NCBI GenBank assembly: GCA_947646735.1
Contig: CANTFK010000989.1
Coordinates: 62,001 to 126,000, forward strand
Length of the DNA stretch: 64,000 nucleotides
Source: Peronospora farinosa
Lineage: Eukaryota > Oomycota > Peronosporomycetes > Peronosporales > Peronosporaceae
Direction of reading: 5' to 3'
Shown one piece after another: positions 1 to 64,000 of this stretch (position 1 is the stretch's first letter; the number at the start of each line of letters is the position of its first letter). The notes under the pieces are model-generated. The model had not been told where the DNA came from. It worked only from the letters and a program-made list of their open reading frames with translations, and made no database searches. The position numbers and the translations under genes are program-made.

Positions 1-1423
1 GCTTTGGTCGCAACTCTTTGATGATGGCGAGAGCGACTCGATAAACAGCTTTCCATCCATCCATTAGAAAGAGGTCCCAAAACCGTATAAGCACGTCGGT
101 GGTTAGCACACGAGCAAAAATTGTCACAAACCACTTCGCACACAAGAAGCAAATACGACAGTCTTGTCAACACCATTTTTAAGTAAAAAGTTGATGTTTG
201 ACGCTCAGCAATAGTACCTGAGTGACTAAGATACTGGAATGCATTCCGATATGCCGAAAGTGCGTCGACAAATCGTAAAAGTGAAGTCGGATAAGCTGCT
301 GAAAAAGGTAAATGCACCGCGACAGCCTGTACACGATATATATCAGCGACGATTTTACAGCGTTGCTCCAAGATAAATATAACAAACCCTGGCATTTTGT
401 CTTTCCACAAATCGGCCATGCCGTTGCGTCGAATCATTGCTACCGTTACCCAAAATGCAGCTTCTTGCACTGAAAGCCCACCAAGATCCAAGTCCGTAAC
501 CTCTTGTGCCTCTTTCATCACGAGTAGAAGTACAGCGACAACATAATTCATCCCCTTTATAACAATACCAAAAGTAATATACCAGAAATAGTAATTAGTT
601 ATACCCATTAGCATCAACTCAGCACATCCAAGGCACCTGGCAATATCCAATATCATCCGCATAAACAGCGATCGCCTTAAGTACATTTCCAAGCAGACGT
701 CTTCCATCATCTACCACATCAAAAAGTCATCAACATTTCCATCAATAATAAAAACTGTATTTTCCTCCTCATCTAGTTAGTCACCCACAACTCACAAACC
801 TTTTTCCGAAAAAAAGGGGTTAGTAGGAAAAGTGCGTTCAACATCTCGACCGATTTCTCCTTCAACCCCTGTCATCTCCAGCGTCGCTTGATCCTCCAAA
901 CTCTCAATACCAGCGACCTACCAGCCACTTTATCAGCTTTAACTCTTTAAAAACCTCCATACCATGATATGAAAACCCCTCTCTCCACCTTAAGAAACAG
1001 TTCTCGACTTCTCGTTTTGTCGATCAACAATTCTTGCATCATCGTCTTGACGTCTCCAGCCCGTAGCCAATACCTTTCATAAGTAATAACGCAGCATATA
1101 AATATCAACTCTAAGAAATCATTTCACTTAATTGCGGGATCAAATACCGGATGCGTAATGATATAGGATAACCATTTAGTAGAACAGCCAATCGTTGTAG
1201 TTTTAGACGCTTTATTAGCGACTGCAACGTCTTGTTAACGGCAGCGACGGCTTCGACGGTGTCTATCTGCAAGTTTTCGTATCATACTGACGTCAATATT
1301 CTTATAAAAAGATATCAATTGAAAGAGGAGATGATGAAGTATCACCTGAACCCACTTATGATCGATGAGAACTTGCAGAATCTTCACAAACTGCGCATCA
1401 AGTGTCGCACATAACGTGCTCAT
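1..1423 (-). CDS. TBC-domain Rab GTPase-activating protein (3' part outside window)
   Basis: Proposed exons on the minus strand are 1423-1346, 1230-1148, 1073-989, 917-800, 710-637, 554-388, 326-218 and 133 to the window edge. All junctions are in phase and have GT-AG ends. The joined product shows a nearly complete TBC domain. It has an N-terminal PISLRIRYWL segment, then IGRDVERTF with the catalytic arginine finger, then GYCQGMNYV with the glutamine finger, then AAFWVTVAMI and WDLFLMDGWKAVYRVAL. TBC proteins stimulate GTP hydrolysis by Rab GTPases on endomembranes, and both finger residues are present, so activity is plausible. The five downstream exons are well supported by domain match. 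The first three, including the start at 1423, rest on phase and weak similarity only. The gene is divergent from the acetyltransferase gene, with 130 bp between the two starts, so they may share a promoter. Which Rab it acts on cannot be told. Confidence 0.82.
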
Positions 1424-1553
1424 GTTTCTGGCGTGTCAAACAAGATGCAAAGATAAAGTCATGTGGACCACACACTTGATGCATCAAACGTTTGTTTAGT
1501 ATGAAAAAAACGACCTCCTGTGCGCCACATCACTTTTCTACTCGAGCAACATT

Positions 1554-2670
1554 ATGAAGGCAAATGCAGGCATTGTCATTGTAATTTATTTTATAATTCT
1601 CTTCTTGTATCGCTATGAATTGCTAATGCCTCTATGTATTTACAATTTATGTTGATATTTGTATGATTGACGCTATAGACTGGACAACGAGTGACGCTCG
1701 TGCCGTACGAGAAGGAACACGTGCCCAAGTATCATAATTGGATGAAAAACCCGTGGCTTCAAGGCAAGAAGAGAAATACTTACAATGGCTTATTGACTGG
1801 ACTATATTTGTCAACTATTGCACTCTGAACTATAAACAATACGTACTATTTTTTGTGTCCAGAGATGACGGCATCGGAGCCACTGTCGATCGAGGATGAG
1901 CTCGAGATGCAAAAGTCGTGGAGAGAAGACGACAAGAGTACGAGATACAGGAAAAATTGCTGTAAAAACTACTGAAAAGTTGGAGTTTTCTAGTAAAGAG
2001 GTCTCACTGTTGGTGTACTTTTTGGATGCTGTAGAATGCACTTTTATTGTGCTAGCAAATGCTGAGGGTGATGGCAGTCCGGAGGCTTCATATATCAACG
2101 AGAACGCTCTGGATCGTGAGTTGTCTGATACTGTGATATTAGAAGTGATTGTGGTGAACTTAGTAGAGAGTTGTGGCAGGTATGGCTGGAGACGTCAACT
2201 TGTTCTTTAATGACCATGACGATCCCCATGCGTGTGAGGTGGAAATCATGATTGCAGAAGAGAAATACCGTCGCAGTGGCTTTGCGGAAGAGGCAGTGAA
2301 GCTCATGATGGCTTACGGTATGGGTAACGCTATATGTGCTGTAAGGTGATTAAAGTATTGATTTTGATTGAGGTTTGCGGTCCTGCAGCTACGTCGAAAC
2401 TTAAAGTCAATCGGTTCTTCTGCAAGATTATCGAGACGAACAGCGCATCGCTTCAGCTCTTTGAGAAGTAAGTTGCATTTCTGTTTGCGTTACAATAATC
2501 GGCTGGTCATTTGGTTGTTATGTGTCATTTCAAAACAAAGGCTGGGGTATGTCAAGTACAATTATGTCCCTGCATTCAACCAGGTAGAAATGGAGTTGAT
2601 CACCAAGGACAAGCATGTCAAGCTTGTCGACAATGTTCTCAAAAGTGCTATCATTCATCTGCCATATTAG
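1554..2670 (+). CDS. NAT9: N-acetyltransferase 9-like protein (GNAT family)
   Basis: Seven exons: 1554-1580, 1679-1763, 1863-1937, 2035-2115, 2180-2317, 2389-2467 and 2541-2670. They join in phase to a 204-residue protein, close to animal NAT9 (about 207). Landmarks in order are the N-terminal GQRVTLVPYEKEHVPKYH segment, the TASEPLSIEDELEMQKSW segment typical of NAT9, the GDVNLF segment, and EVEIMIAEEKYRRSGFAEEA, which holds the acetyl-CoA-binding GNAT motif. NAT9 proteins are predicted protein acetyltransferases; the substrate here cannot be told. The second intron (1764-1862) begins with GC (AAG/GCAAGA) instead of GT. That choice restores an exact family match across the junction. The very short first exon (9 codons) is supported by phase and by family length. 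Confidence 0.9.
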
Positions 2671-3361
2671 ATTTAGCAGCAGATAACTTTCGAGTTCAAG
2701 CAAAAGAGATATCATGAACGAAATTGATATTCCTCTTTAGCTTCCATTTGTATCGTTTGTACTGAACAATGCATTGTGCTTTTTATATGCTCAGTCCACT
2801 ACTGCAAGACAGATCATCGCCGTTATGGGAATATACAAGATCGGTGGCCGAATCCAACATTTCAATGCAGCTCTGGAACTTACTCGCAAATGCACCAAGC
2901 TTGCAACACCGACATTATCAAAGCCCTCACGTCGACAAGTCGCCGTCTCCAATGTCAACGCTCAACGAGACGTTTGTGCAATAATGACACTGGGTCAGCA
3001 CCACCTCTACTGGCGACAGACATCAGACTAGTCAACTCTGGAAATTGGATTCTACCACGAGCCTATTCAGCTCATACCAAAAAAGGAGACATTGGCTTCT
3101 CAAGGTCTGTTTCCCTTGTTCGTGTATGACCTGATGACAGGTGCAGGTGCACGAGCTCCAATATACTCCCGCGTATGGTCAATTAGTTACTGCACAATCA
3201 ACTAACAAGACTCTTTCGATCTGCTAAGACAATGTTGATGAGGTTTGACATCTAAAACGATCAGAAGCTATAAAATTCATCGTCCATAGTTGTCAGCAAG
3301 TATAAATAGCACAACAAGGACTCGGCGTCATTTACGTCCATACACTGTATCAACAAGCTGC
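2671..3361. other. Intergenic region with a possible decayed coding remnant
   Basis: Between the acetyltransferase stop and the hydrolase stop (convergent genes) there are only overlapping short open frames at about 2770-3130, in all three plus-strand frames. One frame has several cysteines and a phrase resembling small secreted Cys-rich oomycete proteins. The resemblance is too weak to name a family. The rest is probably 3' UTR of both neighbours. Confidence 0.4.
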
Positions 3362-5125
3362 TTACAAAAGACATTCCAGCCACTTCAAGGGTTTTTTCGA
3401 ATCACCGAACAAGCCATCGCCATTCCGGAACGACGTATCCACGTGATTAAGCTCACTTATATAGCGCGAACTTTTGTATGTCGACTGGAAAGTGTCAAAC
3501 GGGAGACCACCTGCGCAACTTTCATATTCGACAATGCCGTCGTTTTCACGAGAGTGGTGTGGTAAAATCTCGCCTGCAAGAGCATAGAGTGCCAACCTCG
3601 TACTAACCAAGCCCGTAAAACTCCTGCTGCAAATGACACCCGTCACATGGGCTTTGTATGCAGCTTGCGCGGCAATGTATGAATCATCCAACTGCTTGCA
3701 CGAGTGATCCGAATGCTTGTAAAAGAGCGACTTCTGGCCAGCGTTTACTGGGCATTTGCCCAGCAAGTCAATGATTTTGCTAACAATGCCACGTCCACTG
3801 CTACACTTGTCCTGAATATAGTTCGCACCCATGCTGCCCGTCATAGGGGCGCTCGAAGCCACCCAAGATGTGGATGGGTCAAGGATAACCTTTTTGTTAG
3901 CAATGGCTCCGCTCAGGATGAGGTTAGCCATTGAGTGAGCGATAATAATCGTGTCCTTGACGGTTCTTTTACCTTTATCGCTCGTACTACTCACTTGTAA
4001 TATCATATCGACCAAGCTTTGCTGGAACCAGGTTGAATTCCAATGATGCTCCTTCGCATTCAGCGAAATGTACTGCCTGCGCGAGCAGCACGGTGTGTGC
4101 TCATCAAGTTCATCTCCAAAGTATTTATACTTGTCGTCATTGGTCAGACCATGGTCCTTGTGCGAAGTCAAACCAACAATGAACACACACGGTCGCTTGA
4201 TACCTTTGCAGCCACAAGCTTCATCTGAAACAAAGTCGAAAGCGTCATTGGTGATAAAGTCCCAAGCTTTGCCAAAGAGATCAAATTCGGCTTTCGCAGC
4301 GCGAAGAGAACGGTGGCTCCACTCAAAAAACGACCGAGTTAGCATTGACGTCAGTGATGGAGGGATATGATCACCAAACGGAACTTTTCCGCATGTTTTC
4401 AAGTTATCTGTCGACACGGGTAGAGGCACAATGATCGGTGCGGACTGCTCAGACTTGACACCAATGTTCAGGTCTTTGCCAAAAATCTGAAAGCCGTCGT
4501 CTTGAAGCCATGACCAGCTCGATTGACGCGAGCACAGGACAAAGTCCTCACCAGCAAACTGAAACACCATTACGGATCCATTTGGACACTTATCGTTCGA
4601 GACACGAGACTTGGTTGCAGTAGTAGCGGTCTCAATGGCATTCAGGACACTCCCAATAGGCGGAACGATGCCTGAAGGAAGACATCCTGTTTCCGTGTCC
4701 GATACTATTTCGTTATTCTGATACCGTGTGTAGTACGCCGTGCCATTCACGAGAGAATACACGTGCAAATGTCCATCCTTCTCAAACGACGCTATCCCGT
4801 TGTACTCCATACTTTTGTCATCAGCTGAACGTTTTGGTGCAGGAATCGCAACAACGTCAAATGTTGAGGCACCATGGACATACATGGCCTTGCGTTTAAG
4901 TTCAAAAGTGAATCGAAGTGCTGGCTGTTCTTGCAAGTTGCGAAGAATACGGTGCTTGGCAATGTGGGCGTGAAAGTGGTGGGTGTAGTTGGTACATTGA
5001 GTTACCACGAAAAAAGCGCTAACCATGACAACTACGACAAGTCTCCACACAACTCCAAATCGACCACCGCAACGAGGTTCCTCATTGTGACGCAACAGCT
5101 TGACTTCACCGGCTTCGAGGTTCAT
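3362..5125 (-). CDS. Membrane-anchored alpha/beta-hydrolase (lipase-like), oomycete type
   Basis: Single-exon ORF of 587 residues. A strongly hydrophobic stretch at residues about 23-44 after a basic N-terminus suggests a type II signal anchor, with the rest in the secretory lumen or outside the cell. The body is Cys-rich with N-glycosylation sequons. The segment TIIIAHSMANL (Ser near residue 397) fits the nucleophile elbow of lipase-like alpha/beta hydrolases, with Ala for the first Gly. NDGIVEYESC and SELNHVDTSF further on could supply the acid and the histidine. I do not recognise a named family and the substrate is unknown. The start at 5125 is the first ATG and precedes the hydrophobic segment directly. 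The gene is intact and convergent with the acetyltransferase. Confidence 0.78.
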   Translation of the reverse strand: MNLEAGEVKLLRHNEEPRCGGRFGVVWRLVVVVMVSAFFVVTQCTNYTHHFHAHIAKHRILRNLQEQPALRFTFELKRKAMYVHGASTFDVVAIPAPKRSADDKSMEYNGIASFEKDGHLHVYSLVNGTAYYTRYQNNEIVSDTETGCLPSGIVPPIGSVLNAIETATTATKSRVSNDKCPNGSVMVFQFAGEDFVLCSRQSSWSWLQDDGFQIFGKDLNIGVKSEQSAPIIVPLPVSTDNLKTCGKVPFGDHIPPSLTSMLTRSFFEWSHRSLRAAKAEFDLFGKAWDFITNDAFDFVSDEACGCKGIKRPCVFIVGLTSHKDHGLTNDDKYKYFGDELDEHTPCCSRRQYISLNAKEHHWNSTWFQQSLVDMILQVSSTSDKGKRTVKDTIIIAHSMANLILSGAIANKKVILDPSTSWVASSAPMTGSMGANYIQDKCSSGRGIVSKIIDLLGKCPVNAGQKSLFYKHSDHSCKQLDDSYIAAQAAYKAHVTGVICSRSFTGLVSTRLALYALAGEILPHHSRENDGIVEYESCAGGLPFDTFQSTYKSSRYISELNHVDTSFRNGDGLFGDSKKPLKWLECLL

Positions 5126-8100
5126 TTTGACGAGTTTTGTTATTGCAAAACAAAAAGTGTTTGCTACGTATACAAAGCACCACGACGGAGTGACTAAAGG
5201 GGATCAATCACACATGTATTTGCAATAGACCGAGCCAACTGACTCTTGGTAACAAGCATCTGGAACAGCAGAGAGCGATTCGGGGAAGGTATGGCTGGGA
5301 TGTGCATGGCGTGCGTGATGTTGTTAGCGGTAAACAACAATATGAAACGTAAGTAATATCGTGTGTCGGATCAAGTGACCATTACAACGACACAGCAAAG
5401 GGCTAACGTTTTTGTTGTTCGACGATTGCAATCCTTTTTGCACCAAGTAATCGCATCACAACTTTTTCGATCTCTCCCTCGTGCACGTTACTAACCGATC
5501 ATGGGCTCAGTGTCTGAGCTTGGCACCATGTCATTGTCGTTTCGACGTATAACGCTAACTGATGTGATTGTATCTACTTCTCCGTGACATTCCCGCAGCA
5601 TCATGTACTAATGATGTCTATATCTCGAGCCATTTTATCGGCTCCTTCTTCTTGTTGGTAGTGAGGCTGTTTCCGTACAATATCGTATACCAGCATGTTA
5701 TCGGTTGGAGAATGAGCAAAGATTATCGTGTTCACGATGACTTGTTTCTACTTGAGTCGCTTGTAGGCTAGTCGGAAAGCAGTCCGACCAATCTGTTGAC
5801 AATTAGTGGGTTTTGCTCAACAGGCTGCGGCACCTCTCGCTGCAAGATCTTTAGATTGATTAATTCATTCTCGTTTTGCGGAGCTTTGTCCCCTGGTCAC
5901 GGCTCACCTCTCTGTTTTCTGCGGAACAGCCTGGCCCTGTGGGTCGTGTTGCCGCTCTGAAGACGTCCATAAAGTGTAAGGATAGTTGCCAGTCGACTTT
6001 GGAAAGTCGATCGTCCGTGCCCACTTAGGATTTTGAATGGTCCAATGAAGCAGTGCTTCAGCTGACCGTGATAATGGGTACGTTCCTAGTACGAGCTCAC
6101 TAACTGCCCCACGTAGATCAAGCACTTCTTTTTTCGTACCTTAAGCCAAAGCCATAGCATCACTATTCGGCTGACAATATTTGGCCTCTTGCCGACTTTC
6201 GTCGACGTCTGTCTTCGCAAGACACTACTAACTACATCGATGTAAGAAACGCAGCGGGTGCCCGGAGTAAGCGCGCGGCAACTCTCCTGATCACGGTACG
6301 ACTAAGGTTGCATAATAAGCGCTTATACGCGAGTAAGTCGCACTCGCAATCGCCTCTACATCACTGAGTTCTCGTCGGGATCGACTCGAAAGAATTTAGG
6401 CGGTGGTTTCATCGTTAAGCAGCTAGACGACCAACGTACATGATCCAGTCTATGCGTTGAATACCCTTAATTCCTGTAGCGAGACAAATCACATCTGCTC
6501 ATTGTGGAAATTTGCTTAAAGCCATTGCGACGAAAAACTGCTCGAAACGCACGAGCTAATTCTCAGTCGTCGCTTGGGACGAAACCGGCAACGATCATCC
6601 CGTGCTTACTGTCTATCTTCCATGCCGACACTTGGCGCTCGGACACCCTACGATGTGATTCCAGCACGGAAATCGTAGTGGGTATGCGATACGCTGTGTT
6701 TTGGAAACGCCTACTACGTCGACAAGAATGCCATATATGTCTAGCTCACAACAAGACATTATGGTGCTCAGTTTGATTGAGATCCTAACCACCCTCTGTG
6801 TTGCGTGACAGCTCTTTCTAATCTTGCAATAGCGATGATCTCAGATCAAGCTAGTAAGTACTAGTCTCGGAAGCATTACTCAGGTGCGAGATTGGTATAC
6901 GTAGCCTAGTTATGGTGCATTCTGACGGCGAGGTACTTGGAGGCTCTATTTGCTTGAATGTTTACATCAGCGTTCGTGACACAACCGAAGCGGTGACCGA
7001 GCTAGCAAACGTCGTCATTGTTGGACCACGCTCATGTAAATTGCCCGTATGATGCTGCACGTTTTTGCGGAAGCGCTTTGATCAAACGTCAGCTGCGCTC
7101 TCAAAATCGTCGAGGGCTATGATGGTTATGTCGCTGAAAATCTTAGCACAGCGACAGAACACGTACTCGACCTAAGGCCACTGCTGCCTTCTACTTTCAA
7201 CTTCAAGTTGTGTTTCTGCAAAATGCTCATTTCAGAGCGTCCTATGCGTTATTCAATCGATGCATCTTGAATCTTTTCGGACGCGGAGACCTGGATCAGA
7301 TATCTCAAAACCTAGAAACCAATCATGTCGAAGCGACATTCTCGATCGCCATGGATACTGCTGGAAGAGGTAGGTCGGCTGTCTTTCTGCTTACAGTACC
7401 TGATAACGTATGACGTATGACCGCTGAACATTCCCGAACCATGCTTGATTTCGCTCGATCCGATAGTACGCGAACACATCACCAAGCTACATGAGTAAAC
7501 CTCCGCTTAGAGCTGCGCGCAATCGCAATCTCGTTGCAATTGCCCTTCCATTTTGTGTACGAGATGTCCTGTTAGCGGAACTCGCAATACGTTACGTTCG
7601 CCGGAATACACCATCTCTACCGATCTAAGCTGACCTTGTCACTTGGCCATTGAAACAAGCAACATTGGCCTCTGCGTGCTCTATGTATATTCATATCCGA
7701 GCTTATTTCGCCAAGTAGGACCCCAACCGGCAGTCGCATCAGTATTGTGAAAGGAAAAGGCTGCTGCTGGTTTTACGTATCTGGTCGATGGTGAAAGCTA
7801 TTTGCTTGGCGAGGTACATTGTGTGCTGGCTGTTGATCGTGCATTCTGATCATACCCCAGCCGACCCTAAGGAGCAGATGACTTCAGCTATCTCTGAATG
7901 AAACATGTGTCGTGGACCATTGAGAAAGTCAGCATCATAGAGCTGCACATACTGGATAAAGCGCTTGTCTGTAGTGTATGCAATGCCGTGTGAATGGATC
8001 ATGTTGATCAACTGTTAGTCGCTTAGCGTTCGGAATTCATGGATACCCTGGTCACCTTTTTACAGTGTGACAAAACGTCCGTTTCCATGAAACGGAATTC

Positions 8101-9384
8101 CGTCAAGATAATATACTACAGGCATTACTTTGAACAGCTCTTCTCACCCGCGCGTCTGATCCTTGGATACGAAGCTGAAGGTTGAGTAACGCTGTCGAAA
8201 TTGCCGAGTCAATTACCCACACACACACGCCCAGCTGCGATTCGGAGCATTGTTTTTATGTCTGTCGTACGTTGGATTTGTTTGAATCTTCAACTGTCGA
8301 ACTCTTATTCTACCCGTTGCTGCTTGGCGTTCGATTACTATAGCGGCTCTTTGTTCGAGTTATGGGCAACCCAAACAGATCACAAGGAGTGTCGTGAACC
8401 TTATGCTCAAAGAGTGTGGGATCGTCCATAATGTGAGACTTCAACATGTTGGACATAATTCATGTGTCGACACGGTATCCCGCTAAGCGTGACTCGAAAA
8501 CAGATTGCGACAGTGTGGTACAACTCGATTTCGAATGAGGATTCTTGCAACATCATACGGAGAAACACTTATCTGATGTCTCTCTACTGTCACCGTGGCG
8601 CAAATTATCACGTCTGACTCCGCAGAGGTGACATGGCAAATCGCTTTCACATTGATTATTCACTTAGCCAAGCAAAAAACGCTTGTCAATGGAACAGTAT
8701 CTTTCTCAAAGACGAAGCAACTGACTTCAAATCGTAACGTGCCTCCATTGCCGACCTTTTGGCATCCGTTGAACTCGCCGGTTGTATACTGTAACCACCC
8801 CTTCGTTTTTTAGGGTGACCTCGCTGCAAACGCCACACTGAAACGGCCGTGAGAAATCAGCACGTCAAAGCACGCCATCATTGCTAGTGGTACCCTCAAA
8901 ATCGACAGGCGCGGCGTAAGAAATCGTTACCAGATGATGCTTCCGGATTGCTGCTCTTTCAAGTACCGTTCACCACACTAGATACTGCAAAAGCTTTGTG
9001 CAATCCCCCCCCCCTCTTTCCTCCTTGGTGCATTAATTCTAGTTTCGTAGATCCATTCATGGCATGCACGGATTTGCAAACATGAATGATGACTGTCGAC
9101 TTGCAGTTCGACGATGAAGTTCGAGCTGCGGCTATCGTCACTTAGTCTCCATTCTCGCTTGCGGTCGCAGCAGATGAGCCGGCGGCCACGCCAGGCGGGC
9201 GTCCAGCAGCTCTTCCATATTTTGTCCTTGGTCGTGCCCAAACGGTATTTCATTCTCCCTCTTGCAGGATATCGTTCACGTCGTGTCAAAAGTCGCGACG
9301 CAGCGTGCTTGAGTTTTTCCATTCTCGCTTCAGCACCGTCGAGACCGCACGCCACTTTACAACCAAGATCGGCCCGACGACAAA
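5126..9384. other. Gene-poor 4.2-kb stretch
   Basis: No ORF longer than about 90 codons lies here up to about 8950, and none carries a domain I recognise. Short open pieces at 5904-6125, 6504-6776, 7210-7413 and 8201-8431 are scattered over frames and strands, as expected of unconstrained or long-decayed repeat DNA. The last 400 bp lie upstream of the Cys/His-repeat gene and probably hold its promoter and 5' UTR. A 210-codon minus-strand frame at 8978-9610 overlaps that gene's start and reads as low-complexity Arg/Ser sequence, so it is not called. Confidence 0.6.
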
Positions 9385-10920
9385 ATGGGTCTTGCAGACT
9401 ACATGAGTGAGAACGTGAGCAACAATGCCCAGAACTGGCATCAATGGGAGCCCGATCATGAGCCACCCACGGACGGTAAACCCGACGACGTGGACGTGAG
9501 TTGCGCCACCGACGACGATTCACGGACGCCGCAGGCTCTGCCGACACTCGACGGTCTTCGGCAACGTTCGCCTTCGTCTTCATCAAATGTACCCGCGGTG
9601 CTGGCACCACTCAATCACCACAATCAACTGACGCGGTTCATGGCCAAGCAAACACTCGGCTACATTCCCAAACTCAGTGTACGTAGCCCTGAGCGTAGCC
9701 CCGAGCGCACGACGTCACCACCCAGTGCCGTCTACGGTGGTATGCTAAGAGAAGGAGGTGTCTTCAATTTAGACAATTCACATGGTAATGGCGGTACCTC
9801 GCCATCCTTTCGTTTACCAAGTCTTACACCTCCATTATCTCCACAAAAGTGGGCAAGTACGTCGCCGCATTCCAACAAGGAGGACACCCGGACGACTGAA
9901 GAAACACGGCCAAGTCTACCAGCTTTTGGACAAAGCAGTAGCGTCCTTCAACGGTCCGGCAGCTTCTCCGAGATCTGTCCGTCACCCATCCCGCCACTCA
10001 AGCGGCAGTACACACAGGAAACGAGTATCATGTCTATCGCTGATCTGTGTCAACCCTTCCGCTATATGCGCTCGTCATCATGTCCCTCCGATACAAACCC
10101 GGGCGTAGCAGCAGGACCTAACTCCACTAGGCCATTGGAGAAGGTGGTCTTACCTGCCGCTGAGCATAGCTGGAAACTGACCATTGACCCACAGACCTAC
10201 GTGCGGACACAATCCGGTAGCAATGACGTCGTCACACTGCGTGGAAGTCTACCCCATCGTGAAACCTCGTCACGAGATGACGGCTTCCAGCGCCATCGGT
10301 TGGAGCGCAGCACTTCTATGGATGCACCCACGCTGGTGCGCCATCTCAAGCGGACGGCTGCCGAGTCTATTGACCTGACGCAGTGGCTGGACCGACCGGT
10401 TCGGAGCTCTTTAAGCTCACTAGCCGATCCGGTCGACTCGATGAACCAACTCGAGCAAGCCGGTCGCTCTATGCGCATCTCGGACTCCCCTCGGTCCGAC
10501 ACTGTGGAGGCGAACGAGGCCAAGCGCGAGAAAAAGCTCTGTGCTTTTCCTCAGTGTGCTAGCAACGCTGTGACCCGAGGACTGTGCATTAGCCACGGTG
10601 GAGGCCGTCGATGTCAACGAAAGGGGTGCACGCGTGGTGCACAGAGCAAGGGGCTGTGTGTGGCTCACGGTGGCGGCCGCATCTGCCGTGCCACGGGGTG
10701 CTCCAATATCCAGCGCAGCATGGGACTTTGTATCCGCCACGGCGGAGGCAGACGCTGTAGCGTCAAGGGCTGTCAGAAGGGTGTGGTGCGACAAGATCTG
10801 TGCACTGCTCATGGCGGTAAGCGCAAGTGTCGTGTAGCTGACTGCACCAAGCACGTGAAGAAGAAAGGTCTGTGCCGATCGCATGCTAACTCACTCTATG
10901 GTACGTCGGGCTCGAGTTGA
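9385..10920 (+). CDS. WRKY19-like Cys/His-repeat zinc-finger protein
   Basis: Single-exon ORF of 511 residues. Residues 1 to about 385 are disordered, rich in Ser/Pro/Thr, with SP and TP sites and no clear domain. Residues about 390-505 hold five tandem repeats of a zinc-binding unit of about 25 residues, of the form C-x4-C-x9-CxxHGGGRR. Examples of the unit ends are GLCISHGGGRRC, GLCVAHGGGRIC and GLCIRHGGGRRC. This unit is common in oomycete proteins annotated as WRKY19-like zinc-finger proteins. By analogy it is nuclear and binds DNA or protein, but that is inference. The start at 9385 is the first ATG of the frame. A serine-rich 154-codon frame on the other strand (10420-10884) is a shadow of the repeats. 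Confidence 0.85.
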   Translation: MGLADYMSENVSNNAQNWHQWEPDHEPPTDGKPDDVDVSCATDDDSRTPQALPTLDGLRQRSPSSSSNVPAVLAPLNHHNQLTRFMAKQTLGYIPKLSVRSPERSPERTTSPPSAVYGGMLREGGVFNLDNSHGNGGTSPSFRLPSLTPPLSPQKWASTSPHSNKEDTRTTEETRPSLPAFGQSSSVLQRSGSFSEICPSPIPPLKRQYTQETSIMSIADLCQPFRYMRSSSCPSDTNPGVAAGPNSTRPLEKVVLPAAEHSWKLTIDPQTYVRTQSGSNDVVTLRGSLPHRETSSRDDGFQRHRLERSTSMDAPTLVRHLKRTAAESIDLTQWLDRPVRSSLSSLADPVDSMNQLEQAGRSMRISDSPRSDTVEANEAKREKKLCAFPQCASNAVTRGLCISHGGGRRCQRKGCTRGAQSKGLCVAHGGGRICRATGCSNIQRSMGLCIRHGGGRRCSVKGCQKGVVRQDLCTAHGGKRKCRVADCTKHVKKKGLCRSHANSLYGTSGSS

Positions 10921-11866
10921 GAACGAGGAAGGTTAGAGAGAAGAGGTATCAAGCAGACTCCACGCAGTGGTTCAAGTTTCTAGCAGAGCCCTCCTGTTGA
11001 CATTAAACCCAAGTGTACATATAGGCGATCAACAAAAGTGTGTTTAAACAGCCATGCGTACGAGCCTTCTCTTCTTGAGCGTATCATACTCGACCACGCT
11101 GCTGTTTTTTCAATCTAGCGCCAAACTTTTCCATGATCAACAGAGCTGCACCGCCAGGCAACAAAGAACTACAGGAAAACAATCATTGTCAAGCCGCCCA
11201 ACACAAGATTGAGCATGTATGGACGACCCCCATCGTTTTATCCGATCCGATGATCCATGTCGTGCGAGTTTCGAGTCCAGTCAGAAGAGGCTTATGCGTA
11301 CATGTGCTTTGGTGATTCTGGAAAGTAGAGTCGATACCTCTTTTTCTTCAAGCGGTTTCCAACAGCATCTTGACTAGCCTTACTTGTCTTGCGTGGTCAT
11401 CTACCTCGTACAAACAACCGTTGTCATGAAAATTCTAAGAAGACTTTCCATCTCATTGCAGCGGGAGGAAAATGCCGCCAGGATCCAAGACCAACCCTAT
11501 CTTATCGATGCGTAAGTGGAACCATCAGACATCGTCCAATGGACAACGACATCGTAGCAGTGTCTATGGTGGTGATTGAAGAAGATCTTGCTACTCGTTG
11601 TACTGTTTGCTTGGATACATCAGCCAACGTCAGACGTTTCGACAGACATTTGACGTGATAGTGGACTTAGCTGGATTTGCCCGATATGGAACCATTGACC
11701 GTTAGTATGTTAGTTGACGTAGGAAAGCACAGTCGGTAGCTTAATGAATCCATGAGTTTGTACAATGCATTATTGCGGGATGAGCGTGTAGGTGGCCAGT
11801 AGATCGCTTCGTTACTGAACCTTCGATCGGCAGCACGAAAGTTCACTGATCCATTTGCACTTATTG
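10921..11866. other. Intergenic region
   Basis: These 946 bp separate the 3' ends of the Cys/His-repeat gene and the MAP kinase gene (convergent). Only short open frames of at most 89 codons are present (for example 11389-11658) and none has a recognisable domain. Nothing else seen. Confidence 0.5.
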
Positions 11867-13318
11867 CTATTGGTGTGCTTCGATCTCGTGGATTGACATG
11901 CACTCCTGGAAGACCAGCCGTTGTAGCTCCTCCTTAGGCATCTCCACACCCAAATCTAAGGACTCGCGCTCGAAGTCGAAGTTAAAAGCCTCGGCACAAA
12001 CGGGCTCGTCGGTCTATCGTGCAACGATAGCATTTAGTTAAGTTATCGTGTGACAAGACACTTTGAAGTACGTACGGGGTTCTGAAGTTGTGCCAGGTAC
12101 GGATGTGCCAATGCCTGGACGACGGAAATGCGCTCGGCAGGATTGAACTTGAGCATCTGAGAGAGCAAATCGACCGCTAGTGGGTTGGCATCGGGAAAAA
12201 ACTCCATCAACGGACGCTGTGTACATGCAGTACATGTCAAATAATCAACTGACATGCATCAATGGATAACAAGCTCGACGTACCTTTGGATAAAATCCAT
12301 GCTGCAAGATCGCTCGCTTGGCAGCTTCATGCGGCACGAAGGCCATTTCTTCTTCCGTAGGCGAGCCAAGTACACGAATAATCATATGCAATTGGTCGGA
12401 CGGGTCTCTTCCGGTAAAGAATGGTCGACGACGGAGCATTTCAGCAAAAATGCATCCAATGGCCCAAACGTCCACTGCGTCGTTGTAATTCTGACAATCT
12501 GTAAGGAGTTCCGGTGCTCGGTACCAGCGTGTGACGACATACTCTGTCAAGTCTTCGTTAAATGCCGTTTCCACTCCTCGTGCCAGTCCAAAGTCACAAA
12601 TGGACAAGTCACAGTTCGAGTTAACGAGCAAATTAGATGGCTTTAGGTCACGATGCAGCACATTTCCAGAATGCACAAACTTCATGCCACGTAGAATCTG
12701 GTACAAAAAGTACTGAAAGTGAGCATCCGAGAGAGGCTGGGACGAGCTGATGATACGTTCCAAGTCGCTCTCCATAAGGTCCGTGACAATGTAAATATCT
12801 TGAAAGTCCATGACATTGGGTGGGACTAGAATCACCTCAAGAATCTGCACCAACCAACCAACAAAACGAACCGATTGCATCCTCATCAGCAACAACAATG
12901 ACTAACAATTAGCCGCTTCAAGTCTTACATTGATGATGTTTTCATGCACTCCGAGGTGTCGAAGTAGCTTCATTTCACGTAAAATCCGTTTCGCGTCCGT
13001 GAGATCGTCGAATACGTCCGTGATTTTCTTGATGGCGACTTTACGACCTCGTAACTACATGAACAATAGTATTGCAACAATTGTATAAGAACCGAAGCTT
13101 TCAATTGAAAAAGATCGTTGCAGGGACAAGACTTTAGACGGTTTAAAGAGAAAAAAAGTAGAATGGAGAGATACCGTATCTTCAGCAGAACAAACAATAC
13201 CGTAGGATCCACCACCTACAGGACGTAAATTAACGTAATGCGAACGAACTTCAAAGACATCTCGAGATATTGTGACACGATGAAACTTTGGACCATAACG
13301 AGATGGTTCAATTGACAT
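11867..13318 (-). CDS. Mitogen-activated protein kinase, TEY type (ERK-like)
   Basis: Five exons: 13318-13175, 13054-12929, 12844-12284, 12216-12076 and 12013-11867. They join in phase to 372 residues, normal for a minimal MAPK. Visible in order are the Gly-rich loop [12 protein letters not shown], the ATP lysine in KVAIKKI, the catalytic [19 protein letters not shown], the activation-loop TEY within [14 protein letters not shown], and the MAPK insert region. The TEY dual phosphorylation site places it with ERK-type kinases, activated by an upstream MAPK kinase. The C-terminal exon ends in an acidic/aromatic segment without an extra domain. All catalytic residues are intact. In oomycetes such kinases act in development and virulence, but this gene's own role cannot be told from sequence. 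Confidence 0.93.
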
Positions 13319-13575
13319 GATGAAGGAAGAAGAGCTTTTTTTCTCTCTTGACTTTGATCGATTATGATGTAGGAAGGTGACTGTTGAGAAAAACGTTTCA
13401 AGATATCTTGACAAAAGAAGAGATGTTTGAGTTGAGTAGTTGTGGTAGCCCACTAATAATCGACAGATGGACAGCACAACGACTTCAACTTGGGCTATAC
13501 TCTTGTTCATATATTTCGACTTTACAGTACTGCTTTCGATGTTCAGAGCATGTGCTCGTTCGGAATATAAGGACG

Positions 13576-14837
13576 TTACCATTGCCTCGTATTGAGGTTC
13601 CGTTGCTGTTGCTGTTGCGACTGATGCTGTTGTCCCATGCCTTGCCACTGCAAACCTTGAAAGCTATTCTGCTGTTGTTGCTGCTGCTGCATACCTGGAC
13701 TCATGCCTAGATGCATCTGACTGATATTCATGCCGCTAGGACCTCGAGGAACCATTGGTGACGGACCTCCAACACCCATAGCATTGAACCCTCCTTTAGT
13801 TCCATATGGTCCGCCATGGTTTCCTGTAGTTGTCGGCGATAAGCCACGAGGTCCGTTGCTTGCCATCGTAGCGGAGATAGGTGTCGGCCGCATAGGAGCC
13901 GCACTATTACCAGCGAAGACATCAAATGGATCATGAGATACCTGAGAAGGAGGAGGAGAACTTGTCTGTTCCAATAACAGCGAAATAAACATTACACGTT
14001 AGTTGCGATGAGCACCAGCAATGTAACATTATCACAGTGACTTTTCGTACTGGAGGAACTGGAGAAGTGGTCGAAGCAGCTTGTGATGTTGATGAAGGCA
14101 CTGGATCCGACAGCTAGCAAAACCACCACCCATCCACATATCACTTTCTGTCTATAACAACAATCACTTTTCTATCGCACCAAAACTTACCAGTCCAACC
14201 AAATCGTCGTTAAAAGTCTTTTGCACAATTGGAGATTCCTCTTGTCGCTGATCTGTACACAAAAAGAAGTTCCATAAATCTATATCACTTATACAACAAC
14301 AATATCACGTCACTTTTCATGACGCACCAGGTGACAATGGATTTTCCGATGTCTGAATGAGATCGGGTGCCTCCACTTGAGCCTTCGGAAGAGTCTCTGT
14401 TTGCTCTGCTGGGCGCATGGAGTTTTTGCTTTGGACGCGTGAAATTTTACAGATAATGAGTCCGTCAAAGTCCGGCACTGGATCCGTGTCATTGACCACG
14501 TCCAGCCACACTAGAAGGGAATCCTAGTCAGCTTTTTCATAGTTTTGCTCTTTAAATGTAAAAATATCTCTCCAACTAATCGCACCATATGTTCCTTCAA
14601 AGGCCGTTTTAAAGCGAAAGTGGAAATTGCCAGGTAACGGGAAGCTCTAAAGACGTTAAATACGAAATAAGAGCATAAAGTTTAATAAAAACCCTTTTAT
14701 ATATACATTTAGCAAGATGCACGTACTTTTTTTATATGTTGCAGTCGTAACAAGTCTACACGTGGCAATGGTACCACATTTAGGTGGTCAGACGAATCTC
14801 CATCCTCCGGAACGAAGTAGTTGAGCATCCCCTCCAT
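13576..14837 (-). CDS. DIX-domain protein with Gln-rich C-terminus
   Basis: Six exons: 14837-14727, 14646-14586, 14510-14328, 14252-14191, 14113-14051 and 13965-13576. They join in phase to 289 residues. The N-terminal 80 or so residues read as a DIX domain: a first strand in LNYFVPEDGD, then LPGNFHFRFK, then WLDVVNDTDPVPDFDG and IICKISRV. This is the polymerising fold of Dishevelled and Axin. The middle is Pro/Ser/Thr-rich. A DPFDVF segment resembles clathrin-adaptor binding motifs. The C-terminus is rich in Gly, Met and Gln with two poly-Gln runs. Oomycetes lack a canonical Wnt pathway, so the partner is unknown; head-to-tail self-assembly is the likely activity. The start at 14837 follows an in-frame upstream stop. 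An additional 5' exon cannot be excluded. Confidence 0.8.
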
Positions 14838-15101
14838 AATTGCAATGCTCGGGCTGTTACAGTTTTGTGGCGTTAAAGCACGTAATTTTTCGCTATAATT
14901 AAAATGTTATCCGATGAATTAGACCTAGATAAAATCTGTACATTTACAGATATATACCGGTAAGGTCGATATGGTATTTTGCGACTAAAGCTTTAAATTT
15001 AGCAAATGAACCACGAAAAATGTACTTAAAATTCAGTTTTCCTAGTTACTTGGTCTGTATGCAATATTTCCAGTCGCAGTGATAGACGACCACACTCGCG
15101 A

Positions 15102-16256
15102 CTATATACGCCCTTGTCTCGCCTTTGTCGTCGGTGTTGCGTCAATTTGGTTAAGCTGCGGCAACAATTCCTCCAGCTTTTTTCGGTACTCAAAGTCTTG
15201 AGCGAGTGGGTTTCGCTCTAGGTACAGCGTGCGTAGCTTTGTTAGAGGCACTAGGTTCTCCACATCCTCATAATGTGCGACCAGATTGTCATTCAGCCAC
15301 AAATCTTCCAGCTGCAAGAGTGGAGCCAAGTTTGTCGGGATGTTCGTAATACGGTTTCCAGCAAAATCCATGGTTGTCAAGTTCGTCTACACAAGGAAAA
15401 GGCAACAACACAAATATCAACCATAAGCGTGTTTCAATGACATCACAAACCCACTTCACAGCACAAGACAAAAGCCTACCAAGTGCTCGATATTCTCAAT
15501 CTTCTCAATACCGTTGTGACTCAGATAAAGCTCCTCCAAGTCCACATTGTTTGCAAATCCCGTAATCGTGACCACGCGATTGCTCTGTACACTGATAATC
15601 TTCAATTTCGTAAGCTTCTCCAGTCCCTGAATCGTCGTGATTTTGTTTTTTCCCAGCCATAACTCCTTTAATTCCAAAAGTCCATTCAGACCTTCAATAG
15701 TTCGAAGTCGATTGGCTCCAAGATCTAATTTTCTCAACTTCGAGAGGTTTTCAATGCCCGAGATTTTCTTTAATTTGTTATTGGCCACATAGAGTTCCTC
15801 TAGTTGATCAAGATGACTCAAGTCTGGAATTGCACGAATCTCATTAAAGGATAAATCCAGCACTTTAAGGTTTATCAGCTCCTGCACGCCGTCAATGGCC
15901 TGAATCTGATTATCATAAAGCTCCAAGTGCTCCAAGTTTACTAGAGACGCCACATTTGCCATTGAATCAAGTAAATTGGAGCGTACGTGAAGTTTCTGTA
16001 ATGATTGCAGCATTTCTACTCGGTCTATTTCGGTGACCTTCACTCCTGCTGTACCCACGTAGTAGAGTTCATTCTCTTGGATATCATTGTAATCTACACA
16101 GCTCGAGAGCGTTATAATCATGGGTGTTGGTTCATCTCCTTCGTCTTCGTGCACTTTACTCGTCTTATCGTCTGCTCGTTGCTGTTGACGGGCATCCACT
16201 GCCGCCTGCAATGCGTCAGTATTTACGTGCGTACACTTTTTATCGTCCATTGTCAT
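15102..16256 (-). CDS. PPP1R7: Protein phosphatase 1 regulatory subunit SDS22 (leucine-rich repeat)
   Basis: Two exons, 16256-15480 and 15386-15102, join in phase to 353 residues, close to animal and yeast SDS22 proteins. After an acidic N-terminal tail come about eleven 22-residue leucine-rich repeats of the SDS22 class (for example LEHLELYDNQIQAIDGVQEL and LRKLDLGANRLRTIEGLNGL). The protein ends in an LRR-cap-like segment around LYLERNPLAQ and YRKKLEELLPQLNQIDATP. SDS22 binds and holds PP1 catalytic subunit in the nucleus and cytosol and helps its maturation. The gene is intact and lies head-to-tail with the DIX gene, with 264 bp between. Confidence 0.95.
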
Positions 16257-16833
16257 TTCTTTTTGGATATTGTATTTTGAAAATTCAAATTTATTTAAAG
16301 AAACTTTCGTAATTTAGACGCCCTGTTTAAAACCAATTTGATCGAAAGCGTATCAATTATAATTTACAAAAAATAACAATGGTACTTTATATGTAATCGG
16401 AACCTAAGAATGATTACTTCCCTATATGACTACAGCCATAGTAAATAGGAATTTATGCACTTGTCGTCATATTTGTATCGCCTCCTTAGAGACGGCAATT
16501 ACGCGCTGCCAATTCGGACTTGCTCCCAATAGCTTGCTAATCAATTAAAAACATCATCCGACCGACACCAGTCCATTTCTCAATGTTCTGTCATCCAATT
16601 GCACCGCCAATACCAGCCTCATTCCTCGACAAATATGCTGTCGATACCATTACATTGCTCTGCCTTTTTTTATTTACGGTTGCGATGTGCTGAATCCAGC
16701 GGATACCACAGTGGAGAGGAAATTGTTTGTATCGTCTAGCCAATTCAAGGTTCCCGAGGTCATATAGCCTTTCCACTTCGCATCTTGCTAACCAGACCCG
16801 GCACTGTTACGTCCCTCTTTTCCAACGCAAAAG
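16257..16833. other. Intergenic region upstream of the effector locus
   Basis: No gene seen. This divergent spacer holds the promoter of SDS22 and the former promoter of the effector pseudogene. The longest open stretch is 61 codons (16591-16776, minus) with no recognisable content. Confidence 0.5.
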
Positions 16834-18601
16834 ATGCTGACTCTGATCGCGCTGGTCGCATGATCAGCCGCAAGCGTAGCCTCCGCGATGCCTAAGGATA
16901 TCATGTCCAGCGGAAACGACTCCAGTCCATTGGATGCGGTTCACACTCCAATTGCGATCTCCAACGCAAACGTGAGTATCTATACCGACAATGCTGAGGA
17001 GAGGATGATCACGGTGCCGGAGGAATTTGATTCTGTCTTGGGGAAATGGCATCTATTCAGCTTCAGCGACCTACCTGAGGAGGAACAAAAAGCCAAGGTC
17101 GCTAACTTAGCTCCTCGGATAAGAGCTGTGAATGAAAAGTTTTCTGATCTTACACGCGCCACGGAGAATCGCAACATTTTTGAAGGCAGACATTTCCGAC
17201 TGGAAAAAATTCGTCACGGAACAATACCAGGATACAAAAGTTGTATGGGAGGTGATGTTCATGATGTTGGCATCTCGTTTTCCGGGCGATGATCTCGCCA
17301 GTGTTCTAGTTGAGGGAGCAAAGATCAATGGTGTGAAGGGCATCGTGGCAAAAATGATAGATCTTCAGATCAAGAAGTGGGTAGAATTGGAGAAAGATCC
17401 TGCAAAGGTTTTCGAGCTGTTGCAATTCCAACAGACGGGTGGCAATCCTATTACAAACCCACTTTTTCTCAAGTGGACCGCATTCGTGCGGTCAAGGTTC
17501 CCCGAGATGACGGAAATGGCAGACCAAGTATTGTCCGTCTTGGCTATACATTTTGAAAAGGACGTTGCTGCGCTGTGCAGTACTCTAGTTGCGGGAACGA
17601 AGACAGATGGTGTCAAAACCATTGCTGAACGACTGGTAGACCACCAGCTCCGTTTATGGGGAGATGCCAAGATCGAAAGCCCGGAAAGGTTTTTCAAGCT
17701 TTTGGAGCTCGAACAGACCGGAGACAAACTTTTTGCAAGCCCACTATTTCCTGGGTGGGTCGATTACCTGAAGTCCAGATTCGACAAAAAGTTTTACGAA
17801 GACGAAATGTTTAGTTTCTTGGCAGGCCAGTACCAGACGGAAGATTTGACCAGGGTTTTCGTTGCGGGAACAAAGGTTGCTAAAGTGGCACAAATTGCTG
17901 CAAGTATGCTAAAGTATCAGGTCAGAGGGTGGGCTTTTGAAAAGTTATCTGAGAAAGAGGTATTCGAGCTCTTGCAGATCCACCAGCAAAGTGGCGACCT
18001 ACTTGAAAGACCGCTATTTTTCGTTTGGGTAAGTTTCGTTAACTTACGATACAACTCCCCGAAAGAGGCCGAGATAAAGAAGTTCACCTTCTTGGAAGAT
18101 TATTGCACGGGCGACGATCTGGCCAAGGTTTTAGTTGCAGCGATAAAGAGCGACAGTACAAAATTGTTAGCTGAACAACGCCTAAACAGCCAGATTGACG
18201 TGTGGGTAAGAGAGAAGAAAGATGTGACAAGCGTTTTCAACCTTTTGGAACTCCACGATCAGACAACTGACAACCTTTTCGCTAGCCTACTTTTTTCTAA
18301 GTGGTTCACTTACGTCAGTTCGAGATTTCCGGATGAGCTACAAGCAACGAATGCGATGATCTCGACTCTGAGAAGTGTTTACAAGGAGGATGTGGGCAGA
18401 ATTCTAGCTGAGGGAGCAAAGGTCGAGAGGATGAAAGCCGTCGCTGAAACACTGCAAAAAACTCTGAATGAAGAATTGGTGCCGAAACGACATAATATTG
18501 ACTTAAATGAGCTTCCAACGCAGAAACGGCAAAAAATCGACTTGAATGAGCCGCGATTGCCGGAAGACGACCTGGACGAGCCATCTCCGAGAGAAGACTG
18601 A
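16834..18601 (+). pseudogene. Secreted LWY-repeat effector (RXLR-EER-type superfamily), disrupted
   Basis: The plus strand encodes a short hydrophobic signal peptide from the ATG at 16834. It is broken by TGA at 16861-16863 and the frame then continues open. An AEER motif at about 16992-17003 fits the EER half of RXLR-EER effectors; no RXLR is seen. Four repeats of about 85-95 residues with Leu, Trp and Tyr/Phe landmarks (SRFPGDDLASVLVEGAK, W-containing helices, VFELLQ) match LWY modules. The frame changes near a run of five T at 17176-17180, after which the rest stays open to 18601. The C-terminus is basic and contains DLNELP (18500-18517) and DLNEPRLP, which resemble plant EAR repression motifs. 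Such proteins are delivered into host cells to suppress immunity. Two lesions make this copy probably non-functional, unless the T-run shift is a sequencing error and translation starts at 16888 without a signal peptide. Confidence 0.8.
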
Positions 18602-19017
18602 CTTTTGAAAGCCGGTCATTTTTCCAAGGCCATCCACAATCTGATGTGACTACTTCCATAGGAACATCATGCACCAAGTGTAATGATCGGTGAATCTTTC
18701 TTGAATACCTCTTTTAATTGTGGACAAACAACTCGAGAGACTTTCGCATTGTGGTCGACCAACTGAGTGCTTTGAAGGACGGGACGGCCGTGACATACTC
18801 AGTGACCTACGAGAACGTGGAGGAAGTTGGAGTCGAAGAACTGCGCAATGGCGCATTTATAGCTTAGGCTTCATCTACATCTCAGTGCGCGATCCGTAAA
18901 GTTAAGAAGGAAACGCCGTTGAAACTGTGTTGCTCTCTTTCACTTCATTGACAATGCGACAACTAAGTCCCAGTGGAACTTATGGCATCACATGACCCTG
19001 TAAACTGAATCGAAAGA
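18602..19017. other. Intergenic region with an orphan coding-like fragment
   Basis: At 18720-18867 (+) there is a 48-codon open fragment with protein-like composition, including VVDQLSALKDG and YENVEEVGVEELR, ending in TAG. It has no ATG and no recognised family. It may be a 3' exon or the tail of a decayed gene. Otherwise nothing is seen. Confidence 0.35.
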
Positions 19018-20109
19018 CTAACGCCATTGGTTAGAGATCCCGCACTGGCAATGGAACCAGAGGGCGCTGTTCGTTTGGCCGGTATAATCGACAATGACCT
19101 CTGTCCCAGAGACAATATCGGATTGCGCCACCAGCGACACGACCACTCGTCGCCTCCCTCGCACCTTATGGAAGTGGGTGTTCGGGGTACAAGAATGCTC
19201 TACGAACAGCGCCACCGAGCCGCACTCTTCCGCGCTGACGTACACGCGGTGTGCTTTCGTGTCCCGTTGGCGCAATTCTACCGTATACGCCGCCTCACGT
19301 GGGGAGTCCAATACGTACTGGCCCTAATATTGACAGACCACACCTCCTGCTGGTGTGGGCCGCGTCGCCATCACGCCGATTCTCGTGCGTGTCATCTTCA
19401 ACTCCAGGAGTCGCTGTCAGAACTGGTTGTCGCACGCTTTCGCGCCTGGCGTGCACGTAACAGTCTCACATACCTGCTTCTCCGCCGCGTTCGGACACGT
19501 CGCGATCTCTCATCGTCCTTCACATCCGCATTTCTCCTCTCGTGCGCCAGGTATGTTAAAGGAGATCTTGTAGGGGTTCTGCATCATAGTGACACGCCGG
19601 ACGTCCGTCAGCCACGGTACCTGATGCCCCACTTTGTATTTCTGCAGTATCCAGTCCCGCGTTCCGTTGGCTGGTTCCTTGTCGTCGCTATCCGCTTGCG
19701 TCAGGTCGATCTCCTCCCTGATTTCTTCTTCATCATCGCGCTGCGCCGCTCTCTTCCTTCCTTCGTTGGGTGCTGGACACCACCATACTCGGGTGGATGA
19801 TCTTCCCGGCCACCACGTAGGGCAACCTTCTGACTCTCCCCTTCCGTCGTCTTCTTGACCATCCTTTCCGCATTTTCGCCGTGCTGCTAACTCTTCCCGC
19901 GTGTCGATGCCTGCTGTGTCCGGCGGCAGCGTCATCGCGCGCTGCGCCAGCCCAAAGTTCTTCTTCCACTGCTTCATGACCCGGGAGCGTAGGTGAACCG
20001 CCTTCCCGTAATCCCGGTCCGTCGGGTAGTCACCTTCTTCAGGCGTCTTCGGGACTACGGCGGCAGGCGGTGGCCACTCGGTCGGGGTACACTTCGTCCA
20101 GTTTGGCAT
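19018..20109 (-). pseudogene. SET-domain methyltransferase copy 8 of array 1 (3' terminal unit)
   Basis: Leader part open 20109-19510 and SET part open 19311-19018. Repeat homology ends at 19041. Beyond it the frame continues into a unique tail that turns the HCQCA of other copies into HCQCG, the usual beginning of a post-SET Cys motif, and then stops. This edge may therefore preserve the original 3' junction of the gene, or be a chance fusion. Confidence 0.8.
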
Positions 20110-20243
20110 ATGGCGTTGCGTCGACGCGTCAGCGAGAAAGGCACCACGTGCGACCGGGATGCCCGGTTCGGCAGAGCGCTTTTACAAGTGCGCCACTCGA
20201 TTGCGGTTTCGACGCAGATATTTATCTCGAAATATACGCAAGG

Positions 20244-21401
20244 TTACAATTGATGTACAGTAGTTGCTGGCTCGACTTCCTTCTTCATTGCGGTCGCGCG
20301 CAAGGCGTCTCGGTTTTCGTTCTGGTGCAAGGCGCACTGGCAATGGAACCAGAGGGCGCTGTTCGTTTGGCCGGTATAATCGACAATGACCTCTGTCCCA
20401 GAGACAATATCGGATTGCGCCACCAGCGACACGACCACTCGTCGCCTCCCCCGCACCTTATGGAAGTGGGTGTTCGGGGTACAAGAATGCTCTACGAACC
20501 GCGCCACCGAGCCGCACTCTTCCGCGCTGACGTACACGCGGTGTGCTTTCGTGTCCCGTTGGCGCAATTCTACCGTATACGCCGCCTCACGTGGGGGGTC
20601 CAATACGTACTGGCCCTAATATTGGCAGACCACACCTCCTGCTGGTGTGGGCCGCATCGCCATCACGCCGATTCCCGTGCGTGTCATCTTCAACTCCAGG
20701 AGTTGCTGTCAGAACTGGTTGTCGCACGCTTTCGCGCCTGGTGTGCACGTAACAGTCTCACATACCTGCTTCTCCGCCGCGTTCGGACACGTCGCGATCT
20801 CTCATCGTCCTTCACATCCGCATTTCTCCTCTCGTGCGCCAGGTATGTTAAAGGAGATCTTGTAGGGGTTCTGCATCATAGTGACACGCCGGACGTCCGT
20901 CAGCCACGGTACCTGATGCCCCACTTTGTATTTCTGCAGTATCCAGTCCCGCGTTCCGTTGGCTGGTTCCTTGTCGTCGCTATCCGCTTGCGTCAGGTCG
21001 ATCTCCTCCCTGATTTCTTCTTCATCATCGCGCTGCGCCGCTCTCTTCCTTCCTTCGTTGGGTGCTGGACACCACCATACTCGGGTGGATGATCTTCCCG
21101 GCCACCACGTAGGGCAACCTTCTGACTCTCCCCTTCCGTCGTCTTCTTGACCATCCTTTCCGCATTTTCGCCCTGCTTCTAACTCTTCCCGCGTGTCGAT
21201 GCCTGCTGTGTCCGGCGGCAGCGTCATCGCGCGCTGCGCCAGCCCAAAGTTCTTCTTCCACTGCTTCATGACCCGGGAGCGTAGGTGAAACGCCTTCCCG
21301 TAATCCTGGTCCGTCGGGTAGTCACCTTCTTCAGGCGTCTTCGGGACTACGGCGGCAGGCGGTGGCCACTCGGTCGGGGTACACTTCGTCCAGTTTGGCA
21401 T
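20244..21401 (-). pseudogene. SET-domain methyltransferase copy 7 of array 1
   Basis: Leader part open 21401-20802 and SET part open 20603-20244. Same three stops as the other array 1 copies. Confidence 0.85.
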
Positions 21402-21535
21402 ATGGCGTTGCGTCGACGCGTCAGCGAGAAAGGCACCACGTGCGACCGGGATGTCCGGTTCGGCAGAGCGCTTTTACAAGTGCGCCACTCGATTGCGGTT
21501 TCGACGCAGATATTTATCTCGAAATATACGCAAGG

Positions 21536-22690
21536 TTACAATTGATGTACAGTAGTTGCTGGCTCGACTTCCTTCTTCATTGCGGTCGCGCGCAAGGCGT
21601 CTCGGTTTTCGTTCTGGTGCAAGGCGCACTGGCAATGGAACCAGAGGGCGCTGTTCGTTTGGCCGGTATAATCGACAATGACCTCTGTCCCAGAGACAAT
21701 ATCGGATTGCGCCACCAGCGACACGACCACTCGTCGCCCCCCCCGCACCTTATGGAAGTGGGTGTTCGGGGTACAAGAATGCTCTACGAACCGCGCCACC
21801 GAGCCGCACTCTTCCGCGCTGACGTACACGCGGTGTGCTTTCGTGTCCCGTTGGCGCAATTCTACCGTATACGCCGCCTCACGTGGGGGGTCCAATACGT
21901 ACTGGCCCTAATATTGGCAGACCACATCTCCTGCTGGTATGGGCCGCGTCGCCACCACACCGATTCCCGTGCGTGTCATCTTCAACTCCAGGAGTCGCTG
22001 TCAGAACTGGTTGTCGCACGCTTTCGCGCCTGGCGTGCACGTAACAGTCTCACATACCTGCTTCTCCGCCGCGTTCGGACACGTCGCGATCTCTCATCGT
22101 CCTTCACATCCGCATTTCTCCTCTCGTGCGCCAGGTATGTTAAAGGAGATCTTGTAGGGGTTCTGCATCATAGTGACACGCCGGACGTCCGTCAGCCACG
22201 GTACCTGATGCCCCACTTTGTATTTCTGCAGTATCCAGTCCCGCGTTCCGTTGGCTGGTTCCTTGTCGCTATCCGCTTGCGTCAGGTCGATCTCCTCCCT
22301 GATTTCTTCTTCATCATCGCGCTGCGCCGCTCTCTTCCTTCCTTCGTTGGGTGCTGGACACCACCATACTCGGGTGGATGATCTTCCCGGCCACCACGTA
22401 GGGCAACCTTCTGACTCTCCCCTTCCGTCGTCTTCTTGACCATCCTTCCCGCATTTTCGCCGTGCTGCTGACTCTTCCCGCGTGCCGATGCCTGCTGTGT
22501 CCGGCGGCAGCGTCATCGCGCGCTGCGCCAGCCCAAAGTTCTTCTTCCACTGCTTCATGACCCGGGAGCGTAGGTGAACCGCCTTCCCGTAATCCCGGTG
22601 CATCGGGTAGTCACCTTCTTCAGGCGTCTTCGGGACTACAGCGGCAGGCGGTGGTCACTCGGTCGGGGTATACTTCGTCCAGTTTGGCAT
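21536..22690 (-). pseudogene. SET-domain methyltransferase copy 6 of array 1
   Basis: The leader after the ATG at 22690 has extra stops, including Trp to TGA as in copy 1, and the open part begins at 22603. A 3-bp in-frame deletion near 22267 removes one Asp. Its spacer and leader block (22640-22805) matches the array-edge version next to copy 1 rather than its neighbours, a sign of sequence exchange within the array. Confidence 0.85.
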
Positions 22691-22824
22691 ATGGCGTTGC
22701 GTCGACGCGTCAGCGAGAAAGGCACCACGTGCGACTGGGATGTCTGGTCCGGCAGCACCCTCTTGCTAGTGCGCCACTTGATTGCGGTTTCGACGTACAT
22801 ATTTATCTCGAAATATACGCAAGG

Positions 22825-23982
22825 TTACAATTGATGTACAGTAGTTGCTGGCTCGACTTCCTTCTTCATTGCGGTCGCGCGCAAGGCGTCTCGGTTTTCG
22901 TTCTGGTGCAAGGCGCACTGGCAATGGAACCAGAGGGCGCTGTTCGTTTGGCCGGTATAATCGACAATGACCTCTGTCCCAGAGACAATATCGGATTGCG
23001 CCACCAGCGACACGACCACTCGTCGCCTCCCCCGCACCTTATGGAAGTGGGTGTTCGGGGTACAAGAATGCTCTACGAACCGCGCCACCGAGCCGCACTC
23101 TTCCGCGCTGACGTACACGCGGTGTGCTTTCGTGTCCCGTTGGCGCAATTCTACCGTATACGCCGCCTCACGTGGGGGGTCCAATACGTACTGGCCCTAA
23201 TATTGGCAGACCACATCTCCTGCTGGTATGGGCCGCGTCGCCACCACACCGATTCCCGTGCGTGTCATCTTCAACTCCAGGAGTCGCTGTCAGAACTGGT
23301 TGTCGCACGCTTTCGCGCCTGGCGTGCACGTAACAGTCTCACATACCTGCTTCTCCGCCGCGTTCGGACACGTCGCGATCTCTCATCGTCCTTCACATCC
23401 GCATTTCTCCTCTCGTGCGCCAGGTATGTTAAAGGAGATCTTGTAGGGGTTCTGCATCATAGTGACACGCCGGACGTCCGTCAGCCACGGTACCTGATGC
23501 CCCACTTTGTATTTCTGCAGTATCCAGTCCCGCGTTCCGTTGGCTGGTTCCTTGTCGTCGCTATCCGCTTGCGTCAGGTCGATCTCCTCCCTGATTTCTT
23601 CTTCATCATCGCGCTGCGCCGCTCTCTTCCTTCCTTCGTTGGGTGCTGGACACCACCATACTCGGGTGGATGATCTTCCCGGCCACCACGTAGGGCAACC
23701 TTCTGACTCTCCCCTTCCGTCGTCTTCTTGACCATCCTTTCCGCATTTTCGCCGTGCTGCTGACTCTTCCCGCGTGCCGATGCCTGCTGTGTCCGGCGGC
23801 AGCGTCATCGCGCGCTGCGCCAGCCCAAAGTTCTTCTTCCACTGCTTCATGACCCGGGAGCGTAGGTGAACCGCCTTCCCGTAATCCCGGTGCATCGGGT
23901 AGTCACCTTCTTCAGGCGTCTTCGGGACTACGGCGGCAGGCGGTGGCCACTCGGTCGGGGTACACTTCGTCCAGTTTGGCAT
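22825..23982 (-). pseudogene. SET-domain methyltransferase copy 5 of array 1
   Basis: Leader part open 23982-23383 and SET part open 23184-22825. Same three stops as the other array 1 copies. No private lesion seen. Confidence 0.85.
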
Positions 23983-24116
23983 ATGGCGTTGCGTCGACGC
24001 GTCAGCGAGAAAGGCACCACGTGCGACCGGGATGTCCGGTTCGGCAGAGCGCTTTTACAAGTGCGCCACTCGATTGCGGTTTCGACGCAGATATTTATCT
24101 CGAAATATACGCAAGG

Positions 24117-25274
24117 TTACAATTGATGTACAGTAGTTGCTGGCTCGACTTCCTTCTTCATTGCGGTCGCGCGCAAGGCGTCTCGGTTTTCGTTCTGGTG
24201 CAAGGCGCACTGGCAATGGAACCAGAGGGCGCTGTTCGTTTGGCCGGTATAATCGACAATGACCTCTGTCCCAGAGACAATATCGGATTGCGCCACCAGC
24301 GACACGACCACTCGTCGCCTCCCCCGCACCTTATGGAAGTGGGTGTTCGGGGTACAAGAATGCTCTACGAACCGCGCCACCGAGCCGCACTCTTCCGCGC
24401 TGACGTACACGCGGTGTGCTTTCGTGTCCCGTTGGCGCAATTCTACCGTATACGCCGCCTCGCGTGGGGGGTCCAATACGTACTGGCCCTAATATTGGCA
24501 GACCACATCTCCTGCTGGTATGGGCCGCGTCGCCACCACACCGATTCCCGTGCGTGTCATCTTCAACTCCAGGAGTCGCTGTCAGAACTGGTTGTCGCAC
24601 GCTTTCGCGCCTGGCGTGCACGTAACAGTCTCACATACCTGCTTCTCCGCCGCGTTCGGACACGTCGCGATCTCTCATCGTCCTTCACATCCGCATTTCT
24701 CCTCTCGTGCGCCAGGTATGTTAAAGGAGATCTTGTAGGGGTTCTGCATCATAGTGACACGCCGGACGTCCGTCAGCCACGGTACCTGATGCCCCACTTT
24801 GTATTTCTGCAGTATCCAGTCCCGCGTTCCGTTGGCTGGTTCCTTGTCGTCGCTATCCGCTTGCGTCAGGTCGATCTCCTCCCTGATTTCTTCTTCATCA
24901 TCGCGCTGCGCCGCTCTCTTCCTTCCTTCGTTGGGTGCTGGACACCACCATACTCGGGTGGATGATCTTCCCGGCCACCACGTAGGGCAACCTTCTGACT
25001 CTCCCCTTCCGTCGTCTTCTTGACCATCCTTTCCGCATTTTCGCCGTGCTGCTGACTCTTCCCGCGTGCCGATGCCTGCTGTGTCCGGCGGCAGCGTCAT
25101 CGCGCGCTGCGCCAGCCCAAAGTTCTTCTTCCACTGCTTCATGACCCGGGAGCGTAGGTGAACCGCCTTCCCGTAATCCCGGTGCATCGGGTAGTCACCT
25201 TCTTCAGGCGTCTTCGGGACTACGGCGGCAGGCGGTGGCCACTCGGTCGGGGTACACTTCGTCCAGTTTGGCAT
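24117..25274 (-). pseudogene. SET-domain methyltransferase copy 4 of array 1
   Basis: Leader part open 25274-24675 and SET part open 24476-24117. It shares with copy 2 a silent change near 24465. Same three stops (Cys-cluster TGA, NQF-TGA, TAG) as the other array 1 copies. Confidence 0.85.
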
Positions 25275-25408
25275 ATGGCGTTGCGTCGACGCGTCAGCGA
25301 GAAAGGCACCACGTGCGACCGGGATGTCCGGTTCGGCAGAGCGCTTTTACAAGTGCGCCACTCGATTGCGGTTTCGACGCAGATATTTATCTCGAAATAT
25401 ACGCAAGG

Positions 25409-26567
25409 TTACAATTGATGTACAGTAGTTGCTGGCTCGACTTCCTTCTTCATTGCGGTCGCGCGCAAGGCGTCTCGGTTTTCGTTCTGGTGCAAGGCGC
25501 ACTGGCAATGGAACCAGAGGGCGCTGTTCGTTTGGCCGGTATAATCGACAATGACCTCTGTCCCAGAGACAATATCGGATTGCGCCACCAGCGACACGAC
25601 CACTCGTCGCCTCCCCCGCACCTTATGGAAGTGGGTGTTCGGGGTACAAGAATGCTCTACGAACCGCGCCACCGAGCCGCACTCTTCCGCGCTGACGTAC
25701 ACGCGGTGTGCTTTCGTGTCCCGTTGGCGCAATTCTACCGTATACGCCGCCTCACGTGGGGGGGTCCAATACGTACTGGCCCTAATATTGGCAGACCACA
25801 CCTCCTGCTGGTGTGGGCCGCATCGCCACCACACCGATTCCCGTGCGTGTCATCTTCAACTCCAGGAGTCGCTGTCAGAACTGGTTGTCGCACGCTTTCG
25901 CGCCTGGCGTGCACGTAACAGTCTCACATACCTGCTTCTCCGCCGCGTTCGGACACGTCGCGATCTCTCATCGTCCTTCACATCCGCATTTCTCCTCTCG
26001 TGCGCCAGGTATGTTAAAGGAGATCTTGTAGGGGTTCTGCATCATAGTGATACGCCGGACGTCCGTCAGCCACGGTACCTGATGCCCCACTTTGTATTTC
26101 TGCAGTATCCAGTCCCGCGTTCCGTTGGCTGGTTCCTTGTCGTCGCTATCCGCTTGCGTCAGGTCGATCTCCTCCCTGATTTCTTCTTCATCATCGCGCT
26201 GCGCCGCTCTCTTCCTTCCTTCGTTGGGTGCTGGACACCACCATACTCGGGTGGATGATCTTCCCGGCCACCACGTAGGGCAACCTTCTGACTCTCCCCT
26301 TCCGTCGTCTTCTTGACCATCCTTTCCGCATTTTCGCCGTGCTGCTGACTCTTCCCGCGTGCCGATGCCTGCTGTGTCCGGCGGCAGCGTCATCGCGCGC
26401 TGCGCCAGCCCAAAGTTCTTCTTCCACTGCTTCATGACCCGGGAGCGTAGGTGAACCGCCTTCCCGTAATCCCGGTGCATCGGGTAGTCACCTTCTTCAG
26501 GCGTCTTCGGGACTACGGCGGCAGGCGGTGGCCACTCGGTCGGGGTACACTTCGTCCAGTTTGGCAT
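25409..26567 (-). pseudogene. SET-domain methyltransferase copy 3 of array 1
   Basis: Leader part open 26567-25968. The SET part carries a seventh G near 25755, as in copy 1, and a G-to-A change near 26050 giving Ile for Val, also shared with copy 1. It also has the TGA in the Cys cluster and the conserved TAG. Confidence 0.85.
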
Positions 26568-26701
26568 ATGGCGTTGCGTCGACGCGTCAGCGAGAAAGGC
26601 ACCACGTGCGACCGGGATGTCCGGTTCGGCAGAGCGCTTTTACAAGTGCGCCACTCGATTGCGGTTTCGACGCAGATATTTATCTCGAAATATACGCAAG
26701 G

Positions 26702-27859
26702 TTACAATTGATGTACAGTAGTTGCTGGCTCGACTTCCTTCTTCATTGCGGTCGCGCGCAAGGCGTCTCGGTTTTCGTTCTGGTGCAAGGCGCACTGGCA
26801 ATGGAACCAGAGGGCGCTGTTCGTTTGGCCGGTATAATCGACAATGACCTCTGTCCCAGAGACAATATCGGATTGCGCCACCAGCGACACGACCACTCGT
26901 CGCCTCCCCCGCACCTTATGGAAGTGGGTGTTCGGGGTACAAGAATGCTCTACGAACCGCGCCACCGAGCCGCACTCTTCCGCGCTGACGTACACGCGGT
27001 GTGCTTTCGTGTCCCGTTGGCGCAATTCTACCGTATACGCCGCCTCGCGTGGGGGGTCCAATACGTACTGGCCCTAATATTGGCAGACCACATCTCCTGC
27101 TGGTATGGGCCGCGTCGCCACCACACCGATTCCCGTGCGTGTCATCTTCAACTCCAGGAGTCGCTGTCAGAACTGGTTGTCGCACGCTTTCGCGCCTGGC
27201 GTGCACGTAACAGTCTCACATACCTGCTTCTCCGCCGCGTTCGGACACGTCGCGATCTCTCATCGTCCTTCACATCCGCATTTCTCCTCTCGTGCGCCAG
27301 GTATGTTAAAGGAGATCTTGTAGGGGTTCTGCATCATAGTGACACGCCGGACGTCCGTCAGCCACGGTACCTGATGCCCCACTTTGTATTTCTGCAGTAT
27401 CCAGTCCCGCGTTCCGTTGGCTGGTTCCTTGTCGTCGCTATCCGCTTGCGTCAGGTCGATCTCCTCCCTGATTTCTTCTTCATCATCGCGCTGCGCCGCT
27501 CTCTTCCTTCCTTCGTTGGGTGCTGGACACCACCATACTCGGGTGGATGATCTTCCCGGCCACCACGTAGGGCAACCTTCTGACTCTCCCCTTCCGTCGT
27601 CTTCTTGACCATCCTTTCCGCATTTTCGCCGTGCTGCTGACTCTTCCCGCGTGCCGATGCCTGCTGTGTCCGGCGGCAGCGTCATCGCGCGCTGCGCCAG
27701 CCCAAAGTTCTTCTTCCACTGCTTCATGACCCGGGAGCGTAGGTGAACCGCCTTCCCGTAATCCCGGTGCATCGGGTAGTCACCTTCTTCAGGCGTCTTC
27801 GGGACTACGGCGGCAGGCGGTGGCCACTCGGTCGGGGTACACTTCGTCCAGTTTGGCAT
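26702..27859 (-). pseudogene. SET-domain methyltransferase copy 2 of array 1
   Basis: The leader part is open for 199 codons (27859-27260), then stops at TGA inside the Cys cluster. The SET part (27061-26702) is open after the conserved TAG and holds VARFVEHSCTPNTHFH and the WFHCQC post-SET start. It is near identical to copy 4, as expected from the dimer duplication. Confidence 0.85.
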
Positions 27860-27993
27860 ATGGCGTTGCGTCGACGCGTCAGCGAGAAAGGCACCACGTG
27901 CGACCGGGATGTCCGGTTCGGCAGAGCGCTTTTACAAGTGCGCCACTCGATTGCGGTTTCGACGCAGATATTTATCTCGAAATATACGCAAGG

Positions 27994-29152
27994 TTACAAT
28001 TGATGTACAGTAGTTGCTGGCTCGACTTCCTTCTTCATTGCGGTCGCGCGCAAGGCGTCTCGGTTTTCGTTCTGGTGCAAGGCGCACTGGAAATGGAACC
28101 AGAGGGCGCTGTTCGTTTGGCCGGTATAATCGACAATGACCTCTGTCCCAGAGACAATATCGGATTGCGCCACCAGCGACACGACCACTCGTCGCCTCCC
28201 CCGCACCTTATGGAAGTGGGTGTTCGGGGTACAAGAATGCTCTACGAACCGCGCCACCGAGCCGCACTCTTCCGCGCTGACGTACACGCGGTGTGCTTTC
28301 GTGTCCCGTTGGCGCAATTCTACCGTATACGCCGCCTCACGTGGGGGGGTCCAATACGTACTGGCCCTAATATTGGCAGACCACACCTCCTGCTGGTGTG
28401 GGCCGCATCGCCACCACACCGATTCCCGTGCGTGTCATCTTCAACTCCAGGAGTCGCTGTCAGAACTGGTTGTCGCACGCTTTCGCGCCTGGCGTGCACG
28501 TAACAGTCTCACATACCTGCTTCTCCGCCGCGTTCGGACACGTCGCGATCTCTCATCGTCCTTCACATCCGCATTTCTCCTCTCGTGCGCCAGGTATGTT
28601 AAAGGAGATCTTGTAGGGGTTCTGCATCATAGTGATACGCCGGACGTCCGTCAGCCACGGTACCTGATGCCCCACTTTGTATTTCTGCAGTATCCAGTCC
28701 CGCGTTCCGTTGGCTGGTTCCTTGTCGTCGCTATCCGCTTGCGTCAGGTCGATCTCCTCCCTGATTTCTTCTTCATCATCGCGCTGCGCCGCTCTCTTCC
28801 TTCCTTCGTTGGGTGCTGGACACCACCATACTCGGGTGGATGATCTTCCCGGCCACCACGTAGGGCAACCTTCTGACTCTCCCCTTCCGTCGTCTTCTTG
28901 ACCATCCTTTCCGCATTTTCGCCGTGCTGCTGACTCTTCCCGCGTGCCGATGCCTGCTGTGTCCGGCGGCAGCGTCATCGCGCGCTGCGCCAGCCCAAAG
29001 TTCTTCTTCCACTGCTTCATGACCCGGGAGCGTAGGTGAACCGCCTTCCCGTAATCCCGGTCCGTCGGGTAGTCACCTTCTTCAGGCGTCTTCGGGACTA
29101 CGGCGGCAGGCGGTGGTCACTCGGTCGGGGTATACTTCGTCCAGTTTGGCAT
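27994..29152 (-). pseudogene. SET-domain methyltransferase copy 1 of array 1 (edge unit)
   Basis: First unit in the reading direction. Its leader ATG at 29152 is followed by TGA at 29119-29117, where most copies have Trp, so translation could only start further in (28553-29020 is open). A seventh G near 28340 shifts the frame just after the conserved TAG. The leader-spacer end carries a diverged block (29190-29288) shared only with copy 6. Confidence 0.8.
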
Positions 29153-29288
29153 ATGGCGTTGCGTCGACGCGTCAGCGAGAAAGGCACCACGTGCGACTGG
29201 GATGTCTGGTCCGGCAGCACCCTCTTGCTAGTGCGCCACTTGATTGCGGTTTCGACGTACATATTTATCTCGAAAAAGACGCAAGGTT

Positions 29289-29458
29289 GTGATTGAGTCG
29301 TTGTAAATTACTGTAGTTACGGTACTTGCACTAATGTTAATTTTACTTATGTTTATTGTTACTTTTAATAGCAATCTTACTTGTATTTTTGACAATTATT
29401 TCACTTGCACTGTCGATTTAAAAAATATTTTATTATCCTTTCATTTTCGACAAGTAGC
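29289..29458. other. Spacer between array 1 and TMEM18
   Basis: An AT-rich 170-bp stretch that must hold both the TMEM18 promoter and any upstream sequence of array 1. No element recognised. Confidence 0.4.
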
Positions 29459-29980
29459 ATGGACGGCATAGCATCGCAGATGGCGCACGATCTACGCTCC
29501 AAGTACAGCCAAGTGATGATTAAATGGTACGAGGCTGTAGATTGGACAGAGCCTTTCATTGTGGGATTGCTTTTATTTCACGTCGTACTTCTCGCCACGC
29601 TCTGGCTGACACGCAAGCGTCTGTACCCGCAGTTTGCACTCTTTGTGCTTGTCATCACGTTATTAGTAAGCACTGAGGCGCTAAATACGTGGGGAAGAAA
29701 AAACTGGCGTCTCTTTGCCACCCAGCAGTATTTTGACGCGAATGGCGTCTTCATGGGCATCTTCTACGCTGGACCATTGCTTGCTGCAGGCTTTTTCCAA
29801 TTGGTCTGTCAAAATTGTCAAAAACTATGTCGTATTGTCAAAAATACCTGTAAAAAGCTTGTCTGATGTTATTCTTGTCGTGTATTGTAGATACTGAACA
29901 TGAAGCATATGGTGGACATGGTGGTAGTTGTTAAGAGAACAGAATATCTACAGCAGCTCCAATCCAAGAAGGACAAGTAG
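29459..29980 (+). CDS. TMEM18: TMEM18 family membrane protein
   Basis: Two exons, 29459-29803 and 29891-29980, give 144 residues, the usual TMEM18 length. Hallmarks are DWTEPFIVGLLLFH near the N-terminus, the NWRLFATQQYFDANGVFMGI block, three hydrophobic segments (about residues 30-50, 57-75 and 98-115) and a Lys-rich C-terminal coiled tail. TMEM18 is a three-pass protein of the inner nuclear membrane in animals, with a basic C-terminus proposed to bind DNA. The intron donor is GTCTGT, less usual, but the junction restores the family C-terminus. The ATG at 29459 is the only good start. The gene begins 170 bp from the end of SET array 1. Confidence 0.9.
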
Positions 29981-30064
29981 AGAAATATCATGAAAATGGT
30001 GCAAAATGCTTTTTTGAAAAGAGATTTACACTGTGATTGGTGCTTAAGAGCTCGAGTTTGTGAC

Positions 30065-31902
30065 TTAGTCGAGCTCCTGTACAGGGAAATCTCTCATCCA
30101 CAGGTCGTGGATGAACTCGTACAGCTCGTTCGACACTGAAACCTTGTACGGCGTCGGATTGAGCGACCGTATCACGTCCTCGCGGATTAGCTCAAACTGC
30201 TCCGTGACGTACTGACGCCGGTCTTCCAGAGTGGGCAGCTCGCCCACGATACCTCCATTCGGTCCATCCCAGAACAGGCTGTGCAAGGGGATGACCTGGG
30301 ACGGCGTCACGTATGCACGTCGAAGCTCGTCAAATGGATTCCGACACAACATTTTTTTGCCGACTTCAGGCGCATTCTCGTTGACGCCAGTCATCACATC
30401 CAGTAGCGGCTTACCATTCGTGCCGATTAAGCGGTAGGCTTCCTTACGGCCAGGAATTGTCACCTTGCTAACGTCTTGGGAAAGCTTAATACGCGGTTGA
30501 TTGTTAATTTCCACGAGCTTGTACACCATTCCAAGCGCTGGCTGGGCCTGGCATGTCACCAGATGCGTGCCGATGCCGTAGGAGTTAATCTCGTGGCGCT
30601 GCTCGTTCAAAGAGTTGAGCACCGCCTCGTTAATATCGTTGCTAGCGGTAATGTTCAGCTCCTTGAAATAGTCGATGCTGTAGCGCTCGCCAGCAATAAT
30701 GAACGCTTCACGACAGCGCTTCGACAAGTAAGACAAATCACCGCTATCCAGACGAATGCCGACGGGACGGTGGCCCAGCTCGTGCAACGCTAGCGCGACG
30801 CAGATGAAATTCGGCACACCAGACTGCAAAATACAAAAAACCATGTCAAGACAAAAAAAGGTTAAACAGAAGCCATCGTTGGACAAGATGCGACGCACCG
30901 ATAGCGTGTCGTAAGTGTCCACCAGAGCCAAGAACGCATCGGGAAAGGCAATTGCATACGCGATGAAGGCGGCAAGCTCCCCCTGTGCAGCAAAAACATA
31001 TTATAAAAAATGGTCAGATCCACCACTAGACCTCTACCGTCGTCGTACTAGACATACATCGTTCGTCTGTGTGTGGCCAAGCTCATTGCGATACTTTAGC
31101 ACAACATCAAGAAAGTTTTTGCCGCTCAGCATCGTCACTTTAACATCATCCAGCGTTGTGTGCGCTTGTACAAAGGCATGTGCGTGAGTGCCCATAATAG
31201 GAATATTATGAAGCTTGCCAGCCAGCACGTTGCTCGTGCCTCCAAATCCAGCCATGTACGCGTATCTCGAGGCACTAAGTCCACCATCTGGACCTTGTGC
31301 ACGACGCAGACCAAATTCCAGTAGTTTCTTATCAGGTCCTGCTGCCTTTTTGAACCGTGTGGCATTGGTCGTGATGAGACTGGCAAAGTTCAACAGGTTC
31401 AGTAGTGGCGTCTCCAACAGCTGTCCTACTGCCAAACTGCCTTCAATGCGCAGCAATGGGATCCGAGGAAAGACAATCGACCCTTCCTTCAAAGCATACA
31501 CCTTGACACTAGAGCAGTCGAGCGTTGAGAGCCAGTCAAAAAAACCATCTTCAGCATGAGGAAGCACCTCCCGTAGGTACACAATGTCGCTGACTGTAAA
31601 CTTGAAGGTATTAATCATACCAAGTGCCTCTTCTAGACCAGCAAACACCGTGTATTCTCCATGAAAAGGATTTTTACGGAAAAAAAGATCAAATACTGCG
31701 TGATCATTATGACGTCCTACTTTCCAATAAGCGTAAACCCTATACAAAAAATGATACAATTTATTACGTGAGACGAGACCATCGTAGAAAAAAGAAAAAA
31801 TCTAGAGCAAAAGAGATTCATGTACATGGTGATCTGGTAGAGGTCAGTAAGCATTGGACCAACTAATGAATTCGTGGGCTCGAGAGTGTTTTTATTCATC
31901 AT
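30065..31902 (-). CDS. NAPRT: Nicotinate phosphoribosyltransferase
   Basis: Four exons (31902-31826, 31739-31058, 30982-30899 and 30823-30065) join in phase to 533 residues, normal for eukaryotic NAPRT. The enzyme makes nicotinate mononucleotide from nicotinate and PRPP with ATP hydrolysis, the first step of the Preiss-Handler route to NAD, in the cytosol. Landmarks are LTDLYQITM at the N-terminus, FGLRRAQGPDGGLSASRYAY, GTHAHAFV (the His of the phospho-enzyme site), ELGHTQTNDGELAAFIAYA, GIRLDSGDL and YGIGTHLVT. The third intron starts at GTGCGT (30898); skipping it would insert foreign residues before SGVPNF. All active-site motifs look intact. Confidence 0.95.
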
Positions 31903-32474
31903 GTTAATCGAGTTATGCGACTGATTATGGGGAGATATTGTAAGCGAAATAGAGAGAGATTGAAACTGAGGACATGTCCCGCGTACGTATTGACAGACCT
32001 TCTGTAAAATTTGACCAATCAGAGCCAAGACAGAATAGAAAGTATGAGTAGAAAAACCATCTATCCATCAACGATAAAAGCGTTTGTATGAGATAAAATC
32101 TCATATCTTTGCCCAATCTTATTCGTTATTGAATTTACAAAATTAAGTGCCCACCAAATTATAGTCCAGTGCATTTTATAACATGCGAAAAGCGGTACAA
32201 ATCTACGCCACATTGTGTCGTGTCCTCGTATATATCATAACCTCATATATGTCATACGCGCGATGTAGCGATGCACCGTGTGACAAGAACAGGTGTTCTT
32301 AACTGGGTACATTCATGGCTTTTAAGTGCCTCTTTTACTGTATCTCAAGGGGCACAAAGCGAGATTATAATCTGATGGTTCTTCTTGTAGCGAGCGACAA
32401 ATGAAACAATGCATAAGGCCTTGCAGGATAAAATGCCAATATTACATCTCCCTTGTATTTTAGTATCGGCACTT
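31903..32474. other. Intergenic region
   Basis: AT-rich 572-bp spacer between the NAPRT start and the stop of the split gene, both on the minus strand. No ORF of note. It probably holds the NAPRT promoter and the 3' UTR of the split gene. Confidence 0.5.
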
Positions 32475-34361
32475 TTATTGACGCAATAGCGGTTTGTATT
32501 CCTCCTCGAGCGATTTGCCAGACACGGTCTTGCCTTGTAGCATCATAAGTAGCTGCTCGCTAAACGCTGAGCCTCGTTGCTTTTCTTGTCTTTACATCAG
32601 CAGTTTATACAAACACACACAGATTGATAAGTTCCCCAACAAACTCATGAACACTACAGCAATATCAAACATACCTGATGTCAGCTTCCAACCTTTCGAG
32701 ATCACTTTTCTTCACTGATGTGTTGCTATCGCTTTCACTTCTTCGCCCCGGAAGCGAGAGCGGGGTTATTTCGTGGGTTCGTAGTTTGCCAGGAACATAT
32801 GCCAGCGGCGGATCTATCAGATTGTGCAAGTCAATGGTACCATACCATGTGCGCCAATACGACTGAGCTGTAAGTGACTCCAAAAATGCATTCTTCTTTA
32901 CAGCTGAGGCTCTCCTTTTGATTGGCGCTTTGTCGGCTCCATGCAAGGTGGATGATTGTCGAGTTAAGGTGACATCCTCTTCACTACTGTTGTTGTCGCC
33001 AGCATCATCATCATCATCCGAGAATTGAACTTGTTTCACGAAATTTGCACAACCCTTCGAAAGAAACCAGGAACTCAATGGTGTAGTTGATAACGTCCGT
33101 GATACTGGGGACGCATCAGGAGGTGGAGGAACCAGGCCAAATGATGCACCCCAAGCATTTTGGGGACGCGGAGGTAAATTTGTCATTGACTGCACGGACT
33201 GTGTGAAGCCGGAATCGCCGTGGCTACTCGTTCTCGTGTCAGTACTCATCATTTTCTGCACGTATATGCGGCTATCCATGACGATACCAACTTTTTTTGT
33301 CACAGCGCTTTCGAACGACGCCGCAATAGATTGAGGACCAACTCCTTCCCCCTGCCTTCGAGCTGTGGCAGAAGCAGTATCGTCTACCTTATCTGCCGAT
33401 TCGAGTCGTGTGGCTGATGGTAGAAAGTCATTACTTTGCCTTCCTTGGGATTGCACCGAAGAGGTTCCAAGGTCAGGAGCTGGCTCATTTGGAGTAATAA
33501 CTGGGTGGGTTGCGTCGCACAACAGCGTACGCTCACAGGTTCTGTTTTCTCAAGTTTTTCTGCCTTAGATTGGGATAAAGGTGCGGCCACTTCTACTGTA
33601 GGTGTTGCCTGTTCCCCAACAACCATTATGGCAGACTCATGGATTTTCTGGACAGTGACGGGATTATTTGCTGATTCTGGTACTGCGTGATGTCTCGGCG
33701 AGTTCGGTAATTGGTCGAAAGGAGCACGTACCCCATCAGCGGACGATTGTTCCTCATTAGGCCCATTTGTTTTTGATTGAAAAGTAGCGTCTTTGCTTGA
33801 ACCTGCACTTCGTTTTGTGGGTGGCTGCAACGAATCAGTAATGGAGTTAGCAGGCGCCTGACCAATAGACCGCCGCCGCTTATGACGACCACCAGTGACC
33901 TTAGATCTCGCTATCGGTGTTGTTACGAGCCGTGCACTTGTTAGTTGCGGTGAAACAGCACTGGCAACCAAAGCAGGAGATGCCTTGGCAACATCAGTTG
34001 AGGGGCTGGTTGCCCCACTTGGCATTGGCTCTTGAAGCACTGGCTTTCCGTGAACAGTGCTCAGACTTGCAGCAGCTGAAGATATTGCTGGATCTCTGGT
34101 CGAGGGTCTTGAGGTGGCAGTTTTATCATCAAAAGAAGCTGGCGATGGACAAGAGTCTGCATTCGCGCTTGTTTGCTTCGTCTTTGTCGCATTTGTACAT
34201 GAAGTAATCGTCACCTCATTCTTCGGCTCCGCAGTAATAGCTGCATTAGCTTGCGGCACCTGCTGCAACATCAGTGTTTCATTCACTAAGCTGTCCATCT
34301 GCTTGGAGGCATCGGCCCCGCGAGTGGACTGTTGAACCTTGGGTTTCAGCTCTTTCACAAC

Positions 34362-35691
34362 TGTGGTGGAGTGGGATTCGCAAAATTGCTGATGCGATCC
34401 CAACTCTCCACTGGCGCCCGGACGACCGACTAACGGAGGGGGTACCCCGATTCCGTGTGTATAGCCTTCCTCACCTTGTGTACCCGTCGGTAGGGCGGGT
34501 TGCTCTCTTCTCGGTAGACTTGAGTCGATGTTGAACTTGATTGTGTTAGGGATAGGTGGGGGGGGCGATCGCGTGGAATTCCTCACACGATCGCAGTTGT
34601 TCTTGGGGTGCTCTATTTGAGTCGCCCTGATCTCCCTTGAGATCGCCTTGTCCAAAAATGTAGATACTTGATCCGCTTGCCTTCTGACCACTTGAGCCGT
34701 CTCGCGATCTTGTATCTGGACTTCTTAGTCCTCTGCGTCCAATCGCAGCTTGATTTGTTTTGTTGAGAATTCTTGCAATCCCTGGCCAAACAATCCAGGG
34801 ATATGACTTGCGTAGTAGGTAGACTTCCTTGAGACGTCGGGAGGCCAAAGAATCCAGCCCGGAAGAGAAGTCGACACGTGTACTTAGAAGCAAATTGAAC
34901 TCTGTTAATGTTAACCAATCAAATACCAAAACCTATGATCTTGACTATCTGTAGCTCAGGATCTGTTGCCACGTATCGCCCTTTCGGAAAAAATCAGATC
35001 TCGGAATGTGGTCCACTCCAATATAGCCGCGATCTGGATCGCTACCTCACTCGGATATAATACCATTTTAGTACCAGATCGCGGTACTAAATAATTAGTA
35101 CCAGATCGCGGTACTAAATAATTAGTACCAGATCGCGGTACTAAATAATTAGTAAGATGCGGTACTAAATAATTAGTACCAGATCGCGGTACTAAATAAT
35201 TAGTACCAGATCGCGGTACTAAATAATTAATACCAGATCGCGGTACTAAATAATTAATATCGGATCGCGATCCGCCGGATCACGACTTGTCTTCTTCACC
35301 GTTTCTCAGGTCATGTGAGATAGTTCATCAATGTGACATTTCATATCCACCATTCCAGTCCTCCATAGCGACGTGATCCACACCAGACCGTCCTCCACAT
35401 GCTTGGATGTACCCATCTTCCTCCTTAGCGACCGCGTTCACGCGGATCGCCATCGGAAATACTGGAGATCGCAATAGCGTAGTTTCTAGGCCATATTTGA
35501 CCCCACATAGAAGTGCAAACTACTCCATTCACTGTTTTCCATCCTATTTGACATCGTCTTGAAACCTTTCTGCGAGATCGCGACTCATCAATATTGGCCA
35601 CGAGATCGCGACTCATTAATATTGGCCATTTCGGACTTAACCGAAAATATGCGATCACACTTGGCGAAATTCACTCTTTCACTTCGCCACA
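34362..35691 (-). repeat. 3' LTR of the gypsy element
   Basis: This LTR is 1330 bp and nearly identical to 46627-47958. It contains a copy of the gag leader (start at 34929) that is frameshifted here by one extra G in a G run near 34556-34565. It also holds the GATCGCG minisatellite at about 35065-35265. Confidence 0.95.
35065..35265. repeat. 27-bp GATCGCG minisatellite in the 3' LTR
   Basis: About seven copies of a 27-bp unit consisting of TACCAGATCGCGGTA and ACTAAATAATTAGT. Both halves are partly self-complementary, so each unit can form small hairpins. One copy here is shortened (about 35153). The sister array in the 5' LTR is at 47330-47525, with about one unit of unshortened sequence more. 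Confidence 0.93.
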
Positions 35692-35705
35692 ATCGTCCCC
35701 TGCAC
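35692..35705 (-). other. Polypurine tract
   Basis: Directly upstream of the 3' LTR the minus strand reads GTGCAGGGGACGAT, a short purine-rich tract in the expected place for plus-strand priming. It is short and imperfect. Confidence 0.55.
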
Positions 35706-35776
35706 CGATAGCCCACATACAGTGTTGGCCTAACTGTGCACTGTCTCGCTTCACTCTTCTCGTCACTTCGTCCCTT

Positions 35777-38362
35777 ATGGCCAGATCTACACCCGAAAAC
35801 GATCGCCACCCCCAAACTGGTGTGCTCGTTACGCGCGATCCAACGATGGGTTCCTCTACCGGATCGCGTATCTTGCTCCCGTCTACCCGGATAATCCTTC
35901 CTCCCGTTGCAGATCGTCAGAACGCGATCTCGTTGGTTTCTTCATTGTATGACCGCCTGGAAGCCCAGGATACCATCGTGGAAAGCTATCACTCCATGGA
36001 AAATGCCTTGCAGGAGCAGGAATTTCGTGGAAATCAGCTGGAGACGGAACTCAACTCGTATCACGAGTTGGTGCCTCGACTGTGCACATTCGTCTTGCGT
36101 CGAGATGAAGAGTTGCGTCAACAACTTGATGCCGCTCTCCACATGGCCGAAGGTCTCGACGAAGAACTGAACCAGCTAACGGATCAGTCTCAGGAGATCG
36201 CCGATCTGAAGAATGCCTTGTTTCGAGCCAATGCAGAGAAACATCGCCTGCAGGATAAATTCCGCCGTGAGGCGGCCAATCTTCAGCGAACTCTGGAAGG
36301 AAAATTCCGGCAGCAGATCGCGTCCCTCCAACAGCAACTGGACTCCATCCTCGCACAGCGTAATACAGCAGACAGTGCTTTGGCCGCTGACTTTCGACGC
36401 ATGAAAAGCAAGGCATCCAAGTACAAGAAAGCTCGTTCTCAGGCCCAGCAAGCCGCGAAACAACTGCAAGAGACACTGAGCGCGCTCGAGCTTGATCATG
36501 ATCGCCTCCTGAGTACGAGTATTCGGAACGACGCAGCTTTGGATCGACTTCGTACCGAAGTTGCAGATCGAGAGGCAGAGCGCGATCTGGCCATCCAGGA
36601 TCGAGATTTACTTCGTTCGCATCTGGCAGAATTGGCTACGGGCTTACTTCCTTCTCCGACTAGCCTTCTCGCGCTTTCCAATCCCTCGTCACCCAATCGC
36701 AAACGTGCGTCATCTTCACCGACTCTGGACGTCCCCTGTAAACGTCCCCGCAGCGCTTTCGGTACTTCTGCTCAATCTGCGACCTCGGAGGGATCTGGCA
36801 TTCCAGCGCGATCTGGGACTTCGACGCGATCTGAAATTCCGGCGCAATCCGGTACTTCGGCACAGTCTAATACTTTGGCGCGATCTGGTACTTCGGCGCG
36901 ATCTGGTACTCCACCGCGATCTGGTAACTTAACGCGATCTGGCACTCCGGCGCGATCTGGTACTTCAGCGCGATCTGGCACTTCAGCGCGATCTAGTATT
37001 TCCCCGCGATCTGGTACTCCGCCGCGATCTGGTAATTTAACGCGATCTGGCACTTCAGCGCGATCTAGTATTTCCCCGCGATCTGGTACTCCGCCGCGAT
37101 CTGGTAATTTAACGCGATCTGGTAACTCAGAACGGTCTGCCAAGTCGGTGCGATCCGTTATTACAACGCGACCCAATGTTTCGTCGAAAGCTAAAAAGAA
37201 ACGCAAAACGTGTCCCTCGCCTTCGCCTGACTCTGAGTATGACGGCTGGTCTTCCGATCCCGAGGACGCTACACTTGCTGCTCTATCCGGATCGCGTTCC
37301 ACCACGAGGCGTCGCAACACCACGACGAAACTCTCTGGCAACACCGGATCGTCTCAGTCCCCTATCATAATTCACAATGGTAGCCCACCCTCCAAAAAAT
37401 CACCAGTCTCGAGTCCTGCTACGCCCCCTAGCCTTACGACCAAGATTTCTAAGGTCGACCTTTTTGGCGAACCTTCTAGCGACTCGGACGGGAAGATTAG
37501 CGTTTCCAGTGACATCCGTGAAGATATAAACCAGTTGCTCACTCCCGCTCAATACGCCGACCTGCCTGATCTCCAAAAATCACGTGATGTGTGGATCCCA
37601 GGATATCGTGAGCGAAAGCCCCGATCGTCAACTCAGGTCGCTCCATGGTCCGCCCGACGGGTCAGTCTGACCAGTGTTGCCGAATTGGGAGTGGAGTTCT
37701 TCTATCGACACTTGTCCCGACCGAGAGGGTATATCTTCACCCCTCAAGCCAATCCCAAATCTCTTCTTGATTCTGAGTGGATTCCCCGACTGATCACCCC
37801 GGCACAAGTTACTGCGCTTTACGATCAGAAACCGTGGAACGTCACTCGTCGGCCGATTGCTCCCATCTCTTTCCCGCTGACCGGTTGGTTCAAAGATCTG
37901 GCGGACATTTACCTGGAATATGAAGATCGCCATAGGCAAGCCTTGTGGGAGGCAACCCACTTCCTGTATATCTCCCGCGAACTTCGGAAGGAGTATCCAG
38001 AGCTGGCGCAATTTTGTCAGCAACGCAAGCAGCGTCGGTCGAGATCTGGACCCCGCTGGAAGACTATTCTTCGCGTTATTCTCCAAGGGATGATCGAAGG
38101 ACACTGTGATCTGGATATTTTGTTAGATCCATACTTCCTCCACTTTCCAGTGTACGCAGAAGTGCGACCATGGTATCCTGGTTTGGATTGCAAGCAGAAA
38201 AACATTCCCAACCTGATTACTGCACTGTCGTTATTGGATTCTGCGGAGCCTTGGCGGAACCAATATCGGTCCTCAATCGCGGATCACCCCGGTTCATCCC
38301 TCGCCCGTTTATCCAGTAAATTCTTTCCCAAACAGCAGTCGGGATCTGATAACACTTCTTGA
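35777..38362 (+). CDS. Antisense ORF of the gypsy element: coiled-coil protein of unknown function
   Basis: ORF of 861 residues on the strand opposite to gag-pol, from the ATG at 35777 just inside the 3' LTR to 38362, converging on the end of pol (184-bp gap). The open frame extends upstream into the LTR without an ATG. Residues about 60-290 form a long coiled coil. Residues about 330-455 are a low-complexity region of repeated SGTSARSGTPPRSG-type units. A basic stretch KAKKKRKT and an acidic/Ser region follow. The last 280 or so residues look globular, with many Trp and aromatic positions (WIPGYRERKPR, FPLTGWFKDLADIYLEYEDRHRQ, ILRVILQGMIEGHCDLDILLDPYFLHFPVYAEVRPWYP). I recognise no family. 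Integrity over 2.6 kb suggests selection. Antisense ORFs of unknown function are known in some plant gypsy (Tat-type) elements. Confidence 0.85.
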   Translation: MARSTPENDRHPQTGVLVTRDPTMGSSTGSRILLPSTRIILPPVADRQNAISLVSSLYDRLEAQDTIVESYHSMENALQEQEFRGNQLETELNSYHELVPRLCTFVLRRDEELRQQLDAALHMAEGLDEELNQLTDQSQEIADLKNALFRANAEKHRLQDKFRREAANLQRTLEGKFRQQIASLQQQLDSILAQRNTADSALAADFRRMKSKASKYKKARSQAQQAAKQLQETLSALELDHDRLLSTSIRNDAALDRLRTEVADREAERDLAIQDRDLLRSHLAELATGLLPSPTSLLALSNPSSPNRKRASSSPTLDVPCKRPRSAFGTSAQSATSEGSGIPARSGTSTRSEIPAQSGTSAQSNTLARSGTSARSGTPPRSGNLTRSGTPARSGTSARSGTSARSSISPRSGTPPRSGNLTRSGTSARSSISPRSGTPPRSGNLTRSGNSERSAKSVRSVITTRPNVSSKAKKKRKTCPSPSPDSEYDGWSSDPEDATLAALSGSRSTTRRRNTTTKLSGNTGSSQSPIIIHNGSPPSKKSPVSSPATPPSLTTKISKVDLFGEPSSDSDGKISVSSDIREDINQLLTPAQYADLPDLQKSRDVWIPGYRERKPRSSTQVAPWSARRVSLTSVAELGVEFFYRHLSRPRGYIFTPQANPKSLLDSEWIPRLITPAQVTALYDQKPWNVTRRPIAPISFPLTGWFKDLADIYLEYEDRHRQALWEATHFLYISRELRKEYPELAQFCQQRKQRRSRSGPRWKTILRVILQGMIEGHCDLDILLDPYFLHFPVYAEVRPWYPGLDCKQKNIPNLITALSLLDSAEPWRNQYRSSIADHPGSSLARLSSKFFPKQQSGSDNTS
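36820..37135 (+). repeat. Coding minisatellite in the antisense ORF
   Basis: About twenty copies of a 15-bp motif of the form GCGATCTGGTACTTC or GCGATCTGGTAATTT, in frame, encoding RSGTS, RSGTP or RSGNL. The GCGATCTGGTA core is the same sequence as in the LTR minisatellite (TACCAGATCGC, reverse complement). Confidence 0.93.
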
Positions 38363-38545
38363 TCGTTCAATACAATTCCATTTTGTTCCTCCTTTTCGTT
38401 AAAATTGTCTTCTTTTGTTGGGCTTCTTTAGCCGCGATCTCGTCTTCCAGACCTTCGATCGCCATACTCATTACACACAAATTTCCTTTCCACCATCCTA
38501 TGCAACCTTCTTGCATATTATACCATCCCCAACACTCGATCTTCG

Positions 38546-41500
38546 TTAGCCACCAGATCCCTCTTCATGTGATTGCATCACTTCAAAACGATTCCGGCTA
38601 ATCTTGCCACGTTCAAAATCTCGCAATAAGGCACCACAATTTAAGTCGGCTTCATCCACCCAGGATGGTTTAGCATGACCTTTCCAGTAGACTTTAAACT
38701 GTCTATGTACTCGTCCAAAACGTGTCTTTCTATCAGATCGTACATCCACAATCTTTTCCACTTCGAATTCATCGTCTCCCAGATTACCTTCAAAACTGTC
38801 TTCTGGCAAAAGCGCTTCATCAAAATCGAATCGATATTCTTCTTCGATCGTCAGCAAATTTTTTGGACGATCAGGGAACGTCTTCACTTTCTTCAACTTG
38901 GATATATGTACGACGGGAAATAATCGATATGGCGTACCAGCAATCTCCAGTCGGACAGCGTGATCTCCACACATTTCTTTTACTCGAAAAGGTCCATGCC
39001 ACATATGTGCTAGCTTTCGAGCGTACCCTTCTTTCACACGATCCAAATATAACCAGACTTGCGCCCCCGGCTCAATTTCGTGAGGCTTGAGATCTTCATT
39101 GTGGCGATCAGCACGTGTTTGGATCGCAGTCCTGAGTCTCTCATTTACTGCTTCTCTCGCCCGCTGATAATGCCGCTGCATATGATATCGCCACCTACGT
39201 GGATCGCGATCTCGACGCCTAGTACTTCCTAATGGTAACGTAGCTTCCAACGTAGATCTCGGGTCCCAACCATGAATCAAGAAAAATGGCGTTTCGCCGC
39301 GCACCCGATCTTGAGCGGTATTGATTGCGAAAGTTAGACGTTCGGCATACTCATCCCAGTCTTGTTGATTAACGTCAGAGACATACATCTTTAATGCACG
39401 AGTCAGAGTTTGCACCATACGTTCCGCAGTTCCATTCGCTTGAGGGCGATATGCCATCGTTGCCCTTTGCTTTTGCCCAATAAGTCGATTGAACGCACGA
39501 AAAAAATCCGACATAAACCCGGGCTCTCGATCGTGCCGTATCGCTTCACTCGCACCGAATCGTCGAAAGATACACTCCTCGTAATTCTCGGCGATCGTCT
39601 GAGCTGTTCTAGATTTGCTCGCCTTGGCAACCACATAGCCCGAAAAGAGATCGACCCAGATCAATAATTCAGTGTTGCCTTTGAAAGATCTAGGCAGCGA
39701 CGGAATATGATCCATGGCAATAATCTGGAACGGATAAGTAGCTTGTAAATTTCCCGGAGACTCTCCATTAATAACCGGACGTCCTTTTCCAGTCTCGCAG
39801 TCAGTGCATTCGCTCACATATCGTTGTACACTGCGATACAGGCCTCTCCAATGAAAACGAGATCGGATCCGTTGATACGTCCTACCGATTCCCTGGTGCC
39901 CTCCTTCCAAACTGGCATGGTAGTGGTGTAGAAAATCTTGCTGAAGAGTTTCTGGCACCACCAAACGAGCAATTCCATCGAGATCGTCCGAATTTTTCAC
40001 AGCTCCCGGGCAAAAATATAGAATATCGCTTTCATCCACCTCATAATCACTTGCAATCTTGGCGCATGACTTCGCTTCTTCCATACTGAGATTCGTTATA
40101 TCACCAATCAGAAAAATCTTTAGGTTAGCGATCCAACATTCCTCATCTTGAGCTTGTCGTATACGTTCACTTCGCATTTGCTGCACAAATTCTTCTTGCA
40201 AGATCTCGGGTGGTTGACGTCTTCTCCGGGTTGCTCTGGTAATCGCAGCCACTTTAACCACCGATTCGGTCTGCTTCGACTTCAACAACTCATCCAGTCT
40301 ATTAAGAGTAATGAGATCTTGGCGATCTCCTTCCGAAGTGATGACCACACCTTGTTCCTTCTGTAAAGCAGTACTCGCCAGTCGATCTGCACTTTGGTTC
40401 CAGTCGCGTTTCATGTGTAAGAACTCATGGATCGGCCATGATCGAAGCTTCTCCATTGCTTTCTGTCGCAACAACTGCAGTCCAGGAGCCTTGCAATCGA
40501 TTTCACCCCGCATCTGTCGAATCACTAGGTTGGAGTCGCCACAAATAATAACGCGTCCCCTAGTTTGATTCTCCAACAGATCAAAGCCTAATAGTAAACC
40601 CCGATATTCGGCTTCGTTCACTGTTAAGTCCGTTGCATATTCCGATGCAGCAGCCACAATAGTCCACTCAGGAAGTTTCCATATTATCGCACTGTATGAT
40701 CCACCCTTTCGCTTGGTTCGTGCCGATCCATCGAAACTGACGACCAAGAGACTTTCATCTTCTTCCACCGTAGGCGGTGGCATACTTAGAGTTTGCCTTG
40801 GCTGTTTCCGGGGAGCGATCGCAATCAACACTTCGTCGACTTCTTCACGGGGAGTCACACTTGCAGCCAGGGCACCAAGCATTTCATCTTCGCCCTTTTC
40901 ACATTTCTTGATCTCCAAAGTCCAAGTCGATAATAATGCGGCCCACCTACCTAGCCTGCCATTGAGACCGAAGGATTGCACCAACCAGGCCATCGTCGAG
41001 AAACGCGTAAGAACTTTAATCTCTCGCGAGACTAGCATGCAATAACATATATCCAAAATCCGAAGTAATGCTAGTATCTCCTTCTCGACCATTCCGTAAT
41101 TGATTTCATTAGGCTTCAGCGTTCGGCTTGTAAAAGTAACTGGCCAATATATACCATCATACTCCTGCAATAAAGCTGCTGAAACGGCCCATTTACTCGC
41201 ATATACGACAATTACCGGAGGCCGATCTGGATCGAAGTGTCTGAGGATCGGGGTATTAGCGATCTTGGCTTTCAACATGGTAAATGCGATCATCGCTTTT
41301 TCCCATCGAGTCCGTCCTTCTGGATCTGGATCGTCCCCAATATCGAACTTTTGATCTGAATCATTCCTGGTTGCGACAGTCGAATCCAATGCATTCATCT
41401 TGTCAGAACAGCGGATTTCATGGAAATCTGCTTCCCTTAATTCATATAGCACTGACGCATAAATCGCAAAGTCTTCGACAAATCGACTATAGTAATTCAA

Positions 41501-44334
41501 GCTTCCCAGAAACGATTGCATCGATCGCAACGTTTTTGGGAACGGAATATTCACCAGCGATCCCAAATCCTTTGGATTAGCTTCGATTCCTGCCAGTGAG
41601 ACTTGATGACCCAGGTAGTCCACCTTACGTCGTCCCCAAAAACTTTTAGCGAGACTGATCGACAAATTCCATTCGTTGCATACTTCTAACAATCGCTTTA
41701 CCTTATCATATAAGGAGGCCCACGATGTTGCTGGAATTAGTATGTCATCAATATATGACCTTCGGCCAAGCACAGATGGCTTCTGGCTAGTATCCGGTTC
41801 GCCTTCTGTGAATACATCAACCAGCTTTGGCGATCCCGTTACCGTATCAGCGGAGTCGAGTGATCCTGTGGCAATTGCGTTTGGATCCGTACCGATCTTG
41901 AGGTATCCATACAGTGCATTATCAATTAGACGTTGGTAAATCTGCGGAGCGTTTTTTAGCCCAAACGGCATTCGTAACCACTCGAACAGGCCTGACGGCG
42001 TGATAAAAGCAGAAATCATCCTTGCTCGCTCGGTCATTTCCACGACCCAAAATCCACTGGCCATATCCAACGAACAATACCACATAGCTTTATCCATATC
42101 TTGCAATAATTCGCTAATCAGAGGCATAGGATACACCATCAATCTCGTGAGTTGATTCACCCGCCGATAGTCAATACATAACCGGATGTCGACACCATTC
42201 TTTTTTATGATTACCACAATCGGCGAAGCCCATGGTGATGTCGACGGCTGGATAATCCTGGCTGATAGTAATCCTTTGATTAGGTCAGCTAACTTCTCGC
42301 GAAATTTGGGAGCGACCGGTCGTACTCGTTGTGCGATCGGGTGTGCTCCACCAACATCGATATCACATACTGCTCCTCGAGCTGCAGGAGGAAGCGCGTT
42401 TCCTTTGCCAATGAGTAAGTGTCGGTTCGCCCAAATTAATTGCCGTAGACTTTCTTGGTCCTTGGTTAAAGGAACTCCCGGATCGCCCACTTGGATATCA
42501 TCAATCGTAACTTCTTCGGTGGATGACACAATCTCAGGCAAGACAGCCATATGCTGATCCACATCTTCGGCATACAATTCACCACTCTCATGACAATACA
42601 TCGAGTCTTCAGGCTTCATCTTTACACTTCCTCCGGCTAGAATAAATTCGTCGTTGATAATCGTCGTATCACTAGCTTGCTCTTGTTCTCGCAGATCGCG
42701 ATCCAGATCGGCCAGATCGCGGTTATTAATTACCATATCGGCCAGATCGCGGTCATCGCGATCCAGATCAGCCAGATCGCAGTCCTCAATTGTCGGATCG
42801 GGGTTATCGCGATCCAGATCGGCCAGATCGCGGTTATTAATTACCATATCGGCCAGATCGCGGTCATCGCGATCCAGATCGGCCAGATCGCAGTCCTCAA
42901 TTGTCGGATCGGGGTTATCGCGATCCAGATCGGCCAGATCGCGGTTATTAATTACCAGATCGGCCAGATCGCGGTCATTGATTGCCAGATCAGCCAGATC
43001 GCAGTCCTCAATTGTCGGATCGCGCTCCATACATTTCGGTGTATAGTTATTGTGAGTGTAATTATCTTCACCCCACGGCCCTTTCACGTGATCGACATTT
43101 GACATCCCTCTGATCGCATTGATTACCCATGGAGATTGCGCTACTTGCTCGCTTTCATCTTCGATCACCCGATCTTCTACATTGTTGCCACCGATTCCTC
43201 TTATCGCATCGCATTCATCATTGGATCGTGTCGTGGGTTTCACTGTTTCCGTAGTCCTTTCTTCTGCTTCCTTTTTTGAGCGTGTTAAGATCCTCTTCGG
43301 CGTAGGGTACGAAGGATGGTCCACTAGCGGTCCGGTATATTCCTCCAGTAGTTCTTCTTCTCGATCCGTTGTCGCTTCGAACGCTAATGTCTGCCATTCG
43401 TTATACCGACGCGATCCCACCGAGACATATCCTGGGGACCGAGGTATCATATCAGCAACCATCCACCAACCTAATGGCGATCCATGACTTAAAGTCACTT
43501 CTTGATCGCCGATATTAGTCAGCTGTAGATACTTGATCTGACCTGGTCCCGTAGTTACTGTAGGTACCCACTTCGGATCGCGCCTCACCCAGATCTTGGC
43601 TTTAGGAGGACTAACTCCGATCTTCACTTCGGTCGATTTGCCCACGGGAATCACCACATATTGATCTGGAATTGTGATCGCTTGTATGGTCGCCCGGTAA
43701 GGGGGTCTTCGTCCATTCAGAAGTATCCTGACCTCATCAGGCAAACAAAGTGTTCCATCTGCTAAATCCAGGCGTATTCCAGCTGGGACCATAAAATCCA
43801 TTCCTAGGATCGCGTCTTGACCTACTTGATCTCCTACCCAAGCATCAAAATAATAGACTAGCGATCCATTCAGCGTGATCTTGATTCTTGTACGACCGTC
43901 CGTCATGTATATGTTCTCACCAATCCCAACACATTCTTGCCTCTGACTCTCGTCAATGACACATCCTACCTTACGAGCAAAGGTGGTGTCGACGATTGAG
44001 ACTTCGGCTCCAGAATCAAACAACATAATCGCCTTTTCATTGTTGATCTTGCCCGTTGCCTTGGCTTGCTTGAACCATTTTCCTGGGGTATGATATTTCC
44101 AATATCCCCGTGATTCACCTGGTGCTAAGTCGAGCTCCATTTTCGCAGGCGATCGGGCATATTCATCAACTCTTACGACGCTTGATATTGAACGCAGAAA
44201 TTTTGAATCTTCACATGTATTATTCGGGTCGATCTGAGTGTTAACGCCCTGATCTGTCGATCTTCTTTCCACAAATGCATAAATGCAGAGCCTAGAACGC
44301 TCGGCTCGTACCAGATTCCAACCTGGCGAGCGTC
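38546..44334 (-). CDS. pol: Pol polyprotein of the gypsy element (protease, RT, two RNase H, integrase, chromodomain)
   Basis: Open to the stop at 38546. The frame has no stop from the gag terminus onward, so expression is probably as a Gag-Pol frameshift product. Counting from 44272: protease LFDSGAEVSIVD near residue 85; an acidic DRDLADL-type repeat region around 415-540; RT with YIDD near 838. Next comes an RNase H-like domain near 1019 in which the first catalytic Asp is Tyr (YAS). A second, complete RNase H follows near 1179, with FDGSA, NEAEYRG, GDSNLV and NQSADRLA. The integrase has an HHCC region near 1452, a DDE core (MDHIPS 1520, RHDREPGF 1581, ANGTAERM 1614) and a C-terminal chromodomain near 1836 with VEKIVDVR, FKVYWKGH and SWVDEADL. 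The chromodomain suggests targeting to modified chromatin. No inactivating lesion seen. Confidence 0.94.
42690..43030 (-). repeat. Coding minisatellite in pol (acidic DRDLADL repeats)
   Basis: Tandem in-frame repeats built of CGATCCAGATCGGCCAGATC-type sequence encode runs such as DRDLADLVINN and PDPTIEDCDLADL, between protease and RT. A higher-order unit of about 114 bp recurs. The repeat is in frame and so tolerated by the polyprotein. Confidence 0.92.
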
Positions 44335-44344
44335 CTAGTTTAAC
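44292..44344 (-). promoter_or_regulatory. Probable -1 ribosomal frameshift signal between gag and pol
   Basis: The minus strand has the heptamer GTTAAAC (44344-44338), in phase as G TTA AAC relative to gag, directly followed by the gag stop TAG. The -1 frame is open from here into pol. Immediately downstream, CTAGGACGCTCG (44338-44327) can pair with CGAGCGTTCTAG (44303-44292) in a 12-bp stem with a single G-U pair, and an inner CCAG/CTGG stem sits in the loop. GTTAAAC followed by a stop is used as a -1 site in some animal RNA viruses. The stem starts closer to the heptamer than usual. Confidence 0.78.
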
Positions 44345-47193
44345 ATTTCTTCAGCCTTCGGCGGAAGCATTCCAGCATGCTTGGTTGGGACATACCACTT
44401 GCGTATCATGTTGTAGAATTCTTCCATTCGACATTTTCCATGCTCATGGATATCTCCGCAGGCAGCACAGGTGTAAAAACACTTGTCCGACGGATGTCCC
44501 TTACGACCACACTTCTGACACGTTAGTCTCTTCCAGCATCCACGATCATCGTGTTTCTTCGACCCACAATGGGTACAAGCCTTCTGATTCACCACGCGAT
44601 CTGGACCGCGATCTTGATCCAAATAGTCTGATCCCGCGCGTTGATCACTATATTTCTTCACGCGATCTGGTACTGTGGCCACACATAAGTTGCGTCGATC
44701 TATTTCGGCGTCTGATCCACTAATATCCGAGTCTGACTCACTGCTACTGCCTTCCAGACGAATCGCTCTCACAGCACGAGTTGGTTTCGAGGGTGCCGGA
44801 GTGGATGCCGACGCAGATCGCTGACGAAATTTGCTCGATCCCATTGCACTCGGATACTGTCTTCCCTCCATGCGTTGATATGTTCGCAGAGTTTCTTCCA
44901 TATCATCGGCGTCTCCAAGGCGTAACAACGTCAACTGCTTAGCCAGATCGCGATCATCCAGTGTACCAATGAAATGTTCCACATGTTCTCGGCGAATTGA
45001 GGGCGATCCTTCCCGAATGGGGATTTTTGCTCGGATCGCGGCCACATTCAGTCGATACAAATATTCCAATGGAGTTTCATCAGATCGCTTCTTCGCATGG
45101 TAGTATTGTCTCCCGACCGACATACCATATCCACAATACTGGATCATGAAGGTTTCCAGCAACGACTTCCATGAATTCCGGGTGGATCGACTTAACTGGC
45201 TATACCAATTTCGTGCCGGCCCCGTAAGTAAATCACCAAATACTAGACATTTTTCATCATCCGGGGCTTGGTCGCGTAAGAACGCCGACTTGGCCTTGTT
45301 GACCCAACTTCTCGCTCGATCTTCATCCTTGTCCCGTCCTGTAAATTCTTTCAGATCTGCGATCGCAGACATTCGAATCCGCTGCGTGACAAGTCCACCA
45401 TTAGGTACAGCGCCTGCACTTGCGACTTGTGGCCGTCTTAGATCCTCCAGACCCAAATCGTCTGGATCGTAATTATTGGATCGCGATTGACGCGATCCGG
45501 CCGATTCCATATCCACATCCGAAATGCAAACTTTTGGGGTGTTTGTAGGGATCGCGGATCGACTGGCGATCATGCGAGCTTGATCCTGCTCGTACTTTCT
45601 CATGGCAGCTTCAAAATAAGATTGCAATTGACCTGATCCATTCACGTTCATGTCTTCAGCTGTGAGTGCCGTCGTCGATTGTTCTCTGGCCTTAATCGGT
45701 GCCAGTCGCTCGCGAATATGCGCTGCACCAGCCGGTCCAAGTGACATTCGCTGCATATTAATCGAGTCGTCCGACTCCCCTTCGGATTCCGCTGACATAT
45801 ATTGCGAAGATCCCGTATGATATCCTTTTGGTATATCTGCAATCGGCTGGATCGTCTGATCCACCGGATCGCGCTCTCCAATTAGAGGAACTAGCTTCGA
45901 AAACAGAGATCGCCCTGCTTGGATCACCCGATCATGATCGCATTCCAACAGCACCTGCGCGTCAAAAGCTCCAGCGGTGAATCCAGCGTTCTGGAGCAAC
46001 TCCATAAGCCGACGGATCGCTTCCAACTGGTTCGGTGTCGGAATGGGAGCTGAAATTGGTCCTCGTAGCGATCCAATCAACTTCGGTTTCAAAATCTTTA
46101 GAACGGGATCGCTTGACAACAGATCTTTAAGCGCCTTCCAATGAAAACACCATTCCAGCTGATCCAGTTGCCATCCTTTCGCCTTGTCTTCCTCATGCGC
46201 TGGCTTCACGTCGATATCATCATGATCCGACTCAGGCGCCTTCATCTTCACTCGAGATGGCTTCGAATTCTTCTTCTTCTTCGAATTCGGAGTGGTTTTG
46301 GATAAATTTCCTTCGGTTTTAACCGTAGGATTTTTATCCAGCGGATCGCGTTTTGCAACGCGATCCGCAGGGGTCCTCGAAAGGACCTGGGGAGGGGGTA
46401 GAGGTTTTTCTTCCAGATCAATCTCTTGATCTTCCTCCTTGGTTTTCTTTTCATCTGCGCCCCTCCCAAAACGCTGATGATCCGGGGATCTTTTTTCTTC
46501 ACACGTCTGCGGTGATCCCTTTGCCGCTGACGCTTCAATCCCAGGTTCAGTCTTGACCTTTACATCTTCTCTCAGGGACTCACGGTGAAATCCCGAGTCA
46601 CCAGAAGATCCGGGCACGCGCACCATTGTGGTGGAGTGGGATTCGCAAAATTGCTGATGCGATCCCAACTCTCCACTGGCGCCCGGACGACCGACTAACG
46701 GAGGGGGTACCCCGATTCCGTGTGTATAGCCTTCCTCACCTTGTGTACCCGTCGGTAGGGCGGGTTGCTCTCTTCTCGGTAGACTTGAGTCGATGTTGAA
46801 CTTGATTGTGTTAGGGATAGGTGGGGGGGCGATCGCGTGGAATTCCTCACACGATCGCAGTTGTTCTTGGGGTGCTCTATTTGAGTCGCCCTGATCTCCC
46901 TTGAGATCGCCTTGTCCAAAAATGTAGATACTTGATCCGCTTGCCTTCTGACCACTTGAGCCGTCTCGCGATCTTGTATCTGGACTTCTTAGTCCTCTGC
47001 GTCCAATCGCAGCTTGAGTTGTTTTGTTGAGAATTCTTGCAATCCCTGGCCAAACAATCCAGGGATATGACTTGCGTAGTAGGTAGACTTCCTTGAGACG
47101 TCGGGAGGCCAAAGAATCCAGCCCGGAAGAGAAGTCGACACGTGTACTTAGAAGCAAATTGAACTCTGTTAATGTTAACCAATCAAATACCAA
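44335..47193 (-). CDS. gag: Gag polyprotein of the gypsy element
   Basis: ORF of 952 residues whose ATG (47193) is inside the 5' LTR. Residues 1 to about 190 are LTR-encoded. An in-frame ATG at the primer-binding site (46625) is an alternative start. The middle is charged and disordered. A retrotransposon-gag capsid region includes DEDRARSWVNKAKSAF, FGDLLTGPARNWYSQL and YLYRLNVAAIRAKI. Near residue 873 come three zinc-knuckle-like motifs: CTHCGSKKHDDRGC, CQKCGRKGHPSDKC and CAACGDIHEHGKC. Gag packages the RNA and forms the particle. The ORF ends in TAG at 44337-44335, immediately after a GTTAAAC heptamer, and pol lies in the -1 frame. Confidence 0.92.
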   Translation of the reverse strand: MVFDWLTLTEFNLLLSTRVDFSSGLDSLASRRLKEVYLLRKSYPWIVWPGIARILNKTTQAAIGRRGLRSPDTRSRDGSSGQKASGSSIYIFGQGDLKGDQGDSNRAPQEQLRSCEEFHAIAPPPIPNTIKFNIDSSLPRREQPALPTGTQGEEGYTHGIGVPPPLVGRPGASGELGSHQQFCESHSTTMVRVPGSSGDSGFHRESLREDVKVKTEPGIEASAAKGSPQTCEEKRSPDHQRFGRGADEKKTKEEDQEIDLEEKPLPPPQVLSRTPADRVAKRDPLDKNPTVKTEGNLSKTTPNSKKKKNSKPSRVKMKAPESDHDDIDVKPAHEEDKAKGWQLDQLEWCFHWKALKDLLSSDPVLKILKPKLIGSLRGPISAPIPTPNQLEAIRRLMELLQNAGFTAGAFDAQVLLECDHDRVIQAGRSLFSKLVPLIGERDPVDQTIQPIADIPKGYHTGSSQYMSAESEGESDDSINMQRMSLGPAGAAHIRERLAPIKAREQSTTALTAEDMNVNGSGQLQSYFEAAMRKYEQDQARMIASRSAIPTNTPKVCISDVDMESAGSRQSRSNNYDPDDLGLEDLRRPQVASAGAVPNGGLVTQRIRMSAIADLKEFTGRDKDEDRARSWVNKAKSAFLRDQAPDDEKCLVFGDLLTGPARNWYSQLSRSTRNSWKSLLETFMIQYCGYGMSVGRQYYHAKKRSDETPLEYLYRLNVAAIRAKIPIREGSPSIRREHVEHFIGTLDDRDLAKQLTLLRLGDADDMEETLRTYQRMEGRQYPSAMGSSKFRQRSASASTPAPSKPTRAVRAIRLEGSSSESDSDISGSDAEIDRRNLCVATVPDRVKKYSDQRAGSDYLDQDRGPDRVVNQKACTHCGSKKHDDRGCWKRLTCQKCGRKGHPSDKCFYTCAACGDIHEHGKCRMEEFYNMIRKWYVPTKHAGMLPPKAEEMLN
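46609..46625 (-). other. Primer-binding site
   Basis: One base inside the 5' LTR end the minus strand reads TGGTGCGCGTGCCCGGA. Its complement has the layout of a tRNA 3' end: five T-stem bases, seven acceptor bases, discriminator A, CCA. The site lies within the open gag frame and overlaps an in-frame ATG. Confidence 0.7.
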
Positions 47194-47958
47194 AACCTAT
47201 GATCTTGACTATCTGTAGCTCAGGATCTGTTGCCACGTATCGCCCTTTCGGAAAAAATCAGATCTCGGAATGTGGTCCACTCCAATATAGCCGCGATCTG
47301 GATCGCTACCTCACTCGGATATAATACCATTTTAGTACCAGATCGCGGTACTAAATAATTAGTACCAGATCGCGGTACTAAATAATTAGTACCAGATCGC
47401 GGTACTAAATAATTAGTACCAGATCGCGGTACTAAATAATTAGTACCAGATCGCGGTACTAAATAATTAGTACCAGATCGCGGTACTAAATAATTAATAC
47501 CAGATCGCGGTACTAAATAATTAATATCGGATCGCGATCCGCCGGATCACGACTTGTCTTCTTCACCGTTTCTCAGGTCATGTGAGATAGTTCATCAATG
47601 TGACATTTCATATCCACCATTCCAGTCCTCCATAGCGACGTGATCCACACCAGACCGTCCTCCACATGCTTGGATGTACCCATCTTCCTCCTTAGCGACC
47701 GCGTTCACGCGGATCGCCATCGGAAATACTGGAGATCGCAATAGCGTAGTTTCTAGGCCATATTTGACCCCACATAGAAGTGCAAACTACTCCATTCACT
47801 GTTTTCCATCCTATTTGACATCGTCTTGAAACCTTTCTGCGAGATCGCGACTCATCAATATTGGCCACGAGATCGCGACTCATTAATATTGGCCATTTCG
47901 GACTTAACCGAAAATATGCGATCACACTTGGCGAAATTCACTCTTTCACTTCGCCACA
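46627..47958 (-). repeat. 5' LTR of the gypsy element
   Basis: This LTR is 1332 bp, with TGTGG and CCACA ends as read on the plus strand. The gag ATG (47193) lies inside it. The GATCGCG minisatellite is at about 47330-47525. Promoter elements were not identified. Confidence 0.95.
47330..47525. repeat. 27-bp GATCGCG minisatellite in the 5' LTR
   Basis: Same unit as in the 3' LTR, with seven to eight copies in a row, upstream of the gag start in the element's direction. It could be a transcription-factor or enhancer array; that is inference. Confidence 0.93.
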
Positions 47959-48484
47959 CAACGACTTGAAATTCGTCTTTGGGTAACATCGACATCGACC
48001 CAGCAGATACCATATTTGCTTCTACCTTTTTGCATGGACTTGCCACCGCTGCCGAAACATCGACAGTTGTTGTAACTCTCTCACTCTTCCGTGTACGCTG
48101 TGTCAATAACTTTGTAGACACATTTTCGACCTAACAGCAGACACATCACCCAATAAGAATGTAAGAATATAAATTTCAAATAACCCGTCACTGGACGTAC
48201 CTGCGCAATTGTACGCTTCGAACTCAAATCTTCTCCTCCCATCGTCTGTTTTGTCACAGTATCTATAGATGGCAGCTGAGTCCGCAGACTCTTTTTTTTC
48301 TTCATTGGTTGAGTTGCTATCAAAGGTGACATTTTTTCATCATTGGACGTTCCTTCCTTCAATGAAACCGTCGTCATCACCTGATCACTGTCATTTGTAC
48401 CAGCTAAAACTTTTAATGTGCCATTTTTTCGCTTTCTCTTCTTCTTCATCGCCTTCTTTACCGACATCTCGTTAGGTGTCACTA

Positions 48485-49142
48485 CAGCAACAGCATTTAA
48501 GGACTTTTGTATCTAACTTTAAATTTAAATGAAAAGGATATAAAATTGTTTTAAAAGAAGGTTTTTTAAAAAATATACCGGTTTTAATTTTCTTATTTCG
48601 AGGTTTTTTATAATAAATTAAAAAAACGGGTAGTTTATGAACCTATTAATTTATCACAACAAAGGTTTATTTTGATTATTTAGAATAATTATACAATTTT
48701 TATCAAATTTCAATAGATTACCTAAGATGAAGTTAAAACATATATAATAGAAATCTTAGAACATTCTGTTCTTGGTATGTCTACGTTAAATTTCCAGGAA
48801 TACCCATTTCTAATTGGAACATCATGTGCATTTTTAATAATATTTTTATAGGCATTTGTTTCACTTAAAAAGGCAAAAAATAATAAACGGGCTTATATTA
48901 AAAAAAAATAATTTAACTCAAAATTTTAAAATTAAATCTTTAATATTTTTTAATTTATTAAGTGTTTTTAATTTTATTAATTTTGTTTAAGTTTATTTAT
49001 TTTTTGAAATGATTTAAAAAGTTATTACTTATTTTTTTAATAAAATTTGATTTATTTTTATCTAAATCTTTATTTATATTTTTGATAATTTTTTTCTTTA
49101 AAATTTTTAAATTTAATTGGTAGTTTAATACATAATATTTGT
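48485..49142. other. Extremely AT-rich block
   Basis: About 650 bp of A/T homopolymer-rich DNA (roughly 85% A+T by eye), ending abruptly near 49200. No ORF longer than a few dozen codons. It lies upstream of the split gene and may include its promoter. The composition contrasts with everything else in the window. Confidence 0.7.
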
Positions 49143-49570
49143 TTATATCCAAAAAAAAATTAAAAAAATTACAAATAAAATTACAAACAAAATTAGCAGA
49201 AAAATTAAATATCGACCATTTTTTTCTAAAAAAGTTAATCCAAATTGGTCGTTTTGCACGTGGACATTTGTCTTTAAAGACTCACTTTCAGCCACCATCT
49301 GTTCTTTTACAATTAGATTTTCTCCTCCAATCATCTTCTTCCTTTTTAGTCTCTTCCGCTTCGTCCTAAGTAACAATTGATCTTGTGTAGCTTTTGTGCT
49401 TGTAGACCTTCTTCTGTTGCATTGGATGGCGTAGAAGCTTTACAACGAAGAGACATAACTTGAGTATTCGTAACCTCTTTCTGTCCACTCTGATGCATTG
49501 TAGTAACCGCCTTTTTCTTTCCTTTCTTGCCTTTACCACGACCGCTTCCGCTTCGCCCACCACTTTCCAT
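49143..49570 (-). other. Possible small Lys/Gly-rich protein gene, uncertain structure
   Basis: From the ATG at 49570 the minus strand encodes SGRGKGKKGKKK and about 60 further residues. A second frame downstream (around 49370-49205) is again Lys/Glu-rich. A short intron could join them, but no donor/acceptor pair is convincing. No family recognised. It could be a small basic protein gene or a remnant. Confidence 0.35.
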
Positions 49571-50051
49571 GAATAAAATCCGAGTGAGAAAGAATCTGTT
49601 TGTAGAGGTTTTCAGACCGAATCAGATTGTCCCTACAATCTGAGGAGACAAAGTGTCGTATTCATGTAACGTTACATAACCTTTTCACTCTTCCATAATA
49701 AAAACCTCAAAACCTCATCATCCCTAGTAAAACCAAGTCTGTCTCTTGCAGTAAGTATCCTCATACAAATTTCAAGTCTAATCAGGGCTTCAGCAAGACC
49801 AATAGCACAGAGTGAAGACCCAAGGTGGCACAGGGGCAGCCCATTGTCTCGACCGTCTCGAGCGTGCCCATAATCCTCTTTATCCTTCATTGTGTACTCT
49901 TCCCTTCTTCTTCTCGATCAGATTATTCTCGTGGTAAAAGTGTACTCTCCATTTCCGAAGTGATCCAAGTGCTGTTAAAGTGTAGACACAGTTGAAAACA
50001 AAGTTGCTCTTATAGACGTTTTTCGGCTTTTACAGCTGAATTGAAAGGCTA
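49571..50051. other. Intergenic region upstream of the WNK kinase gene
   Basis: About 480 bp with no gene seen. Presumed promoter and 5' UTR of the kinase gene. Only short open frames at 49672-49890 on the minus strand. Confidence 0.45.
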
Positions 50052-53000
50052 ATGGAAGACAGTGACGTGTACGTGAGGGAAGAAGGTGATCGTCCAATGG
50101 AACATTCGCCTCGTGGTCGGTATATCCGTTTTGATATTCGACTAGGTACGGGTGCTTATAAATCCGTCTATAAAGCATACGATACCGATCAAGGGATTGA
50201 TGTGGCCTGGAATGCTATTGATATTGGCTTATTACCTAGTACAGAAAAGACACGGATCATTCAAGAGGTTCAATTATTGCAAAAATTGGAACATAAAAAC
50301 ATTATCAATTTTTACGGCAGTTGGTTTTCCAAAGAGAAAAATCAAGTCGTGTTTATTACCGAGATTATGACCTCTGGAACCTTGAAATCATACATTAAGC
50401 GTGTTCAGTTTATCAAGTGGAAGATCATCAAGAGATGGTGTATTCAGATCCTGGAAGGACTTCATTATCTACACAATCAGAATCCACCGGTGATTCATCG
50501 GGATTTAAAGTGTGATAATATCTTTGTGAATGGGAATACAGGTGACCTTCGTATTGGAGATCTTGGACTGTCGACTCAATTAGCAGTGGACAAACGTTCG
50601 AAGGCACAGAGTGTGCTGGGTACACCTGAGTTTATGGCACCGGAACTGTACGATGAGAGTTATGACGAAAAAGTCGACATATATGCTTTTGGAATGTGTG
50701 TATTGGAGATGGTGACCAAGGAAGTACCGTACTCGGAATGTATCAATCCAGCACAAATTTACAAGAAGGTTACAGCTGGAATTCGGCCAAAGGGGTTGCA
50801 GCGCGTGGTTAGTCAAGCTGCGCGTGACTTTATTGAGTTGTGTCTCTCACGTGGAAATGGACTGGTGGACGTGTCGGCTCAATATCTACTAGATCATCCA
50901 TTTTTGAAAGCGCAAGACGATGACAATGACATGGTAAAGTGTTTGGATGAAGATGAGCTTGAGCGTGAAAGTAAAGAGGCGCAACAACGGTTGGAGAAAA
51001 TTGCGGAGGAATCATTCTCACTGGAGTTCAATATGGAAGGTGGGTCCAGAGACGGTGCTGGTTTGGTGGTCATTGAGCACCGAAAGCAATTCTCGTCGCT
51101 TTCGTTGGGGCCAGAAGAACTAATAGCAGCGTCCTCGGCGAGTGGCAGTGCTTTTACTTTAGAAAGTGCTGGAAGTTTGTTGATGCCTTCTGGTAATGCC
51201 TTCGCGGAGACTGCCGGAACACACCAGGTACCGCCAGCTGGAGCATTTGCGCGCGATATTATTACTACCCCAGCTTCCATATCTATCGAGTTGGTCCCAC
51301 CACTAACGCCAGCATTAATGCTAACTCCAACAATAGCACCAATGCCAGCGCCAACCACCACTTCACCGGAAGACATTTCTAAGGTGGCGCACTCTCCCTC
51401 TCAGCCTGTCATTAGTGAAATGGATGGTGGTGATGAGCCATTATCGTCGGGTAAAAACAGCGCGGATACACACGTGGACCAATTCCTCGCAACGTTGCCT
51501 GGCACGGAGAGTGCAATCCAGAACACGCGGATAAACATAATGGGTGGCAGAGGCCATCGACTGGATCTGGAAAATGACAGCATGCCAGTTTACGCTGAAA
51601 GCCCCGCGGGCTCGCCTGTGGCGAATGGGAAAGAAACGCCGGAGCACTCACAATCATTCACCGGAGAAGCTTCATTATTACTTACAGAAAATCCCAAGAT
51701 AGAGCCTCCTAATTCTGCACCAGGGCTGTTGACACCGTCTCAAGCTCCCGAAGGTCAAATTCCGTCGTTGAGCCTTCCCGAACGTGATGTGGGGCCTCAA
51801 TCTAGCCTATCCCGCCGTGCGAGTATTCACGGTTCGTTTTGTGCAGCTGTAGCTGCTTCTACAACAGCGGAAAATGTTGCTCCTGTAGCCAGCCAGCCGA
51901 TACCTCTGCCTCAACAAATGTTTCACCCTGCTGCAAGCAGTGCATCTGCACGAAAGCGCCCAAAGCGACATGAGATTAAGGCTGCAAAAGACCCGAACAA
52001 TGAGCACAGCATTTTGTTGAATCTGCGCATCATCATTGACGGCAAATCAAAGGAAATCAAGTTTCCGTTTAACTTGTTTGCTGATAGCCCTCACGAAGTT
52101 GCGTGCGAATTGGCTGTGGACGTGGGTATTCTGGAACCGGACCTTGAAGATATTGCCGACTCGATCCGCTTTCTTGTCACGGAGGGCAAAATCAACAACC
52201 TATCTGACGTGCAAGAAGATGTATGGGAAGAAGCACCCGAGCCTCATTCGTTCTCTTCGATTCCGTTTCCAAATGTATCCAAGATGTCTTTCGTGCATAT
52301 TCCACCAGGAACGACGTACCAGCAGCAACAAGCATATCTGATGGGTGCAACTCCACCGGAACGCACATCAAATGCTTCAAGTACGCTCACTTCAGGAGTA
52401 TCGGCTCCCTTGCGTCAAAGCTTGTTGGGTACTAGTGGTATAGCTGGTGCTGTACCATCTGGTGTGGAGACAAGTCAGGAGGTGGAAGGATTGCAAGAAT
52501 CGGTAAATGCTGCAAGTCTGAGTGACCCATCCTCAACATTGATGGTAGTGGACGGTAGCATTTCTCCTGGCAGTAGTAATGCAGGCGCTCTCCTACCGTT
52601 TTCAGGTGATGAAGTGGGCCGCTCGCCACCGCGGCCTGGCCTTACTCATACTGTCAGTGAGTCTACTCTTACTAAGGAGGCCTTGCTGAGTATCTTGGAA
52701 ATGCGAGCTCGTGGTGTGTCGATGGGTTCGATCGCGGAGTCAACGTATGTGCAGCAAATTCACCAGCTGGAAGACCGCCTGAAGATTGCACGGACTTCGT
52801 TTGACGAACGAGAATCGTCGCTGGAAGCTGCGATCCGTAGTGAAGAGGAGAAGCACCAGCGTGAAATTGAACGTTTTAGAAAGAAGATGGAGGAATTCGA
52901 CAAGCAACGTGCTGCCATCGCTCGACAGCAGAACGGGGACGGCGCCGCGAATTGCTCGTCAACCGCATTGGACGAAAGTCTAAAGTTGTTTGGTCAAGGA

Positions 53001-53327
53001 GAGTTGTTGGCGAACGAATATGTTCAGGATTCTTCTACGGGACTTGTGGAGTTTGACAGTGATGTGCGCCTTCCAGTCAATGGGTCAGACGAAGAGGCCT
53101 ATCGAATATCTTCAGCAGCAGCAGCAGTAACAGTGCCTGTACCCGTCTCTAGCAGTGCTGCACCGCAAGCGATTTCAAACTCTGAAGTTGTAACACTCTT
53201 AGCTTCGATGCCAGTGAACGAGCTGATCCCGGAGAGTGTTTTACAGTCAGCTGCACCATCGGCAACAGGAACTGATACGACAACAGGTGCGGCCGCAGAT
53301 CAGTCGCTGTCTGGGCAGTCATCGTAG
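50052..53327 (+). CDS. WNK: WNK-type serine/threonine protein kinase
   Basis: Single-exon ORF of 1091 residues. The kinase domain is at about 25-290. In WNK fashion the usual subdomain II Lys is replaced (VAWNAID, Asn54) and a Lys sits in the glycine loop (GTGAYKSVYKA, Lys37). HRDLKCDN is at 149-156, DLG replaces DFG at 170-172, and the activation loop has SVLGTPEFMAPE. Residues about 655-720 (LNLRIIIDGKSKEIKFPFN and VACELAVDVGILEPD) resemble the OSR1_C/PF2 domain found in WNKs. A coiled coil at about 895-965 precedes a Ser/Ala-rich tail. WNK kinases sense chloride and osmotic state and phosphorylate SPAK/OSR1-type kinases in animals; targets here are unknown. The ATG at 50052 gives a short N-terminus before the kinase. 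Confidence 0.94.
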   Translation: MEDSDVYVREEGDRPMEHSPRGRYIRFDIRLGTGAYKSVYKAYDTDQGIDVAWNAIDIGLLPSTEKTRIIQEVQLLQKLEHKNIINFYGSWFSKEKNQVVFITEIMTSGTLKSYIKRVQFIKWKIIKRWCIQILEGLHYLHNQNPPVIHRDLKCDNIFVNGNTGDLRIGDLGLSTQLAVDKRSKAQSVLGTPEFMAPELYDESYDEKVDIYAFGMCVLEMVTKEVPYSECINPAQIYKKVTAGIRPKGLQRVVSQAARDFIELCLSRGNGLVDVSAQYLLDHPFLKAQDDDNDMVKCLDEDELERESKEAQQRLEKIAEESFSLEFNMEGGSRDGAGLVVIEHRKQFSSLSLGPEELIAASSASGSAFTLESAGSLLMPSGNAFAETAGTHQVPPAGAFARDIITTPASISIELVPPLTPALMLTPTIAPMPAPTTTSPEDISKVAHSPSQPVISEMDGGDEPLSSGKNSADTHVDQFLATLPGTESAIQNTRINIMGGRGHRLDLENDSMPVYAESPAGSPVANGKETPEHSQSFTGEASLLLTENPKIEPPNSAPGLLTPSQAPEGQIPSLSLPERDVGPQSSLSRRASIHGSFCAAVAASTTAENVAPVASQPIPLPQQMFHPAASSASARKRPKRHEIKAAKDPNNEHSILLNLRIIIDGKSKEIKFPFNLFADSPHEVACELAVDVGILEPDLEDIADSIRFLVTEGKINNLSDVQEDVWEEAPEPHSFSSIPFPNVSKMSFVHIPPGTTYQQQQAYLMGATPPERTSNASSTLTSGVSAPLRQSLLGTSGIAGAVPSGVETSQEVEGLQESVNAASLSDPSSTLMVVDGSISPGSSNAGALLPFSGDEVGRSPPRPGLTHTVSESTLTKEALLSILEMRARGVSMGSIAESTYVQQIHQLEDRLKIARTSFDERESSLEAAIRSEEEKHQREIERFRKKMEEFDKQRAAIARQQNGDGAANCSSTALDESLKLFGQGELLANEYVQDSSTGLVEFDSDVRLPVNGSDEEAYRISSAAAAVTVPVPVSSSAAPQAISNSEVVTLLASMPVNELIPESVLQSAAPSATGTDTTTGAAADQSLSGQSS

Positions 53328-54738
53328 AGAACCTAGCAACTGTGTGATGGTGCGTTATTTCCGTGATGCTGTCAAGTGTTTGCTTAGATTATTCGGCTCA
53401 GACGTGAAGAAGCCGTCGCGAGGTGCTAACCGTAAGCTCGCCAGGATTCACAGCAAAGGGTATTGGCTGGAGACGGACGGCGGAACGCGACTGAGGAGAT
53501 TCTTGTTATTTTGATGGGAGGGCGACGTGTGAAAATATGAATTGGCAACCCGAGTTGGACGTGTTTTGCAAATTATTCCTGATCTCGCTTCCCTTATTTG
53601 CTTGGGCTACATTATCTATGGAGCACCAATATAAATAGAAGTGCCAGAGTTGGCGGCTCGGAGCTTAAGTGACAACGTTTACTCTCTCATTCGAGGTGTA
53701 GAAATGTCAATGACAGGAACGGACTTACGTGGAAAGACGTCAATCAACGTGATCGTCCAGAGGCAGACGATCAATTCAGTGGGACGTAAGGGGGTTTCTG
53801 CGCCTGTACTTGTGATTTCAATAGTACATGCATACAGTCCGTCTTTGGCAGTAGTTCTGTGCTCGCCTTTCGTAGGAATCCCACTTGTTTGGGTTGGAAA
53901 TCGTACGTTAAATGTCTTGGAGCCTTAAGGAACTTAACCCTCTTCCTCAATTTGCGTCGATATGATGCCATTGACTGAATCATGCGCATGACAATCGCTG
54001 AAAAATTGTAGCATGAACGTTTGTGCGATTGTATGCACAACAAGTGCATCACGTTACTTGCAAAGCTGTAGCTCATAAGCGTTAGTAGATTTCACGAGTT
54101 AGTTACTGGTTCGAGTGCTGCCATCTTGTATGTTCAGCCTTACGGTTGGAAGAGGTAGGAGAGGTAAGATAGACAGTATTTCTTAAGATAGCAACACCAA
54201 AGGTGGTCCTCAGCTATCACGAAATAGCCGTCAAGACAACTAATCTTTTCACTGAAAAGGATAGGCACGTCATAGGTTTCATTCATGAGTTGGCATGAAA
54301 CGTATTCGCATCGAACACTGTCTCTGCGTGTTCCTGACGAACGGGACAAGTATGCACGTTGACACCGATCCCATGGCGTCAGCAAGCCCGTAGCATACGT
54401 GAGACGGCGGGGGGGGGAATCTAAGCATGCTTTAGCAGCAGGAATTCTTTTGTTAGCGGACAGCGTACTTCTAGAAGCACAAGATACCAACTCGCTGATC
54501 TTTGTATCGTCTCTGGTATCTACTTGTCCGAAGAAGGACCCCATGCATCCTAAGACCTCTACGACGTCTGAACGTCATTGCCGATTCATAGCTGCCCTCT
54601 TTGATGCCATTCCCTTGTGATACGTCAACCTCACAAGAAACAAATAGCACACAAAATGCCTTGTTGAGCTCTTTAACAAATGAAAACCTTTCTGTCAGTA
54701 CAATGGTATTTGGTATTATTCGGTGCAGTGCTCATGCT
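53328..54738. other. Intergenic region between the WNK gene and array 2
   Basis: About 1.4 kb. Open frames at 53641-53928 (+) and 54140-54544 (-) have no recognisable domain and are shorter than expected for genes here. A C/G run (nine G) lies at 54409-54417. No gene called. Confidence 0.5.
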
Positions 54739-56028
54739 CCTTGCACCAGAACGAAAACCGAGACGCCTTGCGCGCGACCGCAATGAAGAAGGAAGTCGAG
54801 CCAGCAACTATTGTACATCAATTGTAACCTTGCGTATATTTCGAGATAAATATCTGCGTCGAAACCGCAATCGAGTGGCGCACTTGTAAAAGCGCTCTGC
54901 CGAACCGGACATCCCGGTCGCACGTGGTGCCTTTCTCGCTGACGCGTCGACGCAACGCCATATGCCAACTGGACGAAGTGTACCCCGACCGAGTGGCCAC
55001 CGCCTGCCGCCGTAGTCCCGAAGACGCCTGAAGAAGGTGACTACCCGATGCACCGGGATTACGGGAAGGCGGTTCACCTACGCTCCCGGTTCATGAAGCA
55101 GTGGAAGAAGAACTTTGGGCTGGCGCAGCGCGCGATGACGCTGCCGCCGGACACAGCAGGCATCGACACGCGGGAAGAGTTAGCAGCACGGCGAAAATGC
55201 GGGAAGGATGGTCAAGAAGACGCCGGAAGGGGAGAGTCAGAAGGTTGCCCTACGTAGTGGCCGGGAAGATCATCCACCCGAGTATGGTGGTGTCCAGCAC
55301 CCAACGAAGGAAGGAAGAGAGCGGCGCAGCGCGATGATGAAGAAGAAATCAGGGAGGAGATCGACCTGACGCAAGCGGATAGCGACGACAAGGAACCAGC
55401 CAACGGAACGCGGGACTAGATACTGCAGAAATATAAAGTGAGGCAACAGGTACCGTGGCCGACGGACGTCCGGCGTGTCACTATGATGCAGAACCCCTAC
55501 AAGATCTCCTTTAACATACCTGGCGCACGAGAGGAAAAATGCGGATGTGAAGGACGATGCGAGATCGCGACGTGTCCGAACGCGGCGGAGAAGCAGGTAT
55601 GTGAGACTGTTACGTGCACGCCAGGCGCGAAAGCGTGCGACAACCAGTTCTGACAGCGACTCCTGGAGTTGAAGATGACACGCACGGGAATCGGTGTGGT
55701 GGCGACGCGGCCCATACCAGCAGGAGGTGTGGTCTGCCAATATTAGGGCAAGTACGTATTGGACCCCCCACGTGAGGCGGCGTATACGGTAGAATTGCGC
55801 CAACGGGACACGAAAGCACACCGCGTGTACGTCAGCGCGGAAGAGTGCGGCTCGGTGGCGCGGTTCGTAGAGCATTCTTGTACCCCGAACACCCACTTCC
55901 ATGAGGTGCGGGGGAGGCGACGAGTGGTCGTGTCGCTGGTGGCGCAATCCGATATTGCCTCTGGGACAGAGGTCATTGTCAATTATACCGGCCAAACGAA
56001 CAGCGCCTTCTGGTTTCATTGCCAGTGA
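54739..56028 (+). pseudogene. SET-domain methyltransferase copy 1 of array 2 (edge unit)
   Basis: The most decayed copy of array 2. A base is missing in the leader near 54962-54972. There are extra TAG stops at 55255-55257 and near 55418, NQF-TGA, the conserved TAG at 55744-55746, and a TGA at 56026-56028 cutting the SET part at HCQ. Confidence 0.85.
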
Positions 56029-56339
56029 GCCTTGCACCAGAACGAAAACCGAGACGCCTTGCGCGCGACCGCAATGAAGAAGGAAGTCGAGCCAGCAACT
56101 ACTGTACATCAATTGTAACCTTGCGTATATTTCGAGATAAATATCTGCGTCGAAACCGCAATCGAGTGGCGCACTTGTAAAAGCGCTCTGCCGAACCGGA
56201 CATCCCGGTCGCACGTGGTGCCTTTCTCGCTGACGCGTCGACGCAACGCCATATGCCAAACTGGAAGTAGTGTACCCCGACCGAGTGGCCACCGCCTGCC
56301 GCCTTAGTCCCGAAGACGCCTGAAGAAGGTGACTACCCG

Positions 56340-57410
56340 ATGCACCGGGATTACGGGAAGGCGGTTCACCTACGCTCCCGGGTCATGAAGCAGTGGAAGA
56401 AGAACTTTGGGCTGGCGCAGCGCGCGATGACGCTGCCGCCGGACACAGCAGGCATCGACACGCGGGAAGAGTTAGCAGCACGGCGAAAATGCGGGAAGGA
56501 TGGTCAAGAAGACGCAGGAAGGGGAGAGTCAGAAGGTTGCCCTACGTGGTGGCCGGGAAGATCATCCACCCGAGTATGGTGGTTTCCAGCACCCAACGAA
56601 GGAAGGAAGAGAGCGGCGCAGCGCGATGATGAAGAAGAAATCAGGGAGGAGATCGACCTGACGCAAGCGGATAGCGACGACAAGGAACCAGCCAACGGAA
56701 CGCGGGACTGGATACTGCAGAAACATAAAGTGAGGCAACAGGTACCGTGGCCGACGGACGTCCGGCGTGTCACTATGATGCAGAACCCCTACAAGATCTC
56801 CTTTAACATACCTGGCGCACGAGAGGAAAAATGCGGATGTGAAGGACGATGCGAGATTGCGACGTGTCCGAACGCGGCGGAGAAGCAGGTATGTGAGACT
56901 GTTACGTGCACGCCAGGCGCGAAAGCGTGCGACAACCAGTTCTGACAGCGACTCCTGGAGTTGAAGATGACACGCACGGGAATCGGCGTGGTGGCGACGC
57001 GGCCCATACCAGCAGGAGGTGTGGTCTGCCAATATTAGGGCCAGTACGTATTGGACTCCCCACGTGAGGCGGCGTATACGGTAGAATTGCGCCAACGGGA
57101 CACGAAAGCACACCGCGTGTACGTCAGCGCGGAAGAGTGCGGCTCGGTGGCGCGGTTCGTAGAGCATTCTTGTACCCTGAACACCCACTTCCATGAGGTG
57201 CGGGGGAGGCGACGAGTGGTCGTGTCGCTGGTGGCGCAATCCGATATTGCCTCTGGGACAGAGGTCATTGTCGATTATACCGGCCAAACGAACAGCGCCC
57301 TCTGGTTCCATTGCCAGTACGCCTTGCACCAGAACGAAAACCGAGACGCCTTGCGCGCGACCGCAATGAAGAAGGAAGTCGAGCCAGCAACTACTGTACA
57401 TCAATTGTAA
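56340..57410 (+). pseudogene. SET-domain methyltransferase copy 2 of array 2
   Basis: Open 56340-56945 through the acidic region and most of the AWS-like Cys cluster, then TGA after DNQF, then the conserved TAG at 57036-57038. SET part open 57051-57410. Confidence 0.85.
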
Positions 57411-57631
57411 CCTTGCGTATATTTCGAGATAAATATCTGCGTCGAAACCGCAATCGAGTGGCGCACTTGTAAAAGCGCTCTGCCGAACCGGACATCCCGG
57501 TCGCACGTGGTGCCTTTCTCGCTGACGCGTCGACGCAACGCCATATGCCAAACTGGAAGTAGTATACCCCGACCGAGTGGCCAACGCCTGCCGCCTTAGT
57601 CCCGAAGACGCCTGAAGAAGGTGACTACCCG

Positions 57632-58702
57632 ATGCACCGGGATTACGGGAAGGCGGTTCACCTACGCTCCCGGGTCATGAAGCAGTGGAAGAAGAACTTT
57701 GGACTGGCGCAGCGCGCGATGACGCTGCCGCCGGACACAGCAGGCATCGACACGCGGGAAGAGTTAGCAGCACGGCGAAAATGCGGGAAGGATGGTCAAG
57801 AAGACGCAGGAAGGGGAGAGTCAGAAGATTGCCCTACGTGGTGGCCGGGAAGATCATCCACCCGAGTATGGTGGTTTCCAGCACCCAACGAAGGAAGGAA
57901 GAGAGCGGCGCAGCGCGATGATGAAGAAGAAATCAGGGAGGAGATCGACCTGACGCAAGCGGATAGCGACGACAAGGAACCAGCCAACGGAACGCGGGAC
58001 TGGATACTGCAGAAACATAAAGTGAGGCAACAGGTACCGTGGCCGACGGACGTCAGGCGTGTTACTATGATGCAGAACCCCTACAAGATCTCCTTTAACA
58101 TACCTGGCGCACGAGAGGAAAAATGCGGATGTGAAGGACGATGCGAGATCGCGACGTGTCCGAACGCGGCGGAGAAGCAGGTATGTGAGACTGTTACGTG
58201 CACGCCAGGCGCGAAAGCGTGCGACAACCGGTTCCGACAGCGACGCCTGGAGTTGAAGATGACACGCACGGGAATCGGCGTGGTGGCGACGCGGCCCATA
58301 CCAGCAGGAGATGTGGTCTGCCAATATTAGGTCCAGTACGTATTGGACCCCCCACGTGAGGCGGCGTATACGGTAGAATTGCGCCAACGGGACACAAAAG
58401 CACACCGCGTGTACGTCAGCGCGGAAGAGTGCGGCTCGGTGGCGCGGTTCGTAGAGCATTCTTGTACCCTGAACACCCACTTCCATGAGGTGCGGGGGAG
58501 GCGACGAGTGGTCGTGTCGCTGGTGGCGCAATCCGATATTGCCTCTGGGACAGAGGTCATTGTCGATTATACCGGCCAAACGAACAGCGCCCTCTGGTTC
58601 CATTGCCAGTGCGCCTTGCACCAGAACGAAAACCGAGACGCCTTGCGCGCGACCGCAATGAAGAAGGAAGTCGAGCCAGCAACTACTGTACATCAATTGT
58701 AA
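57632..58702 (+). pseudogene. SET-domain methyltransferase copy 3 of array 2
   Basis: Among the best-preserved copies. It is open 57632-58330 through CGCEGRCEIATCPN, CETVTCTPGAKACDNRF and GIGVVATRPIPAG, and stops only at the conserved TAG (58328-58330). The SET remainder is open 58343-58702, with VARFVEHSCT and the post-SET start. AWS-SET enzymes methylate histone H3 lysines. Only one codon separates this copy from an open methyltransferase frame. Confidence 0.88.
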
Positions 58703-58923
58703 CCTTGCGTATATTTCGAGATAAATATCTGCGTCGAAAACGCAATCGAGTGGCGCACTTGTAAAAGCGCTCTGCCGAACCGGACATCCCGGTCGCACGT
58801 GGTGCCTTTCTCGCTGACGCGTCGACGCAACGCCATATGCCAAACTGGACGAAGTATACCCCGACCGAGTGACCACCGCCTGCCGCCGTAGTCTCGAAGA
58901 CGCCTGAAGAAGGTGACTACCCG

Positions 58924-59995
58924 ATGCACCGGGATTACGGGAAGGCGGTTCACCTACGCTCCCGGGTAATGAAGCAGTGGAAGAAGAACTTTGGACTGGC
59001 GCAGCGCGCGATGACGCTGCCGCCGGACACAGCAGGCATCGACACGCGGGAAGAGTTAGCAGCACGGCGAAAATGCGGGAAGGATGGTCAAGAAGACGCC
59101 GGAAGGGGAGAGTCAGAAGGTTGCCCTACGTGGTGGCCGGGAAGATCATCCACCCGAGTATGGTGGTGTCCAGCACCCAACGGAGGAAGGAAGAGAGCGG
59201 CGAAGCGCGATGATGAAGAAGAAATCAGGGAGGAGATCGACCTGACGCAAGCGGATAGCGACGACAAGGAACCAGCCAACGGAACGCGGGACTGGATACT
59301 GCAGAAATATAAAGTGGGGCAACAGGTACCGTGGCCGACGGACGTCCGGCGTGTCACTATGATTCAGAACCCCTACAAGATCTCCTTTAACATACCTGGC
59401 GCACGAGAGGAGAAATGCGGATGTGAAGGACGATGCGAGATCGCGACGTGTCCGAACGCGGCGGAGAAGCAGGTATGTGAGACTGTTACGTGCACGCCAG
59501 GCGCGAAAGCGTGCGACAACCGGTTCCGACAGCGACGCCTGGAGTTGAAGATGACACGCACGGGAATCGGCGTGGTGGCGACGCGGCCCATACCAGCAGG
59601 AGGTGTGGTCTGCCAATATTAGGGCCAGTACGTATTGGACTCCCCACGTGAGGTGGTGTATACGGTAGAATTGCGCCAACGGGACACAAAAGCACACCGC
59701 GTGTACGTCAGCGCGGAAGAGTGCGGCTCGGTGGCGCGGTTTGTAGAGCATTCTTGTACCCCGAACACCCACTTCCATGAGGTGCGGGGGAGGCGACGAG
59801 TGGTCGTGTCGCTGGTGGCGCAATCCGATATTATCTTTGGGACAGAGGTCATTGTCGATTATACCGGCCAAACGAACAGTGCCCTCTGGTTTCACTTGCC
59901 AGTGCGCCTTGCACCAGAACGAAAACCGAGACGCCTTGCGCGCGACCGCAATGAAGAAGGAAGTCGAGCCAGCAACTACTGTACATCAATTGTAA
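58924..59995 (+). pseudogene. SET-domain methyltransferase copy 4 of array 2
   Basis: Open 58924-59622 to the conserved TAG. The following SET part starts near 59635 but has a 1-bp insertion near 59897, in the HCQ codons, which shifts the frame into the spacer. Confidence 0.85.
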
Positions 59996-60216
59996 CCTTG
60001 CGTATATTTCGAGATAAATATCTGCGTCGAAAACGCAATCGAGTGGCGCACTTGTAAAAGCGCTCTGCCGAACCGGACATCCCGGTCGCACGTGGTGCCT
60101 TTCTCGCTGACGCGTCGACGCAACGCCATATGCCAAACTGGACGAAGTATACCCCGACCGAGTGACCACCGCCTGCCGCCGTAGTCCCGAAGACGCCTGA
60201 AGAAGGTGACTAACCG

Positions 60217-61287
60217 ATGCACCGGGATTACGGGAAGGCGGTTCACCTACGCTCCCGGGTAATGAAGCAGTGGAAGAAGAACTTTGGGCTGGCGCAGCGC
60301 GCGATGACGCTGCCGCCGGACACAGCAGGCATCGACACGCGGGAAGAGTTAGCAGCACGGCGAAAATGCGGGAAGGATGGTCAAGAAGACGCCGGAAGGG
60401 GAGAGTCAGAAGGTTGCCCTACGTGGTGGCCGGGAAGATCATCCACCCGAGTATGGTGGTGTCCAGCACCCAACGAAGGAAGGAAGAGAGCGGCGAAGCG
60501 CGATGATGAAGAAGAAATCAGGGAGGAGATCGACCTGACGCAAGCGGATAGCGACGACAAGGAACCAGCCAACGGAACGCGGGACTGGATACTGCAGAAA
60601 TATAAAGTGGGGCAACAGGTACCGTGGCCGACGGACGTCCGGCGTGTCACTATGATTCAGAACCCCTACAAGATCTCCTTTAACATACCTGGCGCACGAG
60701 AGGAGAAATGCGGATGTGAAGGACGATGCGAGATCGCGACGTGTCCGAACGCGGCGGAGGAGCAGGTATGTGAGACTGTTACGTGCACGCCAGGCGCGAA
60801 AGCGTGCGACAACCGGTTCCGACAGCGACGCCTGGAGTTGAAGATGACACGCACGGGAATCGGCGTGGTGGCGACGCGGCCCATACCAGCAGGAGGTGTG
60901 GTCTGCCAATATTAGGGCCAGTACGTATTGGACTCCCCACGTGAGGCGGCGTATACGGTAGAATTGCGCCAACGGGACACGAAAGCACACCGCGTGTACG
61001 TCAGCGCGGAAGAGTGCGGCTCGGTGGCGCGGTTCGTAGAGCATTCTTGTACCCCGAACACCCACTTCCATGAGGTGCGGGGGAGGCGACGAGTGGTCGT
61101 GTCGCTGGTGGCGCAATCCGATATTGTCTTTGGGACAGAGGTCATTGTCGATTATACCGGCCAAACGAACAGCGCCCTCTGGTTTCATTGCCAGTGCGCC
61201 TTGCACCAGAACGAAAACCGAGACGCCTTGCGCGCGACCGCAATGAAGAAGGAAGTCGAGCCAGCAACTACTGTACATCAATTGTAA
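60217..61287 (+). pseudogene. SET-domain methyltransferase copy 5 of array 2
   Basis: Open 60217-60915 to the conserved TAG and 60928-61287 after it. No other lesion seen. Has Glu for Lys in the Cys cluster (AEEQVCE), shared with copy 6. Confidence 0.88.
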
Positions 61288-61508
61288 CCTTGCGTATATT
61301 TCGAGATAAATATCTGCGTCGAAACCGCAATCGAGTGGCGCGCTTGTAAAAGCGCTCTGCCGAACCGGACATCCCGGTCGCACGTGGTGCCTTTCTCGCT
61401 GACGCGTCGACGCAACGCCATATGCCAAACTGGACGAAGTATACCCCGACCGAGTGACCACCGCCTGCCGCCGTAGTCTCGAAGACGCCTGAAGAAGGTG
61501 ACTACCCG

Positions 61509-62579
61509 ATGCACCGGGATTACGGGAAGGCGGTTCACCTACGCTCCCGGGTAATGAAGCAGTGGAAGAAGAACTTTGGGCTGGCGCAGCGCGCGATGAC
61601 GCTGCCGCCGGACACAGCAGGCATCGACACGCGGGAAGAGTTAGCAGCACGGCGAAAATGCGGGAAGGATGGTCAAGAAGACGCCGGAAGGGGAGAGTCA
61701 GAAGGTTGCCCTACGTGGTGGCCGGGAAGATCATCCACCCGAGTATGGTGGTGTCCAGCACCCAACGAAGGAAGGAAGAGAGCGGCGAAGCGCGATGATG
61801 AAGAAGAAATCAGGGAGGAGATCGACCTGACGCAAGCGGATAGCGACGACAAGGAACCAGCCAACGGAACGCGGGACTGGATACTGCAGAAATATAAAGT
61901 GGGGCAACAGGTACCGTGGCCGACGGACGTCCGGCGTGTCACTATGATTCAGAACCCCTACAAGATCTCCTTTAACATACCTGGCGCACGAGAGGAGAAA
62001 TGCGGATGTGAAGGACGATGCGAGATCGCGACGTGTCCGAACGCGGCGGAGGAGCAGGTATGTGAGACTGTTACGTGCACGCCAGGCGCGAAAGCGTGCG
62101 ACAACCGGTTCCGACAGCGACGCCTGGAGTTGAAGATGACACGCACGGGAATCGGCGTGGTGGCGACGCGGCCCATACCAGCAGGAGGTGTGGTCTGCCA
62201 ATATTAGGGCCAGTACGTATTGGACTCCCCACGTGAGGCGGCGTATACGGTAGAATTGCGCCAACGGGACACGAAAGCACACCGCGTGTACGTCAGCGCG
62301 GAAGAGTGCGGCTCGGTGGCGCGGTTCGTAGAGCATTCTTGTACCCCGAACACCCACTTCCATGAGGTGCGGGGGAGGCGACGAGTGGTCGTGTCGCTGG
62401 TGGCGCAATCCGATATTGCCTCTGGGACAGAGGTCATTGTCGATTATACCGGCCAAACGAACAGCGCCCTCTGGTTCCATTGCCAGTGCGCCTTGCACCA
62501 GAACGAAAACCGAGACGCCTTGCGCGCGACCGCAATGAAGAAGGAAGTCGAGCCAGCAACTACTGTACATCAATTGTAA
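61509..62579 (+). pseudogene. SET-domain methyltransferase copy 6 of array 2
   Basis: Open 61509-62207 to the conserved TAG and 62220-62579 after it. No other lesion seen. Nearly identical to copy 5. Confidence 0.88.
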
Positions 62580-62800
62580 CCTTGCGTATATTTCGAGATA
62601 AATATCTGCGTCGAAACCGCAATCGAGTGGCGCACTTGTAAAAGCGCTCTGCCGAACCGGACATCCCGGTCGCACGTGGTGCCTTTCTCGCTGACGCGTC
62701 GACGCAACGCCATATGCCAAACTGGAAGTAGTATACCCCGACCGAGTGGCCACCGCCTGCCGCCGTAGTCCCGAAGACGCCTGAATAAGGTGACTACCCG

Positions 62801-63871
62801 ATGCACCGGGATTACGGGAAGGCGGTTCACCTACGCTCCCGGGTAATGAAGCAGTGGAAGAAGAACTTTGGGCTGGCGCAGCGCGCGATGACGCTGCCGC
62901 CGGACACAGCAGGCATCGACACGCGGGAAGAGTTAGCAGCACGGCGAAAATGCGGGAAGGATGGTCAAGAAGACGCCGGAAGGGGAGAGTCAGAAGATTG
63001 TCCTACGTGGTGGCCGGGAAGATCATCCACCCGAGTATGGTGGTGTCCAGCACCCAACGAAGGAAGGAAGAGAGCGGCGAAGCGCGATGATGAAGAAGAA
63101 ATCAGGGAGGAGATCGACCTGACGCAAGCGGATAGCGACGACAAGGAACCAGCCAACGGAACGCGGGACTGGATACTGCAGAAATACAAAGTGGGGCAAC
63201 AGGTACCGTGGCCGACGGACGTCCGGCGTGTCACTATGATGCAGAACCCCTACAAGATCTCCTTTAACATACCTGGCGCACGAGAGGAGAAATGCGGATG
63301 TGAAGGACGATGCGAGATCGTGACGTGTCCGAACGCGGCGGAGAAGCAGGTATGTGAGACTGTTACGTGCACGCCAGGCGCGAAAGCGTGCGACAACCAG
63401 TTCTGACAGCGACGCCTGGAGTTGAAGATGACACGCACGGGAATCGGCGTGGTGGCGACGCGGCCCATACCAGCAGGAGGTGTGGTCTGCCAATATTAGG
63501 GCCAGTACGTATTGGACCCCCCACGTGAGGCGGCGTATACGGTAGAATTGCGCCAACGGGACACGAAAGCACACCGCGTGTACGTCAGTGCGGAAGAGTG
63601 CGGCTCGGTGGCGCGGTTCGTAGAGCATTTTTGTACCCCGAACACCCACTTCCATGAGGTGCGGGGGAGGCGACGAGTGGTCGTGTCGCTGGTGGCGCAA
63701 TCCGATATTGTCTTTGGGACAGAGGTCATTGTCGATTATACCGGCCAAACGAACAGCGCCCTCTGGTTTCATTGCCAGTACGCCTTGCACCAGAACGAAA
63801 ACCGAGACTCCTTGCGCGCGACCGCAATGAAGAAGGAAGTCGAGCCAGCAACTATTGTACATCAATTGTAA
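62801..63871 (+). pseudogene. SET-domain methyltransferase copy 7 of array 2
   Basis: Open 62801-63406, then TGA after DNQF, then the conserved TAG at 63497-63499. SET part open 63512-63871, with Phe for Ser in EHFCTPN at the SET catalytic-site motif. The next unit begins beyond it and runs off the window. Confidence 0.85.
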
Positions 63872-64000
63872 CCTTGCGTATATTTCGAGATAAAAATCTG
63901 CATCGAAACCGCAATCGAGTGGCGCACTTGTAAAAGCGCTCTGCCGAACCGGACATCCCGGTCGCACGTGGTGCCTTTCTCGCTGACGCGTCGACGCAAC

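Follow-up and report, generated by a model that had tools for sequence, protein, structure and literature searches.

The window, i.e. the whole 64-kb stretch of DNA analyzed here (C269:62001-126000, C-numbers denoting contigs of the one genome), contains no N bases and harbors two arrays of a repeated unit in opposite orientations. To the left of the first array lie an LRR gene resembling PP1 regulatory subunits (15102-16256, minus strand, two exon ORFs) and a WY-domain effector-like gene (17132-18601), 440 bp downstream of which the array begins. Between the arrays, a nicotinate phosphoribosyltransferase (NAPRT) gene (30065-31618, minus strand, two exon ORFs) is followed by a Gypsy retrotransposon (34356-47958, minus strand), which has a chromodomain match and 99.5% identical LTRs (34356-35691 and 46621-47958), and by a WNK-type protein kinase gene (50052-53327, plus strand) with a 1091-aa product that is 99% identical to a P. 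effusa protein. This kinase identity assigns the genome to Peronospora effusa, a downy mildew of spinach. An earlier, sequence-only reading of the window had this middle segment as single-copy genes; the genes are present, but 13.6 of the 25.4 kb belong to the Gypsy element.

The left array (19041-29296; C269:81041-91296), with its SET sense on the minus strand, consists of seven full units of 1289-1293 bp and two incomplete ones, 643 bp at the outer end (covering unit bases 650-1292) and 570 bp at the inner end. Its inner end (29296/29297) is situated at unit base 570 and would be the upstream end of a proposed former single array. The right array has its SET sense on the plus strand and starts at 54739; the part within the window (54739-64000) comprises a 648-bp piece, running from unit base 649 to base 1, six full units and a cut seventh, while another 21.97 kb extends beyond the window edge as far as C269:147965. 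Overall, the right array holds 23 full units and two partial ones, i.e. about 24 units, and both arrays together amount to about 32 units of 1292 bp as counted from the assembly, with copies 96.5-100% identical to the reference unit and 32 SET matches (8 left, 24 right). Such a multitude of near-identical tandem units longer than about 1 kb constitutes a macrosatellite. The sequence-only reading had recognized inverted arrays of a 1.29-kb unit, eight copies on the minus and at least seven on the plus strand, which is borne out here save for the 22 kb of the right array beyond the window that it overlooked. The edges it gave, 19041 and 54739, are exact, since a paralogous locus on C28 (see below) assigns positions 54735-54738 to the flank, although the first BLAST start for the right array was 54735.

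Each unit is made up of a broken AWS-SET-like pseudogene, about 1136 bp counted from an internal ATG, and a spacer of roughly 150 bp. In one example, the pseudogene part occupies 24139-25274 on the minus strand, with 25274 as the ATG-side end and three stops, and the spacer 23983-24126 on the same strand. Within the spacer, 96-108 bp represent 5' sequence of a Helitron replication-helicase frame, and the other about 48 bp gave no match with an E of up to 10 beyond the arrays themselves. Spacer matches with 74-79% identity were found at C24, C270, C189 and C46. A Helitron_like_N domain lies about 0.9 kb downstream of the match at C24 and C270, and none was listed at C189 or C46. The C270 peptide covering the spacer-like part had no Helitron Pfam match, because this part lies upstream of Helitron_like_N. 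Furthermore, the last spacer at the outer array end continues into more of the decayed Helitron frame: the outer flank past the right array is collinear with the C270 frame over about 590 bp (77%), and a Helitron_like_N match with one stop follows on the same strand (C269:150509-150955, 128.7 bits). Judged by these matches, the array unit is evidently a chimera combining a SET pseudogene with part of a Helitron reading frame, the latter having been missed when the unit was first described, with its SET/AWS-like content correctly recognized, as a methyltransferase gene.

Dispersed SET copies at C42, C223a, C223b and C225 share common sequence upstream of the ATG (matched parts 74-86% identical; that of C225 is located about 1.2 kb further upstream), and only the array unit is therefore truncated at the ATG. 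This rules out that the dispersed copies are units of their own starting at the ATG. The spacer was absent from the dispersed SET copies.

A rolling-circle concatemer, with each unit a head-to-tail non-autonomous Helitron, would account for the Helitron fragment in the units, the Helitron remnant beyond the array and the TC with which the inner array end starts. Helitrons begin with TC at the 5' end and terminate in CTRR at the 3' end. The unit junction, however, reads GTACA|TCAATTG with no CTRR before the TC, the Helitron piece is coding sequence rather than a terminus, and the dispersed SET copies are devoid of the spacer; we consider such an origin very unlikely. The idea that the array sits inside a Helitron having this TC as its end was likewise dropped, the 48 bp adjoining that end being unmatched outside the arrays. 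In Helitron gene capture, host gene sequence is fused to Helitron sequence between the Helitron ends and dispersed. The fusion of host and Helitron sequence is common to both cases, but here the host sequence adjoins a Helitron coding fragment, in tandem and not between ends.

The orientation of the arrays is best explained by their breakpoints. The array ends are complementary and blunt: at the left breakpoint (19040/19041), the flank ends in ...GAGATCC and the array begins at unit base 650, while at the right one (54738/54739) the array begins at unit base 649 and the flank, AGCATGAGC..., leads away on the minus strand. At the C28 paralogous locus, both flanks are found adjacent and uninverted; the left flank runs to its last base, and the sequence directly after it, AGCATCAGCA..., corresponds to AGCATGAGCA... 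in the right inner flank. Identity between C28 and the flanks is 74-84% in the BLAST pieces. For the right inner flank, the BLAST match begins 31 bases in, the earlier bases having been matched by eye. Small indels occur within 40 bp and about 0.2 kb of extra sequence is present in C28 further on, but no gain or loss is visible right at the breakpoint.

The LRR and WNK kinase genes serve as markers outside and inside the segment, respectively, and are separated by 34 kb in the window. In other oomycetes their locus tags are placed on one contig, as judged by equal contig size in both searches: 005136/005137 in Peronosclerospora sorghi, 001910/001907 in Bremia lactucae (distance 3) and 005308/005312 in Pythium oligandrum (distance 4), the latter two being near and not adjacent. 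Linkage is unsupported in Globisporangium splendens, where the two proteins fall on contigs of differing length (277,765 vs 813,755). A single inversion is thus supported by three separate lines of evidence and is consistent with a fourth, and as an overall explanation it is very probable that the two arrays represent one array of about 32 units split in this way. The inverted segment would span 19041-54738 (35,698 bp), i.e. the left array, the NAPRT gene, the Gypsy element and the WNK kinase gene. The suggestion of the sequence-only reading that inverted copies mediate inversion of the middle segment is in part reversed, as the inversion seems to be what made the arrays inverted.

The two arrays have also diverged from each other. 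Divergence is 0.95% within the left and 1.30% within the right array, compared to 2.27% between them, and five differences are fixed between the arrays (full units compared: 7 left, 23 right). In the right array, the average number of differing sites rises from 11.5 for neighboring units to 19.6 for units 11 apart; near units are more alike than far ones, as is characteristic of concerted evolution. The halves of the split unit span different bases, and no mutual comparison of them is possible. An assembly error, by which the collapse or misjoining of a single array produced two inverted ones, comes to mind in that tandem repeats of 1.3 kb pose difficulties for assembly. Nevertheless, a false join requires common sequence at both ends, while the sequence at the left breakpoint resembles neither the unit nor the other three 5-kb flanks, and the halves carry distinct fixed variants. 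The unit is moreover present in another assembly, as indicated by a P. effusa protein cluster of 25 sequences, which covers the unit and not its inverted form. An artifact of this kind therefore appears very unlikely.

With regard to coding content, the unit, translated through with X at stops, matches the SET Pfam domain (E 3.6e-15, 56.7 bits vs a cut-off of 22.4), and the best PDB relatives are EHMT2, ASH1L and NSD, so that the earlier identification of a gene-derived macrosatellite with AWS-SET-like content holds. For AWS itself, Pfam returned nothing up to E 10, although the cysteine region can be aligned to ASH1L from residue 203 and to NSD3 from residue 187. A working histone-methyltransferase gene, as the unit had been called, is on the other hand contradicted by a stop inside the SET match in all 32 array copies. 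Of 32 gene starts, 27 could be read as whole frames, each with at least two stops, and the remaining five also carry stops; a TAG at codon 262 recurs in 25 of the 27 frames (one has it at 261 and one is frameshifted). Relative to the dispersed copy C42, one left and one right unit gave dN/dS values of 0.81 and 1.04 for the SET half and of 0.92 and 0.84 for the N half. Pooling 17 chosen frames yields a pN/pS of 0.74, somewhat below 1, which counts against a pseudogene. On balance, the frame appears to be under little or no purifying selection. NHS is a cofactor motif of SET domains, and the one unit read for it has RFVEHSC where EHMT2 has RFINHLC, i.e. EHS in place of NHS. Antisense ORFs are conserved among units, although such survival tells little at 1-3% divergence.

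A search for this SET family across oomycetes, covering 2688 candidates from a word-based pre-filter, yielded only three proteins with an E of up to 0.001, all from P. effusa; the unit, for which a wider search had been proposed, is thus not matched elsewhere in that set. One of them (P0001, 341 aa, SET domain, 25 member sequences) could suggest a working tandem gene family expressed by splicing, since such proteins are annotated in another assembly. Its gene model, however, spans two units, from the SET of one to the N-terminus of the next, which gives a domain order opposite to that of P0002, P0003 and C42 and skips the stretch carrying the SET stop. Together with the stops in 32 of 32 SET matches, dN/dS near 1 and the EHS replacement, this renders a functional family highly improbable. 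P. effusa 'SET-domain proteins' in databases should be treated with caution, as they include models spanning two units. The array would accordingly yield no methyltransferase, any effect coming as repeat DNA, e.g. through unstable copy number, silencing nearby or renewed flipping between the inverted arrays.

The inversion scenario may be extended backwards as follows. An already broken SET pseudogene would have been situated directly upstream of a Helitron, and a tandem duplication may have captured the SET piece along with the start of the Helitron frame. The duplicated stretch could then have been expanded into a head-to-tail array and homogenized through unequal crossing-over and gene conversion. 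Since the inner end begins within the spacer (base 570), the founding unit is not seen, and either a loss after the first event or another junction for it has to be assumed. One inversion would subsequently have had one breakpoint in the array, between unit bases 649 and 650, and the other in unique sequence past the kinase gene, the flip of 35.7 kb leaving eight units inverted on the left, after which the two halves would have diverged separately. That the arrays instead arose separately, or that one was copied inverted, would fit the 2.27% divergence and five fixed sites, but leaves unexplained the complementary ends (about 1 in 1292 per pair, with two pairs possible), on which two independent arrays were rejected, as well as the uninverted C28 paralogue and the kinase-LRR neighborhood in other oomycetes; it is hardly credible.

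The macrosatellite resembles the SINE-like tRNA clusters of the same species, P. effusa, as portrayed in PMC11540230 (33-39 tandem clusters per isolate) in its tandem units, frameshifted ORFs, near-identical subgroups, inversions within the array and copy-number variation. It can practically be dismissed as another such cluster, already weakened as that reading is by the lack of any tRNA (ARAGORN, standard threshold; the 148-462 matches over the window at lowered thresholds are noise), since its unit of SET pseudogene plus Helitron measures 1292 bp against 284-1070 bp there. Rfam likewise gave no match in the whole window at the gathering cut-off and, for two units, none up to E 10. In the open PMC literature, no paper joined Peronospora effusa, tandem and SET domain, a search for oomycete macrosatellites returned an insect paper and nothing on oomycetes, and Helitron papers did not mention P. 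effusa in titles or abstract openings.

D4Z4/DUX4 and other gene-bearing macrosatellites similarly consist of homogenized, kilobase-sized tandem units with gene-derived sequence. D4Z4 retains a retrogene frame able to be expressed, whereas here no unit has an open gene frame, a stop being found in every SET match, and the array is split by an inversion. The SET region also aligns with that of the AWS-SET enzymes (ASH1L, NSD, SETD2) and EHMT2, and the upstream cysteine region with ASH1L and NSD, but the stops in the SET frame, EHS for NHS and the missing AWS Pfam match set the unit apart. The locus would thereby provide a base-resolved case of a large inverted array pair produced by one inversion breaking within a macrosatellite, the uninverted junction being retained in a paralogue of the same genome, and of a SET pseudogene, fused to a Helitron fragment, that turned into a satellite. 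It also offers testable markers of structural variation in a crop pathogen, in which known variation resides largely in repeats and gene clusters.

Lastly, the macrosatellite would have lain about 26 kb from the effector-like gene (17132-18601) before the inversion, which placed it 440 bp downstream. If the inverted arrays gave rise to dsRNA or were packed as heterochromatin, the rearrangement could conceivably turn the effector-like gene and the kinase region on or off, and flipping of the middle segment between the arrays could render this switch reversible among isolates. Such a role is improbable.

Alignment to the 1292-bp unit recovered both inverted arrays that the sequence-only reading had begun at 19041 and 54739. 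The left array (19041-29296, SET sense on the minus strand) comprises 7 full units plus an end piece on either side; the right one (plus strand) begins at 54739, exits the window after about 7 units and ends at C269:147965 on the same contig. Together they hold 30 full and four partial units over 41.5 kb, i.e. about 32 unit lengths; a SET search gave 32 matches (8 left, 24 right), in agreement with the earlier count of at least 15 copies. The 25.4 kb between the arrays, in an assembly of 274 contigs and 46.85 Mb, had been described as 25 kb of single-copy genes, which was right as to length but only partly as to content, as a 13.6-kb Gypsy element with LTRs 99.5% identical lies there together with a NAPRT gene and a WNK-type kinase. 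Over its full length, the kinase shows 99% identity to one Peronospora effusa protein; identity is 93% to a shorter P. effusa model and 87% to P. destructor. P. effusa likewise provides the protein closest to the array. An 861-aa ORF (35777-38362, plus strand) with 18/36-bp tandem repeats at 36792-37124 lies within the Gypsy element, in the interval from pol to the 3' LTR and opposite to the gag-pol strand; it had no Pfam match.

The idea of a gene-derived satellite held, as the units carry a SET pseudogene in tandem, while that of a working histone-methyltransferase gene did not. Each of the 32 SET matches carries a stop. A pattern search for gene starts found 27 of the 32 (8 left, one of them cut at the 3' end, and 19 right), each with two or more stops in frame; stops are also present in the five right copies that the pattern missed. 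In 25 of the 27, codon 262 in the SET domain is a TAG; one copy with a 3-base deletion has it at 261, and the remaining one is frameshifted upstream of it. Against the SET copy on contig C42, which is also disrupted by stops and by a 1.4-kb insertion, dN/dS in the SET half was 0.81 for one left and 1.04 for one right unit; in the N half, including a poorly aligning stretch, it was 0.92 and 0.84, respectively. Pooled pN/pS was 0.74 for 17 of the 27 frames, selected for an intact register and a low number of stops; the remaining 10 were dropped. Judged from sequence, the array units are not a working gene. The C42 insertion (about 5102-6507 of the stretch L014) is repeat-like, with a minisatellite. 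Antisense to the SET pseudogene, 11 ORFs of 278-279 aa occur within 19041-64000, five left and six right.

The read-through unit peptide contains a SET domain and aligns to structures of EHMT2, ASH1L, NSD and SETD2, with no match to the AWS Pfam domain. The related P. effusa protein P0001 (341 aa, 25 member sequences) has its SET part before its N-terminus, at 90-94% and 96-98% identity, respectively, to three units. This order is that of two successive units, so the gene model spans a unit boundary. The member count of 25 suggests a similar array in another assembly, although it may include database duplicates. P0002 and P0003, two more proteins of P. effusa, are relatives at 43-50% identity; P0002 shows only a weak and partial SET match. 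P0003 (KXD40_006808) had no near-identical copy in this genome (best 57% over a long match, 68% over shorter pieces), reflecting presence/absence variation or an assembly gap.

In SET sense, the unit comprises the SET pseudogene, counted from an internal ATG (about 1136 bp), then 12 bp and a 144-bp spacer. About 96 bp of the spacer (108 with SET-side bases) align at 74-79% identity with the 5' region of Helitron reading frames on contigs C24, C270, C189 and C46; the other 48 bp or so had no match outside the arrays. On C24 and C270, a Helitron_like_N domain follows about 0.9 kb downstream of the spacer-like part; the genome domain search listed none for C189 and C46. At the far array end, the last spacer continues into the coding sequence of a Helitron, which matches C270 collinearly over about 590 bp (77%), and a Helitron_like_N match follows on the same strand at C269:150509-150955. 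Dispersed SET copies on C42, C223 (two) and C225 have upstream sequence in common, which the unit lacks. The structure is real and well resolved, a pseudogene macrosatellite of chimeric SET-Helitron origin. In the simplest history that we infer, it would have started with a tandem duplication of the SET pseudogene and the beginning of an adjacent Helitron frame; as the inner array end begins inside the spacer (base 570), a later loss would be needed. A roughly 230-bp repeat adjoining the C225 SET copy was also found on C189 and in the Helitron remnant past the array (C269:148886-149114).

Tandem clusters are known from P. effusa, where 33-39 per isolate, of SINE-like units with tRNA (284-1070 bp) and with inversions within an array on record, are reported in PMC11540230, whose main text lacks the terms 'Helitron', 'methyltransferase' and 'SET domain'; PMC12844528 belongs to the same context. 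No earlier description of this array turned up in search listings of open PMC papers. The structure is unusual, yet explained by known processes.

Most likely, the two arrays are one macrosatellite split by one inversion. The first base at the left outer end is unit base 650 and the last at the right inner end is 649, so the end pieces are two halves of one unit length. The left outer flank ends ...GAGATCC and the right inner flank, reversed, reads AGCATGAGC...; a paralogous stretch on C28 (at least C28:364533-366826, not extending to the kinase frame) joins both as ...GAGATCC/AGCATCAGC... (slash, junction). Its BLAST pieces are 74-84% identical to the flanks, the left one extending to the last flank base and the right one starting 31 bases in, with the preceding bases aligned by eye. 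Right at the junction, nothing is visibly lost or gained; small indels occur within 40 bp past it, and C28 has about 0.2 kb extra further along. An assembly error producing two inverted arrays would require shared sequence at the left break, but comparison with the unit and with the other flanks revealed none.

Gene order also supports the single inversion. In the window, 34 kb separates an LRR gene, located to the left of the break, from the kinase within the inversion. The locus tags of their counterparts are near each other: Peronosclerospora sorghi has 005136/005137, Bremia lactucae 001910/001907 and Pythium oligandrum 005308/005312, paired by contigs of equal size in the LRR and kinase searches; these are the three pairable among six proteins returned for LRR, one of which (ENA) carries no name. 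The abstract of PMC9997571 describes high synteny between the chromosomes of P. sorghi and P. effusa, in keeping with the choice of P. sorghi as reference for gene order. In Globisporangium splendens the two proteins are on contigs of different length (277,765 and 813,755), leaving linkage unsupported there, and for Phytophthora kernoviae the kinase is absent among the matches listed (best 120 of 250). Units diverge by 0.95% within the left array, 1.30% within the right and 2.27% between them, with 5 fixed differences (7 left and 23 right full units); this divergence between halves with a common unit is consistent with one split array.

A WY-domain effector-like gene (17132-18601, plus strand, four PexRD54_WY stretches) ends 440 bp from the breakpoint, and the C28 stretch includes its end and downstream region. 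If the Gypsy element was already present, the array would have been about 26 kb from this gene before the inversion. As the inversion would have brought the array to 440 bp, proximity silencing of the effector-like gene is a testable idea. Array copy number should change via unequal crossing-over, and the inverted arrays could recombine, flipping the 25-kb middle again. Twelve variants clustered in 63 bp of spacer (columns 471-533 of the unit alignment) are common to two left units, Lf03 (22265-23556) and Lf08 (28727-29296), and absent from other units; this block is likely a local gene-conversion tract.
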